This document shows positions 1 through 54,732 of a stretch of DNA of 54,732 nt, piece by piece; within the stretch, counting starts at the first letter, position 1; the number at the start of each line of letters is the position of its first letter. Both the position numbers and the translations under genes were made by a program. Origin of the DNA: Naasia sp. (GTDB lineage: Bacteria; Actinomycetota; Actinomycetes; Actinomycetales; Microbacteriaceae); assembly GCF_025465545.1 (NCBI RefSeq), contig NZ_JAODMK010000012.1, positions 1 to 54,732 on the forward strand. The letters are read 5' to 3'. The notes under the pieces were generated by a model that did not search any database, had not been told where the DNA came from, and saw nothing but the letters and a program-made list of their open reading frames with translations.

Positions 1-189
1 GACTACTCGGTGCGCTGGTACAGGGGAGACAATCCCGAGACCTGGCACCTGCCCCTCGCCGGGCTCCGGCGGGAGGCCGCCGCACAGGACCTCGAGGTCG
101 AGGTGCTGCGCAGGGGACGGCGGAGCACCGACTTCGGGATCCGCAGCACCGCGACCGTACTGATCAGGCCCCGGCGGGCCGGAGAATAG
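1..189 (+). CDS. 3' end of an unidentified protein
   Basis: An open frame runs from base 1 to a TAG stop at 187-189 and gives about 62 C-terminal residues, starting DYSVRWYRGDNPETW and ending LIRPRRAGE. The start lies outside the window. The fragment is rich in Arg and hydrophobic residues and shows no motif I can assign. The small gene at 199 follows after 9 bases, so the two are probably co-transcribed. The CDP-ribitol and ABC exporter genes nearby suggest a surface-glycan enzyme, but that is context only. Confidence 0.6.
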   Translation, partial: DYSVRWYRGDNPETWHLPLAGLRREAAAQDLEVEVLRRGRRSTDFGIRSTATVLIRPRRAGE

Positions 190-198
190 GGACTCGAC

Positions 199-435
199 AT
201 GGAGAACTTCCTCGGCCGCATCCTCTACCGCATCGCCCCTCGCACGGCAGAGGTGGTCAAGTTCCTCGTGCACGCCGGCGAGGAGTCGGGCGGGATGATG
301 GAGCGGGTGCTCGCCTACGAGAACGAGGTGAAGGAGCTCCGCAAGGAGATCGACGAGCTCCGGGCCGACAGCCGCCGCGTGGCTGAGCTCTACGACCTCG
401 TCTTCGAGCGTCTCGAGCGCGACCGCACTTCCTGA
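199..435 (+). CDS. small coiled-coil protein (DUF6752-like?)
   Basis: This 78-residue protein begins MENFLGRILYRIAP. It has an amphipathic N-terminal half (about residues 1-30) and a charged heptad-like stretch (about 38-75) dominated by Glu, Leu, Lys and Arg, which predicts a short coiled coil. There is no signal peptide or convincing membrane span, though the first 25 residues could sit on a membrane surface. It starts 9 bases after the preceding stop and looks like the last gene of that operon. Small proteins of this shape occur near glycosyltransferase genes in actinobacteria (DUF6752 is my guess from memory). Its function is unknown. Confidence 0.6.
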   Translation: MENFLGRILYRIAPRTAEVVKFLVHAGEESGGMMERVLAYENEVKELRKEIDELRADSRRVAELYDLVFERLERDRTS

Positions 436-439
436 GCGG

Positions 440-463
440 TTCCCGGCCTGGGCCGCGCGGGAA
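440..463. terminator. possible bidirectional terminator hairpin
   Basis: TTCCCG at 440-445 can pair with CGGGAA at 458-463, with further GGCC pairing inside the loop. It lies in the 39-base gap between the rightward small gene (stop at 435) and the leftward CDP-ribitol gene (stop at 475). There is no U-tract, as is common for high-GC terminators. Confidence 0.4.
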
Positions 464-474
464 GGGCTGTCTGC

Positions 475-1872
475 CTAGGAGGTCCGCCGGCGGACGTCGA
501 CGATCTGCCCGGTCGTGCCGGAGATGAGGGTGTCGATGGACGCCAGAGCCACCTGCTCCGCGCTCAGCAGCGTGCCTTCCGGCTCCTCGCCGAAGGCCTG
601 CAGCCGCATCGTCGTCTTGGTGCGCTCCGGGTTGATGCAGTTCACCCGGATGCCGTAGTCGGCCCACTCCTCGGCGAGCGACTGGGTCAGGTTGACCGTC
701 GCCGCCTTCGTCGCCGAGTACATGCCGTAGTTGGCTCGGCCCCGGGTGTAGGAGCTCGAGGTGAAGAAGAGGAGCTGGCCTTTGCTCTCCTTCAGATAGG
801 GGAGGGACTCCTGGGCGATGATGATCGGCCCCATCAGGTTGATGTCGATCGTGTTGCGGACCGCCTCATGCGAGAAGTCCTCCAGGTTGCCCATCTCGAG
901 CACGCCCGCCGCGTTGACGACGTAGTCGATCCGGCCCGTCGCCTCGAACGCCAACTTGAGCGCGGCGACGACATCGTCGCGCTCCTGGATGTGCGTGCCG
1001 GTGGTGGAGCGGCTGAACGGGAAGACCACTGCGCCGTAGCGCTCGGCGGCCTCGGAGATGCCGCGGCCGATGCCATCGCTGCCGCCGAAGACCACGAGAG
1101 TCTTCGCCTCGAGGGCTTCCTCCCGGGCCTCCGCGCTGTAGCCGGCCGGATCGGCGGTCTTCAGCTGGAAGAGCTTGTCCGCGATGAACACGTCGATCGC
1201 CTCGGTGATCTTCATGTTCTCGTCGGAGCCGGGCACGACCGCGATCGGCACGTTGGGCGCATAGCGGAGCACCACGGTGCAGTCGTCGGTCGCGGTGAAG
1301 CCGGGGTCCGCCGACGCCTTCTCATACGCCCGGCGGATGGTCGAGAGCCGGAACCCCTGCGGGGTCTGACCGCGCCGCAGCTTGCTCCGCGGCGGAACGT
1401 CCACGATGACGTTCTCCTCGCGCACCTCGATGATCGTGTCCGCCGACGGGATGGCGGTGTCCACCGCCCCGTATTCGTCCAGGGCATCGATGCAGTCGCG
1501 AAGGATCTGGTGCGACACGAACGGGCGCACAGCGTCATGGAAGAGCACCTTCAGCTCCTCGTCGCCCAGCTTCTCCAGCGCGAGCTGAGTCGTGTCGTTG
1601 CGGGTCGTCCCCCCCTCGTACACGTTGGTCAGCTTGGGATAGCTCCCGTCGGCGATCAGCTTGCGCACCGGCTCCATGTGGTGCGGCTCCATCATCACGA
1701 TGATCTCGTCGACATCCGGGGAGCTGTCGATCGCCGCGATGGTGTGCTCGATGATCGGCTTGCCCGCGATGCGCGCAAGCTGCTTGGGCATGCCGAGGCC
1801 GGCGCGGACGCCCACACCTCCGGCGAGGACGACGACGACGGTGCGGAGGGTCTGAGGGGCATCAACGGTCAT
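475..1872 (-). CDS. bifunctional CDP-ribitol synthase (cytidylyltransferase + ribulose-5-phosphate reductase)
   Basis: This 465-residue protein has two catalytic domains. The N-terminal IspD/TarI-like cytidylyltransferase (about 1-235) has the nucleotide-binding loop VLAGGVGVRAGLGMPKQ and HDAVRPFV. The C-terminal short-chain dehydrogenase (about 255-465) has the Rossmann loop FGGSDGIG, VNAAG and the catalytic YSATK. Together they should reduce ribulose-5-phosphate to ribitol-5-phosphate and activate it with CTP to CDP-ribitol. This is the domain order of Haemophilus Acs1/Bcs1, whereas TarI and TarJ are separate in Staphylococcus. I chose ATG 1872 over the in-frame GTG at 1899 because GGACAG lies just upstream of it and a TAGACT -10 box sits at 1903-1908. 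The product would feed a ribitol-phosphate polymer. Confidence 0.85.
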   Translation of the reverse strand: MTVDAPQTLRTVVVVLAGGVGVRAGLGMPKQLARIAGKPIIEHTIAAIDSSPDVDEIIVMMEPHHMEPVRKLIADGSYPKLTNVYEGGTTRNDTTQLALEKLGDEELKVLFHDAVRPFVSHQILRDCIDALDEYGAVDTAIPSADTIIEVREENVIVDVPPRSKLRRGQTPQGFRLSTIRRAYEKASADPGFTATDDCTVVLRYAPNVPIAVVPGSDENMKITEAIDVFIADKLFQLKTADPAGYSAEAREEALEAKTLVVFGGSDGIGRGISEAAERYGAVVFPFSRSTTGTHIQERDDVVAALKLAFEATGRIDYVVNAAGVLEMGNLEDFSHEAVRNTIDINLMGPIIIAQESLPYLKESKGQLLFFTSSSYTRGRANYGMYSATKAATVNLTQSLAEEWADYGIRVNCINPERTKTTMRLQAFGEEPEGTLLSAEQVALASIDTLISGTTGQIVDVRRRTS

Positions 1873-1902
1873 CGACTGCTCTGTCCAATCTGGTCGCACG
1901 GA

Positions 1903-1908
1903 AGTCTA
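1903..1908 (-). promoter_or_regulatory. -10 box of the CDP-ribitol synthase gene
   Basis: TAGACT on the minus strand fits the actinobacterial TAnnnT box and lies about 30 bases before the ATG at 1872. That leaves a short leader containing the GGACAG ribosome-binding site. No clear -35 is visible. Confidence 0.4.
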
Positions 1909-1961
1909 CGCGGGCGGCCTTCTGTGGGCGCCGCCGCCGCGGGATGCCGCGTGCCTGCTGT

Positions 1962-1967
1962 TATCGT
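1962..1967 (+). promoter_or_regulatory. -10 box of the ABC exporter operon
   Basis: TATCGT fits TAnnnT and lies about 60 bases before the GTG at 2029. GAGGAG at 2017-2022 is the likely ribosome-binding site. Confidence 0.35.
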
Positions 1968-2028
1968 TGGCGGTCGGGTCGGCGGCGAAAGCGCCCGCGG
2001 CCGACTGCACTACGACGAGGAGCGGTGT

Positions 2029-2883
2029 GTGACGAATCCGGACTTGGCCGCCCTCGCGGACCGCTTCGGGCTCGCCCCCGTCGGGGCGCGGCCCGGGCTC
2101 GGGAGCTACCTCGCTGAAACGTGGCGGCGTCGCTCGTTCGCGATCACCCTCGCGAACTACCGGATCCAGTCCGAGAACGAGCGCAATCGGCTCGGCATCG
2201 CCTGGGTGGTCATCCGTCCGCTGCTCAACGCGGTGGTCTACGGAGTGGTGTTCGGGCTCCTGCTCGGCAGCAACCGGCCGCCCGACTTCGTGCCGTTCCT
2301 GCTCGTCGGCGTCTTCATCTTCGAGTACTTCTCACAGAGCCTCTCGGACGGCTCGAAAGCCATCACGAGCAACGAGAAGCTCGTGCGCAGCCTGAGCTTC
2401 CCGCGCATCCTGCTGCCTGTCTCGGCGCTGTTCAAGCAGATCTACAAGCTCGGGCCCATCCTGGTGGTGCTCGCCGGCCTGCTGCTGGTCTTCCAGGTGC
2501 CCATCACCGTGAGCTGGCTGATGATCTTCCCGGTGATGGCGCTCATGACCCTGTTCAACGGCGGCGTGGCCATGATCGCCGCCCGGCTGAGCGTCCACCT
2601 GCGGGACATCCAGCAGGTGATCCCCTTCGTCAACCGGCTCCTCTTCTACTCGAGCGGGGTGTTCTTCCAGATCGACCAGGTGTTGCAGCCCTATCCCACC
2701 GTGCTCGCCATTGCGAGGCTCAACCCGGCATACGAGTTCATCCACCTCTCCCGTGAGGCGCTGATTCCCGGGATCGACCACCAGCCGGATCTCTGGGCGT
2801 ACGCCGCCATCTGGTCCATCCTCGTCTTCCTGTTCGGGGTCCTCTTCTTCTGGCAGGCGGAGTCGAGGTACGGGCGTGAATGA
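2029..2883 (+). CDS. ABC-2 type polysaccharide/teichoic acid exporter, permease
   Basis: A 284-residue polytopic protein with about six membrane spans and the ABC-2 transporter layout of Wzm/TagG/RfbD. The N-terminal cytoplasmic stretch with NYRIQSENERNRLGIAW is typical of the family just before the first span. It should form the channel that moves a finished lipid-linked glycopolymer across the membrane, driven by the ATPase encoded immediately downstream. The frame is open far upstream, but GTG 2029 is preceded at 6 bases by GAGGAG and matches the usual family length. It overlaps the ATPase gene by 8 bases. Location next to the CDP-ribitol gene suggests a teichoic-acid-like substrate. Confidence 0.88.
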   Translation: MTNPDLAALADRFGLAPVGARPGLGSYLAETWRRRSFAITLANYRIQSENERNRLGIAWVVIRPLLNAVVYGVVFGLLLGSNRPPDFVPFLLVGVFIFEYFSQSLSDGSKAITSNEKLVRSLSFPRILLPVSALFKQIYKLGPILVVLAGLLLVFQVPITVSWLMIFPVMALMTLFNGGVAMIAARLSVHLRDIQQVIPFVNRLLFYSSGVFFQIDQVLQPYPTVLAIARLNPAYEFIHLSREALIPGIDHQPDLWAYAAIWSILVFLFGVLFFWQAESRYGRE

Positions 2884-3646
2884 ACTCGAGCGGGCGATGC
2901 TCGAGGAGGGCCGCAGGCCCACGATCATCGTGGACGACCTCCACGTGAAGTACCGGACCTTCGCCTCCGGCAAGCCGGCGGCGGGCAGCGAGGGCGGCCT
3001 CATCTCACGCGGCCACAAGGGGCTCCGTGAAGTGCACGCCCTCAAGGGGATCACCTTCACCGCATTCGAGGGTGAGAGCGTCGGCGTCATCGGCAGCAAC
3101 GGCTCCGGCAAGTCGACTCTGCTTCGCACCATCGCTGGGCTCACCCCCGCCACGTCCGGCGTCGTCTACGCGGAGGCGCGTCCCGCGCTGCTCGGCGTGA
3201 ACGCGGCGCTCCTCAACGAGCTCTCGGGCGACAAGAACGTCCGCCTCGGAGGGCTGGCCCTCGGCTTCACGCCACAGGAGATCCGGGAGCGCTTCGACGG
3301 CATCGTGAAGTTCGCCGAGTTGGAGGAGTTCATCGATCTGCCGATGCGCACCTACTCGGCCGGCATGTCCGCGCGTCTGAGATTCGCGATCGCGGCGTCC
3401 AAGGACCACGCGCTGCTGCTCGTCGACGAGGCGCTCGCGGTGGGCGATCGCGGCTTCCGGCAGAAGAGCGAGGAGCGCATCCGCGAGATGCGAGCATCGG
3501 CGGGCACCGTCATGCACGTGAGCCACTCGATCAAGTCGATCCTCGACAGCTGCACCCGGGTGATCTGGATCGAGAAGGGCGTGCTCCGCATGAACGGCGA
3601 TCCGAGAGAGGTCACCGACGCGTATCAGGAGAACTCGCGCGGCTGA
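2876..3646 (+). CDS. ABC-2 type polysaccharide/teichoic acid exporter, ATPase
   Basis: A 256-residue ABC ATPase of the TagH/Wzt family. Walker A is GSNGSGKST (about 73-81), the signature is the relaxed YSAGMSARL (about 160-168) typical of polysaccharide exporters, and Walker B is LLLVDEA (about 180-186), followed by an H-loop HVSHS. It lacks the long C-terminal glycan-binding domain of Escherichia coli O9a Wzt, so substrate choice may rest with the permease. The GTG start lies within the permease gene, a sign of coupled translation. Its 3' end overlaps the convergent acyltransferase gene by 22 bases. Confidence 0.9.
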   Translation: MNELERAMLEEGRRPTIIVDDLHVKYRTFASGKPAAGSEGGLISRGHKGLREVHALKGITFTAFEGESVGVIGSNGSGKSTLLRTIAGLTPATSGVVYAEARPALLGVNAALLNELSGDKNVRLGGLALGFTPQEIRERFDGIVKFAELEEFIDLPMRTYSAGMSARLRFAIAASKDHALLLVDEALAVGDRGFRQKSEERIREMRASAGTVMHVSHSIKSILDSCTRVIWIEKGVLRMNGDPREVTDAYQENSRG

Positions 3647-4941
3647 TCTCCCGGCTGCTGCCCGGCCGGGTGTCGTGCAGTCCTCGCGTCCCGTAGCGCG
3701 AGCTCTCGGTCCTCCTGCAGTGCAGCCAGCAGCAGCGCCTCGGCTCGGCGTCCCGCGATCCGGGAGAAGGCGTGGAACGGCTTCTCGACGAGCTTCGAGA
3801 ACAGCACAGCGACCCCGAACGCGATCGGGATGGCGACGAGCATCGAGACGGGGGAGGGCACGTCGAGCCGGGCGAACGCGAATCGGGTTGCGAGCACGAT
3901 CGGCTCGTGCACCAAGTACAGGCTGAACGAGAGCACGCCGAGCCACTGTGCGAGCCGTGACTCCAGCGCACGCACGAGCGGCGGCCACATGCCGGCGCAG
4001 AGCACCAGCAGTGTGACCCCGACCACGGCGATCCAGATCTGCTTGCCGGCAACGTGGTCGGGAAGCCCGAATCCCACGGCGAGCCACCGCACCGATGTCA
4101 GGAGGAGGCCGGACACGAGCGCGAGGGGCCAGAACCAGCGGTGCGCCCCGGCGAACCGGGACAGCGAACCCGCCAGATCGCGCCAGTGCGCTGCGAGCAG
4201 ACCTCCGATCGCGAACATGGTCAGGTAGAAGACCGCCTCGGAGTAGAACTGGCCGATCAGGAGCATCGCCAGCAGCACAGCCGCCTTGACCGCCACGAAA
4301 CGGCGACCGACCATCGCGAAGAGCGCGTAGAGCGGGAGCAGCAGCGAGAACAGGACTTCCCATTTGAGGGACCAGAGCGGACTCACCGCCCCCGACGTGC
4401 CGTTGATCAGCACCAGGTCCTTCAGGACCCGGTGGAGGTCGTAGGAGTCAGGCCGGGCGATGACCCAGTCGCCGAGCTCGCGGTCGTCGAAGCGGGGCAC
4501 GATCAGGAAGGTGAGCAGGCCGAGCGCTACCGCCCCGGCGACCGGGCCGTAGAGCCGCACCACGCGGCGCGGGTAGTAGCTGAACCAGTCGAACCGGGCG
4601 TTCTGCAGCACGGGCAGCACGAGCACCATGCCGCTCAGCACGAAGAAGAGGAAGACCGCTTCTCCTCCCGCCCAGAAGAGGTGGAGCGGCGTGTAGGACA
4701 GGAGCCAGGCGGGGGAGAGGACCGGCTGATTCTGACCCGGCGTGAAGTACGCGTCCGCGAGGGTGGGGGCCGTCAGGAGCGAGTGATGCAGGACGACGAC
4801 GACGGCGGCGACCCCGCGCAGGCCGTCAAGGGATCGGAGCCGCCCGATCCGCCCGCCGGAAGGCTTTGCGGCCCCAGCCCTCGCAACACCGGTTCGAAAG
4901 AGGCGCACTGAAGCATTCTGGCCGACATCGCGGCGCGGCAT
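3625..4941 (-). CDS. acyltransferase 3 family membrane protein
   Basis: A 438-residue integral membrane acyltransferase (OafA/acyltransferase 3 family) with about ten spans. The N-terminal signature is LRSLDGLRGVAAVVVVLHHS, followed by FFVLSGMVL, the usual Arg-rich loop (YYPRRVVRLYGP) and SLKWEVLFSLLLP. Such proteins move acetyl or other acyl groups from the cytoplasm onto extracytoplasmic glycans. There is no SGNH domain, but an SGNH lipoprotein is encoded divergently 69 bases away, which may be its partner. ATG 4941 (MPRRDVG) gives a normal start with about 30 residues before the first span. The open frame continues further upstream, but that part is antisense to the SGNH gene. Confidence 0.8.
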   Translation of the reverse strand: MPRRDVGQNASVRLFRTGVARAGAAKPSGGRIGRLRSLDGLRGVAAVVVVLHHSLLTAPTLADAYFTPGQNQPVLSPAWLLSYTPLHLFWAGGEAVFLFFVLSGMVLVLPVLQNARFDWFSYYPRRVVRLYGPVAGAVALGLLTFLIVPRFDDRELGDWVIARPDSYDLHRVLKDLVLINGTSGAVSPLWSLKWEVLFSLLLPLYALFAMVGRRFVAVKAAVLLAMLLIGQFYSEAVFYLTMFAIGGLLAAHWRDLAGSLSRFAGAHRWFWPLALVSGLLLTSVRWLAVGFGLPDHVAGKQIWIAVVGVTLLVLCAGMWPPLVRALESRLAQWLGVLSFSLYLVHEPIVLATRFAFARLDVPSPVSMLVAIPIAFGVAVLFSKLVEKPFHAFSRIAGRRAEALLLAALQEDRELALRDARTARHPAGQQPGDQPREFS

Positions 4942-4998
4942 CGGCCCCCGCGCCCCCGTCGCACAGGTAAACCGGAGGACCGGCCTCGCTCCATCGCC

Positions 4999-5004
4999 TA
5001 GCGT
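4999..5004 (+). promoter_or_regulatory. -10 box, leaderless SGNH lipoprotein gene
   Basis: TAGCGT is followed by exactly six bases (GGCCGC) and then the ATG at 5011. That places the transcription start at or next to the start codon, so the mRNA is probably leaderless. Confidence 0.5.
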
Positions 5005-5010
5005 GGCCGC

Positions 5011-5682
5011 ATGCGAACCGGCCAGCGTCACGCCGCCGCGGGGTTGCTCCTGATCGTCGCGGTGTTCGTCGTCGCCGGCTGCGCGGCCGGGACTGTCGCG
5101 GCGCCGCTGCCGACCGTCACGCCGGCGTCCACCGCCAGCGCGCGCATCAGTGTCGGCGTCGTCGGCGACTCCCTCTCGGTGGGAAGCGGCACCGACAGCC
5201 TGCCTCAGGATCCTGGGTCCTGGGTGGAGTACCTGGGGCCGGACATCGTCCTCGCCGGAGGCTGGCGCCGGGATGCGGCGGAGACCGGGGCGATGGCGGC
5301 GAACCTGCGTCCGTTCGTCGCGGATGCGCTGGTCATCATGGCGGGCACCAACGACGTGCTGCAGGGGGTCGACCCGGAGGACACGGTGGCGAACATCGAG
5401 AAGGTCAGCGAGAAGGCGAGCGTCGGAGTGGTCGTGCTCTGTGCCATTCCCCCTTCCCTGCCTGCCCCCGAGCGGGCCACGAGGCTCAACGAGCACCTTC
5501 AGCAGTTGGCACAGGAGCGAGGCTGGAGCTGGGTCGACCCGTGGATCCCGGAGCGGGACGGCGACGGCTGGAAGGCCGGCGCCTCACCCGACGGCACCCA
5601 TGGCACTCTCACCACCTACGCCAAGGTGGGTGAGGTCATCACCCAGGTCGTCAGCCGGGAGGCGTCACACGCACGCGGCTGA
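5011..5682 (+). CDS. SGNH/GDSL hydrolase lipoprotein
   Basis: A 223-residue secreted lipoprotein. A signal peptide ends in the lipobox VAGC with Cys about 24. The SGNH fold is shown by block I GDSLS (nucleophile Ser about 54), AGTND (about 110-114) and the C-terminal DGTHG carrying the catalytic Asp and His. The family hydrolyses ester bonds, here probably O-acyl groups on surface glycan; a few members act as acyltransferases. It is divergent from the acyltransferase at 3625-4941 and likely acts on the same polymer outside the membrane. No ribosome-binding site is seen, which fits a leaderless transcript. Confidence 0.85.
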   Translation: MRTGQRHAAAGLLLIVAVFVVAGCAAGTVAAPLPTVTPASTASARISVGVVGDSLSVGSGTDSLPQDPGSWVEYLGPDIVLAGGWRRDAAETGAMAANLRPFVADALVIMAGTNDVLQGVDPEDTVANIEKVSEKASVGVVVLCAIPPSLPAPERATRLNEHLQQLAQERGWSWVDPWIPERDGDGWKAGASPDGTHGTLTTYAKVGEVITQVVSREASHARG

Positions 5683-5695
5683 GCGGGTCCCGCTC
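5681..5695. terminator. weak hairpin between convergent genes
   Basis: GAGCG and CGCTC form a 5-bp stem around GGTCC in the 25-base gap between the SGNH gene and the leftward polymerase-like gene. It is short and without a U-tract. Confidence 0.3.
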
Positions 5696-5707
5696 TCCCC
5701 GCACCGC

Positions 5708-6979
5708 TCACTCGAGCGCGCGCCGCCAGCTCAGCTCTTGGGCGGCCTTCACCGTGCAGACCACGAGGGTGAACCAGGAGTACTCGACGAGCAGCGCGCT
5801 CTCGGCGGCCGCCGTCGCGACCAGCACGACGAGGACGAGCGCGGGCCAGAGGTGCACGACGCTGCGGCGGTTGGACGCGGTGAGCCAGGCCCGCACGAGC
5901 GCGAGCAGCACCAGCGCGAGGAACGCGACCAGGCCGATGAGGCCCGTCTGGAACCACACGTCGAGGAAGGCGTTGAGGGCGGACTCCCCGGTGGACCGTG
6001 AGCCGATCGCGAAGAACGGCGCGAGGTTCCGGCGCCAGTAGCCCACCCAGCCGAACCCCTCGAGCGGATGCAGAGGGATGAAGTTCAGCACGCTGTGCCA
6101 GAGCCGGTAGCGGGTCTCGAACTCGGTGCCCGCGTTGAGGCTCTCGATGAGACGGTTGCGCCCGAGGTAGGCGACGACTGCGAGCGCGAGGGACAGCACC
6201 AGCAGTCCGGCCTGGTAGTACCGTCTGCTCTCCGCGCGCACTCGCCGCAGGCCGAGCAGGCCGACCGTGGCGATGCCCGCGACGATCAGCACCCCCGCGG
6301 TCACCGGCGAGCGGGAGAGGAACACCATCGCGCCGGCGGCGACGAGCGAGGTGGCCGCGACCACGCGGGGGACCGACCGGGTCGCGTACTCGATCGCGAA
6401 GGTGACCGCGGCGAGGAGCGCCACGAGGCCGAGCATGTTGCGGGAGCCGAGCACGCCCTGGATGGGTCCCCCGAGCCCCACTCGTCCCTGGACGCCGAGG
6501 AACGGGAAGGGCGTGTCGAGGAGCACGCCGGAGAGCACCTCGACCACGAGGGAGAGGCCGAGCACGGCCCGGAAGACGTCCCCGAAGGCGCGCACCACCT
6601 GGATGAGGTCGCGGGTGAGCGCCGTGCCCACCGCGAGGAAGGCGAGGGCGAGCTGCAGGGCCACTCCGCCCACCGTCGACCACTGGTACTGACTCCAGAG
6701 GATCGACGCGGCGCACCAGCCGACGAATACGAGCAGGGAGATGGGCAGGAGCCCGCGCCACTCGAGCCGCCCGCGCCGCCCCACGAGCACCGCCGTCTGC
6801 AGCACGACGAGGGTGGCCACCGCGGCGATGTAGCCGGCCCAGCCCATCGTGCTGCGGACGGCGAAGCCGAGCATCACGGTCGCGATCGCCGAGACCGTCA
6901 CCGCCGAGGCGAACTGCGGCGATGCGGCGGCTGCCACCAGGGGCGCGGGGAGCCGCAGCCTGCGCGTCGCCTCGCTCAT
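5708..6979 (-). CDS. O-antigen ligase/Wzy polymerase-like membrane protein
   Basis: A 423-residue protein with about ten to eleven spans and the large extracytoplasmic loop of the Wzy_C/WaaL family. The loop carries GTEFETRYRLWHSVLNFIP and HPLEGFGWVGYW, and GSRNMLG lies in the middle; these resemble LDIW...HPVLGWGWTSYW and GNANLLG in the protein at 51065-52483, so the two are paralogues. Family members polymerise or ligate lipid-linked glycans on the outer face of the membrane. The ATG at 6979 follows a TACCGT -10 box with six bases between, pointing to a leaderless mRNA. Whether it is a polymerase or a ligase cannot be told from sequence. Confidence 0.75.
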   Translation of the reverse strand: MSEATRRLRLPAPLVAAAASPQFASAVTVSAIATVMLGFAVRSTMGWAGYIAAVATLVVLQTAVLVGRRGRLEWRGLLPISLLVFVGWCAASILWSQYQWSTVGGVALQLALAFLAVGTALTRDLIQVVRAFGDVFRAVLGLSLVVEVLSGVLLDTPFPFLGVQGRVGLGGPIQGVLGSRNMLGLVALLAAVTFAIEYATRSVPRVVAATSLVAAGAMVFLSRSPVTAGVLIVAGIATVGLLGLRRVRAESRRYYQAGLLVLSLALAVVAYLGRNRLIESLNAGTEFETRYRLWHSVLNFIPLHPLEGFGWVGYWRRNLAPFFAIGSRSTGESALNAFLDVWFQTGLIGLVAFLALVLLALVRAWLTASNRRSVVHLWPALVLVVLVATAAAESALLVEYSWFTLVVCTVKAAQELSWRRALE

Positions 6980-6985
6980 GGGCCT

Positions 6986-6991
6986 ACGGTA
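6986..6991 (-). promoter_or_regulatory. -10 box, leaderless ligase-like gene
   Basis: TACCGT on the minus strand is separated by six bases (AGGCCC) from the ATG at 6979, the same spacing as at 5011, 8824, 42128 and 52483. Confidence 0.5.
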
Positions 6992-7146
6992 CCGGCACGT
7001 TCAGAGCAGCCCGGCCAGGAGGCGCAGGGTGGGGCGCAGGGGAGCAGGAGCGTTGCGGCGACTCGAGACGGCCGATCGATCGCGACCGCGCGCCCGCTCA
7101 CCGCGGCTCGGCGACTGAACTGCCGGGAACGGGGCGGTCCTGCGCA

Positions 7147-7152
7147 TAGGCT
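7147..7152 (+). promoter_or_regulatory. -10 box of the 7220 polymerase-like gene
   Basis: TAGGCT fits TAnnnT and lies about 70 bases before the GTG at 7220, in the 240-base divergent gap 6980-7219. No other structure stands out in that gap. Confidence 0.4.
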
Positions 7153-7219
7153 CAACCCGTTCTTTCACGGCGCGGGCGAAAACGGAGTCGAGGCCGCCCC
7201 CAGCAGATTGGGATGCCGA

Positions 7220-8755
7220 GTGATCACTTCGTCAGCCGTTGCCGACCGAGCAGCCGCACCGGAGCGGCGCTCCTGGTTGCCGGAGGCGGCAGCGGTCGTC
7301 GTCGCATTCCTGCTCTACGGCGTCTCCACTGCGCTGATCTCCCTGACGGACTCCACGATCCCCGGCTACCTGGTGCTGGTCGCGGTGGCCGTGATCTCCG
7401 CCCTCCTCGCGCTCTGGCGGATCAGGGTATTCCTGGTCTTCTGGCTTGCGCTCGCCTGCTTCCAGGGCGCGGCGGTCGGGCTCTGGCTGGCGGTTTTCGG
7501 TGGCGGAGCCGGCCTGGAGGTCACTGAGATGAAGACCGCTGCCGCGCTCGGGATGGTCGTCGTCACGGCGCCGGCGATCTGGCGGTACCTCCTGCCCCGT
7601 CGGGCGCTCCTGATCGCTGTGGTGCTGTTCGTGTTGAGCGTCATGGTCAGCCTCCGTGCGTTCATCCCCGCGACCCTCGCCTACGGTCGCAACTTCCTCC
7701 TCCCGGTGCTGCTGATGATCGCCCTCGTCGCCGCGTTCGAGCGTGTCCCCGCCGCGGAGCGCCTCCGCCTCGCCTTCCGTCTCTCCGGGGCGCTCAGCGC
7801 GTTCCTGCTGCTCGGCTCGGTCATCGAGACGGCCGTCGGCACGACCGCCTGGCGGAGCTTCTTCCACGCTGAGGACATCGGAGCCCTCAGCTCGCTTTCC
7901 ACGACCACCTACGTGCTCGGAGTCGAGGTGGGCCGGGTGGGAGGCTTCATCCTGGAGCCGGTCAACGCGGGATATATGGCCGCGGGCCTCGCCGTCTGTC
8001 TGCTCGCGGCAGCCGATCGACTGAGCAGGCGTGAGCGGCTCTGGTGCGCGGCCGCGCTCGTGGCGGACGGTGTGGTGATCCTGGCCGCGAGCGCGAAGAA
8101 CGGCCTGCTGATGATCCTGGCGTTCATCTTTGCCGCGCTCCTCCTCAAGCTCATCCGAGGCGGCTGGCGGGCTCTCGTCACGCCGCTGACCTGGCTCGTC
8201 TCGTTCCTGGCCGTGGTCTCCTACATCGTGCTCCTGCGTGGCCTGTCCGCGCTCCCGGTGCTGTTCACCGATCCCGCGAAGCTCATCGGCGGCGACAGCA
8301 CCACCGTGCACATGACCGGCCTCATCGAGGGGGTCTCCCGGGCTATTTCTCATCCTCTGGGGTTCGGGCTCGGAAACGGCGGCAACCTCTCGCAGAATCT
8401 GCCCAACCCGGGAGCCTTCGCGGAGGAGCCCGGCTGGCTGGAGAGCGGCGGGGAGAGCGGCATCGGAGCGATGGCGTTCCAGATCGGAATCGTCGGCGCT
8501 GTGCTCTTCCTCTACCTCCTGGTGAGGATGGGCAACGCGTGGGGTGTCCGCAGCATCGCTCTCCTCGCGGCCTGGAGCGCGAGTTCACTGATCGCCGAGT
8601 CGATGTTCGGTCCGCAGGTGGCGAGCGTCTTCATCATCGGGATCGTCCTCCTGGCCGACCAGCCGGAGGGTCCGTGGCTCGGCCGGGGTCGCCTCGCGCA
8701 CGCCGAGGGCCGCCGTGATCGTCCGGTCGAGGTCCCGGCCGACTCGTCGATCTAG
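7220..8755 (+). CDS. Wzy/O-antigen polymerase-like membrane protein
   Basis: A 511-residue polytopic protein with about twelve predicted spans and a long extracytoplasmic loop in the second half (around [17 protein letters not shown] and [15 protein letters not shown]). This layout is that of Wzy and related polymerases: two large periplasm-side loops, with a motif of the kind HPxGxGxG followed by ESG. It probably joins lipid-linked repeat units outside the membrane. The open frame extends upstream, but that part is antisense to the previous gene; GTG 7220 ([11 protein letters not shown]) is the sensible start. The gene lies just before rmlA, so its polymer may contain rhamnose (context). Confidence 0.7.
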
Positions 8756-8770
8756 TCGGCCCGGGCCGTT

Positions 8771-8823
8771 CCCCCTCCTCGGGGACTTTGCGCGCAACGG
8801 CCCGAGTGGGCCAGGGTGGGTGC
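8771..8823 (+). promoter_or_regulatory. rmlABCD promoter with C/G-tract inverted repeat, leaderless
   Basis: CCCCCTCCTCGGGG at 8771-8784 is an inverted repeat starting 41 bases before a -10-like CAGGGT at 8812-8817. Six bases later comes the ATG of rmlA, so the transcript is probably leaderless. The inverted repeat belongs to a family seen upstream of at least eight other genes here and is a candidate activator site. Confidence 0.5.
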
Positions 8824-10696
<1,873 letters not shown>

Positions 10697-10697
<1 letters not shown>

Positions 10698-12100
10698 TGC
10701 CGATCGAGTACGGCAAGCAGCTGTCGGTGCACGAGACGCGCATCCCTGGGCTGCTCGTACTCGATCTGCCGGTGCACGGCGACGCCCGCGGCTGGTTCAA
10801 GGAGAACTGGCAGCGGGCCAAGATGGTCGGCCTCGGCCTGCCCGACTTCCGGCCGGTGCAGAACAACGTGTCGTTCAATGAGAAGGTCGGCACCACCCGG
10901 GGGATCCATGCGGAACCGTGGGACAAGCTCGTCTCGGTCGGTGCCGGACGCATCTTCGGCGCCTGGGTGGACCTGCGCGACGGAGAGTCGTTCGGGGAGG
11001 TCGTGACCGCCGAGCTCGACGCCTCGTCCGCGGTCTTCGTGCCCCGTGGCGTGGGCAACGCCTTCCAGACCCTCGAGCCTGACACCGTCTACAGCTACCT
11101 GGTCAACGACCACTGGAGCGCAGACGGGCAGGCGCAGTACACCTTCCTGAACCTTGCGGACGAGACGGTCGGCGTGGCGTGGCCCGTGCCCCTTGCCGAT
11201 GCGGAGCTCTCCGACAAGGACCGGGCCCATCCGAGGCTGGCGGACGTGACGCCCATGGCGCCGCGGCGCATCCTCGTGCTCGGCGCCGGCGGCCAGCTGG
11301 GGCTGGCGCTGCGGCGCGCGCTTCCCGCAGCGGACTTCCGCACCCGGGCTGAGTTCGATCTGGCGGACCCGAGGTCGTATGCGCGCGTCCGCTGGAGCGA
11401 CTATTCCACGGTGATCAACGCGGCCGCCTATACGAAGGTCGACGTCGCCGAGACGGAGAGGGGACGCGCGGACGCCTGGGCGGCCAACGTGACCGGAGTC
11501 GGTCACCTCGCCCGCGCCGCCGCCGAGAACGCCCTGACCCTCGTGCACGTCTCGAGCGACTACGTCTTCGACGGAACCCAGGACCCGCATCCGGAGGACG
11601 AGCCGTTCACGCCGCTCGGCGTCTACGGCCAGACGAAGGCGGCGGGGGACGCGCTGGTCGCGACCGTGCCGCGGCACTACATCGTGCGCACCAGCTGGGT
11701 GATCGGCGATGGCGTCAACTTCGTCCGCACGATGGCCTCGCTCGCCGGGCGCGGAACCTCGCCCTCCGTCGTGGACGACCAGGTGGGCCGGCTCACCTTC
11801 GCAGACGACATCGCCGCCGGCATCTCCCATCTGCTGTCGACCGGCGCCGGCTACGGCACATACAACCTCTCCAACGGGGGCGAACCCCAGTCGTGGGCGC
11901 AGATCGCCGCACGGGTCTTCGAACTGACCGGTTCGGATCCGAAGGCCGTGACCGGGGTGAGCACCGAGGAGTACTTTCGCGGAAAGAGCGCCGCTCCGCG
12001 GCCGCTCTGCAGCACGCTCGACCTGGCGAAGCTGCAGGCGACCGGGTTCACTCCGCGGGACGCGGACGAGGCGCTGCGCGCGTACCTGTCCGCGCCCTGA
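10697..12100 (+). CDS. fused dTDP-4-dehydrorhamnose 3,5-epimerase / 4-reductase
   Basis: A 467-residue fusion of the last two rhamnose enzymes. Residues about 1-185 are RmlC-like cupin: GDARGWFKENW, the catalytic His in TTRGIHAEPWDK (H71), and FVPRGVGNAFQTLE. Residues about 190-467 are RmlD-like SDR: LGAGGQLGLAL, VINAAAYTKVDVAE, SSDYVFDG and the catalytic YGQTK. The product is dTDP-L-rhamnose. Fusion of the two is known in some actinobacteria; separate genes are more usual. The GTG start overlaps the rmlB stop by one base. The epimerase His is followed by AEP where RmlC usually has YQ or an aromatic pair. Confidence 0.93.
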
Positions 12101-12176
12101 GACGAGCCACGTTCGCTTGACGCAACCGACACCCGGCCCGCGGGAGGCGATTGCGTCCCGTCGCCCAAGGCGCCCT

Positions 12177-12182
12177 TAGGCT
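12177..12182 (+). promoter_or_regulatory. -10 box of the 12256 sugar transferase gene
   Basis: TAGGCT (TAnnnT) lies about 74 bases before the GTG at 12256, in the 155-base gap after rmlCD. GGAGGG at 12241-12246 is the likely ribosome-binding site. Confidence 0.4.
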
Positions 12183-12255
12183 GGGGCGGGGGAGTTCTCC
12201 CTGGGGCGGCGCCACCGGCCTCATTGGACAAACGGTGGCCGGAGGGCCTGGCTAC

Positions 12256-13761
12256 GTGAGAGTTTCACGCGCGACGCCCGCCGGCGGGCGAGGAATCCAG
12301 GAGATCGCTCCGCCCGCTTCGCCGCGCCAGCCGGGCTGGACGCGCCAGTACGCCCGCCGGTTGCTCGCCACCGATCTGCTCGTGATCCTCGCCACCATCC
12401 TCGGATCGCAGTTGCTGTGGTTCGGCGTTGACAGCCAGAGGCTGCGGATCAACGGCGGCAGCGCACCGTTCGAGCCCAACTACTGGCTGGTGTCCCTCGT
12501 CCTCGTCGCCGGCTGGCTGGTCGTCCTGGTCGTCTACGACACGAGAGACCCGCGCGTGATCGGGATCGGGCCGATGGAGTACAAGCGGGTGCTCGACGCC
12601 GGCATGCTCCTGTTCGGAGTGGCAGCCATCGTCGCCCTCCTCTTCCGCTTCGAGCCGGCCCGCGGCTACGTGATCACCGCCTTCCCGCTCGGGGTGGTCC
12701 TGCTCGTCCTCTCGCGCTGGGCATGGCGGCAGAAGCTGGTGCGCGAGCGGGTCGCGGGCCGGTCCTCATCCTCCGTGCTCGTGGTCGGCTCCGGCACCAG
12801 CGTCGGCTACCTGCTCGAGCAGTTCAAGCGATTCCCCGCAGCCGGCTACCTTCCGGTCGCCGCCTGCCTCGCGGAACCGGCGGACGGGCAGATGCCCAAA
12901 AAGGTGCACGGTATCCCCGTGGTCGGGGAGCTCGATGACGTGGCCGACGTGGCGAAGTCGCTCGGCGTCGATATCGTCATGCTCACCAGCTCCGACCATC
13001 TGCCGCCGAGCGTGGTTCGCAACATCAGCTGGTCGCTGGAGGCATCGGGGATCGATGTGGCCGTCGCTCCCGCACTCACCGCGATCGCCGGCCCACGGAT
13101 CCACACCCGGCCCGTTGCGGGCCTCCCCGTCCTGCATGTGGAAGTGCCGCGCTACGAGGGGTGGAAGCGCGTGCTGAAGGCGGTCTTCGACTGGTCCGCG
13201 GCTGCGATCGCCGTCACGCTGCTGTCGCCGGTGCTGCTCGTGCTCGCGCTGCTCGTAGCCGCCGACAGTCGAGGGCCCATCTTCTTCCACCAGGAGCGCG
13301 TCGGACTGAACGGCCGGGTCTTCCGGATGCACAAGTTCCGTTCGATGGGCGTCGACGCGGAGGAGCGCCGCAAGGAGCTCGAAGACAGCAACGAGGCCGC
13401 GGGCCCGCTGTTCAAGATGAAGGACGATCCGCGCGTGACGCGGGTGGGCCGGTGGATGCGGCGCTACAGCATGGACGAGCTGCCGCAGCTGTTCAACGTG
13501 CTCGCGGGCGAGATGTCGATGGTGGGTCCGCGGCCGCCCCTGGTGGAGGAGGCGGCGAAGTACGAGCCCACCGTGCGCCGGCGGCTGCTCGTGAAGCCCG
13601 GAATCACCGGACCCTGGCAGATCAGCGGCCGGTCGGACCTCTCCTGGGACGAGGGAGTGCGGCTCGACCTCTACTACGTGGAGAACTGGTCGCTCGCCAA
13701 CGATTTGATCCTCCTCGTCCGCACCGTCGGCGCCGTGGTTCTGAATCGCGGAGCCTACTGA
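12256..13761 (+). CDS. polyprenyl glycosylphosphotransferase, initiating (WbaP/CpsE-like)
   Basis: A 501-residue enzyme that would start repeat-unit synthesis by moving a hexose-1-phosphate from a UDP-sugar to polyprenyl phosphate. The N-terminal half has four or five membrane spans and a Rossmann-like domain (VLVVGSGTSVGYLLEQF). The C-terminal Bac_transf domain has a membrane-entering helix, then FFHQERVGLNGRVFRMHKFRSM, YSMDELPQLFNVLAGEMSMV with the catalytic Asp-Glu pair, GPRPP, and KPGITGPWQISGRSDLSW. It is a close paralogue of the protein at 52701-54194. GTG 12256 has GGAGGG nine bases upstream; an earlier in-frame start is possible. Confidence 0.9.
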   Translation: MRVSRATPAGGRGIQEIAPPASPRQPGWTRQYARRLLATDLLVILATILGSQLLWFGVDSQRLRINGGSAPFEPNYWLVSLVLVAGWLVVLVVYDTRDPRVIGIGPMEYKRVLDAGMLLFGVAAIVALLFRFEPARGYVITAFPLGVVLLVLSRWAWRQKLVRERVAGRSSSSVLVVGSGTSVGYLLEQFKRFPAAGYLPVAACLAEPADGQMPKKVHGIPVVGELDDVADVAKSLGVDIVMLTSSDHLPPSVVRNISWSLEASGIDVAVAPALTAIAGPRIHTRPVAGLPVLHVEVPRYEGWKRVLKAVFDWSAAAIAVTLLSPVLLVLALLVAADSRGPIFFHQERVGLNGRVFRMHKFRSMGVDAEERRKELEDSNEAAGPLFKMKDDPRVTRVGRWMRRYSMDELPQLFNVLAGEMSMVGPRPPLVEEAAKYEPTVRRRLLVKPGITGPWQISGRSDLSWDEGVRLDLYYVENWSLANDLILLVRTVGAVVLNRGAY

Positions 13762-13811
13762 GCCTCGTTCGTCTCCCTGCGCCTGCGGACGGTCCGGTTG
13801 CTCCGCGCCCA

Positions 13812-13817
13812 TAGGAT
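13812..13817 (+). promoter_or_regulatory. -10 box of the 13948 pyruvyltransferase gene
   Basis: TAGGAT fits TAnnnT and lies in the 186-base gap 13762-13947, about 130 bases before the GTG. The remaining gap shows nothing further that I can name. Confidence 0.35.
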
Positions 13818-13947
13818 CGAAGGGTTCGGTCTCCTGTCCCGCGTCGGCGCTTCGCCTGCGCGCTGGTCGCGGCGGACCGTTCAGCGGTCCTCTGCAGAGT
13901 CCGCGCTCATCGGGCTACCGGCCCTCGACGGCAGGACAGGAGTAGGC

Positions 13948-15162
13948 GTGGGGTTCGTTCGCACCGCCACCGCGGTGGCTGCGTCTGCTGCCATCCACGC
14001 GCAGTCCGTGCGCGGCCCTCGTGCGCCCCGGGCGGCTCACAGGGACGCTGCACTGGGTCTGGTGATCACGGGCGAGTTCGGCTCGCTCGGCGATCAGGCG
14101 CTCGTTGCGGGCGCGGAGGAGGAGCTGGAGAGGGGCGGGCACACCTGGAACCTGCTTGCGCCGGGCCCCGCGGCACCGTGGGCGGCCGTGACGGAGCGGC
14201 CGACCTACAGCGAGACGGGGCGTCTGGCGCTGGGGGGGACGGTGTGGCGCCCGCGCCACCTCGCAGAGGCTGCCCCCGGGGGCATCATCATGATCGGGGC
14301 CGACTCCATGGACGGCGCGTACGGTGTGAGAGGGGTCTCGGTGCGCATCTCAGCACTCAACCTCGCGGCACGTGCGGGCGGCGTCGCGTCCCTGGTCAAC
14401 TTCAGCATGCGGGAGACGGTCCCGCCGGGGATCGCCCGGCTGATCCGCAGCCTCGACCCCCGCGTCCGGCTCGTGGCCAGGGATCGCCTCTCCGCGTCGC
14501 GCTTGAGGAAGACCGCCCCGGGGCGTGAGGTGGACAGCGCGCCCGATGTCGCGATCCTCCTTCGTCCCCTGGTCTCGCAGCAGGTGCGGGACTTCCTCGC
14601 CCTGGTGCGGCGGCGAAACGAGAACCAGCTGCCTGTTGCCGCCCTGGTGCCGAATCGCCATCTGGCCGGGCTGGCCGGGGGGCGGGCTGGTGACGACGTC
14701 GCCTACTTCCGCGCCTGCGCCCGAGTGCTGCTCGACGCCGGGTACTTCGTCATCCTCCTGGCTCACGACGTGCGCCCGCGGCCGGGTGACCCCCACCTGA
14801 TCGCCCGGGTGGAGTCCTCGCTCGCCGACAGGAACGTGCTGGCGGTGCTGCCCCGATCCGCCCCCGAGGCGAAGGCGGTTCTCGCGACCACCGAGCTGGT
14901 GGTTTCGGCGCGCATGCACGCCGCTGTCGCGTCTTTGAGCTCCGGGGTGCCGACCATCGGGCTCGACTACCTGGACAAGTTCTGCGGGCAGTTCGAGTGG
15001 TACGGGATGGAGAGGTACGTGACGCGCTGGACCGACGCCTTCTCGGACGACTCGCTCGCCTCCCTCGTCCACACGGCGCGCGACACAGGGGCGGCGCTGA
15101 GGCGCGAACTGGCAGGTGGCGTCGCGGCGGCGCTGGCGGTGCCCCGGAACTGGCTTCCCTAG
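13948..15162 (+). CDS. polysaccharide pyruvyl transferase family protein
   Basis: A 404-residue protein of the CsaB/WcaK pyruvyl transferase family, a GT-B-like fold. Family marks are the N-terminal ITGEFGSLGDQAL, the GIIMIGADSMDGAYG segment near residue 120, and the C-terminal VSARMHAAVASLSSGVPTIGLDYLDKF, which matches the S/G-RMH motif. The usual reaction is transfer of pyruvate from phosphoenolpyruvate to a sugar as a ketal, giving the polymer a negative charge. AGGAG lies five bases before the GTG. The flippase gene starts two bases after its stop, so the pair is one transcript. Confidence 0.8.
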   Translation: MGFVRTATAVAASAAIHAQSVRGPRAPRAAHRDAALGLVITGEFGSLGDQALVAGAEEELERGGHTWNLLAPGPAAPWAAVTERPTYSETGRLALGGTVWRPRHLAEAAPGGIIMIGADSMDGAYGVRGVSVRISALNLAARAGGVASLVNFSMRETVPPGIARLIRSLDPRVRLVARDRLSASRLRKTAPGREVDSAPDVAILLRPLVSQQVRDFLALVRRRNENQLPVAALVPNRHLAGLAGGRAGDDVAYFRACARVLLDAGYFVILLAHDVRPRPGDPHLIARVESSLADRNVLAVLPRSAPEAKAVLATTELVVSARMHAAVASLSSGVPTIGLDYLDKFCGQFEWYGMERYVTRWTDAFSDDSLASLVHTARDTGAALRRELAGGVAAALAVPRNWLP

Positions 15163-15164
15163 CC

Positions 15165-16364
15165 ATGGCGATGAGCTCGTCGTCCCTTCCGCACCTGTTC
15201 AATGCGGCGGGCAGCGTCGCAGTGCCGCTCAGCGCGCTGCTCGTCGCCCCGCTGCTGGCACGCGCCCTCGCTCCGGCCGGCCGAGGGACGTTCGCGAATG
15301 ATCAGGCCCTCCTGGTGATCGCCGCGTCGCTTCTCGCACTCGGAGTCGCCGACGCCTCCACCGTGCACTGGATGGAGTGGTCCCGCCGTCGTCGCTCCGC
15401 GGTCGTGTGGGGCAACGTTCTCGTGGCCTTCGCGATCGCGGGGGTCGCGGTCATCGCGATCTCGCACCAGCGGTCGTTCCCGGCCGCCGAGGTCGCGCTC
15501 CTGATCGTCGGTGCGGGCGCCCTCGCCGCGGCCAGTCACTTCCGAGGCGTTGCCCTCGCGAGCGGCACGGTGGTCACGGTGGCCATCGAGAAGTGGGTCA
15601 GCTCTTTCGGCCGGCTCCTCCTCACGCTCGTCCTGTTCGGCACGGGCAACCTCACCGTGCTCTCGGCCCTCGCTGCGCTGGTGCTGCCTCAGCTCGCGGG
15701 TGCGCTCTACCTCGCCGTCGCCTCCCGCGGCCTCTCCGCCCCTGCCCGGAGCTTCAGCGGCCGGCAGGGAGTCGGATGGGCCTTCGCCGGAAGCGCCTCA
15801 GGGTCGCTGCTGGTCAACCTCGATCAGCTCCTCCTGCTCCCTCTCATCGGTCCCGCGCAGCTCGGCTACTACGCCGTCGCGGTCACCCTCGCCGAGATCT
15901 TCACCACCGCGGCCAAGCCGTTCCGGGACGCCGTCATGGCGGCCCCGGGGAGGCCGCCTGCGATTCTGGCCATCCGCGCCCTTGGCCTTCTCGCGCTCGG
16001 AGCGGTCGCCTGTGCCGTCGGCTTCGGCTGGGCGGTGCCCGCCGTCTTCGGCGACGAGTACCGGGCCGCCGTCCCTGCTGCTCTCGTCCTGATCGTCGGA
16101 GGTGTGCTCAAGGCGTGGGGGTATGTGCTGGGCGCATACCTCATCCGAATGCGCCGCTATCGTTCCCGGTTGGTGATCACGACCGCCGCACTGCTCGCCG
16201 ACATCGGTCTGCTGCTGCCCCTTGCCGGGCTCGGCGCCGTCGGCGCCGCAGTCGCAGCCTCGGTGGGCTACGCAGTCCTGGCCGGCGGGACCCTCGTCGT
16301 CCTGCTTCGCAGCAGGCACTCCCCAGAGCCGGCGATGGGACTCGAGCGGCCGATGAGGAAGTAG
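15165..16364 (+). CDS. Wzx-like polysaccharide flippase
   Basis: A 399-residue membrane protein with about twelve spans and the MATE/MOP-superfamily layout of Wzx flippases. Phe and Gly stand at the start of helices and the first helix contains LLVAPLLARALAPAGRGTF, similar to the LARxLGPxxFG motif of the family. It would move lipid-linked repeat units to the outer face of the membrane. It begins two bases after the pyruvyltransferase stop; a second ATG at 15171 is equally possible. The sequence around its stop, CCCATTCGGGGG, resembles the C/G-tract inverted repeats found at other promoters. Confidence 0.78.
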   Translation: MAMSSSSLPHLFNAAGSVAVPLSALLVAPLLARALAPAGRGTFANDQALLVIAASLLALGVADASTVHWMEWSRRRRSAVVWGNVLVAFAIAGVAVIAISHQRSFPAAEVALLIVGAGALAAASHFRGVALASGTVVTVAIEKWVSSFGRLLLTLVLFGTGNLTVLSALAALVLPQLAGALYLAVASRGLSAPARSFSGRQGVGWAFAGSASGSLLVNLDQLLLLPLIGPAQLGYYAVAVTLAEIFTTAAKPFRDAVMAAPGRPPAILAIRALGLLALGAVACAVGFGWAVPAVFGDEYRAAVPAALVLIVGGVLKAWGYVLGAYLIRMRRYRSRLVITTAALLADIGLLLPLAGLGAVGAAVAASVGYAVLAGGTLVVLLRSRHSPEPAMGLERPMRK

Positions 16365-16415
16365 CCCATTCGGGGGACACGCCAGCCCCTACCGCAGAAG
16401 CGGGATGCCCGCGAT

Positions 16416-16444
16416 TAGGTTCACAGCTACACCGCTAACGGAGG
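16416..16444 (+). promoter_or_regulatory. -10 box and ribosome-binding site of the WecG-like gene
   Basis: TAGGTT at 16416-16421 fits TAnnnT, and ACGGAGG at 16438-16444 lies nine bases before the GTG at 16454. GCGGG-ATG-CCCGC just upstream is a short inverted repeat. Confidence 0.45.
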
Positions 16445-16453
16445 CACTGCTCA

Positions 16454-17275
16454 GTGACACTGAAAAATCTGGAAGTGCTCGAAGGCGCCGCAGACGCGGG
16501 GACGAGGATCCCCCTCCAGGTCCGCGACGGCCGGGCATACCTGCTGGGTCATGAGATGTTCGCTGATTCGCCCTTCGTGCTGCTCAACGAGATCGAGCGA
16601 TTGCTCGTCACCGACGAGCCTCACCTCGTCGTCACCGCCAATGTGGATCAGGCCCTCAACCTGCGGCGAGACCCAGTCTTGGATCGTGCGTACTCGATCG
16701 CTTCGCTGCGCCTGATCGATGGGCAGCCGCTTGTCGCGGCACTGCGGCTTCTCGGCATGCCGTCGGTGTTCCGCAACACGGGAGCGGACCTGATCGATGA
16801 CGTCGCACGCTCGGCAGGAGCCCGCAACTGGCGGATCGCGGTCTTCGGTGGTGGCGCCGGGACCGCCGAGAGGGCGGCCGCCGCGCTGGCCGACCGCGCG
16901 CGGAACAGCGTCATCGAGGGCTTCGCGTTCCCATTCGTGTCCTCGGCCCGCGATCCGCGGGCGAAGGCCGTGGTGAGCGAGCTGGCAGCCTTCCGTCCCG
17001 ACATCGTCTTCATGTGCCTCGGCTCGCCCAAGCAGGAGGAGTGGTACCTCGAGTGGCGGGACCAACTCCCTCCCGGCGTCTATGTCGGCGCCGGGGCAGC
17101 CGTCGACTTCGCTGCGGGCCGGCGGGTGCGCGCCCCCCGCTGGGTGCAGAAGCTGGGTGCCGAGTGGACCTGGCGCCTTGCCCAGGAGCCCCGTCGTCTC
17201 GCGTCGCGCTACCTCGTCAAGGGTCCCGGCTTCCTCGGGCTGCTGGCGACCTCCCTGGTCGCCAGCTTGCGGTGA
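16454..17275 (+). CDS. WecG/TagA/CpsF family glycosyltransferase
   Basis: A 273-residue GT26-type glycosyltransferase. It shows the family signatures VVTANVDQALNLRRDP (about 58-73), LRLIDGQPLV with the catalytic-region Asp, and FMCLGSPKQEEWY (about 196-208), then GVYVGAGAAVDFAAG. TagA adds ManNAc to GlcNAc-PP-lipid in wall teichoic acid; WecG adds ManNAcA. The acceptor here is probably a lipid-linked monosaccharide. GTG 16454 follows GGAGG. Its last four bases overlap the start of the next glycosyltransferase (GTGA), so the two are coupled. Confidence 0.9.
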   Translation: MTLKNLEVLEGAADAGTRIPLQVRDGRAYLLGHEMFADSPFVLLNEIERLLVTDEPHLVVTANVDQALNLRRDPVLDRAYSIASLRLIDGQPLVAALRLLGMPSVFRNTGADLIDDVARSAGARNWRIAVFGGGAGTAERAAAALADRARNSVIEGFAFPFVSSARDPRAKAVVSELAAFRPDIVFMCLGSPKQEEWYLEWRDQLPPGVYVGAGAAVDFAAGRRVRAPRWVQKLGAEWTWRLAQEPRRLASRYLVKGPGFLGLLATSLVASLR

Positions 17276-18279
17276 CGGCCCCCGACGCCCTCTTCGTCGC
17301 CTGGATAGGGCAGAACGGGCGCACCCAGGGCCTCGCGAAGTATCTGGGCATCGAGGCCGCCTTCATCCGGTCCGACAGCCGGCTGCTGCCGGTGCGCTAT
17401 GCCAGACAGTGGGCTGCAACCGGACGGCTGCTGCACGCCCGCCGGCCACGAGTGGTGCTCGTGATGCAGCCGCCGATCCTCGCGCTGCTGCCCGTCCTGC
17501 TCTACGCACGGGCGGCGGGTGCGAGGGTGATCGCCGATCTGCACACGGGCGTCTTCGCCGATCCCAAGTGGCGCTGGGCGTCTCGTCTGCTCATGCGCCT
17601 GCTGGCGCCTTCCGGGACGGTCATCGTGACGAACGAGGCGCTTGCCCGCATCACGCGCGCGCGCGGCATCGAGACGCTGGTCCTGCATGACCTGATAGAG
17701 CCGATCACGCGGGTTGTCCGCGAAGCCGCCCTGCCCGCCGGCCTGGAGGAGGATTCCTTCGTCCTCGTCCCGGTCGCCTATGCCCACGACGAGCCCCTTC
17801 AGGAGATCCTCGCCGCGGCGAGCGCCTCCCCTGACCTGCGCTGGGTTCTCACGGGCCGAGCTCCGGACTCCCTCGTCCGCCAGGCGCCCGCCAACGTCCT
17901 CTTCCCCGGATTCGTCGACGATGCCGTGTTCCAGCGCCTGCTCACGACTGCCGGGGTCGTGCTGGCGGCCACAACAGAGGAGCACACCATGCAGCGGTCA
18001 GGGTACGAGGCGCTCTCCGCAGGACGTCCCCTCGTGACCACGGACACCGCGGTGCTCCGGGAGTACTTCGGCGATGCGGCCCCGCACGTCCCCGCCGATG
18101 GCCCCGGCATCCTCGCGGGCGTTCGGACCGTACTCGCCCGCCGGGACTTCTACCTGCAGGCCATGCTCGCTCTGCGGGACGAGCGGATGCACGCGCAGCA
18201 GGTGTCTCTCGAAGCGCTGCGGATGCGCGTGCAGGCGGCCTCCCCAGGCGCCGACGGGCGCAGGGGTCCCGCCGTCTGA
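17272..18279 (+). CDS. GT-B type glycosyltransferase (GT4-like)
   Basis: A 335-residue protein with a GT-B layout: an N-terminal domain with VVLVMQPPILALLPVLLYA and VIADLHTGVFADPKWRW, and a C-terminal domain with VLTGRAPDSLV, NVLFPGFVDDAVFQRLL and the donor-binding EEHTMQRSGYEALSAGRPLVTTD. The Glu in SGYEAL corresponds to the EX7E-type donor region of GT4. No signal peptide is present, so it acts in the cytoplasm on a lipid-linked acceptor. GTG 17272 overlaps the previous gene by four bases. The donor sugar is unknown; rhamnose is possible from context. Confidence 0.75.
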   Translation: MTAPDALFVAWIGQNGRTQGLAKYLGIEAAFIRSDSRLLPVRYARQWAATGRLLHARRPRVVLVMQPPILALLPVLLYARAAGARVIADLHTGVFADPKWRWASRLLMRLLAPSGTVIVTNEALARITRARGIETLVLHDLIEPITRVVREAALPAGLEEDSFVLVPVAYAHDEPLQEILAAASASPDLRWVLTGRAPDSLVRQAPANVLFPGFVDDAVFQRLLTTAGVVLAATTEEHTMQRSGYEALSAGRPLVTTDTAVLREYFGDAAPHVPADGPGILAGVRTVLARRDFYLQAMLALRDERMHAQQVSLEALRMRVQAASPGADGRRGPAV

Positions 18280-18310
18280 AGGCGCCCCCTTCGCTCCTGC
18301 TGCCCCCGGC

Positions 18311-19798
18311 TCATGACGAGGACAGAGCCGCTGCCGGTCCCGGCCCTCCGGTGAGTCTCCGCAGTCCCAGATACGCGCCGGCGAACGCGGCGACGTAGAT
18401 GACCCCCGCCAGTGCGACGTCGACGAGGGGGGCCACCTGCAGGAGCGGACGGGCGAGAGCCCAGACGCCGATCGCGACGAGGGCCGCGAGCGCGGCGACG
18501 GCCACCTCCTTCAGCACCAGACGGAAGACCGGCCCCGGGATGGCCGTGACGACGCGGATGAGGAAGAGCGCCTCGGACACGATTGCCACTGCGACGATGC
18601 TCGCCGGGCCCAGCTCGGGCGCCACCAGAAACGCCGCGGCGAGGAGGGCCAGGGTGCCGGACGCCGACACCCAGGTGGCCAGAGCGAAGTACGCAGGCCG
18701 GTTCTGGGCCTGCACGACGACAGCCACCGTGAGGTGCACGACGGTCAGGAGCGCGGCCAGGCCGAATGCCTGGAAGTAGGAGGCCGCCTGCGCCCAGGGA
18801 GCCCGTTCGCCGAGCCACAGCTGCATGAGGGCGGGCGCCTCGAGGATGAGCGGAACGATCACGGCTGCGCCGAGAATGGCGAGAGCCAGTGTTCCCCGCA
18901 CCGTCAATCGCTCACGCCGGCCTCCGTCCAAGGTCATCAGGTTCGGCAGCAGCGGATCGAGGAGCCATGCCATCGTCTGTCGCAGAGCCTGGGCGACCCG
19001 GAGTCCGGCGCCCACGGCGGTGGCGCTCGACGGTCCGGCAAGGAGAGCCGCCAGGAAGGTGGGCAGGAAGGCCGCCAGCTGAGTGGCTGACGCGAGGCTG
19101 AACCAGCTGACTCCGAAACGGAGCAGCGCGCGCGCCTCTCGGCGGTCGTATCGGCGCGGAGACCAGGAGAAGAACGGCGCGAATCGGCGCATCCGGATGC
19201 CCGAGAGGAGGGGGGACAGGAGGAAGGTGAAGGCCTCGACGAGGGCAACCGCGACGATCCCGCCGTCCGCCACCAGGAGCACTCCGAGTGCGGCGATGCG
19301 GCCCAGGATGGCGATCGTCTGGTGCAGGCGCTCCACGTCGAAGCGCTGGATCCCGCGGATGACCGCCTCGAACTGGCGGAAGATCACGCCAAGCACGGCC
19401 GCGGCGACGGCGATGCCGGCGAGGGCCGCGCTGTCGCTTCCGGACACCGCGCCCTCGCTGGCGCCCACAGAGATCGCGAGGGCAGCGAGGGCTGTGATCG
19501 TCCCCGCGGCGAGGGACAGGGCGCCGTTCGTGAGGAAGCTCGTCGCGGTCACCGCCCGGAGGCGCTCCTCCTCGTTCTCGCGAGCGGAGAGCTCGGCGAC
19601 GCGTCGGATCAGCGCGGGAGCGAGCCCGAGGTCGAAGAGGGCGGAGAGCTGAACGATCGCGAACAGGGCGACCCACACGCCGTAGGCCTGGGGGCCCGCG
19701 ATGATCAGCGCGAGCGGGAGTGCGACCAGCTGACCCACCATGTTGACGCCGCCGCCGAGGACGTTGGCGACGATGTTGTACCGCAGGGATCGACGCAC
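18311..19798 (-). CDS. Wzx-like polysaccharide flippase/oligosaccharide exporter
   Basis: A 495-residue protein with about fourteen spans and MOP/Wzx features: an N-terminal RYNIVANVLGGGVNMVGQLVALPLALIIAGPQAYGVW, very like the start of family members, and FDLGLAPALIRRVAEL in the next loop. It should translocate a lipid-linked glycan. GTG 19798 has GAGGAA shortly upstream; longer starts would be antisense to nothing useful and lack the family N-terminus. A TATCCT -10 box lies further upstream, with a C-tract about 43 bases before it that resembles half of the C/G-tract repeat. It is the third gene of this kind counting those at 15165 and 24262. Confidence 0.8.
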   Translation of the reverse strand: MRRSLRYNIVANVLGGGVNMVGQLVALPLALIIAGPQAYGVWVALFAIVQLSALFDLGLAPALIRRVAELSARENEEERLRAVTATSFLTNGALSLAAGTITALAALAISVGASEGAVSGSDSAALAGIAVAAAVLGVIFRQFEAVIRGIQRFDVERLHQTIAILGRIAALGVLLVADGGIVAVALVEAFTFLLSPLLSGIRMRRFAPFFSWSPRRYDRREARALLRFGVSWFSLASATQLAAFLPTFLAALLAGPSSATAVGAGLRVAQALRQTMAWLLDPLLPNLMTLDGGRRERLTVRGTLALAILGAAVIVPLILEAPALMQLWLGERAPWAQAASYFQAFGLAALLTVVHLTVAVVVQAQNRPAYFALATWVSASGTLALLAAAFLVAPELGPASIVAVAIVSEALFLIRVVTAIPGPVFRLVLKEVAVAALAALVAIGVWALARPLLQVAPLVDVALAGVIYVAAFAGAYLGLRRLTGGPGPAAALSSS

Positions 19799-19944
19799 GG
19801 GGTTCCTCGGCGTTTCGGGTCGGTCAGGACGACACCCGGGCACACGATCGGGCCGGACGGGTCCAGGATAGGCGACCCTGCAACGGTGACGATGCTCGCC
19901 GGGACTCGGGGGGCGATCGCCGCTGTGGCCGAGTGGCGCCGGGG

Positions 19945-21060
19945 TCAAACCGCGATCTGCTCGGCCGTCGGGGTACGCGCCGCGGTGATGCGATTCCTGA
20001 GGGCCAGCGCCGGCTTCTCCACCAGCAGATAGATCAGGATTCCGGCGCCCACGCCGAGAAGGATCTCGAGCGGGGTGCGCACGGCGACCGGCAGGCCGCT
20101 GAAGAGCGGAGTGAGCAGCTCGTAGAGCGGCAGGTGGATCAGGTAGATGCTGTAGCTGGCATGGCCGATCAGCTGCACGGGCGCGTAGGCGAACATGCGC
20201 AGGGTGACCTGCTTGAGCCGGGAGCTGTTCACCGAGAAGCCGTAGAGGATCACGGCGCAGGTGGCGACGCTCTGCAGGGTGTAGCGGCCCGTGGAGCGGA
20301 ACGCCTCGTCCCGGATCAGCAGGCTGACGAGCAGAACCGCGGCTGCCGACACCAGAACCCAGGGCGAGCCGAACAGCAGGCGCGACCGGGGCGGGGTCGG
20401 CGCTCGGGACCACCAGGCGAACACGACCGCGGCGAGGATGCCCCAGGCCAGCCCCTCCATGCGCGTGTCGGTGCCCTGATAGATGCGGTCCTCCGATGCC
20501 CCGGAGAAGAACAGGGCGAACCGGGCGCCCACCGAGAGAACGATGGCCGCCACCGCGAGCAGAGTGATGCCGCGGAGGTAGGAGCGGCTCCGCACCATCA
20601 ACAGCCAGATGATGGCGAAGACGATGTAGAACTGCTCTTCGATCGCCAGGCTCCAGACCACGCCGCTGCCGGGAAGCACGGCGGGCTGCGAGTCGATGGC
20701 CACCCAGTTGTAGACGAAGAAGATCTGCGCGAGGAAGGCCGGCCAGTCGATCGCGTGCCAGAGGGACAGGACCAGCGTGGGGATGGCGATCACGACGAGG
20801 AACGGCGGCCCGATCTTCATCGCCCGCCGGAAGTAGAAGGAGCCGGCGGAGAATCCTCCCGTCGTGTCGCGCTCCCGGAGCAGCAGCACGGTGATGATGA
20901 AGCCGGAGATGGAGAAGAAGAGGGTGACGCCGGTTCCGCCCGGAACGATGGCGCCGAGGCCGGCGTGGGACACCACGACGATCGAGACCGCGAGCGCCCG
21001 CAGTGCGTCCACGTGCGCATAGCGCCCGATCGCCCGCGGTGGTTCAACGCTTCCCGACAC
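19945..21060 (-). CDS. acyltransferase 3 family membrane protein
   Basis: A 371-residue OafA-like membrane acyltransferase with ten or so spans. Motifs are HVDALRALAVSIVVVSHAGLG with the catalytic-region His, GVTLFFSISGFIIT, FYFRRAMKIGPPF with the conserved Arg pair, and VWSLAIEEQFYIVF. It likely O-acetylates a surface sugar. I place the start at GTG 21060 because GAGGGGGC lies close upstream and family proteins begin near this point; an ATG 16 residues upstream is in frame. A TAGCCT -10 box on the minus strand at 21120-21125 overlaps the stop of the Doc-like toxin gene. Confidence 0.82.
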   Translation of the reverse strand: MSGSVEPPRAIGRYAHVDALRALAVSIVVVSHAGLGAIVPGGTGVTLFFSISGFIITVLLLRERDTTGGFSAGSFYFRRAMKIGPPFLVVIAIPTLVLSLWHAIDWPAFLAQIFFVYNWVAIDSQPAVLPGSGVVWSLAIEEQFYIVFAIIWLLMVRSRSYLRGITLLAVAAIVLSVGARFALFFSGASEDRIYQGTDTRMEGLAWGILAAVVFAWWSRAPTPPRSRLLFGSPWVLVSAAAVLLVSLLIRDEAFRSTGRYTLQSVATCAVILYGFSVNSSRLKQVTLRMFAYAPVQLIGHASYSIYLIHLPLYELLTPLFSGLPVAVRTPLEILLGVGAGILIYLLVEKPALALRNRITAARTPTAEQIAV

Positions 21061-21122
21061 GATGCCCCCTCGCTGCGACCTGCCCGACGGATGCTGCCGC
21101 GCTCGCATGTCCGTTCAACAGG

Positions 21123-21569
21123 CTACCGGGGCGGTTGCGCGGCGGGAGGCGGCCAGGGACCGAGCCGCTGACCGATGCGTTGAGCCAGCTCCTGGGTCGA
21201 GAGATAGCCCTGGGCCACCTCGCGCAGCAGGCTGAAGGTCTCGTTGTCACTGAAATGCATGGCCGCGTGGTTCAGTTCGAGGAACACGTTGGTGGCGAGC
21301 CAGGCGAGGCGCTTGTTGCCGTCGAAGAGGGAGTTGTAGCGGGCGAGGCTCTCCATCAGGGCCGCGGACTTTGCGGGCAGGTTGGGGTACACGTCGCGCC
21401 CGCCGTAGCGCATCGCCGGTCGCTCGACGGCGGCCATCAGCAGGCCCATGTCGCGGACGGATTCGCGCAGGGGAGCGGCCGTGAAGATCTCGATGATCTG
21501 CACGACGTCGTCGACGCTGAGGTACTGGTACTGGGCTGCGTCGACCGGCTGTGGTGTCCCGGCGGACAC
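21123..21569 (-). CDS. Doc/Fic-type toxin, catalytic His replaced by Asn
   Basis: A 148-residue protein of the death-on-curing branch of the Fic family. The N-terminal QYLSVDDVVQIIE and the core NSLFDGNKRLAWLATNVFLELN match the family, but the usual HxFxDGNKR has Asn in place of His; the codon is AAC where CAC would encode His. Doc phosphorylates EF-Tu using that His, so this copy may be inactive, or may act as a binding protein. The gene starts two bases after the antitoxin stop (TAGCGGTG), the normal order for such pairs. The pair sits between two acyltransferase genes and has no obvious link with glycan synthesis. Confidence 0.8.
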   Translation of the reverse strand: MSAGTPQPVDAAQYQYLSVDDVVQIIEIFTAAPLRESVRDMGLLMAAVERPAMRYGGRDVYPNLPAKSAALMESLARYNSLFDGNKRLAWLATNVFLELNHAAMHFSDNETFSLLREVAQGYLSTQELAQRIGQRLGPWPPPAAQPPR

Positions 21570-21571
21570 CG

Positions 21572-21778
21572 CTATGCGTTGGCGAGTCGGGTCATCAGGT
21601 CAGCGTAGCGAACCAGCTGACGAGCGGTGGAGGCGGCGACGAACTCGGGGTGGCTGGGGCGAGGGGCCGCCAGCTCGATCGCGGCCGACGCGGCGCTGTT
21701 CTTGCTGAGCTGCAGCTTCTCTGCGAGGTCCTCGAGGAGGCGCTCCCGCTCTTCGCTCAGTCGCAGTGTCATGGCCAC
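21572..21778 (-). CDS. ribbon-helix-helix antitoxin
   Basis: A 68-residue protein with an N-terminal ribbon-helix-helix: the strand MTLRLSEERERLLEDLAEKL followed by a second helix LSKNSAASAAIELA. The rest (PEFVAASTARQLVRYADLMTRL) is a likely toxin-binding tail. It is encoded directly upstream of the Doc-like toxin with a 2-base gap, so the two form a type II toxin-antitoxin operon that the antitoxin should repress. A TAACGT -10 box lies a few bases upstream on the minus strand (21785-21790), and the inverted repeat CCCCC-N5-GGGG at 21846-21859 is further upstream. Confidence 0.75.
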   Translation of the reverse strand: MAMTLRLSEERERLLEDLAEKLQLSKNSAASAAIELAAPRPSHPEFVAASTARQLVRYADLMTRLANA

Positions 21779-21859
21779 GAGTCGACGTTAAGGGCGGGAG
21801 TCTCCCGGGCATCGACACTGCGCGGTGTGTTCATGCTCGGCATTGCCCCCAGTTCGGGG

Positions 21860-22990
21860 TCAGGACGACGGGGTCGGCGAGGGCGCTTCGCTCACCGGGA
21901 GGACGCTCGCCGGCCCGGACGGGGCGCGGCGCCAGCGGTGCGCCAGGTTCTTCCCCGGCTTCTCGATGAGGAACCAGCTCGCGATCGCCAGGGGAGCAGT
22001 CAGGGCGGCCGAGAGGAGACCGAAGGCGACGGAGGGGAGCGCGACGAGCGCAGTGCCGGCCAGGATCTGCTGCACCGGGAAGGCGTAGACGTAGGCGCCG
22101 TAGGAGATGTCGTTGTGCAGCCCCAGGCTCTTCCGCTTGATCAGGGCGCCCACGCAGAGCAGGAGATAGGCGATCGGCAGTGCGGCCACCAGTCGGTAGT
22201 TGGGCAGGAGGGCGGACAGGAGGATGACCGCGCCTGCCCCTGCGATCAGCGGGCCGCTGACCGGGATGCGGTGCCGGTATCGGTACACCAGTGCGCCGGC
22301 GGCGAACATGAGACCGAACCGGCCCATCCGCGTCGCGTAGTAGTTGTGCACGACCGAGCTGCTCAGGATCCCCACCAGAAGCATCCCGGCGAAGACAGCC
22401 AGAACCGTCCACCGACGCCGGAAGAGCCCGGCCACGCCGAGTCCGAGGACACCGAGATAGCAGCAGAACTCCCAGAAGAGCGTCCAGAGGGAGCCGTTCC
22501 AGACCCCCGGGTCCGGGACGTTGATCGGGGTGCCTGCGATGCCGTACTGGTTGATGCGAAGGAAGAAATTGTTCAGGAAGTACTGGACGGACGAGGAACC
22601 GTAGTCGGGCGGCAGGGTGGAGCCGCTGAGCCAGATCCCGAGAGGAGCGAGGACCAGGATGGTGACGAGGAGGCACGCCCAGTAGCCGGGGGCGATGCGC
22701 AGCACCCGGGCGAGCAGGAACCGGCCGATTCGCGGCTTCGAGATCCAGCTGCCGAGAATCAGGTACCCCGATATGGCGAAGAATCCGTCGACCCAGAATT
22801 CACCCAGCAGTTGATGAGCGGGCCACCACGGCACCGTGCGGCCGGTGAGCGGCACGGAATGCCAGAAGATCACCCCTGCGGAAAGCAGCAGCCGCAGCAG
22901 GTTGAGCCCATTTCGCCGTGGGTCGTAGATCTCGCCGAGAGTCTGCCGTGAGCGCGCCGAAAGGCGGATGGGCGGCAGCAGAGTCGGCAT
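21860..22990 (-). CDS. acyltransferase 3 family membrane protein
   Basis: A 376-residue membrane acyltransferase. Motifs are GLNLLRLLLSAGVIFWHSVPL with the conserved His, WVDGFFAISGYLILGSW, FLLARVLRIAPGYWACL with the conserved Arg, and GSLWTLFWEFCCYLGV, which in this family carries the catalytic-region Glu. About ten spans follow the usual layout. It should acetylate or succinylate an extracytoplasmic sugar. ATG 22990 (MPTLLPPIRLS) is preceded by AAAAGGCGCCTCACCC, a leader end resembling that of the two giant genes (AAGGCTTACCC). The downstream end carries the repeat CCCCC-N5-GGGG that could also serve as a weak terminator. Confidence 0.8.
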   Translation of the reverse strand: MPTLLPPIRLSARSRQTLGEIYDPRRNGLNLLRLLLSAGVIFWHSVPLTGRTVPWWPAHQLLGEFWVDGFFAISGYLILGSWISKPRIGRFLLARVLRIAPGYWACLLVTILVLAPLGIWLSGSTLPPDYGSSSVQYFLNNFFLRINQYGIAGTPINVPDPGVWNGSLWTLFWEFCCYLGVLGLGVAGLFRRRWTVLAVFAGMLLVGILSSSVVHNYYATRMGRFGLMFAAGALVYRYRHRIPVSGPLIAGAGAVILLSALLPNYRLVAALPIAYLLLCVGALIKRKSLGLHNDISYGAYVYAFPVQQILAGTALVALPSVAFGLLSAALTAPLAIASWFLIEKPGKNLAHRWRRAPSGPASVLPVSEAPSPTPSS

Positions 22991-23035
22991 GGGTGAGGCG
23001 CCTTTTCGAGGTGGGTGGGCCGGGCGTCGCGACCG

Positions 23036-23089
23036 AGTATAGGGCGGCAGGAAGCGCCATCCCAGGGCGGCGGTACCCCGCAATCGGGG
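23036..23089 (-). promoter_or_regulatory. promoter of the 22990 acyltransferase gene with C/G-tract repeat
   Basis: On the minus strand TATACT at 23041-23036 is a strong -10 box. CCCCGATTGCGGGG, an inverted repeat at 23089-23076, begins 48 bases upstream of it. The same layout recurs at the other glycan promoters. Confidence 0.5.
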
Positions 23090-23129
23090 CTCGATCCGGC
23101 AGATCGCGGGGCGGGAACTCGGCGATTCC

Positions 23130-23183
23130 AGCCCCCAGTGAGAGGGGCTGACGGTGCGTCTCCCGTCGTCGGCCGTCTAACAT
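23130..23183 (+). promoter_or_regulatory. promoter of the CDP-alcohol phosphotransferase gene
   Basis: AGCCCC and GGGGCT (23130-23135 and 23144-23149) form an inverted repeat with an 8-base spacer. TAACAT at 23178-23183 is a plausible -10 box 46 bases downstream of the first C-tract. The leader is about 55 bases and holds GAAGGGGGCGGA before the ATG at 23243. Confidence 0.45.
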
Positions 23184-23242
23184 CCATTGAGCGCGGACGC
23201 AGTTCGGCTTTCGCTTTGCGCGAAGATTACGAAGGGGGCGGA

Positions 23243-24037
23243 ATGAATTCTCTGAAGCAGACCTATGCGCCTGCGGCCGGGTCTTCCGCTCGCCCCGGTT
23301 ACGGTGAGACGCTGCGCACGCTTGCGGTCGCCCAGAAGGCCGCCGCCCCGGGCGCTCCCGCCTACTCGGTCTACATCAACCGCAAGCTGGGCCGCTTTCT
23401 GGCTGCGGGGGCCTACTTGCTGGGGCTCACCCCCAACATGGTGACGGCGATCAGCGCCAGCTTCACCTTCGCAGCCATTCTGGCGATCGCAATCGTTCCG
23501 CCGACGCTGTTCCTCGGCATCGCCGTGGCGCTCAGCCTCGCAGTGGGCTACGCCTTCGACTCCGCTGACGGTCAGGTGGCCCGGCTCCGCGGCGGGGGAG
23601 GCCCGGCAGGGGAGTGGCTCGACCACGTTGTGGACTGCATCAAGATCTCCAGCCTTCATCTCGCAGTCCTGATCTCCGCATACCGCTTCTTTTCGCTGCC
23701 GTCGGATCTGCTGCTGCTCGTGCCCATCGGGTACGCGATCGTCGGCGCCGTCAGCTTCTTCGCCATGATCCTCAATGATCAGCTGAAGGCCGTGTATTCC
23801 GGGAGCAAGAAATCGAAGTACCCCTCCGGCGGAAGCACACTGCTTCGGTCGCTGCTTGTCGTGCCGACCGACTACGGCCTGCTGTGCCTCGTCTTCGTGC
23901 TCCTCGGGGCGCCGCAGGTATTCTTCGCCGCCTACGCGCTGCTGTTCGTCGCCAACCTGGGGTACACCGCGCTCGCTCTGCCGAAATGGTTTAGGGACAT
24001 GACGAGAATCGACCATCGGGGCGCCGCTCGATCCTGA
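23243..24037 (+). CDS. CDP-alcohol phosphatidyltransferase family protein
   Basis: A 264-residue membrane enzyme with about six spans. It carries the complete family signature D-x2-DG-x2-AR-x8-G-x3-D-x3-D, here DSADGQVAR, then G, EWLD and HVVD, with all the metal-binding Asp residues present. These enzymes transfer a phosphoalcohol from a CDP-alcohol to an acceptor alcohol. The substrate cannot be read from the motif. With a CDP-ribitol synthase and a TagD-like cytidylyltransferase in this window, transfer of ribitol- or glycerol-phosphate is an alternative to phospholipid synthesis. ATG 23243 has a good ribosome-binding site and its own promoter. Confidence 0.85.
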   Translation: MNSLKQTYAPAAGSSARPGYGETLRTLAVAQKAAAPGAPAYSVYINRKLGRFLAAGAYLLGLTPNMVTAISASFTFAAILAIAIVPPTLFLGIAVALSLAVGYAFDSADGQVARLRGGGGPAGEWLDHVVDCIKISSLHLAVLISAYRFFSLPSDLLLLVPIGYAIVGAVSFFAMILNDQLKAVYSGSKKSKYPSGGSTLLRSLLVVPTDYGLLCLVFVLLGAPQVFFAAYALLFVANLGYTALALPKWFRDMTRIDHRGAARS

Positions 24038-24066
24038 CCTTTTCCCTCCATCGAGGGGTCGCTTTG

Positions 24067-24143
24067 ACCCGTCATCGGGGGAGGGACGCCGCAGAACTGC
24101 TCGAATATACTGGCGATTCCGCGGATGGCTTACCCGAAGCCGT
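24067..24143 (+). promoter_or_regulatory. promoter and CTTACCCG leader of the 24262 flippase gene
   Basis: ACCC at 24067-24070 and GGGGG at 24077-24081 form the C/G-tract repeat. TATACT at 24106-24111 is the -10 box, 39 bases from the start of the repeat. About 16 bases on, GGCTT-ACCCG-AAGCC at 24127-24141 makes a perfect 5-bp hairpin with loop ACCCG, containing CTTACCCG (24129-24136). The same order of elements occurs before the giant gene at 41172. Confidence 0.6.
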
Positions 24144-24261
24144 CCTCAATCGAAGCCGAGGCGCCCCAATTGGCTATTGCCATGCCCAATAGAGGGTCCT
24201 GTCGCACTGGTTGGAACGGTCCCTTCGGCCGTCCGGGTCGCGGGGCGAAGTGGGGCAGTCG

Positions 24262-25812
24262 GTGGTGACGCACGGAGGATTGGCACGGACCGCCTCACGC
24301 AGCGCGGTTGTGACGATCAGCGGGCAGCTCGCCCGTGTCCTCCTGCAGTCGGTCGGCGTCGTCATCCTTGCGCGCCTGCTCGCCCCGTCCGACTATGGCC
24401 TCGTCGCGATGGTCCTCGTGATCATCGGCATCGGCGAGGTCGTGCGCGACTTCGGCTTGTCGACCGCGGCAGTACAGGCGAAGACGCTGTCCATCGAGGA
24501 GCGCACGAATCTCTTCTGGATCAACAGCGGGATCGGCCTCACCCTGACCGTGGCGCTGATGCTCGGATCGCCCCTGGTGGCTGCACTGTTCGGGGATTCT
24601 CGCCTGGTGGGCCTGACCCTCGTGCTCGCGGTGACCTTCCTGTTCAACGGGATCGCCACGCAGCTGCGCGCGGACATGAACCGCGACCTGAGCTTCGGGC
24701 GTCTGGTCGTCTCGGACATCCTCGGTCAGCTCTTCGGGCTGGCGACGGGAGTCGTGATGGCCCTGTCCGGCTTCGGTTATTGGTCCCTGGCGGGGCAGCA
24801 GGTCGTGCTCTCGCTCAGCACCTTGACCGTGGTGTGCGTGTTCGCCCGCTGGAGACCGGGACGATATCGCCGGGACGTCCCCGTCCGCCGGTTCCTCAAG
24901 TTCGGCCTCGAGGTGATCGGCGCTCAGGCGCTCGGCTATGCGAGCAAGAACATCGACACGCTCGTGATCGGCACGACGCTCGGTGCCACCCCGCTCGGCT
25001 ACTACAACCGGGCGTACCAGCTGCTCGCTCTGCCGTTGAGCCAGATCAACGCTCCCAGCACGCGTGTGGCGCTGCCGGTGCTCTCCAAGCTGCAGACGCA
25101 GAGGGACCGGTTCGGGGCTTACCTGCTTGCCGGCCAGACCGCGATGCTGCACCTGGTCCTCACGATCTTCTCGCTCACCGCGGCCGTCGCGGTGCCTCTC
25201 GTCGACCTGGTGCTCGGGGACAAGTGGGCCTCGGTGGCTCCGCTGTTCCAGATCCTCGCCGTCGCCGGCGTCTTCCAGACCGCGGGCTACGCCACATACT
25301 GGACCTTCCTGGCGAAGGGACTGACGCGCTCCCAGCTCTATTGGCAGCTCGCGTCGCGGCCCATCGTGATCGGGGCCGTCATCATCGGCTCCTTCTGGGG
25401 GATGACCGGGGTCGCCACCTCCTACGCCGGGGCGAGTGTCGTCACCTGGTTCCTCGGACTGCTGTGGATCCGTCGGGTCTCCGACGTCCCTGTCCGGGGC
25501 ATGTTCTTCAATGTGGTTCGTGCCGTGAGCGGCTACGGCGTCTGCGCGGCGGCGGCCTGGGGCGCGTCGCTGCTCGCCCGTGACCACGTGCCGAGCCTGC
25601 TCCTCGGCATCGCCGGGTGGCTGGTCGCGTGGGCACTGGTCACCCTCGCCTGGCCGGGCTTCCGGCGGGACGTGTCGACAGTCGTGCGGATGGGCAAGCT
25701 GCTCCGCCGCTCGAAGAACGTGGACGTCGTTCCCGAGGTGGAGTCCGAGGTGGGTGTCAGCGCCGAAGGCGAGCCACTGCCGCGATCGTCGGCTGCAGCA
25801 GTCGAGTCGTGA
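24262..25812 (+). CDS. Wzx-like lipopolysaccharide/polysaccharide flippase
   Basis: A 516-residue membrane protein of the polysaccharide transport family. The N-terminus TASRSAVVTISGQLARVLLQSVGVVILARLLAPSDYGLVAM is nearly a consensus family start, and SKNIDTLVIGTTLGATPLGYYNRAYQL is the central signature. About fourteen spans are followed by a hydrophilic tail of about 50 residues rich in Glu and Val. It should flip a lipid-linked repeat unit. Starts at GTG 24262 or 24265 fit best; a TTG at 24211 would also be in frame. Its 3' end overlaps the convergent pyruvyltransferase gene by 56 bases. It has the shared promoter and hairpin leader. Confidence 0.85.
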   Translation: MVTHGGLARTASRSAVVTISGQLARVLLQSVGVVILARLLAPSDYGLVAMVLVIIGIGEVVRDFGLSTAAVQAKTLSIEERTNLFWINSGIGLTLTVALMLGSPLVAALFGDSRLVGLTLVLAVTFLFNGIATQLRADMNRDLSFGRLVVSDILGQLFGLATGVVMALSGFGYWSLAGQQVVLSLSTLTVVCVFARWRPGRYRRDVPVRRFLKFGLEVIGAQALGYASKNIDTLVIGTTLGATPLGYYNRAYQLLALPLSQINAPSTRVALPVLSKLQTQRDRFGAYLLAGQTAMLHLVLTIFSLTAAVAVPLVDLVLGDKWASVAPLFQILAVAGVFQTAGYATYWTFLAKGLTRSQLYWQLASRPIVIGAVIIGSFWGMTGVATSYAGASVVTWFLGLLWIRRVSDVPVRGMFFNVVRAVSGYGVCAAAAWGASLLARDHVPSLLLGIAGWLVAWALVTLAWPGFRRDVSTVVRMGKLLRRSKNVDVVPEVESEVGVSAEGEPLPRSSAAAVES

Positions 25813-26839
25813 CCGCGAGCGTCTCGTGAACCTGTCTCACCAGCTCCTCCTCGCCGACCTGGTCGATCACGCCGAGCGTCACGGTCGAGGGCGAGGAATC
25901 CTCCCGCAGATCCACGGTGTGCGCCCAGCCGATATCGGTGAGCAGCGGAGCGAACTTGCGCGAGTACGCCCAGGCGATCGCCGGTGTGCCGGTGGAGATG
26001 GCGTTCAGGCAGGCGTGCATGCGCGAACCGACCACCAGTCGGGCGGCCGACACCATCTCCCTCACCTCGTCCAGGGACGCGGGCACCAGAACCTCGAGCC
26101 CGAGTTCCTCGCCCAGCGCGCGGACGACCGGCACGTCGTTGTCGGCGCTCCGGTTGTCGATCACGTGCGCGAGCAGCGTCACGGTGCGTCCCCGACTCCG
26201 CAGGCCGTCGATCAGGTTCCGGACTTCGCGCCGGTAGTGCTCCGGGTCGCCGTGACGGGACGAGTTCCAGAGCAGTCCCGAGATGTTCAGCAGGACGTCC
26301 CGCGGCTCGGCTCGAGCGGGTTGGGGCAGCGCGAACACGATGTCCGTGGCCGTCGTGTCCACCGGCCGTCCGAGCTTGGCGGCGTAGGCCGCGCTCGCCG
26401 TGTCGCGAGCGGCGACGAAGGCGGCCCGTCGCAGCGTGTACCGGGCGCCCACGCGGAAGCGTCGAGTCGAGAATGGGCCGATCGTCTGCGGGGACATGAC
26501 CACCGGGATCTTCAGCTTGCGCGCCGCGTGCTGGACGTACATCATCCGGGTGATCCTTCGCGGTCCATAGATGTCCGCGAAGCTGTCGCCGGCTCCCGTG
26601 TCGATGACGAGGTCGTACTGCCGGAGCCATTCGGTGACCGGGCCACGGCGGGAGATCGCATCGCGCCTGATCAGTCCCATAGAGGGGGAGAATCCGGCGG
26701 CATTCGGGCCAAGGTCCTGGAAATCGATGCTGATGTCCTCGCCGAGCGCGGCCCGCGCCAGCGATTCCGCTCCTCGAGCCAGCGCTCGGACTCCCAGATT
26801 GGCGGATCGGTCATCCGCCCACAGCACCAGCACGCGCAC
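25757..26839 (-). CDS. polysaccharide pyruvyl transferase family protein
   Basis: A 360-residue protein of the CsaB/WcaK family. It starts MRVLVLWADDRSANLGVRALARG and shows YDLVIDTGAGDSFADIYG, VVMSPQTIGPF, FVAARDTASAAYA and VVGSRMHACLNAISTGTPAIAWAYSRKF, the full set of family marks. It is a more complete family member than the protein at 13948. It likely adds a pyruvate ketal to a sugar. AAAGGGGGG precedes the GTG and a TAGGCT -10 box lies upstream, next to a 16-base palindrome that it shares with the divergent gene at 26950. The tail overlaps the flippase gene by 56 bases. Confidence 0.88.
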   Translation of the reverse strand: MRVLVLWADDRSANLGVRALARGAESLARAALGEDISIDFQDLGPNAAGFSPSMGLIRRDAISRRGPVTEWLRQYDLVIDTGAGDSFADIYGPRRITRMMYVQHAARKLKIPVVMSPQTIGPFSTRRFRVGARYTLRRAAFVAARDTASAAYAAKLGRPVDTTATDIVFALPQPARAEPRDVLLNISGLLWNSSRHGDPEHYRREVRNLIDGLRSRGRTVTLLAHVIDNRSADNDVPVVRALGEELGLEVLVPASLDEVREMVSAARLVVGSRMHACLNAISTGTPAIAWAYSRKFAPLLTDIGWAHTVDLREDSSPSTVTLGVIDQVGEEELVRQVHETLAVTTRLLQPTIAAVARLRR

Positions 26840-26908
26840 GATTGCCCCCCTTTTCTCGTGCCCTCGGCACAGAGCGCGACCGAGCCTAGCCGACCCCTCG
26901 AGGAGCCC

Positions 26909-26924
26909 CGATCGTCGACGATCG
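26909..26924. promoter_or_regulatory. 16-bp perfect palindrome between divergent genes
   Basis: CGATCGTCGACGATCG is a perfect palindrome midway in the 110-base gap between the leftward pyruvyltransferase (start 26839) and the rightward glycosyltransferase (start 26950). It lies just upstream of the leftward TAGGCT box and is a good candidate operator for both genes. Confidence 0.5.
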
Positions 26925-26949
26925 ACCGCTCAGCACGGGGAGTTGCTCG

Positions 26950-28989
26950 ATGAGCGGCACCCGCCGGGCTTTCGCCGTCGTCGTCGTCAACTACGACTCG
27001 GCGGATCTGATCGACCGCAATTACGCCTCCGTTCCCTTCGACCGACTGGGAGGAAGCCTCGTCGTCGTCGACAACCGCAAGAGCGCGGACGCCACCGCGG
27101 CGATCACCGAACTCTGCGCGCGGCACGGATGGGACCTGCTGGTCAACGAGACCAACGAGGGCTTCGGAGCGGCGATGAATGCGGGTGTGGCGTCTGCGCA
27201 GGCGCTCGGCTGCGACGTGGTCGTGCTCGCCAATCCGGATCTCAGGCTGGAGAGCGCGGTTCTTGAGGAGCTGGTGCGGTCGTGCCGTCAGGAGCCCCTC
27301 ACCGCGCTCAGCCCGAGGGTGGTCCGGGACACGGGTGCAGTCTGGTTCTCGGGCGGCACGGTGCTCGTGGATGAGGGACGGACGTCAACGCGTCCGGGCG
27401 TGCGCAGCGATGAGCCCGACGGTTGGCTCTCCGGAGCCTGCCTGGCCGTGCATACGGAACTGTGGGACCGGTCAGGGGGCTTCGACGACGACTACTTCCT
27501 GTACTGGGAGGACGTCGACCTCTCCTGGCGGTTCGTCGCCGCCGGGGGCAGGCTCGCGGTGCGGGAGGATCTCACCGTCGTGCACTCGGTGGGCGGCACT
27601 CAGCACTCCCGCGGCAAGTCTCCGACCTACGTCTACTACAACTGCCGGAACCGGCTGCTCTTCGCCGCCCGTCATCTGAACCACGCCCAGCAGCGCAACT
27701 GGGCCCGGCGGAGCTTCCGATACGCCCGTGCGGTGGCGCAACGCGGCGGGCGCAGGGACTTCCTCGCCCATGCCCTTCCGCTGACCGGCGCCGCAGTGCG
27801 CGGCACACTGGCCGGCCTGAAGCTGCTGCGCCGTGCTCGCGCCGCGGGCCGGCGACTCGTGGTGCTTCAGTCCTTCCCTGGCGTGGGCCGGGAGACGAAC
27901 CCCTACCTGATCGAACTCGCGTCCTCGGTCTCCGCCGCCGCCGACGTGCGGTACTTCTCCTGGGCCTACGCCCTGCTCGGCAGGTACGACGTGCTGCATG
28001 TGCACTGGCCGGAGCGGCTCATCCGCAGCGAGAGACCCCTCGCTGCCCGCCTTCGACCGGTGCTGTTCGCGCTGCTCCTCGTGCGGATCGCACTGACCCG
28101 CGCCGTCGTGGTGCGGACCGTGCACAACCTGGCCAGCCACGAGGAGGGGCGACGGACCGAGCAGCTGCTCGTCGCAGCCCTCGACCGCCTGACGGCGAGG
28201 TGGATCCGACTCAACCCCTTCACCCCGGTCCCGGTGGACGCTCCTGTCTCGACCATCAAGCACGGGGACTACCGCTCGTGGTTCGCTGCGCACCCCCGCC
28301 CGGACAGGGTGCCGGGTCGCATCCTCCATTTCGGTCTCATCCGCGGCTACAAGGGAGTGGACGAGCTCCTCGCCGCTTTCGCAGGCCTCGAGGATCCGAG
28401 GGCCTCCCTGCACGTCGTGGGAAAGGCGGGCAGGCGGGAGCCTCACCTCCGCGCCCTCGCCGAGGCAGACCCGCGGGTGGTGCTCTCCCTCGGCTATGCG
28501 GACGACGCGGCCCTCGCGCGCGAGTTGGGGGAGGCCGAGCTGGTCGTGCTCCCGTATAGGGCCGTCCACAACTCCGGTTCCGCACTCCTCGCCCTGTCGC
28601 TCGACCGGCCGGTGCTGATGCCGGATGACGTGGTGGTCCGCTGGCTTCAGGACGAGGTCGGGGCGGAGTGGGTGCTGCCGTATGCGCCGCCGCTCACCTC
28701 GGAGGTTCTCGCGGCAGCGCGGGTCGCGGTTGCGGGCCGGGGGTCAGAGGCGGCCCCGCTCGCCGGGCGCGAGTGGCCGACGATCGGCGCACAGCACGTG
28801 GACGTCTACCGGGAGGCCGTCAAGGGGCGGCGCGCGTGGCGCCGAGGGGCGGTCCACCCCCCAGTGCAGGGGGAAAAGCGCGGGCCGGACCCGCGTCAGG
28901 TCCGACTTGCACTCCTCCGGGCTCTAGCCTGGCGCCCGAACCGCGTGGGCACCGTGGCGGGGGAGGGACGCGACCATGGCTCGATCTGA
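26950..28989 (+). CDS. two-domain glycosyltransferase, GT2 fused to GT-B
   Basis: A 679-residue protein with two glycosyltransferase domains. Residues about 8-290 are GT2 (GT-A fold): VVVVNYDSADLI, VVVDNRKSADA, ANPDLRLES with the DxD-type Asp, and FLYWEDVDLSWRF with the catalytic ED, resembling rhamnosyltransferases such as WbbL. Residues about 303-650 are a GT-B domain: VLHVHWPERLI, VRTVHNLASHE, HFGLIRGYKGVDELL, LHVVGKAG and LPYRAVHNSGSALLALSLDRPVL. It could add two sugars in succession. GGGGAG precedes the ATG. The gene overlaps the next one by 14 bases. A GT2-GT-B fusion is uncommon but not unknown. Confidence 0.82.
   Translation: MSGTRRAFAVVVVNYDSADLIDRNYASVPFDRLGGSLVVVDNRKSADATAAITELCARHGWDLLVNETNEGFGAAMNAGVASAQALGCDVVVLANPDLRLESAVLEELVRSCRQEPLTALSPRVVRDTGAVWFSGGTVLVDEGRTSTRPGVRSDEPDGWLSGACLAVHTELWDRSGGFDDDYFLYWEDVDLSWRFVAAGGRLAVREDLTVVHSVGGTQHSRGKSPTYVYYNCRNRLLFAARHLNHAQQRNWARRSFRYARAVAQRGGRRDFLAHALPLTGAAVRGTLAGLKLLRRARAAGRRLVVLQSFPGVGRETNPYLIELASSVSAAADVRYFSWAYALLGRYDVLHVHWPERLIRSERPLAARLRPVLFALLLVRIALTRAVVVRTVHNLASHEEGRRTEQLLVAALDRLTARWIRLNPFTPVPVDAPVSTIKHGDYRSWFAAHPRPDRVPGRILHFGLIRGYKGVDELLAAFAGLEDPRASLHVVGKAGRREPHLRALAEADPRVVLSLGYADDAALARELGEAELVVLPYRAVHNSGSALLALSLDRPVLMPDDVVVRWLQDEVGAEWVLPYAPPLTSEVLAAARVAVAGRGSEAAPLAGREWPTIGAQHVDVYREAVKGRRAWRRGAVHPPVQGEKRGPDPRQVRLALLRALAWRPNRVGTVAGEGRDHGSI
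28857..28930 (+). promoter_or_regulatory. C/G-tract repeat and -10 box inside the end of the 26950 gene
   Basis: CCCCCAGTGCAGGGGG lies within 28857-28874, and TAGCCT at 28925-28930 fits a -10 box about 45 bases before the ATG at 28976. The spacing between them (about 67) is longer than at other promoters, so this may be an internal promoter of a different kind. Confidence 0.35.
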
Positions 28990-30379
28990 CGTGGGGTTCC
29001 CGAGTCGGCGCTCCGAGTGGCTGATGGACGGCCTGAGGGTTGTGGCCCTGGCAGCGCTCCTCGCCGGAACCTTCTTCCCGTACCTGGTGGGCGCCGCGCT
29101 TCAGCTGTCCTACCTGATGTTCGGGGCGCTGTGGCTCTACTCGGTCCTCGCTCTGCTGAGAAGGGAAGGAGCCGGCATCCGGCTGGCCTCGGCCATCCTG
29201 TTCCCCGCGCTTCTCGTCGCCGCCGCGTATTTCGTGTACTCCCTGCCCGACGTGCTCACCGCCCCGCTCGGTGTGCTGCCCGGCGTGATCCGTGAGTACC
29301 TGCTCGTTCCGCCGGTCGCGATCATGGCGGGCGCATTGCTGCTGCGGGATTCTCTTCTTCCGCTCTTCCTCAACCTGCTCCGCATCTTCGCCCTGCTCAC
29401 CGCCGTCCTCGCCGTGGTCGAATACCTCCGCGGAGGGTTCCTGTTTCCGGGAAACGTCTCCGAACTGGCCCTGCGCAAATTCCAGACCGTGAACGTGGAT
29501 TCGCTGCCGGGCGGGGGAATCCGGGCGCTGGTCGCGACCGAGCACCCGCTGATCCTCGCGGCCCTGCTGGCCGCGGCCCTTCCTCTCTCACTTCGGCGGC
29601 GATCGCTGCTCGGAGTCGTTGAGGCGGTTGTGCTGATCGCCGGCATCTTCGCCACCGGCAGCGTCGGTCCGCTCGGCTTGGCGGTCGCCGCTCTGCTCAT
29701 CGGCCTGCTCCTGCCCTCCTCTCGTCGGGGACGCTCGCTGCTGGGGGCAGCGGCAACAGGCTGGCTCTACCTGGCTGGAGTCGCCGTCTTCCTCGCGCTG
29801 ACCGTCCTCGTGTGGTCGCCCGTCGTCGACCAGCGGGCCGGGGCGGACGCGAGCACGCAATACCGCTTCGCCCTCTACGCCTTGATTCCCCGGATCATCT
29901 CCACCCACTTCTTCGGTTACGGCGTGGGCGAGGTCCCCGCCGGCGAACTGTTCCTCAACCACAATGGCCCGGCGCTCGACGTGGCCAACACCGTGGACTC
30001 TGAGCTCATGCTGCTCGTCATTCAGGGCGGGATCATCGGACTTGCTCTGTTCTTCGGCGTCCTCTGGATCGCCGTTCGCTTTGTCACTCGGGGCGGCGAG
30101 GGGCAGGCGCTCGCCGTCGTTCTGCTTCTCACCACCCTGTCCGGGTTCTTCCTGGCGCTGCACGTCTGGAGTTCGATGGGCGCGTTCTGGGAAGTCCTTC
30201 TCGGAGCGGGAATCGCCGCTATGGTGAGGCCCCGAACGGGGGCTGAGAAACAGGAACAATTGCCGGAAGAATCACCGTTGGAGTCAGTTCTGCTCCCTCC
30301 CGATGGTCGCCTGCCCGAGCGACTTAATCTGGACGCATCAGCAGCCCGGGTCAGAACGAAAACCGAGAGGCTTCCCTAG
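28976..30379 (+). CDS. O-antigen ligase/polymerase-like membrane protein
   Basis: A 467-residue protein with about ten spans and a large extracytoplasmic loop. The loop segment STQYRFALYALIPRIISTHFFGYGVGEVP and the following NTVDSELMLLVIQGGIIGLALFF match the Wzy/WaaL layout (a conserved HPxxGxGxG-type site followed by E-L-x-x-x-x-x-Q-G-G-I-I-G). The C-terminal 60 residues are hydrophilic and cytoplasmic. It probably polymerises the repeat unit whose chain length is set by the Wzz/kinase protein encoded directly downstream, with a one-base overlap. It overlaps the preceding glycosyltransferase gene by 14 bases. Confidence 0.75.
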   Translation: MARSDVGFPSRRSEWLMDGLRVVALAALLAGTFFPYLVGAALQLSYLMFGALWLYSVLALLRREGAGIRLASAILFPALLVAAAYFVYSLPDVLTAPLGVLPGVIREYLLVPPVAIMAGALLLRDSLLPLFLNLLRIFALLTAVLAVVEYLRGGFLFPGNVSELALRKFQTVNVDSLPGGGIRALVATEHPLILAALLAAALPLSLRRRSLLGVVEAVVLIAGIFATGSVGPLGLAVAALLIGLLLPSSRRGRSLLGAAATGWLYLAGVAVFLALTVLVWSPVVDQRAGADASTQYRFALYALIPRIISTHFFGYGVGEVPAGELFLNHNGPALDVANTVDSELMLLVIQGGIIGLALFFGVLWIAVRFVTRGGEGQALAVVLLLTTLSGFFLALHVWSSMGAFWEVLLGAGIAAMVRPRTGAEKQEQLPEESPLESVLLPPDGRLPERLNLDASAARVRTKTERLP

Positions 30380-31824
30380 TGCAATTCAGCGACTTCCCCC
30401 GCATTCTGCGGCGAAACGTGTTGATCCTGATCGGCCTATCCGTTCTCGCGGCCGGCGCCGGCGCCGGCTACTCCGCTATTCAGACCCCGCTTTATCAATC
30501 GACGGCTTCCGTGTTCGTGACGACTCAGTCGGCGAACACCGTGTCCGAACTGAGTCAGGGAAGCACATACACCCAGCAGGTGGTGCAGAGCTACGCCGAC
30601 GTGGTGACGAAGGCGATCGTGCTCGCCCCGGTCATCGAGGAGCTGGGCCTCCAGATGACACCTGCCGCACTGGCCGGCAAGCTGTCCGCGTCCGCGCCCC
30701 TGAACACGGTCCTGCTCGAGATCTCGGCGGTCGATCCGTCTCCTGCGCTGGCGGCGAAGATCGCGAACTCGGTGACCAGGAGTCTCGTCGCGGTAGTCCC
30801 GGAGCTCAGCCCGACCACCGCGGGCACTGCCCCTCAGGTCAAGATCACCGTGTTGCAGCCGGCCGTCCCATCCACCTCTCCGGTCGTGCCGCGCACCGCG
30901 GTCAACATCGCGCTCGGCCTGCTCGTGGGTCTCGCACTCGCCCTGGCCATCGCGGTTGCCCGCGAGGTCCTCGACACCCGCATCCGGACGCTCGAGGATA
31001 TCCGGCTGGTCACGGAGCTGCCCGTGCTCGGGGGGATCACCTATGACCGCGACTCGAAGACCAATCCGCTCGTCGTCCAGCATGACCCCCGCGGTCCGCG
31101 CGCGGAATCCTTCCGGTCGCTGCGGACGAATCTGCAGTTCCTCGACGGCGGTCGAGGGGTTCGCAGCGTTGTGATGACCTCCTCGGTGGAGAACGAGGGA
31201 AAGACGACCTCCGCAGCCAACCTGGGCATCGCGATGGCCGAGGCGGGCCTCTCCACCGTGATCGTGGAGGCGGACCTTCGCAAGCCGCGACTCTCGACCG
31301 CCCTGGATCTCGAGGGTGCGGTAGGCCTGACGGATGTCCTCATCGGTCGGTTCGAGCTGGATGAGGTCCTGCAGGAATGGGGAGCGCACGGCATGGCCGT
31401 CCTCCCGGCCGGCCCGATTCCCCCGAACCCGAGCGAGCTGCTCCAGTCGGAGGCCATGGCCGACCTGGTGAGCAAGCTCCTCGACCGCTTCGAAGTCGTC
31501 CTCTTCGACGCGCCGCCGCTGCTGCCTGTCAGTGACGCGGCAGTGCTCAGCCGGCTCACCGACGGGGCGATCGTGGTGGCGGCGGCGCGGCGCACGAACA
31601 GCACCATGCTGAAAGCGGCGATCGACGTCGTCGACGCTGTCGACGCCCGAGTCCTGGGAATTCTGGTCACCATGCTGCCCGCCAAAGGCCCGGACGCGGC
31701 CGGCTTCGGAGGGTACGGCCACAGCTACCACTACGCGGAGGCCACCGCGAAGAAGCCGAAGATCGGCCGAGCCGCCCGGATCAAGGCGAGGGCCGGAGGC
31801 GCGCTGCGCATCTCAGGCTCCTGA
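30379..31824 (+). CDS. Wzz-type chain-length determinant fused to BY-type tyrosine kinase
   Basis: A 481-residue polysaccharide co-polymerase. Two spans (about 14-32 and 174-194) enclose an extracytoplasmic Wzz domain. The cytoplasmic part carries the bacterial tyrosine kinase motifs: Walker A TSSVENEGKTTSA (about 267-279), Walker A' VIVEADLRKPRL (about 294-305; the first Asp of the usual DxD is Glu) and Walker B VVLFDAPP (about 373-380). A short Tyr-rich tail GYGHSYHYAE (about 445-454) is the probable autophosphorylation site. The fused form is typical of actinobacteria and Proteobacteria (Wzc); Firmicutes split it. It should set polymer length together with the Wzy-like protein upstream. 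Confidence 0.92.
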   Translation: MQFSDFPRILRRNVLILIGLSVLAAGAGAGYSAIQTPLYQSTASVFVTTQSANTVSELSQGSTYTQQVVQSYADVVTKAIVLAPVIEELGLQMTPAALAGKLSASAPLNTVLLEISAVDPSPALAAKIANSVTRSLVAVVPELSPTTAGTAPQVKITVLQPAVPSTSPVVPRTAVNIALGLLVGLALALAIAVAREVLDTRIRTLEDIRLVTELPVLGGITYDRDSKTNPLVVQHDPRGPRAESFRSLRTNLQFLDGGRGVRSVVMTSSVENEGKTTSAANLGIAMAEAGLSTVIVEADLRKPRLSTALDLEGAVGLTDVLIGRFELDEVLQEWGAHGMAVLPAGPIPPNPSELLQSEAMADLVSKLLDRFEVVLFDAPPLLPVSDAAVLSRLTDGAIVVAAARRTNSTMLKAAIDVVDAVDARVLGILVTMLPAKGPDAAGFGGYGHSYHYAEATAKKPKIGRAARIKARAGGALRISGS

Positions 31825-31860
31825 CTGGGGCGCTGCCGTCATGCGGGCAGCGCCACAGTC
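31823..31860. terminator. bidirectional terminator hairpin
   Basis: GACTG and CAGTC flank a perfect 9-bp stem GGCGCTGCC/GGCAGCGCC (31829-31837 and 31846-31854) with an 8-base loop. It fills the 34-base gap between the stop of the Wzz/kinase gene and the stop of the convergent beta-helix gene. Confidence 0.75.
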
Positions 31861-33610
31861 AATGCCGGGTGATCCCGATGGAGGACCCGTCCGTGAACTT
31901 GTCGTTGTCGAGCGTCGGCGTGGTCCCATCCGAGTCGATCACGAGGGCGCATCGACGGAACTGCATCGTGAGTTCGAAGACGTTGTCCTTGAGTGTGATG
32001 CCGCTCAGAGGGCCGCGAGGGCCCTGCGCGATGTTCACCGTGCACCCCCCGTCGGCGAACCTGTTGCCGGATACCAGCACGTCGGAGACAACGCCGGAAC
32101 CCTGAGTGATCATGATGGCGGCATTGTGCGACCCGGACAGGATGCTGTTGGTGATCCGGATGTTGCTGCCGGCCTGAATCTGCACGTTGTCGTCGTGGCT
32201 CTTGTTGTCCGAGTGGTTCGGGTCCGGCGAATAGTGCAAGTTGCCGTGCAGCCAGGAGTCGTCGATGGTCACGTTTCCCCCGGTCAGGTGGACCTGGTCG
32301 ATGACGCTGTGGATGTTGACTCGGCGGAGTTCGAAGTTGAACCCCATGATGCCGTTCACGTAGTAGTTGGGGACGGTCGCGGCGATCTCGGTGTCGAGGA
32401 TCTTCAACCGGGGGGCCCCGGCGAGCGCGTTGACCAGAGCGCCGCGTTCCCCGCCGTCGGCGCCACGGATGATGGAGTTCCGGATCGTGACGTCCGCGGC
32501 TTTCACGATGACCCTGCCGTGCAGGTCCACAGAGTCCAGCACCGTGCCGGCCTTGGTGATGGTGATGTTGCCCTGCACGACCTTCAAGGCGTCGTTGCTG
32601 GGGTTGCTCTCGGTGGGCTCCGGCGCGGGGGCGGGGACCGTCACTGGAGGGGGAGCCGGTGCCGGAGCCGGCTCGGCCTCCGGCGACGGCGGCTGGACCG
32701 CGGGACGGGGCTGAGGGGCAGCAGTGCTGGTCTTCGTCGGCTTGGGGCGGGGAGCCTCCTCCGCGGCGGTGCCGGTGGGCGAGGGAGCAGGCGCGGGGGC
32801 GGCGCCATTGTTCCCGCTGCCATTGGCGACCTCGTCGGCCACGTCGTCCACGATCGTGTCCACCACGCTGGCGACCGGAGCGGCGGACGGACCAGCCGGG
32901 GAAGGAGTGGCCTGCACATGCTTGGTCAGGGCGTCCCGGAGCTCCTCGGTGGAGATGTCCTGACGTGAAGTGGTGACCGACACGACGGTGGTGGCCTCTT
33001 CCTCCTGCGAAGGGGCCGGCGCGTCGTCGGCGGTCGGCGTGGCCGTTCCCGCATCGACCTCGGGGGACGCGCTCGTCGTCGCTTCCGCCGAGGGGACGGA
33101 CCGGGCGCCGTGCTTGTCTCCCGCGCTGGTCAAGCCATGGAGCTGCACGAGCACTGCGCGCACCTGCTCAGGTGCCCCCCGCAGGGGGAGCGGCTTGCTC
33201 TCGTTCGCGTTCAGCGTGACCGTGAGATCCATGTCCACCGGTGCGGCGACATAGTCGTCGTACTCGGCATCGGCGGAGACTCCCGTGAAGAAGCCCACAA
33301 TGCTCAGGACCGTCGCCCCTCGCGCGTTCTCGTTGACCAGCCGGAGGCGGTTCCCCGACGCCGTGGTCAGCGGGAGCACGGCGACGGTCGGCTCCACGCT
33401 GGGGCTCCCGTCGGCGGCGAGTGGCGACGTCGCGCACTCCGACGTCTCCGCTGCGCAGACGGCGACGAATCGCGGCTCGGCAAAGACGATCGCGGCCAGT
33501 GACAGCGCGCCGACCACCCCAAGGGCCGTCGCGCCGCCGACGAGCGCCTTGGCCCGTCGTCCAGGACTCAGGATGCTTGCGACAGACGCTTTTCCCCGAT
33601 GAGCGTGCAT
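31859..33610 (-). CDS. membrane-anchored protein with Pro/Ala linker and right-handed beta-helix
   Basis: A 583-residue extracytoplasmic protein. One N-terminal span (about 20-45) acts as anchor or uncleaved signal. Residues about 50-170 form a small beta-rich domain, about 175-345 are a Pro/Ala/Thr/Ser-rich linker, and about 350-583 are a right-handed parallel beta-helix with ITITKAGTVLDS, VIVKAADVTIRNSIIRG, HLTGGNVTIDDSWLHG and IRITNSILSGSHNAA. Beta-helix domains are common in polysaccharide lyases, epimerases and glycan-binding proteins. HGNLHYSPDPNHSDNKSHDDN is a His/Asp-rich turn that could be a catalytic or metal site. It could modify or degrade the polymer made by the neighbouring genes. 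AAGGTT precedes the ATG. Confidence 0.75.
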   Translation of the reverse strand: MHAHRGKASVASILSPGRRAKALVGGATALGVVGALSLAAIVFAEPRFVAVCAAETSECATSPLAADGSPSVEPTVAVLPLTTASGNRLRLVNENARGATVLSIVGFFTGVSADAEYDDYVAAPVDMDLTVTLNANESKPLPLRGAPEQVRAVLVQLHGLTSAGDKHGARSVPSAEATTSASPEVDAGTATPTADDAPAPSQEEEATTVVSVTTSRQDISTEELRDALTKHVQATPSPAGPSAAPVASVVDTIVDDVADEVANGSGNNGAAPAPAPSPTGTAAEEAPRPKPTKTSTAAPQPRPAVQPPSPEAEPAPAPAPPPVTVPAPAPEPTESNPSNDALKVVQGNITITKAGTVLDSVDLHGRVIVKAADVTIRNSIIRGADGGERGALVNALAGAPRLKILDTEIAATVPNYYVNGIMGFNFELRRVNIHSVIDQVHLTGGNVTIDDSWLHGNLHYSPDPNHSDNKSHDDNVQIQAGSNIRITNSILSGSHNAAIMITQGSGVVSDVLVSGNRFADGGCTVNIAQGPRGPLSGITLKDNVFELTMQFRRCALVIDSDGTTPTLDNDKFTDGSSIGITRH

Positions 33611-33977
33611 GTACCAACCTTGTCGTCAGGCATGACGAAGAAACCGCATACCCGTGCGGTCCATCAGTCGATGCGAGAAGCGCTGTCAAGCCCGAAGAAA
33701 GGGGTTGACCGACGCTCGAACAGGTGCCAACCTAACACCCCTCGAAAGGGGGGCAGGCAGGGGAGTGGGCGTGTTGCGAGGGCGCCCGGCGATGGGGGAC
33801 AGAGAGTTCTCCCCAGGGCCGGTCCCGTAATGCTGAGCCGGCAGCACCGGTTCTCCACAGGCAGAGGACGACGAAACCCTCAACCATCTGTCCCCCGAAC
33901 AGAAGGAGACTGGGGCGCGCTCTTCCCTCGCCGCGGCGGGCGTCGCCGCGAGGCCGACGGGGGATACCGTTGACGGT
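33611..33977. promoter_or_regulatory. 367-base divergent intergenic region
   Basis: This gap separates the leftward beta-helix gene from the rightward glycosyltransferase. For the leftward gene, TTGACA (minus strand, 33689-33684) is the best -35 in the window, though the -10 at the right spacing is poor. CCCCTCGAAAGGGG at 33738-33751 is a perfect inverted repeat. TACCGT at 33965-33970 is the -10 box for the GTG at 33978 seven bases later, so that mRNA may be leaderless. The middle (about 33760-33950) holds nothing I can name. Confidence 0.4.
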
Positions 33978-35150
33978 GTGAAGCGCAGCGTGAGGCATCC
34001 GGGGCGCACCGGCGTCACCCCGACGGTCGTGTTCCTGCACTCGTCTACTGAGCTCTACGGCTCGGATCGCATGCTCCTCAACGTGCTGGACACCCTTCCT
34101 CCTGCACTCACACCTGAGGTGTGGCTGCCGCATGACGTGCCTCTCGCCGAGCACGGCCTGGTCGCGCAGCTCGACGCGCGCGGGATCTCCTGGCGGGTTG
34201 AGCAGCTTCCGGTGCTCCGGCGTCGCTATCTGAAGAGTCCTCTTGGGCTCCTGCGCCTGATAGCGCGGTCCTTCACCCTCTTCGCCCTGCTGCGACGCTC
34301 GGGTGCGCCGGCTGTCTACCTGGCGACGTCAGCGCTGCTGGTCGCCGGGCCTGTCGCCCGGCTCGCCGGGTGCGCTCCCGTGCTCGTGCATGTGCAGGAG
34401 ATCTGGTCCGGGGTCGAGGGGCAGGTTCTCGGGTTGTTGGGGCGGTCGGCGCACGCAGCGATCTGCATATCCACGGCCGTGTCCGAGTCGGTCCGCGGGC
34501 CATTGGGGCGGCGGTCGCGGGTCATCGTGAACGCGGTCGAAGATCCGCCACTCCCGCCCGTTCCCCTGCCGGCGGGGGAGGCGCGCCTGCGCTATGTGAT
34601 GGCGAGCCGCTGGAACGCCTGGAAGGGGCACGGCACCCTGCTCGCCGCCTGGAACGACGGCCCGCCGCCCGGTCTCCTCACGATCCTGGGCGGCCCGCCC
34701 CCTGCCGGTGAGTCGGTCGATGTGCCGGCGATGGTCGGAGGCCTTCTCGCTCCTGAGTCGGTGGAGGTGCGCGGAGAGGTCGCCTCAACAACGCCCGCGA
34801 TCGATGAGTCGGACTTCCTCGTGGTCCCGTCGGATTCCCCGGAGCCGTTCGGTCTGGTCGCCATCGAAGCGTTCAGCAGAGGCAGAGCGGTCGTCGGCAG
34901 CGACGGTGGAGGGCTTCGCGACATCGTCGAGGACGGCGTGACCGGCAGGCTGTTCCCGTTGGGGGACGCCCGGGCCCTGCGACGTGTCCTGGACTCCCTC
35001 AGCCGCGAAGATGCCCGAACGATGGGCCGGCGGGCGCGCGAGGAGTTCGAGAGGCGCTACTCCCTGAATCGGTACCGCGAGGACTTCGAAGCCGTGTGGC
35101 GTCCGCTGCTCCGCGAGTCGGGTCAGGCCGAGCGCCGGTACTCCGTGTAG
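33978..35150 (+). CDS. GT4 family glycosyltransferase
   Basis: A 390-residue GT-B enzyme. The N-terminal acceptor domain begins TVVFLHSSTELYGSDRMLLNVLD, with the usual Gly-rich turn of GT4, and VLVHVQEIWSG follows. The C-terminal donor domain has VMASRWNAWKGHGTLLAAW and the EX7E motif in PSDSPEPFGLVAIEAFSRGRAVVGSD, then GLRDIVEDGVTGRLFPLGD. It is a retaining glycosyltransferase acting in the cytoplasm on a lipid-linked glycan; the sugar is unknown. The GTG start fits a leaderless transcript. The 3' end overlaps the convergent GT2 gene by 28 bases. Confidence 0.88.
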   Translation: MKRSVRHPGRTGVTPTVVFLHSSTELYGSDRMLLNVLDTLPPALTPEVWLPHDVPLAEHGLVAQLDARGISWRVEQLPVLRRRYLKSPLGLLRLIARSFTLFALLRRSGAPAVYLATSALLVAGPVARLAGCAPVLVHVQEIWSGVEGQVLGLLGRSAHAAICISTAVSESVRGPLGRRSRVIVNAVEDPPLPPVPLPAGEARLRYVMASRWNAWKGHGTLLAAWNDGPPPGLLTILGGPPPAGESVDVPAMVGGLLAPESVEVRGEVASTTPAIDESDFLVVPSDSPEPFGLVAIEAFSRGRAVVGSDGGGLRDIVEDGVTGRLFPLGDARALRRVLDSLSREDARTMGRRAREEFERRYSLNRYREDFEAVWRPLLRESGQAERRYSV

Positions 35151-36079
35151 ACGCCGCCCGCGATTCCGGCCACCAGGCCGGCACCGCGAGCCGCGGTGCG
35201 CATCCCGCGCGCGCGAAGGTCGAGACGGCGGAGCAGGAGCCCGGCGAGGGCCTTCCCCGCACCTCCCGCAAGGCGGGCCAGACCCTGGGCGAGCAGACGC
35301 GCTCGGACCCGGAGCCGGCCGGCCGCCGAGGCCTCGAGGGCGAGCGAGGTGAGGATCCAGCTGTTGCCGGTACGGTACGCGCGCCTCAGAACCCACTGCC
35401 GTGTGGCCCGCTCAGCGGGAACGATGTCGAGCACGATCGCCTCGTCGCACCAGACGATGGTGCCGCCTGCCGCGTGCAGCTGCTTCGTGAAGAGCGTGTC
35501 CGACCCGCCCGTGAGGCCGAATCGCTCGTCGAAGCGGAGACCCAGGGGCCGGACCGCGGAGAGTTCGAGGAGGAGGTTGTTGGTCGCGGCAACACCGGTC
35601 ACGGTTCCGGTGGGGAGTCGGCGCCGGTCGAAGAATCGCCCTGCACGAACCCACTCCTCGGGTTCCGCACCGAACTCCGAGATGACCGGTCCCACCACTG
35701 CTGCGCACTCGAACTTCTTCCAGGTGGACAGCAGGTCTCGCAGCCAGCCCTCGACGGGCCGCTCGTCGTCGTCGATGAAGACGAGGATGTCCGCATCGCC
35801 GGACGCATCCAGTGCGGCGTTCCTGGCGGCTGCGATTCCTGGGATCGCCGCGTGGTGGTAGCGCACCTGCTGACCGAAGTCACGCACCTGGCCCTCGGCG
35901 CCCGCCTCGGGGTCGTTGTCGACGATGAGGATCTCGACCTGCTCGGGCACCGACTCGGCCTGGGCGACCAGGCTCGGCAGGAGCTGAGCCAGGTCGTCCG
36001 GCCGCCGGTAGGTCAGTGCGGCGATCACCACGAGCGGGGAGCCCGAGCCGGCCGTTCCGCGAAGTCGCGCCGCGGTCAC
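35123..36079 (-). CDS. GT2 family glycosyltransferase
   Basis: A 318-residue GT-A enzyme. Motifs are VIAALTYRRPDDLAQLLPSL, ILIVDNDPEAG, the nucleotide-sugar site ILVFIDDDERPVEGWL, and GLTGGSDTLFTKQLHAAGG with the late catalytic Asp. The last 90 residues are Arg/Ala/Leu-rich and may lie on the membrane. Its GTG start overlaps the stop of the giant secreted-protein gene by four bases, so both are translated from one leftward transcript driven from about 41233. Its tail overlaps the convergent GT4 gene by 28 bases. A glycosyltransferase coupled to a large secreted protein raises the question whether it glycosylates or anchors that protein. Confidence 0.85.
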   Translation of the reverse strand: MTAARLRGTAGSGSPLVVIAALTYRRPDDLAQLLPSLVAQAESVPEQVEILIVDNDPEAGAEGQVRDFGQQVRYHHAAIPGIAAARNAALDASGDADILVFIDDDERPVEGWLRDLLSTWKKFECAAVVGPVISEFGAEPEEWVRAGRFFDRRRLPTGTVTGVAATNNLLLELSAVRPLGLRFDERFGLTGGSDTLFTKQLHAAGGTIVWCDEAIVLDIVPAERATRQWVLRRAYRTGNSWILTSLALEASAAGRLRVRARLLAQGLARLAGGAGKALAGLLLRRLDLRARGMRTAARGAGLVAGIAGGVYTEYRRSA

Positions 36080-39000
36080 TTCACCTCCGTGACGAGCAGG
36101 TCATCGAAGGAGACGACGCTCGGCAGCGACGTTACGCCACCGCCGAAGTAGGCGCCAAGGCCCACCCCGCCCGCGACCTGCAGCGAGGAGGTGCTGTCGG
36201 TCGCGGTCGCCTGCCACGCGGCCGGCTCCGTGGCGCCGACCTTCCACGCCTTGGCATTGAGGGTGGTCGCCCCGCTGCCCGTGACCTGGAAGCGGACCTG
36301 CAGTCGCTCGTCCGCCGCCATCGTGAGGTTCGACAGCGTCACGGTCTTGAGCGCCGCCGCGCCGGTGCGGTACAGCGCGAGCTGCACCTGACCCGCCGGC
36401 GTGAGCGTGACACGCACCCGGTAGTCCTCGGTTGCCGTGCGCCGACCGACGACAGCGGCGTAGACGTTTCCGCCCACCGGGAGCGGTCCGAAGCCGACGC
36501 TGACCTTGACCTCGGTCGCCGTCGAGGAGACGCCGTTGAGGTACGCCTCGATCGTCTTGCCGGCTGCCGGGGTCGTGATCTTGCCCGCGCCGTCGACCGA
36601 GAAGTACGACCCCCCGGCCTTCAGCGTCCAGGTGCCGCCGGTGGTGGCGGTGCCCCAGCCGCCGGTCACGGCGCGACCGAAGTCGTCAGTGGCCAGGGGC
36701 CCGGCGGGAGGAGTGACCGGAGCGGCGACGGTGACGGACTTCGTGATGGAGTCCGTCGCGCCCTTGTTGTCCGTCACGGTGAGCTTCACCGAGTAGGTGC
36801 CGGCCGAACCATAGTCGTGGTTCGGGGTGGCGCCGGTGCCGACGCCGCCGTCTCCGAAGGTCCACGCGTAGCCGTCCACCGTGCCGTCGACGTCGCTCGA
36901 CCCGGAGCCGTTGAAGCTGGCGGCCAGGTCGGTCGTGGTGAAGGAGAAGGCGGCGGTCGGGGCGGCATTCGTCGGCGCCGGGGGAGCAGACGCGGTCGGC
37001 CCTGCCCAGAAGTCGTCGAACCGGGTCGTGACCGATGCGGTTGCAGCGCCGTTGAGGTAGGTCGCGATACCCACTCCGCCCGCACTCTGGTAGCCGTCAG
37101 TGCTGTCCGTGGTGGTGAGGCGCCAGGCGGCCGGCTCCGTGCCGCCCACCTTCCAGACCTTCGCCTGGATCGTGGTCGGGGACGTTCCGGTGACCTGCAG
37201 CCGGATCCGGACCTTGTCAGCCGGGGCCATCGTCAGCCCGGCGACCACACCGCTCGTGAGCGTCGTGCCGTTGCGCTGCAGCTGCATCGTCACGGCGCCA
37301 GTTGTGCCGATCGCGAGGCGAACCCGGTAGTCATTGACGCCGATCCGGCGGCCGATGACGGCGATGTAGTGGTTCCCACCGGTGGCTGCCTGCGTCATCG
37401 ACGCAGTCACCTGCACTTCGGTGTCGGTCGAGGAGGCCGAGCCGAGGGTGGCGGTCAGCGTGCTGCCCGCCACCGAGGTGACGTTGCCGGTGCCGTTGAC
37501 CGAGTACCTCGTCGCGGAGCCTGTCGCAGTCCATGCCCCGCCGAGGTCGGCGTTGCCGAGACCGGCGGAGAGGGTGCGGTCGAATGCGTCGCGAGCCAGG
37601 TCACCGGTGGCCGGGGGAGCGGCGGTGACTGTCACCGGATGGGTGACTGAATCGGTCGCTCCCTTGTCGTCGGTGACCGTGAGGATCACGTCGTAGGTAC
37701 CGGCCGCCGCGTACGTGTGCTCGGTCTTTGCGCCGGTTCCGCTGGTGCTGTCTCCGAAGTTCCAGGAGTAGCTGGCCACGGTGCCGTCGGAGTCGCTGGA
37801 TCCGCTGGCGTCCATGGTGGCCACCAGGTCGGCCGAGCTGGAGCTGAAGGCTGCCACCGGCGGTGCGTTGGCAGCGGCAACCGTGACCGTGTGGGTGACG
37901 CTGTCGCTCGCGCCGTCGTCGTCCGTCACCGTGAGGGTCACGATGTGGTCGCCCGCGGTCGTGTAGGTGTGGCCCGCGGTCGACCCGGTCGCCGTGCCTC
38001 CGTCCCCGAAGTTCCAGGCGTAGGAGCTCACGGTGCCGTCGGAGTCGGTCGAGCCGCTTCCGTCGACCGACAGGGTGAGGCCGGTCGAGGTCGAGGTGAA
38101 CGCGGCGGTCGGGGCGACATTCGCGGGAGTGCCGGAGCTGCCGGCGTTGTAGTGGCTGAGGACGTCGGAGGCGCTCAGCGCGTACCCGTAGACGGCGATC
38201 TCATCGATGGAGCCGCGGAGGTAGAACCAGCTCTCCCACGTGGTGTCGCCGCCGATGCGCCAGTAATTGACGGAGTTCTCGGCGCCCGTCTGGCCGTTCT
38301 GGCCGGCCAGAGAGCCGTCGACGTAGAGCTTCATGCCGGCGGAGGACTGCGTGGCGACCACGTAGTGCCACTTGTTGTCGTTGTATCCCGGGGCCGTTGT
38401 GGCGAGATTTGTTCCGCCCGTCCACGTTCCGAAGACGATGGTGCCGTCCGCCCTGAGGAAGACGTCGCGATCGTGGCTGCCGGAGTTCCCCGTCTGGTTG
38501 CCGCCGAAGCCGATCAGCTTTCCGCCCGAGGTCGAGTCCGTCTTGAACCAGCCCTCCAGCGAGTAGGTGGTGGGGTTGCTGAACCGGCGGTTGGTGTAGA
38601 CGGTGTCGTCGTTGCCGTCGAAGGAGCCGGCAGTGTCGGTGGTGCCGACCACGGCGCCGGCGGCCCCGTGCGTGACCCCGTTGGCGTACGTGCCGTCGTT
38701 GCCGTTGCCGCTCGAGTCCACCGCGGTCGTGCCGGAGGTCTCGCCCAGACGGTAGTAGAGGTCCGGCTGTGCGGCATAGACGGTGCTGCCGTAGGCATCG
38801 GTCGGGACGACGGCGCCCGCAAGGGTGCGGCCGGAGAGCGTGTAGTGCTCACGGACCTGGTCGCGGGTCAGCGCTCCGTCGTAGATCGAGACGTCGTCGA
38901 TCTTGCCGTCGAAGTAGTTGTCGCCATTCCACGCGCTGTCACCGCCGACTCGCCAGTAGCCCGAGTAGCCCTGGGCCGAGGTCACGTCGCTGCGCCGGTC

Positions 39001-41172
39001 GACTCGCGCACCGTCGATGTAGAGCTGCATGCCGGACGCGTCCATCATGGCGACCGCCTGGTGCCACTGGCCGTCGTTGAGACCCGCCTTGCTCTGCACG
39101 GTGGCCGTGAACCCGGGGTACACCCCGAAGTACACGGTGCCGCTGCCGTCCATGTAGATGTGTCGGTCGTAGGCGCTGGAGTTGCCGGTGTTGCTGTTGC
39201 CGAAGCCGACGATCTTGCCGCCTGTCGTGCTGGTCGTGTTGAACCAGCTCTCCAGGGCGAACGTCTGCGGGCCGTCGATGGGGGTGGTGCTGGCCACGAG
39301 GCCGGTCCCGTCGCCGGAGAAGGTCGCCGCAGCGTTGGAGTCGCCGTTGATGGCGCCGCTCTGGCCGAAGCCGACGCCGCTGCCGGCTGTTCCGTCGTTG
39401 AAGCCGGCCCAGTCGACCACCGAGGTGGAGCCGGACGGGTCACCGAGGCGCCAGAAGGTGCTGGCGTGGTCGTCGAGCACAGCCTGCGCGTAGTCGCTGA
39501 CCTCGCCGGTGGCGGAGATCGTGACGCTGACCGCAGCGCTCAGCTTGGAGTTGAGGTACGGGTCGATCGCCTTCACCTGGTAGGTGTGGGTGCTCCCGGC
39601 ATCGAGGCCGGTGTCGAGGTAGCCGAGGTGCGGTCGCTGCCACCAGGCCTTGGAGCCGGCGCTGGTCGTGTAGATGAGCTGCCCGTCGCGGCGGAGCTCG
39701 TACGTGAGGAGCTCGTTGTCGCGGTCGTAGTTGGCGAGCCAGCCGATGCGGGCGGTGCCCTTGGCGTAGGAGCTCACGGTGGGGGTCCAGTCCGCGCCGG
39801 CGAGGCGAGGGGCGTCCTTGTTGGGTGCGATGCTCTTGACCGCGAACCGGACGAGGCCCATCTGCGCGCGCTGGTTCACTCCCGGGAAGTCGCCGCCGTA
39901 GACCACGTACTGGTCGTTCGCCGCGACGCTCCAGGCAGCCTGGCCGCTGGGGCCGGTGTAGAAGTCCGGGTACCAGGTGAGCAGGCTCGGGATGGTTGTG
40001 CCTTCCCAGCTGGGGTAGCCGAGCGTGTTGCCGTTGGCGACGTTCGAGGAGGGCGCCTTGGACCAGGCGAGACCACGCTGCACGGTCCACGGCTCGGTCT
40101 GGGGGTAGCCGCCCGACGTGCCGCAGTAGTGGGGGTGCCCGGCGATGTAGACCACGCCATTGCCCTGCGCAGCGCTGTAGGTGTCGCCGTGGCAGTCTTC
40201 GACCCAGATCAGGTCGCCGGTGCTCCAGTCGGCGCGGAAGGTGCCCTCCAGGTTGCCGCCGCCGCCGAAGTGGTAGCCGGTGCCGTAGATGCTGTCGGAG
40301 TCGCTGCTGAGGCTCCAGATGGCGGCGTCGGCGCCAGCGTTCTTCACGCGCTTGGCGACGCTCCAGGCCAGGTTCTGACCGGTGACCGAGTCCACGGCGC
40401 CGAGGCCGTAGCCGGCGTCATCGCCGACATTCGGGCCACCCTGGCTGTTGAGGGTCGTGAAGTGGCCCCCGAAGACCACCTTGCTTCCGTCAGGGCTGAC
40501 GACCATGGCGCGCGCACGGCGGTCCATGGCGGGAGCGAACGGGAGCAGGGCTCCGTTGGTGGCCGAGACCGCGCCGCCCCGCAGCCGTGCCGAGGACCCG
40601 ATGGCCGTGAAGTCGCCGGCCAGGTAGACGGTGCTGCCGTGCACACCGATGGCGTCCACGATCTTGTTGACCGAAGGCTTGAACGTGGTGATCAGCGAGC
40701 CGTCCGCGATGTTCACGGCGGCGATGCGGTTGCGGACCACGCCGTTGACCTGCGTGAAGTTTCCGCCGATGTAGAGGCGGGTCTTGTCAGGGGACACCTC
40801 GATGGTCTTGATCTCACCGTTGGTGGTGGGAGCGAACGAGGTGTTCAGCACGCCCGTCCTGATGTCGTAGGCGAGGAGATTGGCTCGCGCGACCTGACCG
40901 GCTCCGCCCTCGCCGACCCCGGCGGGGCGGGCGCTGGTGAACGACCCTCCGACGTAGACGGTGTTGCCGACGATCTTCTGAGTCCAGACGATTCCGGACT
41001 TGTTGATCTGCACGGTGGGCAGAACGTCGGAGGCGACCGTCTCCGGCACTCCCGCCAGGGGAGCGGTGTCCGCATAGGCGGGCGCCACGAAGGACAGCCC
41101 TGCTGCGAGGACCACGGAAGCGGTCAGAAACGACGTCAGCGCGCGAACGCGCGCAGGAACAGAAATGGCCAC
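36076..41172 (-). CDS. giant secreted protein: beta-propeller, 2 LamG, 3 PKD, 2 beta-sandwich domains
   Basis: A 1698-residue secreted protein. The signal peptide ends at about APAYA/DTAP (34). Residues 50-450 are a beta-propeller of delta-60/DUF5122 type with VGGSFT, IGGNFT, LAGDFT and FGGHFT at blade ends, and a conserved DCHGDTYS...GHPHYCGTSGG segment (about 326-355). There follow a fibronectin-like domain (455-555), LamG domains (560-780 and 795-1010), PKD domains (1019-1099, 1103-1183 and 1403-1483, each with NFGDG or TFGDG) and two related beta-sandwich domains (1190-1390, 1493-1698). There is no LPxTG or other sorting signal. GTG 41172 is used because the signal peptide starts there. 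The protein probably binds surface glycan. Confidence 0.85.
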   Translation of the reverse strand: MAISVPARVRALTSFLTASVVLAAGLSFVAPAYADTAPLAGVPETVASDVLPTVQINKSGIVWTQKIVGNTVYVGGSFTSARPAGVGEGGAGQVARANLLAYDIRTGVLNTSFAPTTNGEIKTIEVSPDKTRLYIGGNFTQVNGVVRNRIAAVNIADGSLITTFKPSVNKIVDAIGVHGSTVYLAGDFTAIGSSARLRGGAVSATNGALLPFAPAMDRRARAMVVSPDGSKVVFGGHFTTLNSQGGPNVGDDAGYGLGAVDSVTGQNLAWSVAKRVKNAGADAAIWSLSSDSDSIYGTGYHFGGGGNLEGTFRADWSTGDLIWVEDCHGDTYSAAQGNGVVYIAGHPHYCGTSGGYPQTEPWTVQRGLAWSKAPSSNVANGNTLGYPSWEGTTIPSLLTWYPDFYTGPSGQAAWSVAANDQYVVYGGDFPGVNQRAQMGLVRFAVKSIAPNKDAPRLAGADWTPTVSSYAKGTARIGWLANYDRDNELLTYELRRDGQLIYTTSAGSKAWWQRPHLGYLDTGLDAGSTHTYQVKAIDPYLNSKLSAAVSVTISATGEVSDYAQAVLDDHASTFWRLGDPSGSTSVVDWAGFNDGTAGSGVGFGQSGAINGDSNAAATFSGDGTGLVASTTPIDGPQTFALESWFNTTSTTGGKIVGFGNSNTGNSSAYDRHIYMDGSGTVYFGVYPGFTATVQSKAGLNDGQWHQAVAMMDASGMQLYIDGARVDRRSDVTSAQGYSGYWRVGGDSAWNGDNYFDGKIDDVSIYDGALTRDQVREHYTLSGRTLAGAVVPTDAYGSTVYAAQPDLYYRLGETSGTTAVDSSGNGNDGTYANGVTHGAAGAVVGTTDTAGSFDGNDDTVYTNRRFSNPTTYSLEGWFKTDSTSGGKLIGFGGNQTGNSGSHDRDVFLRADGTIVFGTWTGGTNLATTAPGYNDNKWHYVVATQSSAGMKLYVDGSLAGQNGQTGAENSVNYWRIGGDTTWESWFYLRGSIDEIAVYGYALSASDVLSHYNAGSSGTPANVAPTAAFTSTSTGLTLSVDGSGSTDSDGTVSSYAWNFGDGGTATGSTAGHTYTTAGDHIVTLTVTDDDGASDSVTHTVTVAAANAPPVAAFSSSSADLVATMDASGSSDSDGTVASYSWNFGDSTSGTGAKTEHTYAAAGTYDVILTVTDDKGATDSVTHPVTVTAAPPATGDLARDAFDRTLSAGLGNADLGGAWTATGSATRYSVNGTGNVTSVAGSTLTATLGSASSTDTEVQVTASMTQAATGGNHYIAVIGRRIGVNDYRVRLAIGTTGAVTMQLQRNGTTLTSGVVAGLTMAPADKVRIRLQVTGTSPTTIQAKVWKVGGTEPAAWRLTTTDSTDGYQSAGGVGIATYLNGAATASVTTRFDDFWAGPTASAPPAPTNAAPTAAFSFTTTDLAASFNGSGSSDVDGTVDGYAWTFGDGGVGTGATPNHDYGSAGTYSVKLTVTDNKGATDSITKSVTVAAPVTPPAGPLATDDFGRAVTGGWGTATTGGTWTLKAGGSYFSVDGAGKITTPAAGKTIEAYLNGVSSTATEVKVSVGFGPLPVGGNVYAAVVGRRTATEDYRVRVTLTPAGQVQLALYRTGAAALKTVTLSNLTMAADERLQVRFQVTGSGATTLNAKAWKVGATEPAAWQATATDSTSSLQVAGGVGLGAYFGGGVTSLPSVVSFDDLLVTEVK

Positions 41173-41275
41173 GGGTAAGCCTTCGGGTGGGTATCGGCTG
41201 CTTTCGGGTAAAGCGCCAGTAGCCCGAAGTATAAGCGAGGATTCGCGGGGGTCGGATAGCCCCGCGTTAGGGGGC
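41167..41275 (-). promoter_or_regulatory. promoter, hairpin leader and start-codon hairpin of the 1698-residue protein gene
   Basis: Minus strand. The repeat GCCCCCTAACGCGGGGC lies at 41275-41259, and the TATACT -10 box is at 41233-41228, 41 bases from its C-tract. The hairpin GCTTT-ACCCG-AAAGC is at 41214-41200. A second CTTACCCG (41179-41172) sits in GGCTTACCCGTGGCC at 41181-41167, a stem that contains the GTG start codon, with AAGG as ribosome-binding site directly before it. Confidence 0.6.
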
Positions 41276-41305
41276 CATCCCCGGAATCGTGCGGCAGGGC
41301 TGGGT

Positions 41306-42070
41306 TCAGCGGGGGCCTTCGCCCTCGAAGGCGATGATCGGAGCGTCGACACTGGTGAACACCAGGAGCCGCACGAGGTCGCGCTCCTCGAGCGGAACGT
41401 TGTACACGTACGAGCCCTTCACGGTCTTTCCGGCACCCACTTCGGCCGGGACCATGGAGCTCTCCTCCTGCTCGAGTTCGATTGCGGGAGTGCGGTCCTT
41501 TCCGTAATCCGCATTCACGGCGACCTGTTGCAGCGACATCTTCTTCTTCGTGGAGTTCGTGAATTCCACGACGAACTGCAGAGCGGGGCCGGCGATCTCA
41601 CCGGGGGCGTCTGCGGTTCCCTTGATCGCCTTGATCGAGGTGACGGCCACGGTGAGTCCCGGCTCGACGGCCGGAGTGCTCTCGAACGGGGCAGGGACCT
41701 CTTCCATCGGCTTGCCGACGGGCGTCGAATCCGGGGCGGGCGCCGCTGACGCGGACGGGGACGGGGACACGGAGGGGGAGGCCGTGGGTGAGGCAAGCGC
41801 GGTCGCCGTCGGTGAAGAGGTCGTGGCGCCACTGGGGCTGGAGGTGGGCCCGGGCTTCGCTCCGCCGAGAACTGCGCTGAGGATGAAGCCGGTGAGAGCG
41901 AGGAGGGCGACGACGGCGACACCGACGATCACCCAAGTGCGGCGTCGCGACGTCCGCTCAGGCGTTGCTGGATCGTCGTCGGTCACGATGAGCTCGCAAT
42001 CTGGATAGTTGCTCCGGGAGAGCAAATATAGTCTCCGCCGCTCGTTCGCGGGGCGAGGATCGCGCAGCAT
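41306..42070 (-). CDS. single-span anchored protein with Ser/Pro linker and Ig-like domain
   Basis: A 254-residue protein with an Arg-rich cytoplasmic N-terminus, one span (about 48-70, TWVIVGVAVVALLALTGFILSAVLGG), a Ser/Pro/Thr/Ala-rich linker (about 75-120) and a C-terminal beta-rich domain (about 130-254) with LTVAVTSIKAIKGTA and LQFVVEFTNSTKKKMSLQQVAVNADYG. The latter resembles DUF4352-type immunoglobulin-like domains of lipoproteins. The function is unknown; a surface protein of the glycan cluster is likely. ATG 42070 has AAGGGGAA upstream; a shorter start at GTG 41986 would still leave the span intact and cannot be excluded. The divergent gene at 42128 shares the inverted repeat between them. 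Confidence 0.65.
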   Translation of the reverse strand: MLRDPRPANERRRLYLLSRSNYPDCELIVTDDDPATPERTSRRRTWVIVGVAVVALLALTGFILSAVLGGAKPGPTSSPSGATTSSPTATALASPTASPSVSPSPSASAAPAPDSTPVGKPMEEVPAPFESTPAVEPGLTVAVTSIKAIKGTADAPGEIAGPALQFVVEFTNSTKKKMSLQQVAVNADYGKDRTPAIELEQEESSMVPAEVGAGKTVKGSYVYNVPLEERDLVRLLVFTSVDAPIIAFEGEGPR

Positions 42071-42073
42071 TCG

Positions 42074-42127
42074 TTCCCCTTCTATTGGGGGAATGCCTCC
42101 CAGAGGGCCGCTCCCTACACTTGCGGA
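42074..42127 (+). promoter_or_regulatory. leaderless promoter of the 42128 acyltransferase gene with C/G-tract repeat
   Basis: TTCCCC-TTCTATT-GGGGGAA at 42074-42093 is an inverted repeat. Its C-tract starts 40 bases before the -10 box TACACT at 42116-42121, which is followed by exactly six bases and the GTG at 42128. The repeat also carries the ribosome-binding site of the leftward gene on the other strand. Confidence 0.55.
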
Positions 42128-44242
42128 GTGACCCGAACACTCGCTGCTTCGCCGCGCCGTGCGGAAGCGGCGACGCCGAATGGCGGCTTTCTGGTCGAGA
42201 TTCAGGCCCTCCGCGCGATCGCGGTGCTCCTCGTCGTTCTCTATCACCTCTGGCCCGCATATCTCCGGGGCGGTTATGTCGGTGTCGACGTCTTCTTCGT
42301 TATCTCCGGCTACCTGATCAGTGCTCATGTGATTCGTTCTCTTGAGCGCGGGCGATTCACCCTCAGCGACTTCTACGCCCGCCGCATTCGCCGGCTGCTC
42401 CCTGCGTCGTTGACGGTGCTCCTGGCAGCGGGCATCGCGACACTTGTCTGGGCGCCGCAGCTGCACTGGATCGACACCGGCAAGAACATCGTCGCCAGTG
42501 CGTTCTACGTGGAGAACTGGTCCCTTCTCTTCAACGCGGTGGACTACTTGGGCGCGTCGGCCGACGTGATCCCCTCGCAGCACTTCTGGTCGCTGTCGGT
42601 GGAGGAGCAGTTCTACCTCGTCTGGCCCGTCTTCCTTCTTCTCGGCTGCACCCTCGCCGCACGGCGCGGCTGGCCGGTGCGCCGCGTGCTCGCGGTCCTG
42701 GTGGGGATCGTCGTGGTGGTCTCGCTCGCCTACTCGGCTGTGTCCACGGCCGTGGACCAGGCCAGCGCGTACTTCAACACCGGCACTCGCGTGTGGGAGT
42801 TCGGCGCGGGCACCCTCCTCGCCATCTGGCTGGCGAAGGCGCCCAAAGTGGGAGCGTGGGGTGTCCCCGTCACCTGGCTGGGGCTGGCCGCGATCCTCGC
42901 CGCCGCACTCACCTACACTGACGCCTCCGCGTTCCCCGGCTATCTGGCTCTCGTGCCGGTCCTCGGCACTGCGATGGTGATCGCAGGGCGGGGAAGACGC
43001 GGGCCCGCCTCCCCGGCCCCGCTGTTCGCGCTCCGGCCGGTGCAGTTCCTGGGCGACATCTCCTACTCCGTGTACCTCTGGCACTGGCCGCTCATCGTTC
43101 TGCTGCCGCTGGGACTGGGGCTTCCCCTCTCCAATCCGCTCAAGGCACTCATCCTCGTCGTCACGCTCGTGCTGGCCTGGGCCAGCAAGCGGTTCATCGA
43201 GGACCCGTTCCGCATCGACCGGCCCGGCACGGCTGACAAGCCGAAGAAGGCGGTGAGCCGGCGGCGGATCTTCACCCTCGCCGCTGCCGGGATGGTGCTG
43301 GTGAGCGTCGTCGGCGGCGCGGGGTGGGCGGTCAGCTCGGCGAAGGCCAGCCAAGCCCAGGCTGTACTCGACGCCCTGCCTGACCCACTGACGGTCCCGT
43401 GCTTCGGCGCGGCGGCGCTCGCCGATCCCGTGAAGTGTGCGCAACAGGGCACAGGAGCGATCTACCCGGATCCCATCGTCGCGGCGCTCGACACCGGCGA
43501 TCGGCGGGACCCGCCGTGCCAGCAGTCCAGCTCGGGAACCGAGGTCATCGTCTGCTCCTTCGGCTCCAAGGACCCGGCGGCTCCGCGATACGCGCTCGTC
43601 GGCGACTCGCACGCCGCACAGTGGATGTCCGCGATGCGGGTCCTTGCCCTGCGGAACGGCTGGCACCTCGACACGTACCTCAGGTCCGGCTGCGGCCTCT
43701 CCACCATTCCTGCCGGCGGCCTCGGGGTCGTATCCCGATGCGTCGAGTGGAACGACCAGGCTCTGCAGCAGCTCGTCGACGGCCACTACGACGTCGTCGT
43801 GGTCTCCATGCGCAGCAGCATCGTGGGTGGGGCGGCCAAGACTGACGCGGATCTCGCCCGAAACGTCTCCGAGATCGACACCAGCTGGCGGGCGGTCCAG
43901 TCCTCGGGCGCCCGGATCGTCGCGATCCGCGACACTCCTCAGCCCGTGAGCGCGGGGATCCCCGACGCGCCGAGGTGCGTCGCGGGAACCCCTGACTACC
44001 TCATCGCCTGTTCCTTCACGCGCGCCAAGGGCCTGGTGCCTGATCCCGAGGTGGAGGCCGCTCGGGTGAACGGGAACGTGGCCGTGCTGGATCTCACCGA
44101 CAGGTTCTGCTCACGGGACACCTGCGCTCCGGTGATCGGAGATGTCCTCGTGTATCGCGACGGGCACCACGTGAGCGCCCTCTACATCACGACGCTGGCG
44201 CCCTTCCTCGACGAGGCGCTGGCTGACGCGCTGGCCGGCTGA
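42128..44242 (+). CDS. OafA-like acyltransferase with C-terminal SGNH domain
   Basis: A 704-residue two-domain protein. Residues about 18-385 are an acyltransferase 3 membrane domain: FLVEIQALRAIAVLLVVLYHL, GGYVGVDVFFVISGYLIS, DFYARRIRRLLPASL and HFWSLSVEEQFYLVWP. An extra span at about 395-415 leads to an extracytoplasmic SGNH domain (about 440-704) with YALVGDSHAAQW carrying the nucleophile Ser, and a late RDGHHVSALY carrying the catalytic His. This is the layout of OafA/OatA-type O-acetyltransferases: the membrane part passes the acetyl group across and the SGNH part places it on the glycan. The mRNA appears leaderless. Confidence 0.92.
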   Translation: MTRTLAASPRRAEAATPNGGFLVEIQALRAIAVLLVVLYHLWPAYLRGGYVGVDVFFVISGYLISAHVIRSLERGRFTLSDFYARRIRRLLPASLTVLLAAGIATLVWAPQLHWIDTGKNIVASAFYVENWSLLFNAVDYLGASADVIPSQHFWSLSVEEQFYLVWPVFLLLGCTLAARRGWPVRRVLAVLVGIVVVVSLAYSAVSTAVDQASAYFNTGTRVWEFGAGTLLAIWLAKAPKVGAWGVPVTWLGLAAILAAALTYTDASAFPGYLALVPVLGTAMVIAGRGRRGPASPAPLFALRPVQFLGDISYSVYLWHWPLIVLLPLGLGLPLSNPLKALILVVTLVLAWASKRFIEDPFRIDRPGTADKPKKAVSRRRIFTLAAAGMVLVSVVGGAGWAVSSAKASQAQAVLDALPDPLTVPCFGAAALADPVKCAQQGTGAIYPDPIVAALDTGDRRDPPCQQSSSGTEVIVCSFGSKDPAAPRYALVGDSHAAQWMSAMRVLALRNGWHLDTYLRSGCGLSTIPAGGLGVVSRCVEWNDQALQQLVDGHYDVVVVSMRSSIVGGAAKTDADLARNVSEIDTSWRAVQSSGARIVAIRDTPQPVSAGIPDAPRCVAGTPDYLIACSFTRAKGLVPDPEVEAARVNGNVAVLDLTDRFCSRDTCAPVIGDVLVYRDGHHVSALYITTLAPFLDEALADALAG

Positions 44243-44330
44243 CCGAACCGCGGCCCGGCCGGCGCCCGGGCAGGCCCACCGGGCAGGGAATCCGTGCCCG
44301 ACCGGACATCGCCGCCGGCTTCCACGCACA

Positions 44331-44365
44331 GAGACGGCAGCCGCCACAGAGGCGGCTGCCGTCTC
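44331..44365. terminator. bidirectional terminator hairpin
   Basis: A perfect 15-bp stem, GAGACGGCAGCCGCC with GGCGGCTGCCGTCTC, encloses a 5-base loop ACAGA. It lies between the convergent acyltransferase gene (stop 44242) and the leftward 1078-residue protein gene (stop 44371) and can serve both. Confidence 0.85.
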
Positions 44366-44370
44366 AGACC

Positions 44371-47300
44371 CTACGGGAGCTGGTTCGCCGTGAAGTCATC
44401 GAACCTGATGACCGCCGGCACGGTGGTGACGCCACCGCCGAGGTAGTTCATGAGCCCCACGAACCCCGCGACCTGCAGAGCCGCCGTCGTGTCCGACTTG
44501 GAGGTGAGCCAGTTCGCCGGCTCAGCGGTTCCTGCCACCCAGATCTTCGCCCGGAGGAGAGTGGGGTTGACCCCTTCCGCCTGGATCCGGATCCGGAGCT
44601 TCATATCGCTGGTGTAGGTGATGCCGCTCGCCGCAGCGGGGGAGGTCATCCCGGGCCCCTGCAGCTGGAGGCTGACTGCCCCCGCGGGAGTCACCGTGGC
44701 CCGCACCCGGTAGTCCCCCGATCCGGTCACCCGGCGGGCGATGACCGACACCTGCGCGTTGCCGCCCGCAGGCACCGCCCCGAGGGTGAAGGTCGCCTGG
44801 ACGTCGGAGCTCGAGGACGAGACTCCCTGGAGGTACGCCTCCAGGGTCCGGCCGGCCGTCGAGGTCGAGATGTTGCCCGTGCTGCCGTCGGTGGAGTACG
44901 GAGTGGAGGCGGCGTTGAATGTCCAGGGGCCGCCTCGTGTAGCGGAGCCCCAGCCGGAGCTCGTCGTGCGGTTGAAGTCGTCGGCCGCCAGCACGTCGTC
45001 GGCAGGAGGAGGCGGCACCGTGACCGTCACCGATTGCGTGGTGCTGCCGGTCGCGGCGCTGTCGTCGGTCACGGTGAGCTTCACCGTGTAGGTGCCCGAC
45101 GCGGCGTAGGTGTGATCCGTGGTGGCGCCGAGCCCAGTGCCGCCGTCACCGAATTCCCATGCGTACTTCGTGATGGTGCCGTCGGCATCAGTTGAAGCGG
45201 AACCGTCCACCGCTACCGACGCGCCGCTCACCGAGGTGGTGAACGAGGCGGCGGGCGGAAGGTTCACCACGGGAGGAGGCGTGCTGCCCTTGCCCGTCAC
45301 GTAGTGGGCATTCACGGTGGCCGCCGAGATCTCCTTGTTGTAGACGGCGACCTCGTCGATGCCGCCAGCCAGGTACTTGGCGCCGGTCCAGGTGCTGTCC
45401 CCGCCGATCCGCCAGTAGCCGGCGAGGTTCTGCCCATAGGTGACATCGGTGCGCGATGCGGCTTGCGCGCCGTCCACGTAGAGCCGCATCCCGGCGGAGC
45501 TGAGCGTGGCGACCACGTGGTGCCACTTGCCGTCGTTGAATCCGGACGCGCTCTGAACCGTGCTCTTCGCCGGGTTCAGGACGCCGAAGTAGATGCGGCC
45601 GGTTCCGTCCAGGTAGACGTGACGGTCGTAGAACGTGGAGTCGCCGGAGAGCTTCTCGCCGAAGCCGACGATCTTGCCGCCCGTCTTGCTGACCGTGGAG
45701 AACCAGGCCTCCACCGAGAAGGTGTCGGGAGCCTGGACCAACCTCTGGGCCACCGCCACCCCGGCACTCGTACCGGAGAAGGTGGCCGCCGTGTTGCTGT
45801 CGCCCGAGATCGCACCCGGCCGGTTGAGGACGACACCGGACCCTGCCACAGCATCGTTGGTGCCCGCAGTGTCGGTGAGGGCGGTGCCACTCTTCTCGTT
45901 GAGGCGCCAGAAGTGCGCGGCGCCGTCACTCAAGACTGCCTTCGCATAGTTGCTGAGCGCAGCGCCGGTGGCCACGGTGATGCTCACCGGGTCGCCGAGC
46001 GCCGTGTTTCCGAATGGATCGGTAGCTCGGAGCTGGTAGGTGTGCGTGCTTCCTGCCGCCACTGCGGTGTCCAGATAGGTCATCTGCGGGCGATCCCACC
46101 AGATGCGAGAAGCCTGCGAGACGGTGCGAAGGACGCTTCCGTCGCGGATGAGGTCATAGCTGAGGACCTGGTTGTCGCGGTCGTAGTTGGCCAGCCAGGA
46201 CACCTCCACCGTTCCCGCACCCGGCGACTTCAGGGTGGGCACGAAGGCAGCTGCCTTCAGGCGGGGGCCATCGTCGTTCGGCGCGATCGACTTGACGGCG
46301 AAGCGGACCAGTCCCTGCTGGGCGCGGCTGTTGACGCCGGGGAACTCCCCGCCGTACACCACGTACTGCGAGTTCGCCGCGACGCTCCAGGCGGCCTGGC
46401 CGGAACCGCTGACCTTGCCAGTGATGAAGTCCGGCCACCAGTTGAGCATCGAGGGAAGGGGGGTGCCCACCCAGCTCGCGTAGCCGAGGGTGTTGTTGTT
46501 GGCGGTCCTTCCGGACAGGGCCTTCGTCCAGGCCATCGCCCGCTGGACGGTCCAGGTGGGGGTCGTCTGGGGGAACCCGCCGGACGTGCCGCAGTAGTGC
46601 GGGTGGCCCGCGATGTAGACGACGCCGTTGCTCACCGCCGACGAGTAGGTGTCGCCGTGGCAGTCCTCGACCCAGATCAGGTTGCCCGACCAGTCGGAGC
46701 GGAACGTTCCCTCGAGGTTGCCGCCGGCGCCGAAGTGGTACCCGGTGCCGTACACGCTGTCGCTGTCCGAGTTGAGGCTCCAGATGGCCGCGTCGTCGCC
46801 GGCGTCGCGGACCTTGCTGTTGACAGCCCAGGGCAGCAGGGCACCCGTGACGGCGTCCACCGCGGCCAGTCCGTAGCCCGGGTTGCCGGAGCCGTTGAGG
46901 GTGGTGAAGTTTCCGCCGAGTACGACCTTGCTGCCGTCCGGCGAGATGGTGATGGCCCGAACCCGCTTGTCGGCGACGGGCGCAAAGGGAAGGACCGCAC
47001 CGGTGCTCGCGGAGATCGCGGCGCTGCGGATGCGGCCGGTGCTGCCGATCGCGGTGAAGTTGCCGCCCAGGTAGACGGTCGAGTTGGTCGCCTTCACGGT
47101 CTCGACGGTGGTGTTCGCGACGGGCCTGAAGTTGGAGACGAGGGCGCCGGTGGCGATGTTGAACGCGGCCACCCGGCTGCGGCTCAGGCCGTTCACCACG
47201 GTGAACAGTCCGCCGATGTACAGGCGGGTGCCGTCGGGCGAGGCGGCGACCGACTTCACCTCGCCGTTCACGGTCGGCGCGAAGCTGGTGATGAGTGCAC

Positions 47301-47607
47301 CCGTGGTCAGGTTGTATGCGAGCAGGTTGCTCCTGGGCGTCAGGTTGGTGCCTGCAGCGGCGCCGGCCGGGCGAGCGTTGGCGAACTTGCCACCCGCATA
47401 GACGGTGTTGCCCACGATCACCTGCGACCAGACGATGCCGTCGATCTGAACCGTGGGCAACGGGTCGCTGGACACCGTCTCCGGGGTCCCTGACGCGGGC
47501 GCGGTATCCGCCACAGCGGGCGCGCCGGAGATCGCGCCGAGCACGAGCGCCGAGATGGCGGCCGCGACAGTCAGGGAGCGGAAACGGAAAGAATTGGATT
47601 TGGCCAC
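44371..47607 (-). CDS. large secreted protein: beta-propeller, LamG, PKD, beta-sandwich
   Basis: A 1078-residue paralogue of the 1698-residue protein. The signal peptide ends at about PAVA/DTAP (34). Residues about 45-450 are the same delta-60-like propeller (VYAGGKFANA, YIGGLFT, LGGNFTAIG, LGGNFTTLN) with the conserved DCHGDTYS...GHPHYCGTSGG segment; then a fibronectin-like domain (455-555), one LamG domain (about 560-785), one PKD domain (about 795-875, WEFGDGG) and one beta-sandwich domain (about 880-1078). It is thus a short form lacking one LamG, two PKD and one sandwich domain. No sorting signal is seen. GTG 47607 lies in the same 18-base sequence as the start of its paralogue. Confidence 0.85.
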   Translation of the reverse strand: MAKSNSFRFRSLTVAAAISALVLGAISGAPAVADTAPASGTPETVSSDPLPTVQIDGIVWSQVIVGNTVYAGGKFANARPAGAAAGTNLTPRSNLLAYNLTTGALITSFAPTVNGEVKSVAASPDGTRLYIGGLFTVVNGLSRSRVAAFNIATGALVSNFRPVANTTVETVKATNSTVYLGGNFTAIGSTGRIRSAAISASTGAVLPFAPVADKRVRAITISPDGSKVVLGGNFTTLNGSGNPGYGLAAVDAVTGALLPWAVNSKVRDAGDDAAIWSLNSDSDSVYGTGYHFGAGGNLEGTFRSDWSGNLIWVEDCHGDTYSSAVSNGVVYIAGHPHYCGTSGGFPQTTPTWTVQRAMAWTKALSGRTANNNTLGYASWVGTPLPSMLNWWPDFITGKVSGSGQAAWSVAANSQYVVYGGEFPGVNSRAQQGLVRFAVKSIAPNDDGPRLKAAAFVPTLKSPGAGTVEVSWLANYDRDNQVLSYDLIRDGSVLRTVSQASRIWWDRPQMTYLDTAVAAGSTHTYQLRATDPFGNTALGDPVSITVATGAALSNYAKAVLSDGAAHFWRLNEKSGTALTDTAGTNDAVAGSGVVLNRPGAISGDSNTAATFSGTSAGVAVAQRLVQAPDTFSVEAWFSTVSKTGGKIVGFGEKLSGDSTFYDRHVYLDGTGRIYFGVLNPAKSTVQSASGFNDGKWHHVVATLSSAGMRLYVDGAQAASRTDVTYGQNLAGYWRIGGDSTWTGAKYLAGGIDEVAVYNKEISAATVNAHYVTGKGSTPPPVVNLPPAASFTTSVSGASVAVDGSASTDADGTITKYAWEFGDGGTGLGATTDHTYAASGTYTVKLTVTDDSAATGSTTQSVTVTVPPPPADDVLAADDFNRTTSSGWGSATRGGPWTFNAASTPYSTDGSTGNISTSTAGRTLEAYLQGVSSSSSDVQATFTLGAVPAGGNAQVSVIARRVTGSGDYRVRATVTPAGAVSLQLQGPGMTSPAAASGITYTSDMKLRIRIQAEGVNPTLLRAKIWVAGTAEPANWLTSKSDTTAALQVAGFVGLMNYLGGGVTTVPAVIRFDDFTANQLP

Positions 47608-47701
47608 GGGTAAGCCTTTTCGGGTAAGAACGGCGGATCGGGTAAGCCGGTTGGCGGCGACTGTAGGGGAAGGCCGAGGGGTTTCGCTAGGAAAATGGGG
47701 G
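47602..47701 (-). promoter_or_regulatory. promoter and triple CTTACCCG leader of the 1078-residue protein gene
   Basis: Minus strand. A C-tract CCCCC at 47701-47697 starts 36 bases before the -10 box TACAGT (47665-47660); the G half of the repeat is missing. The leader has CTTACCCG at 47646-47639, 47628-47621 and 47614-47607. The last lies in GGCTTACCCGTGGCC (47616-47602), which contains the GTG start codon. Confidence 0.6.
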
Positions 47702-47746
47702 TGATAGGGCGGAATTGGGGCGCGCTCCGCCCATGCAGAGGGTGAT

Positions 47747-48805
47747 CTAGCCCTGTCGGGCTGGAGAAGCGGTCCTCCTTCGCAGCAGTCGCTCCCGGAC
47801 TTTGCGAGGCAGCGAGAGCACTTTCAGGGGGAGTTCCCGGACTCGCTGGGCCCTGCTGCTGCGCGCCACCTGACGGCCGTAGCGGCGGAGGAACACAGCT
47901 GCGTCGTCGGCTGAGTCGAACAATCCGCGGTCGGACCAGAAGTCGGCGAGCTGCCCCCTGGCGGCTGCGTCCAACAGGGGAAAGGCGCGCCGGTGCACGG
48001 TGAAGAACGGGGAGCGTCCGCTTGCCGCGGCGTCGACAGCCGCCCTGACGCCGGCCGTGTGAGCGCCGCGCGGCCACACCGTGGGATTCGGGTCCTCGTG
48101 CAGCTCGTACACGGTGCCGATGGGCGTGCCGGAAGACAGGATCCAGCCGGTGTAGAGGAAGAACTCGGTGAGGTCTGCACGGACGAACTCGCGCGCGAAG
48201 CTCCGCCCGGCACGGCGTTCGATGTCGCTCATCATCGCCCGGACGAGGGCGGTGTCGAAGGGGAACGGCGTCACCGTTGCGGGGAAGTGCTCGACGTGCG
48301 CAGCGGGGTCGAGCCCGAGGTAGTCGAGGACGCGCTCCAGGTCCCGCCGAAGCGGGTGGCTGGCGAAGCTGTAGGCGCGAAGCCGCGGTCGACCGTCGGA
48401 GGCGAAGAAGTAGGACGCCTCTGCAGGAGCGACCAGGTGGTTCTTCGCGTCGAGCACGACATACCTGTCGCTTCGAACCAGTTCGGCGACCGCGAGTTTG
48501 AGAACCTGCTGGCTGCGCCAGCCGGTCGCGGCAGGAACGGTGCTGATCTCGGTTGGCCGGAGGATGCGCACCCGGGGCGCGAGAGCCCCGTAGCTGGAGA
48601 GGAGCTTCTCCCGCACGCTCGCCGGCATCGCGCGCGCCGAGTTGTCGATGACGAGGAGCTCTGCCACGAGGTGCTCGGGCAGGAATCTGCTCATCGACCG
48701 AGCCTGCAGCAGCAGCAGGGGATACTCGGCTTCGTACACCAGGCTGACGAAGGTGGGAGGGCCTGTCCTCACGTCCGCCCTTCCCGTCTGACTTGTGCTG
48801 TCCAT
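47747..48805 (-). CDS. DUF6492-like putative glycosyltransferase-fold protein
   Basis: A 352-residue protein without signal peptide. The N-terminal TFVSLVYEAEYPLLLLQARSMSRFLPEHLVAELLVIDNS and the segment RYVVLDAKNHLVAP (a DxKN in the place of a DxD) resemble DUF6492 proteins, which look like GT-A glycosyltransferases; that assignment is from memory of the family. Further features are FPATVTPFPFDTALV and RADLTEFFLYTGWIL. It starts two bases after the stop of the DUF1972 glycosyltransferase gene, so the two are translated together. It is probably a glycosyltransferase, but no activity is proved for the family. Confidence 0.65.
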   Translation of the reverse strand: MDSTSQTGRADVRTGPPTFVSLVYEAEYPLLLLQARSMSRFLPEHLVAELLVIDNSARAMPASVREKLLSSYGALAPRVRILRPTEISTVPAATGWRSQQVLKLAVAELVRSDRYVVLDAKNHLVAPAEASYFFASDGRPRLRAYSFASHPLRRDLERVLDYLGLDPAAHVEHFPATVTPFPFDTALVRAMMSDIERRAGRSFAREFVRADLTEFFLYTGWILSSGTPIGTVYELHEDPNPTVWPRGAHTAGVRAAVDAAASGRSPFFTVHRRAFPLLDAAARGQLADFWSDRGLFDSADDAAVFLRRYGRQVARSSRAQRVRELPLKVLSLPRKVRERLLRRRTASPARQG

Positions 48806-48807
48806 TC

Positions 48808-50187
48808 TCACCGGCCGTCGCGAGCGCCGGCCGGCACCGCCTGCGGCAGGATCTCCTGCGCGGTGGACTCCCAGCCCCGCTTGCGCCGGCGGCCGTTGGA
48901 CATGCCATGGATGCTCTCTCCCTCGGCGAGACGCATGGCGAGCTCCTCGTAGCCGAGTGCGACCTTGTCCCAGTCGTACATCTCCTCGGCGCGCTGCTGC
49001 AGAGCGGCCCCCACGGCGATGTGCTTCCACTCGGCGGATTCGATGCGCTCGAGAGTCGGAATCAGCGAGGCCGCGTCCGAGAAGTACAGACCATCCGACC
49101 CGGTCACCTCCCGGTTGAAGACGACGTCGTACGCCACAACGGCGGTGCCGGCACCCATGGCACGCAGCAGCGACGGGTTGGTGCCGCCCACCGAGTGACC
49201 GTGCAGGTAGGTGCGGGCGTGGGCGTAGAGCTGGTTGAGCTCATCCTGATCCCAGACGCCGCCGATCATCTTGATCCGCGGGTCGGCCTCGGCCATCCGG
49301 GCGATGCGGTCGGTGTACTCGGCCGAATAGGGAGCGGAACCGACGACGACCAGCGGGTACCGGGCACGCGAGGCGGAGTAGCCCTGGATGATGACATCCA
49401 CGTGGTTCTCCGGCTCGAAGCGAGCGACCACGAGATGGAACTTGCCCGGGGTGAGGCCGTGCTTGGCGAGCTTGTCGGTGGCGACGTCGGTGAGCTGCGA
49501 CGATCCGTAGGTGAGCAGCTCGGTGGGGATTCCGAACTCCGTCTCGTAGTACTCGGCGATGCCCCGCGCGTCGCTGATCAGCGCGTCGGCGGTCTGCACG
49601 GAGAACTCCTCCGCCATCCGGTAGTACCGGCGGCCCCACTTGCCCCACTTGCCGCGCTTCCACTCGAGCCCGTCCACGTGCACCGCGACGGGGACGCCCT
49701 TCGCCTTGATGATCGGCACGAACGGGGCGTTGGCCGCGTTGAAGACGAAGGCCATGTCCTGACGGCGGTGGAAGAGCATGTGCAGCGCTGACAGGGCGGA
49801 GTGGCTGAGCGTCTCCAGAGTCTTCTTCTTGAGCGCAGGAAGGTGCACGAGCTTCATGCCGAGATGCTCGGCCGGCCGGTTCGTGTCGGCAGTGCGACAG
49901 TAGACGGTGATCTCGTGGCCGCGAGCAGCGAGGCGCTGCCCGATCTCTTCCACCGCGGTCTCGAACCCGCCGTAGGCGGCGGGAACTCCGCGGGTGCCCA
50001 CCATCGCGATGCGCAGGCGCTTGAGAGGCTCCGCCTGGGCGGCAGGCTGCGGCTCGTTGAACGCGGCGGCGTCGCGCAGCAGTTCCTCGAACGGGTCCAC
50101 GGCGCGCAGACGGGCGAGGTTGCGGTCAGCGCGCAGGCGGCGGTCGTGCCGGCTGGGCTCGATCGAGTCGTCGCGGAGCTCGCTCAT
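48808..50187 (-). CDS. DUF1972/GT4 glycosyltransferase, probable rhamnosyltransferase-like
   Basis: A 459-residue GT-B enzyme. The first 56 residues are a charged extension. The family signature MVGTRGVPAAYGGFETAVEEIG (about 62-83) is the DUF1972 mark found in rhamnosyl- and related transferases. Then come VHVDGLEWKRGKWGKWGRRYY, a motif for the lipid-linked acceptor side, VVARFEPENHVDVII, and the donor site HGHSVGGTNPSLLRAMGAGTAVVAYD. The last 40 residues are Arg-rich. Rhamnose supply from rmlABCD makes a rhamnosyl donor plausible. Its leader carries one CTTACCCG. Confidence 0.85.
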   Translation of the reverse strand: MSELRDDSIEPSRHDRRLRADRNLARLRAVDPFEELLRDAAAFNEPQPAAQAEPLKRLRIAMVGTRGVPAAYGGFETAVEEIGQRLAARGHEITVYCRTADTNRPAEHLGMKLVHLPALKKKTLETLSHSALSALHMLFHRRQDMAFVFNAANAPFVPIIKAKGVPVAVHVDGLEWKRGKWGKWGRRYYRMAEEFSVQTADALISDARGIAEYYETEFGIPTELLTYGSSQLTDVATDKLAKHGLTPGKFHLVVARFEPENHVDVIIQGYSASRARYPLVVVGSAPYSAEYTDRIARMAEADPRIKMIGGVWDQDELNQLYAHARTYLHGHSVGGTNPSLLRAMGAGTAVVAYDVVFNREVTGSDGLYFSDAASLIPTLERIESAEWKHIAVGAALQQRAEEMYDWDKVALGYEELAMRLAEGESIHGMSNGRRRKRGWESTAQEILPQAVPAGARDGR

Positions 50188-50336
50188 CGGGTTCCCGCCT
50201 GGGGGGCGGTGCTGACGGAGAGGGTGCGGGGTGCGTTCCGGCGGGGCGACCGGGACGCCAGAGGCGTCTTCACTGTGGGTTCCTGTTTCGGGGGTACAGG
50301 TGTTCGGGTAAGCCGGAGCGGGGGACTCCGGTGTGT

Positions 50337-50367
50337 GGCGCCCGGTCCTGGGTGGGGACCGGGCGCC
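50337..50367 (-). terminator. terminator hairpin of the TagD-like gene
   Basis: A perfect 12-bp GC-rich stem GGCGCCCGGTCC/GGACCGGGCGCC with a 7-base loop lies 64 bases beyond the stop of the cytidylyltransferase gene at 50431. If it stops transcription, the glycosyltransferase gene at 50187 needs its own promoter. Confidence 0.65.
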
Positions 50368-50385
50368 TGCACTTGTCAGGTGCTG

Positions 50386-50412
50386 TGTGTCAGGTGTGTC
50401 AGGTGTGTCAGG
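50386..50412. repeat. 9-bp tandem repeat, three copies
   Basis: TGTGTCAGG occurs three times in succession, with a partial copy (TTGTCAGG) at 50373-50380 just before. It lies between the TagD-like gene stop and its terminator hairpin and could vary in copy number by slippage. Confidence 0.8.
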
Positions 50413-50430
50413 TGTTGCGGGGAGGGCGGC

Positions 50431-50880
50431 TCAGGCGTTGGAGACCTGGCGAGCTGCGGCGGTGTTGGTGATCGCATCGAGCGCTCGTCGCAGCTGGGTG
50501 CTGGAGGTCGACATCGTGTACGGGAAGTACACGACCTCGACTCCTACTGCGGCGAACTCGCGTTCGAGGCGGACGCCCATCTCGGTGCCGCGCCAGTCGT
50601 CGCCTTTGAAGAAGACGTTGAACTGGACTTCGCGCCATGTGTCGAGCTTGTCCGGGACGACTTCGGCGCGCGCCTCATCGACGAAGCGGATGTTGCGCAC
50701 GATCTCGAGACGCTCGGAGAGGGGGATGACGGGCGTGATGCCCTTCGTCTCACGGAGCATCTCGTCGCTCACGACGCCGGCGATCAGGTAATCGCACTGG
50801 CTTTTGGCGTGCTTGAGGATGTTGAGGTGGCCGACATGGAACAGGTCGAACGCACCGGCGGCATAACCGATTCGGGTCAT
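50431..50880 (-). CDS. TagD-like cytidylyltransferase (glycerol-3-phosphate type)
   Basis: A 149-residue nucleotidyltransferase of the cytidylyltransferase superfamily. It has GYAAGAFDLFHVGHLNIL with the HxGH motif, and the C-terminal MSTSSTQLRRAL matching the second nucleotide-binding motif (STTxIR). It probably makes CDP-glycerol from CTP and glycerol-3-phosphate, as TagD does; other alcohols such as ethanolamine are possible. With the CDP-ribitol enzyme this gives a second CDP-alcohol in the island. ATG 50880 has only a weak ribosome-binding site; a GGAGG further upstream at 50929-50925 instead faces a three-codon frame (see findings). It carries the shared promoter and three leader motifs. 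Confidence 0.85.
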   Translation of the reverse strand: MTRIGYAAGAFDLFHVGHLNILKHAKSQCDYLIAGVVSDEMLRETKGITPVIPLSERLEIVRNIRFVDEARAEVVPDKLDTWREVQFNVFFKGDDWRGTEMGVRLEREFAAVGVEVVYFPYTMSTSSTQLRRALDAITNTAAARQVSNA

Positions 50881-50901
50881 CGGGAAAGACCACAGCTTTC
50901 A

Positions 50902-51060
50902 CTATGGCTGCATTGACGCCCAGACCTCCGTTCGGGTAAACGAGGGTGCTCGGGTAAGCGGGCGTTCGGTTCGCTCGGGGTGCAGCGGGTAAGTCAGCAA
51001 CGAACCGTGTCCTCAAGATAGCGGACACGATTTCGGAAGTCTGCGACCCAATCGGGGGGT
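50902..51060 (-). promoter_or_regulatory. promoter and triple TTACCCG leader of the TagD-like gene
   Basis: Minus strand. ACCCCCCGATTGGGT at 51060-51046 is the C/G-tract repeat, 39 bases before the -10 box TATCTT (51020-51015). CTTACCCG follows at 50993-50986 and 50958-50951, and TTTACCCG at 50940-50933. The last forms a hairpin in which GAGG of the ribosome-binding-like GGAGG (50929-50925) is paired. ATGCAGCCATAG at 50913-50902 is a three-codon reading frame behind it. Confidence 0.55.
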
Positions 51061-51064
51061 GGAG

Positions 51065-52483
51065 TTACCGCCCGGTCAGCTTCCCCGCGCCGCTGGCGCT
51101 GAGGGCGATGACGACGAGCAGCGCCCAGTTCCCCTCGACCAGCAGCCGGCTCTCGGCCAGCGCCTGCGTGAGAAGGGCGGCCAGCAGCAGTCCGGGCAGC
51201 ACCTTGCCCAGCACCCATGAAGCTGCGGCGGAGCCGGCGACGGCGCTCCCCTCCGCGATCGAGGAGCCGGCACCGCCTACCCGGGTGGTCGAGGAGCCCG
51301 CAACGTCTCGAAACCAGGTCGGAGAGATAACCCCCCGCCTCCCCACCGCGACGCCGGTTGATGCGAGGAACGCGACGAAGATCGCCAGCCCGATGATCCC
51401 CAGCTGGAACGCGACATCGAGGTAGGCGTTGTGTGCCTGCAGATACACCACGCCATTCCGGGTGGCCAGATGCGAGAACGGCTCCACCCACGGCTGCCAG
51501 TAACTGGTCCACCCCCACCCGAGCACCGGGTGCTGCACGAACAGGCCCGCGACGATGCTCCAGATGTCGAGCCGCCCGGTCAGGTCTTCGCTCTTGCCCA
51601 GCAGCGTCAATAAGAAGGGATACGCCGCGACCGCACCGATGACCCCGAGGACGAGAAGTGTGCCGACCCCGATCAGTGCCGGCCGACGCCGTTGATGGGC
51701 GAGCAGCATCAGCACCAGCACGACGACGGTCACTGCGGTGGCCACCGTCACGGTGGACGACTGGCTGAGCGAATAGATGAGGGCGGCAAGAGCCAGCGCG
51801 CCGTACCCGTAGCGACGTGTGACGGTTCTGCTGGCGATCTGGCATCCGACCACGATCAGCGCGAGCAGCGCCACGAAGCCGAGGAGGTTGGCGTTGCCGA
51901 GGATTCCCTGGATGCGTCCGCCTTCGAAGAGCAGCGCGCGACTCCAGTAGAAGGCGTCGGGCACCTTCTCGCCGGGCACCACGTTGATCGGGAAGACGGG
52001 CAGCACGGGATGCCGGACGATGAGCGAGACGAACAGCTCGAACAGCAGGGACATCGCGAGGATCGCGACCAGCGCGATGGACAGCGCCCGCACGAACCCT
52101 TCCCACCCGAGCGCGAGCAGGATGGTGAGCCCGGCAAACATTGTCGTGACCACGGCAAACACCGCCAGGAGAGTGGCCGGCAGATAGTGCGTCCACCCCA
52201 GCGACAGCGCGCACCACACGACGAAGAGGCCGAGCGCCAATGCGGGCGCCACAGCGCCCGCACGGGGCTTGACGAGTCCGCGCAACGGGCGTCTCGAAAC
52301 TCCCCCCTGCGAGGCCCGTTCCCTCAGGAGCCCGACGAACACCGCAATCGACACCAGGAGCACCGCCGCGTCCCACACCGCGAACCCGTACCAGCTCAGT
52401 GTGTTCCGCAGCGCCTCCCCGGCGAACAGCGAGAACAGGGCCACCACGGCGTACCCGTGCAGGAACGGGCGGCGCGTCAGCAT
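51065..52483 (-). CDS. O-antigen ligase-like membrane protein
   Basis: A 472-residue protein with about eleven spans and the Wzy_C/WaaL large-loop motif: GRLDIWSIVAGLFVQHPVLGWGWTSYW, then HNAYLDVAFQLGIIGL. GNANLLG lies mid-protein. It is a paralogue of the protein at 5708-6979 and likely ligates or polymerises glycan outside the membrane. ATG 52483 follows a TACGCT -10 box by six bases, so the mRNA is probably leaderless. Two cytoplasmic loops, near residues 65 and 390, are encoded by REP-like sequence with no family counterpart: one is a Gly/Ser/Ala-rich loop after WFRDVAGSSTT. Confidence 0.78.
   Translation of the reverse strand: MLTRRPFLHGYAVVALFSLFAGEALRNTLSWYGFAVWDAAVLLVSIAVFVGLLRERASQGGVSRRPLRGLVKPRAGAVAPALALGLFVVWCALSLGWTHYLPATLLAVFAVVTTMFAGLTILLALGWEGFVRALSIALVAILAMSLLFELFVSLIVRHPVLPVFPINVVPGEKVPDAFYWSRALLFEGGRIQGILGNANLLGFVALLALIVVGCQIASRTVTRRYGYGALALAALIYSLSQSSTVTVATAVTVVVLVLMLLAHQRRRPALIGVGTLLVLGVIGAVAAYPFLLTLLGKSEDLTGRLDIWSIVAGLFVQHPVLGWGWTSYWQPWVEPFSHLATRNGVVYLQAHNAYLDVAFQLGIIGLAIFVAFLASTGVAVGRRGVISPTWFRDVAGSSTTRVGGAGSSIAEGSAVAGSAAASWVLGKVLPGLLLAALLTQALAESRLLVEGNWALLVVIALSASGAGKLTGR
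51284..51314. repeat. REP-like element inside the ligase-like gene
   Basis: Plus strand: an arm GGTCGAGGAGC, a short CCGCAAC spacer, then GTCTCGAAACC. This resembles a repetitive palindromic element that I associate with Microbacteriaceae chromosomes. A degenerate copy of the first arm (ATCGAGGAGC) lies 35 bases upstream. It is read in frame as part of a cytoplasmic loop. Confidence 0.45.
52272..52303. repeat. second, degenerate REP-like element in the same gene
   Basis: ACGAGTCCGCGCAAC followed by GGGC and GTCTCGAAAC matches the core of the element at 51284-51314. It encodes a stretch near residue 65, again in a cytoplasmic loop. Confidence 0.35.
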
Positions 52484-52489
52484 GTCCCC

Positions 52490-52538
52490 AGCGTAGGAGC
52501 GTCCTGCCCCCGTCGTGAGGGACACCCTCGTTCGGGGG
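52490..52538 (-). promoter_or_regulatory. leaderless promoter of the 52483 gene with C/G-tract repeat
   Basis: Minus strand. CCCCCGAACGAGGGT at 52538-52524 starts 43 bases before the -10 box TACGCT (52495-52490), and six bases separate that from the ATG at 52483. The rest of the 217-base gap to 52700 has two TAGCGT boxes (52551-52556, 52640-52645) that may serve the rightward gene. Confidence 0.5.
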
Positions 52539-52700
52539 CTCGTGGTGTATTAGCGTGAGGAAAGGAACATAATCCGCTGCCACAGGGCGACTGTGTAAAT
52601 TCTGTGTGACATCGGCCGCTCCTAGTCATCCCACTCGTTAGCGTCACAGGCAGCAAGACCGCAACGGCACTGGCGCCACAAGAAGCAGGGGAGCAGTTCA

Positions 52701-54194
52701 GTGCAGGATACGCGTACCGATCGTGAGCGCCGAAAGCGCCCACCGGCCCGCGTTCCTCCTCGCGACGACTGGCGAGTGGCCTACATGAACCGCCTCCGAA
52801 TCACGGACGTGCTCGCTGTGATCTGGGCCGTCATCGGCACCGAATTCATCTGGTTCGGCTTCGATGCCGGCCAGGCGGCCGTCGACGGGACCACTCGGCT
52901 CGCGGTGAACTACACCTTCGTCTCGATCCTCATCGCCTGTCTATGGCTTGCGGCGCTCAAGTGGTCGGGGACCCGTGACCACCGAGTCATTGGCACGGAG
53001 TTCACGGAGTACCGGCGAGTGGTCCGGGCGAGCTTCTCGGTGTTCGGGGCGATCGCGATCGGCGCATACCTGTTGGAGATCGACCTGGCACGCGGCTACT
53101 TCCTCACGGCCCTTCCGCTGGGTCTCATCGTGATTTTCGCCTCGCGCTGGATGTGGCGGCAGTGGCTGCGCGTCCAGCGCCGGTCGGGAGGGTACTCGTT
53201 CAACGTTCTGATCGTGGGGTCGGCAGTGAGTGCTGCGCACCTCGCCACGGAACTCGCCCGTCAGCCCGACGCCGGCTACCGGGTCGTGGGCGCCTGCATA
53301 CCGAATGCGTCGCCCTCTGCGGTCCTTGCCGGCTCGGCGGTTCCGGTCTGGTCGGATCTGGATGACATCGTGTCGATCGTCGCCGAGTCCGGCGCGGACA
53401 CCGTGGCGATCACGAGCAGCGATGAGTTGCCGCCATACCGGGTTCGACAGTTGAGCTGGAGCCTCGAGGCGGGCCGCCAGCACATCGTCGTCGCCCCGAG
53501 CCTGACGGACATCGCGGGTCCTCGCATCCACACGCGCCCTGTAGCCGGGCTCCCGCTGCTGCATGTCGAGACGCCCCGATTCGAGGGCGGAAAGGTGGTG
53601 GCGAAGCGCGTCTTCGACCTCGTCGTTTCGGGAGTCCTCGTCCTCCTGCTGTCCCCGATCCTGCTCGGCCTTGCCGCGCTCGTGAAGCTGACGAGCCCCG
53701 GACCGGTCTTTTACCGGCAGGAGCGGATCGGTCAGAACGGCCAGCCCTTCGGCATGATGAAGTTCCGTTCCATGCGGCCGAACGCCGACAAGGAACTGGC
53801 GGCACTGCTCGCGGCCCAGGGCACGAGCGAAAAGCCGCTGTTCAAGATCCAGAACGATCCGCGCATCACCCCGATCGGTCGTGTACTGAGGAAGTACTCG
53901 CTGGATGAGCTGCCTCAGCTACTCAACGTAGTTTGGGGCGACATGAGCTTGGTGGGGCCCCGTCCACAGATCGCTGGCGAGGTCGCTCTCTACGACACTG
54001 CCGCCGAACGTCGACTTCTGCTGAAACCGGGAATGAGCGGGCTGTGGCAGGTTAGCGGTCGCTCCTCCCTCTCCTGGGAAGACGCGATTCGACTTGACCT
54101 CTACTACGTGGAGAACTGGTCGATAACCGGGGACCTGATTATCCTATGGAAAACCGCTCGAGCCGTAGTTGCCCCTGGCGCGGACGCAATCTAG
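52701..54194 (+). CDS. polyprenyl glycosylphosphotransferase, initiating (second copy)
   Basis: A 497-residue paralogue of the protein at 12256-13761 with the same layout: four or five N-terminal spans, a Rossmann-like domain (VLIVGSAVSAAHLATELA) and the C-terminal Bac_transf domain with FYRQERIGQNGQPFGMMKFRSM, YSLDELPQLLNVVWGDMSLVGPRP and KPGMSGLWQVSGRSSLSW. It would attach the first sugar-1-phosphate to polyprenyl phosphate. The two copies share VDxxAITSSDxLPPxxVRxxSWSLEA and GPRIHTRPVAGLP. GGGGAGCAG lies close before the GTG. The acyltransferase gene starts four bases after its stop. Confidence 0.9.
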   Translation: MQDTRTDRERRKRPPARVPPRDDWRVAYMNRLRITDVLAVIWAVIGTEFIWFGFDAGQAAVDGTTRLAVNYTFVSILIACLWLAALKWSGTRDHRVIGTEFTEYRRVVRASFSVFGAIAIGAYLLEIDLARGYFLTALPLGLIVIFASRWMWRQWLRVQRRSGGYSFNVLIVGSAVSAAHLATELARQPDAGYRVVGACIPNASPSAVLAGSAVPVWSDLDDIVSIVAESGADTVAITSSDELPPYRVRQLSWSLEAGRQHIVVAPSLTDIAGPRIHTRPVAGLPLLHVETPRFEGGKVVAKRVFDLVVSGVLVLLLSPILLGLAALVKLTSPGPVFYRQERIGQNGQPFGMMKFRSMRPNADKELAALLAAQGTSEKPLFKIQNDPRITPIGRVLRKYSLDELPQLLNVVWGDMSLVGPRPQIAGEVALYDTAAERRLLLKPGMSGLWQVSGRSSLSWEDAIRLDLYYVENWSITGDLIILWKTARAVVAPGADAI

Positions 54195-54198
54195 CGTG

Positions 54199-54732
54199 AT
54201 GTCGGGTGAGGAGCGCGTGCGCGTCCACTGGATGGACCTCCTTCGAGGGGGGGCGGTACTCCTGGTGGTCCTCTTACATGTGCAGGACGTGGCCCACCAG
54301 TCATCGATTCCCACTCCTGAAGCACTTCGCGTCTTCAATCAGTTCTTTGCGCCGTTTCGGATGCCCACCCTGATGTTCCTTTCCGGCATGCTACTTCCGC
54401 CTTCTCTTGCCAAGGGGCTAAGGAGGTATTATTCGGGTAAGGTCCGTAATATCGCTTGGCCCTACCTCGTATGGTGTCTCCTTTTTCTTCTGCTCGGAGA
54501 AGGAGTACGACCTATTTGGGACCCACTGGCATGGGTCGCGGCCGGGTACCTTTGGTATATTTTCTTCCTTCTTTGCTACTACCTCCTCGCCCCTCTCGTC
54601 TCGCGAGTGAACGCGGGGACTATCTGCATCGCGCTCCTCCTTATCTCAACTCCACTGGCGGATGGGCTCCCTAAATACTTCCTATTCTTCGCAGCTTTCT
54701 TCTTTGCGGGTAACGGTGTCGCCCGAAGCGGT
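54199..54732 (+). CDS. acyltransferase 3 family membrane protein, 5' part
   Basis: An open frame from ATG 54199 runs to the window end, giving 178 residues: MSGEERVRVHWMDLLRGGAVLLVVLLHV, MPTLMFLSGMLLP, VRNIAWPYLVWCLLF. These match the acyltransferase 3 family, close to the fucose-acetylase branch that begins with a catalytic His in the first span and has FLSGM. The start lies four bases after the previous stop, so it is co-transcribed. The GC content falls to about 52 per cent from roughly 54300, against about 68 per cent before, with many A/T-ending codons, a sign of recent transfer. The 3' end is outside the window. Confidence 0.82.
   Translation, partial: MSGEERVRVHWMDLLRGGAVLLVVLLHVQDVAHQSSIPTPEALRVFNQFFAPFRMPTLMFLSGMLLPPSLAKGLRRYYSGKVRNIAWPYLVWCLLFLLLGEGVRPIWDPLAWVAAGYLWYIFFLLCYYLLAPLVSRVNAGTICIALLLISTPLADGLPKYFLFFAAFFFAGNGVARSG

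Follow-up and report, generated by a model that had tools for sequence, protein, structure and literature searches.

Genes and leader hairpins of the window

The window, meaning the whole 54,732-nucleotide stretch of Naasia sp. DNA under analysis, comprises surface-glycan and surface-protein genes whose leaders display an ACCCG-containing element. On the plus strand, a flippase gene (Polysacc_synt_3, 5.1e-71; 24211-25812, start codon uncertain) is preceded by a -10-like TATACT (24106-24111), assigned by eye to a presumed promoter, and by the hairpin GGATGGCTT[ACCCG]AAGCCGTCC (24123-24145), located 178 nt ahead of the called flippase start; the first-pass annotation had placed a hairpin here, but the structure is longer than it stated, comprising 9 pairs, one of them G-U. 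On the same strand, an Acyl_transf_3 plus SGNH acyltransferase gene (42128-44242, start uncertain, with the family search run on 42224-44242) displays the hairpin GAGTG[ACCCGAA]CACTC (42126-42142), which directly follows a -10-like TACACT (42116-42121, by eye, again a presumed promoter) and overlaps a possible GTG start at 42128. This further ACCCG hairpin of the window had previously been missed.

On the minus strand, the gene of a secreted PKD/LamG protein of 1698 residues (36076-41172) is preceded by (i) a -10-like TATACT (41228-41233, by eye, likewise presumptive), (ii) the hairpin GCTTT[ACCCG]AAAGC (41200-41214), (iii) a third, weaker copy, CCACCCGAAG (41181-41190), located between the two copies listed earlier, and (iv) GGCT[TACCCGT]GGCC (41167-41181), which spans the GTG start codon (41172-41170). 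The gene of a secreted PKD/LamG protein of 1078 residues (44371-47607) follows three copies of the octamer CTTACCCG (47607-47646), the last of which runs into its GTG start (47607-47605). The statement that all sites lie in untranslated leaders holds except at 41179-41172 and 47614-47607, where the motif's final G doubles as the first base of a GTG start.

The leader of the DUF1972 glycosyltransferase gene (48808-50187, minus strand) comprises the hairpin CCGGAG[TCCCCCG]CTCCGG (50313-50331), a loop variant; one CTTACCCG (50305-50312), located between the leader's two hairpins and mostly unpaired in the predicted fold; the hairpin CCTGT[ACCCCCGAA]ACAGG (50282-50300), with a Shine-Dalgarno-like 3' arm and a GTG 8 nt downstream; and a leader ORF of 29 codons (50184-50273), ending in a TGA that shares bases with the DUF1972 start codon ATG (ATGA). 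On the same strand, three copies, including TCGTT[TACCCG]AACGG (50943-50928), occupy positions 50928-50993 ahead of the TagD-like CTP_transf_like gene (50431-50880). Gene starts were assigned by a codon-usage caller seeded with ten window genes.

From an octamer to a hairpin with a constant loop

All ten sites reported by the first-pass annotation are present, as eight exact copies of CTTACCCG and two TTTACCCG variants. The window contains 9 exact copies versus 0.60 expected (sd 0.72) from dinucleotide shuffles, a count reached in 0 of 100 shuffles; the chance figure of 1.7 given previously is an overestimate, and tolerating one mismatch leaves a weak excess (41 versus 29.75 expected). The ninth exact copy (54441-54434), unlisted before, is antisense to a 188-codon open frame and is probably a chance match. 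The 2.76 Mb genome contains 15 copies, 9 of them in the window, and every one of its 5 paired TTACCCG (within 30 nt) falls in these leaders, versus 0 for the control. Across a 0.82 Mb genome sample that includes the window, TTACCCG occurs 9 times in sense and 0 times in antisense in the 30 window leaders, versus 2 sense and 3 antisense occurrences in 440 other leaders.

The octamer alone is not the element, because its genome-wide count is below that of the backwards control in 9/9 Naasia genomes, and the exact 8-mer was rejected on this ground. Paired TTACCCG was also rejected as a family-wide marker, since its matches are scattered (60/299 genomes) and those of the control are scattered too; it is useful in Naasia only. 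A hairpin with the loop ACCCG(A)(A) describes the element better than the octamer does.

In relatives, the element is a short RNA hairpin with the loop ACCCG(AA) and a freely varying stem sequence. The complementarity of the arms flanking leader ACCCG was compared with that of re-dealt 3' flanks by permutation, giving for sense copies a z of 8.7 in Naasia (n 102) and of 6.0 in other Microbacteriaceae (n 221); the stems change in sequence while pairing is kept. The corresponding value in other families is 0.5 (n 67), and five control words range from -0.8 to 1.3 in both Microbacteriaceae sets. Part of the stem signal is background, because antisense ACCCG in Naasia reaches a z of 2.6 and the ordinary leaders of the Naasia sp. 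genome itself 2.4 in sense and 2.6 in antisense.

De novo, ACCCG is the top-ranked loop pentamer in hairpins of at least 5 pairs (23 versus 3.5 expected), as counted in 416 leaders from 49 named Microbacteriaceae loci, including seven from Naasia. A perfect stem of at least 5 pairs flanks 32 of 325 leader ACCCG copies, the majority being without a strong stem. The loop size is variable, and single hairpins occur, while elsewhere several copies share a leader. The 100% pairing of alignment A3 arises partly by construction, its nine sequences having been chosen for folding; the Naasia surface-protein copy L039:4817 was left out of the alignment for its in-frame stops. No Rfam family scored over the gathering cut-off, either in the window or in four loci totalling 78,565 bases.

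Gene classes, start codons and family range

The assignment of the element to the leaders of surface-glycan and surface-protein genes is borne out, and it recurs in many orthologous leaders, as surveyed in 27 sources, part of the loci. For four gene classes, ACCCG displays a sense:antisense ratio of 156:10 in 85 leaders, versus 228:135 in 392 other leaders. In 42 non-Naasia loci, retrieved through their proteins independently of the motif, the ratio is 81:8 in 60 leaders of the four surface-glycan classes versus 177:99 in 303 other leaders, and none of the 1024 pentamers is more over-represented in the target leaders than ACCCG (81 versus 37.0). ACCCG is missing within 110 nt ahead of the guessed surface-protein start in 16/49 Microbacteriaceae loci, some of these starts being possibly wrong, and from 5 of the 28 TagD-like leaders read, a set that lacks those of L078 and L079, which the search pattern missed. 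Among the 22 loci of other families, which were kept apart, the leaders of 18, not of all 22, contain 0 ACCCG.

These counts are defined by the following samples. Naasia loci L039-L055 had been selected because they contain the 8-mer, which biases Naasia frequencies, and the strand counts were repeated without Naasia. The stem test leaves out the Naasia copies L090, L092, L095, L096, L097, L100, L101 and L153, of which L092, L095 and L097 are inexact and L095 is a Microbacteriaceae bin; the same loci, except L092, are left out of the perfect-stem, 85-leader strand, start-codon-overlap and palindrome counts, and all of them are kept in the de novo loop count. Eight Naasia loci in which the 8-mer looked like chance (L045, L046, L049, L051-L055) stand outside the stem, perfect-stem, strand and start-overlap counts, and display 24 sense and 14 antisense ACCCG in 77 leaders; L056-L058, from other genera, stand outside the stem-test, perfect-stem, 85-leader strand and start-overlap counts.

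Overlap of the motif with the start codon (ACCCGATG/ACCCGTG) is found in 13/85 target leaders versus 4/392 others, and is mainly a Naasia feature, because outside Naasia it is found in 2/60 target leaders versus 2/303 others. The element also precedes a short gene of 74-77 codons. A version with the arrangement CCTG-loop-CAGG gives 47 matches in 40/398 family genomes and 13 genera, versus 0 for the backwards control; its 3' arm is Shine-Dalgarno-like, CAGG is predicted to be paired (at least 0.5) in 30/30 loci read, and an ATG or GTG is located 5-12 nt downstream in 29 of the 30, L225 being the one without. The usual follower of this version is a leader ORF of 26-42 codons, and 21 of 25 such short leader ORFs overlap the downstream ORF (at least 200 codons) by 4 nt, as ATGA or GTGA. 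Predicted masking of a Shine-Dalgarno-like sequence by a leader hairpin is a property of the CCTG version only, and does not extend to hairpins at a distance from the start, like that of the flippase; the translational-control half of the original proposal accordingly fits part of the anatomy, namely the CCTG arm and the Naasia motif that often runs into the start codon. Five viral-contig matches to the CCTG pattern look like chance by eye, and phage carriage was rejected.

Interpretation and relation to known systems

From its sequence features, we consider it rather probable that the ACCCG hairpin is a cis-acting RNA element of Microbacteriaceae, namely a translational control hairpin read by a putative trans-acting factor; it probably acts as an on/off control of surface-sugar and surface-protein genes in this family, read by a putative molecule. 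One to several sense ACCCG(AA)-loop hairpins are present in the mRNA leaders of these genes; the hairpin would limit translation start, and a trans-acting factor reading the loop may stabilise or open it, which would switch glycan and surface-protein genes together, with several hairpins per leader permitting cooperative binding. The putative factor would most likely be an RNA-binding protein and less likely a small RNA; none was found for the ACCCG loop, which counts against this explanation. The chances are about even that the system amounts to a post-transcriptional regulon of Microbacteriaceae parallel to Csr but using another RNA code, in which an undescribed RNA-binding factor would read ACCCGAA loops and switch capsule/exopolysaccharide assembly together with giant surface proteins, partly via coupled leader ORFs.

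A small RNA with UUCGGGU could pair loop to loop with many surface-glycan leaders, the loop being its seed target; the conserved stretch of 5-7 nt, its presentation in a loop and the several copies per leader suit such a partner, but none was identified, the Rfam search of the window and four loci included, and CGGGT does not rank in the top twelve loop words from leaders sampled in the Naasia sp. genome itself, and we regard this reading as unlikely. Decidedly unlikely is a DNA operator located just 3' of the promoter and recognised by a transcription factor, with the hairpin as an incidental feature. By eye, copies often follow -10-like sequences at a short distance, direct repeats would be suitable, and CCCC-N4-7-GGGG palindromes are commoner in these leaders (16/58 versus 64/371); however, the flanks covary as inverted complements of free sequence, a pattern not required by a DNA protein that reads bases, the orientation is strongly that of the sense strand, and the CCTG version is tied to a Shine-Dalgarno arm and a leader ORF.

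It is very unlikely that the element is the target RNA of an ANTAR protein with an altered loop, although such proteins occur in 20/20 genomes searched. ANTAR-target RNAs are dual small leader hairpins that often cover the ribosome site or the start codon, with six-base loops in which A1 and G4 are conserved (PMC8164766), but here the G comes fifth in ACCCG, the loop length varies and single ACCCG hairpins occur; moreover, a protein present in every genome searched cannot alone explain a restriction to one family. CsrA was rejected for its wrong loop (ACCCG, not GGA) and its distribution: it is present in 6/9 Naasia genomes and in 11/19 genomes searched, and missing from 8, including the Clavibacter genomes G307 and G308 with strong hairpins. 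The paired Shine-Dalgarno-like arms of the CCTG version would also fit an RNA thermometer or another factor-free passive structure, and the loop might pair directly with rRNA or tRNA: 16S rRNA contains CUUCGGGU, a stretch found in locus L046 and complementary to ACCCGAAG, and the anticodon loop of tRNA-Pro(CGG) would presumably match 6 of 7 loop bases. More doubtful still, these readings leave the conserved loop, unneeded by a passive structure, and the restriction to one family and few gene classes, unaccounted for by a universal partner, unexplained. The 16S rRNA pairing was rejected for this universality, and the tRNA-Pro(CGG) loop because the conserved first A would mismatch; no gene for this tRNA was found in the 95 loci scanned, nor by pattern over the loci. 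The least probable reading, which the first-pass annotation had raised, is an elongation element that, as with ops/JUMPStart or LoaP, would bring a specialised NusG to long glycan operons. The gene content is like that of known targets, but the search for a NusG paralogue gives exactly one NusG-domain match (PF02357) per genome in 9/9 Naasia genomes, the loop is not UNCG, and the motif is also found before the 74-77-codon gene and running into start codons.

No description of an ACCCG-loop leader hairpin was found in the open-access literature, subscription papers and preprints being outside the scope of the search. To our knowledge, it is mainly in proteobacteria and Bacillus that surface polysaccharides and surface proteins are described as being under coordinated post-transcriptional control. 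On the preferred reading, a translational control hairpin with a trans-acting reader, a high-GC Gram-positive family would display a shared RNA code for surface control, clear enough to fish for the factor; identifying it could bring to light a new class of RNA-reading regulator, together with a cell-surface regulon readable from genomes.

CsrA/RsmA targets display short fixed-loop hairpins, often several per leader and some over the ribosome binding site, and the regulon comprises surface and biofilm genes; RfaH targets are polysaccharide genes, the epsC and wcaG motifs form larger structures, and mini-ykkC is also named guanidine-II. The ACCCG element resembles the CsrA/RsmA regulon in its short fixed-loop leader hairpins but differs in the loop, CsrA reading GGA (PMC4894983). 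With the LoaP dfn/mln hairpin and ops/JUMPStart-RfaH, it shares the principle of a leader element common to long-pathway genes, whereas the LoaP hairpin is of the UNCG type (PMC12691694). Such systems need a NusG paralogue, and the present element displays the loop ACCCG(AA) and a single NusG in Naasia. The small leader hairpins are shared with the ANTAR-target RNAs of actinobacteria (PMC8164766), but here they precede surface-glycan gene classes. Structured leaders of exopolysaccharide-related genes are also represented by epsC, from B. subtilis and relatives, and wcaG, from marine and cyanophage sequences (PMC2864571), whereas the ACCCG element matches no Rfam family in the stretches scanned, namely the window and four loci. 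Finally, mini-ykkC displays comparable small hairpins with short conserved terminal loops, but these loops are ACGR (PMC2864571), and the hairpins precede other genes.

Leader motif in the window and its genome

All ten sites listed in the first-pass annotation are present in the sequence, and the exact 8-mer, a leader word around TTACCCG, occurs nine times in the window against 0.60 expected from dinucleotide shuffles, a 15-fold excess. The Naasia genome in which it lies holds 15 copies, nine of them inside the window (about 2% of its length), and pairs of TTACCCG at most 30 nt apart number five, every one in these window leaders (control, 0). Within a leader sample covering 30% of the genome (0.82 Mb, window included), TTACCCG is found nine times in sense and never in antisense in the 30 window leaders, versus two sense and three antisense copies in 440 others. 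Gene starts come from our own gene caller and promoters were assigned by eye. The ninth exact CTTACCCG (54441-54434), antisense to a 188-codon open frame near the window end, is probably a chance match.

The window encodes a polysaccharide flippase, Wzy_C proteins, Wzz, glycosyltransferases, a sugar transferase, a TagD-like CTP-transferase and an acyltransferase, together with two apparently secreted PKD/LamG proteins. Beyond the window, a T2SSE-family ATPase gene, PilT-like by eye (contig C7, locus L192:18944), carries two motif copies in its leader, TTACCCGA and CTACCCGA, and CTTACCCGAAGGGAG lies upstream of a 147-codon gene, rbfA-like by eye (contig C31, locus L175:16291).

A fixed loop on a covarying stem before surface-glycan genes

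Read from sequence, the element is a hairpin on the sense strand whose loop is conserved and whose stem covaries, and it is tied to a single functional group of genes. Across the loci read, stems differ wholly between hairpins while pairing is kept, as in CGGCGGCC[ACCCGAA]GGCCGCCG, CGGCGAT[ACCCGAA]ATCGCCG, CTTCG[CTACCCGAA]CGAAG, CCCTTT[ACCCG]AAAGGG and CCTCT[TACCCG]AGAGG. A de novo count over 416 leaders ranks ACCCG first among loop pentamers of hairpins with at least five pairs (23 versus 3.5 expected). When the 3' flanks were re-dealt between ACCCG copies, stem complementarity exceeded the permutation in Naasia (z 8.7) and other Microbacteriaceae (z 6.0); z was 2.6 and 1.6, respectively, for antisense ACCCG, 0.5 in other families, 2.4 in sense and 2.6 in antisense for the own genome minus the window, and at most 1.5 for every control word. 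In a selected set of nine hairpins, double-sided changes occur at all five pairs, and slid registers pair at 31-61%. Strong stems are rare: at least five perfect pairs surround 32 of 325 ACCCG copies in leaders, the majority lacking them.

Leaders of four surface-glycan gene classes (n=85) hold 156 sense versus 10 antisense ACCCG copies, and 392 other leaders from the same loci 228 versus 135. Because the Naasia loci had been fetched for holding the 8-mer, the count was redone on 42 non-Naasia Microbacteriaceae loci chosen by protein, giving 81:8 in 60 target leaders and 177:99 in 303 others; ACCCG tops over-representation among all pentamers in these target leaders (81 versus 37.0). Acyltransferase, Wzz, Wzy_C and glycosyltransferase family 2 genes also carry ACCCG hairpins.

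The motif is kept before orthologous surface-protein and TagD-like genes in Naasia relatives; some orthologous leaders lack it. In these relatives it also precedes genes for a Wzz-like protein (named by eye), a glycosyltransferase and a small membrane protein. Among 71 named loci, 33 of the 49 from Microbacteriaceae, including Cryobacterium, Planctomonas, Galbitalea, Frigoribacterium and Clavibacter, have ACCCG within 110 nt upstream of where the surface-protein gene is guessed to start; the 22 from other families have no copy in 18, one in three and two in one. Several Naasia surface-protein leaders end in AAGGC-TTACCC-GTG or nearly so, the motif merging into the start codon. Such overlap (13/85 target versus 4/392 other leaders; without Naasia, 2/60 versus 2/303) is frequent in Naasia, not outside it. 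One PKD/LamG-type gene whose start carries the motif, L039:4817 of Naasia aerilata, has four stops within its first 300 codons in that record; nine other copies aligned without stops.

CCCC-N4-7-GGGG palindromes, often TCCCC...GGGGA, lie upstream of motif-bearing genes, at 42074-42093 (+) and 41280-41254 (-) in the window and at loci L039:16556, L043:6314, L121:10000, L145:9916 and L159:6192. They occur in 16 of 58 leaders with at least two YACCCG versus 64 of 371 others (5 of 58 versus 3 of 371 for TCCCC...GGGGA), and may be a transcription-factor operator for those genes.

The CCTG version and its leader ORF

One version of the hairpin, with a CCTG 5' arm, is tied to a Shine-Dalgarno-like CAGG 3' arm. 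Its pattern, CCTGT-N1-2-ACCCGAA-N1-2-GCAGG, drawn from DUF1972 and sugar-transferase leaders, occurs 47 times, across 40 of 398 Microbacteriaceae genomes and 13 of 85 genera (backwards control, 0); when 396 genomes of the order were drawn, it matched twice, each time among the approximately 34 of the same family and never among the approximately 362 others. In the 30 loci read (nine come from one genus and so do not count as independent), folding predicts the CAGG arm to be paired. An ATG or GTG follows the hairpin by 5-12 nt in 29; in 25 of these it begins a short ORF (26-42 codons) and in four the main ORF itself. Of the short ORFs, 21 of 25 overlap by four bases (ATGA or GTGA) the next ORF of at least 200 codons. 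The DUF1972 leader of the window follows this plan, with the hairpin at 50300-50282, a GTG at 50273 and 29 codons whose TGA overlaps the ATG at 50187. The leader ORFs (window 50273-50184; loci L209-L238) are Arg/Pro-rich in many genomes. The genes behind, named by eye with a family search for two loci, are mostly sugar-transferase-like, others including DUF1972 (L237) and hexapeptide-type transferases (L219, L223).

Candidate factors and known systems

A trans-acting factor would read the loop; such a reader most simply explains why the loop stays fixed while the stem is free to change. Elements far upstream of the start, as before the flippase, may affect RNA stability or serve as extra binding sites. 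A 16S rRNA stretch, CTTCGGGTTGTAAA (L046:4036), contains the exact complement to ACCCGAAG. An ANTAR protein is disfavoured as the reader by the ANTAR loop rule, and CsrA is ruled out by loop sequence and genome distribution. The CsrA gene, unusual in actinobacteria, is present in six of nine Naasia genomes (G000, G001, G003, G004, G005 and G008) and is not linked here to ACCCG hairpins. The first-pass annotation had proposed either recruitment or translational control: no NusG paralogue for recruitment of the RfaH/LoaP type was found in Naasia, and the translational half agrees with part of the leader layout, the plan of hairpin, start and coupled leader ORF being the strongest hint that translation start is controlled.
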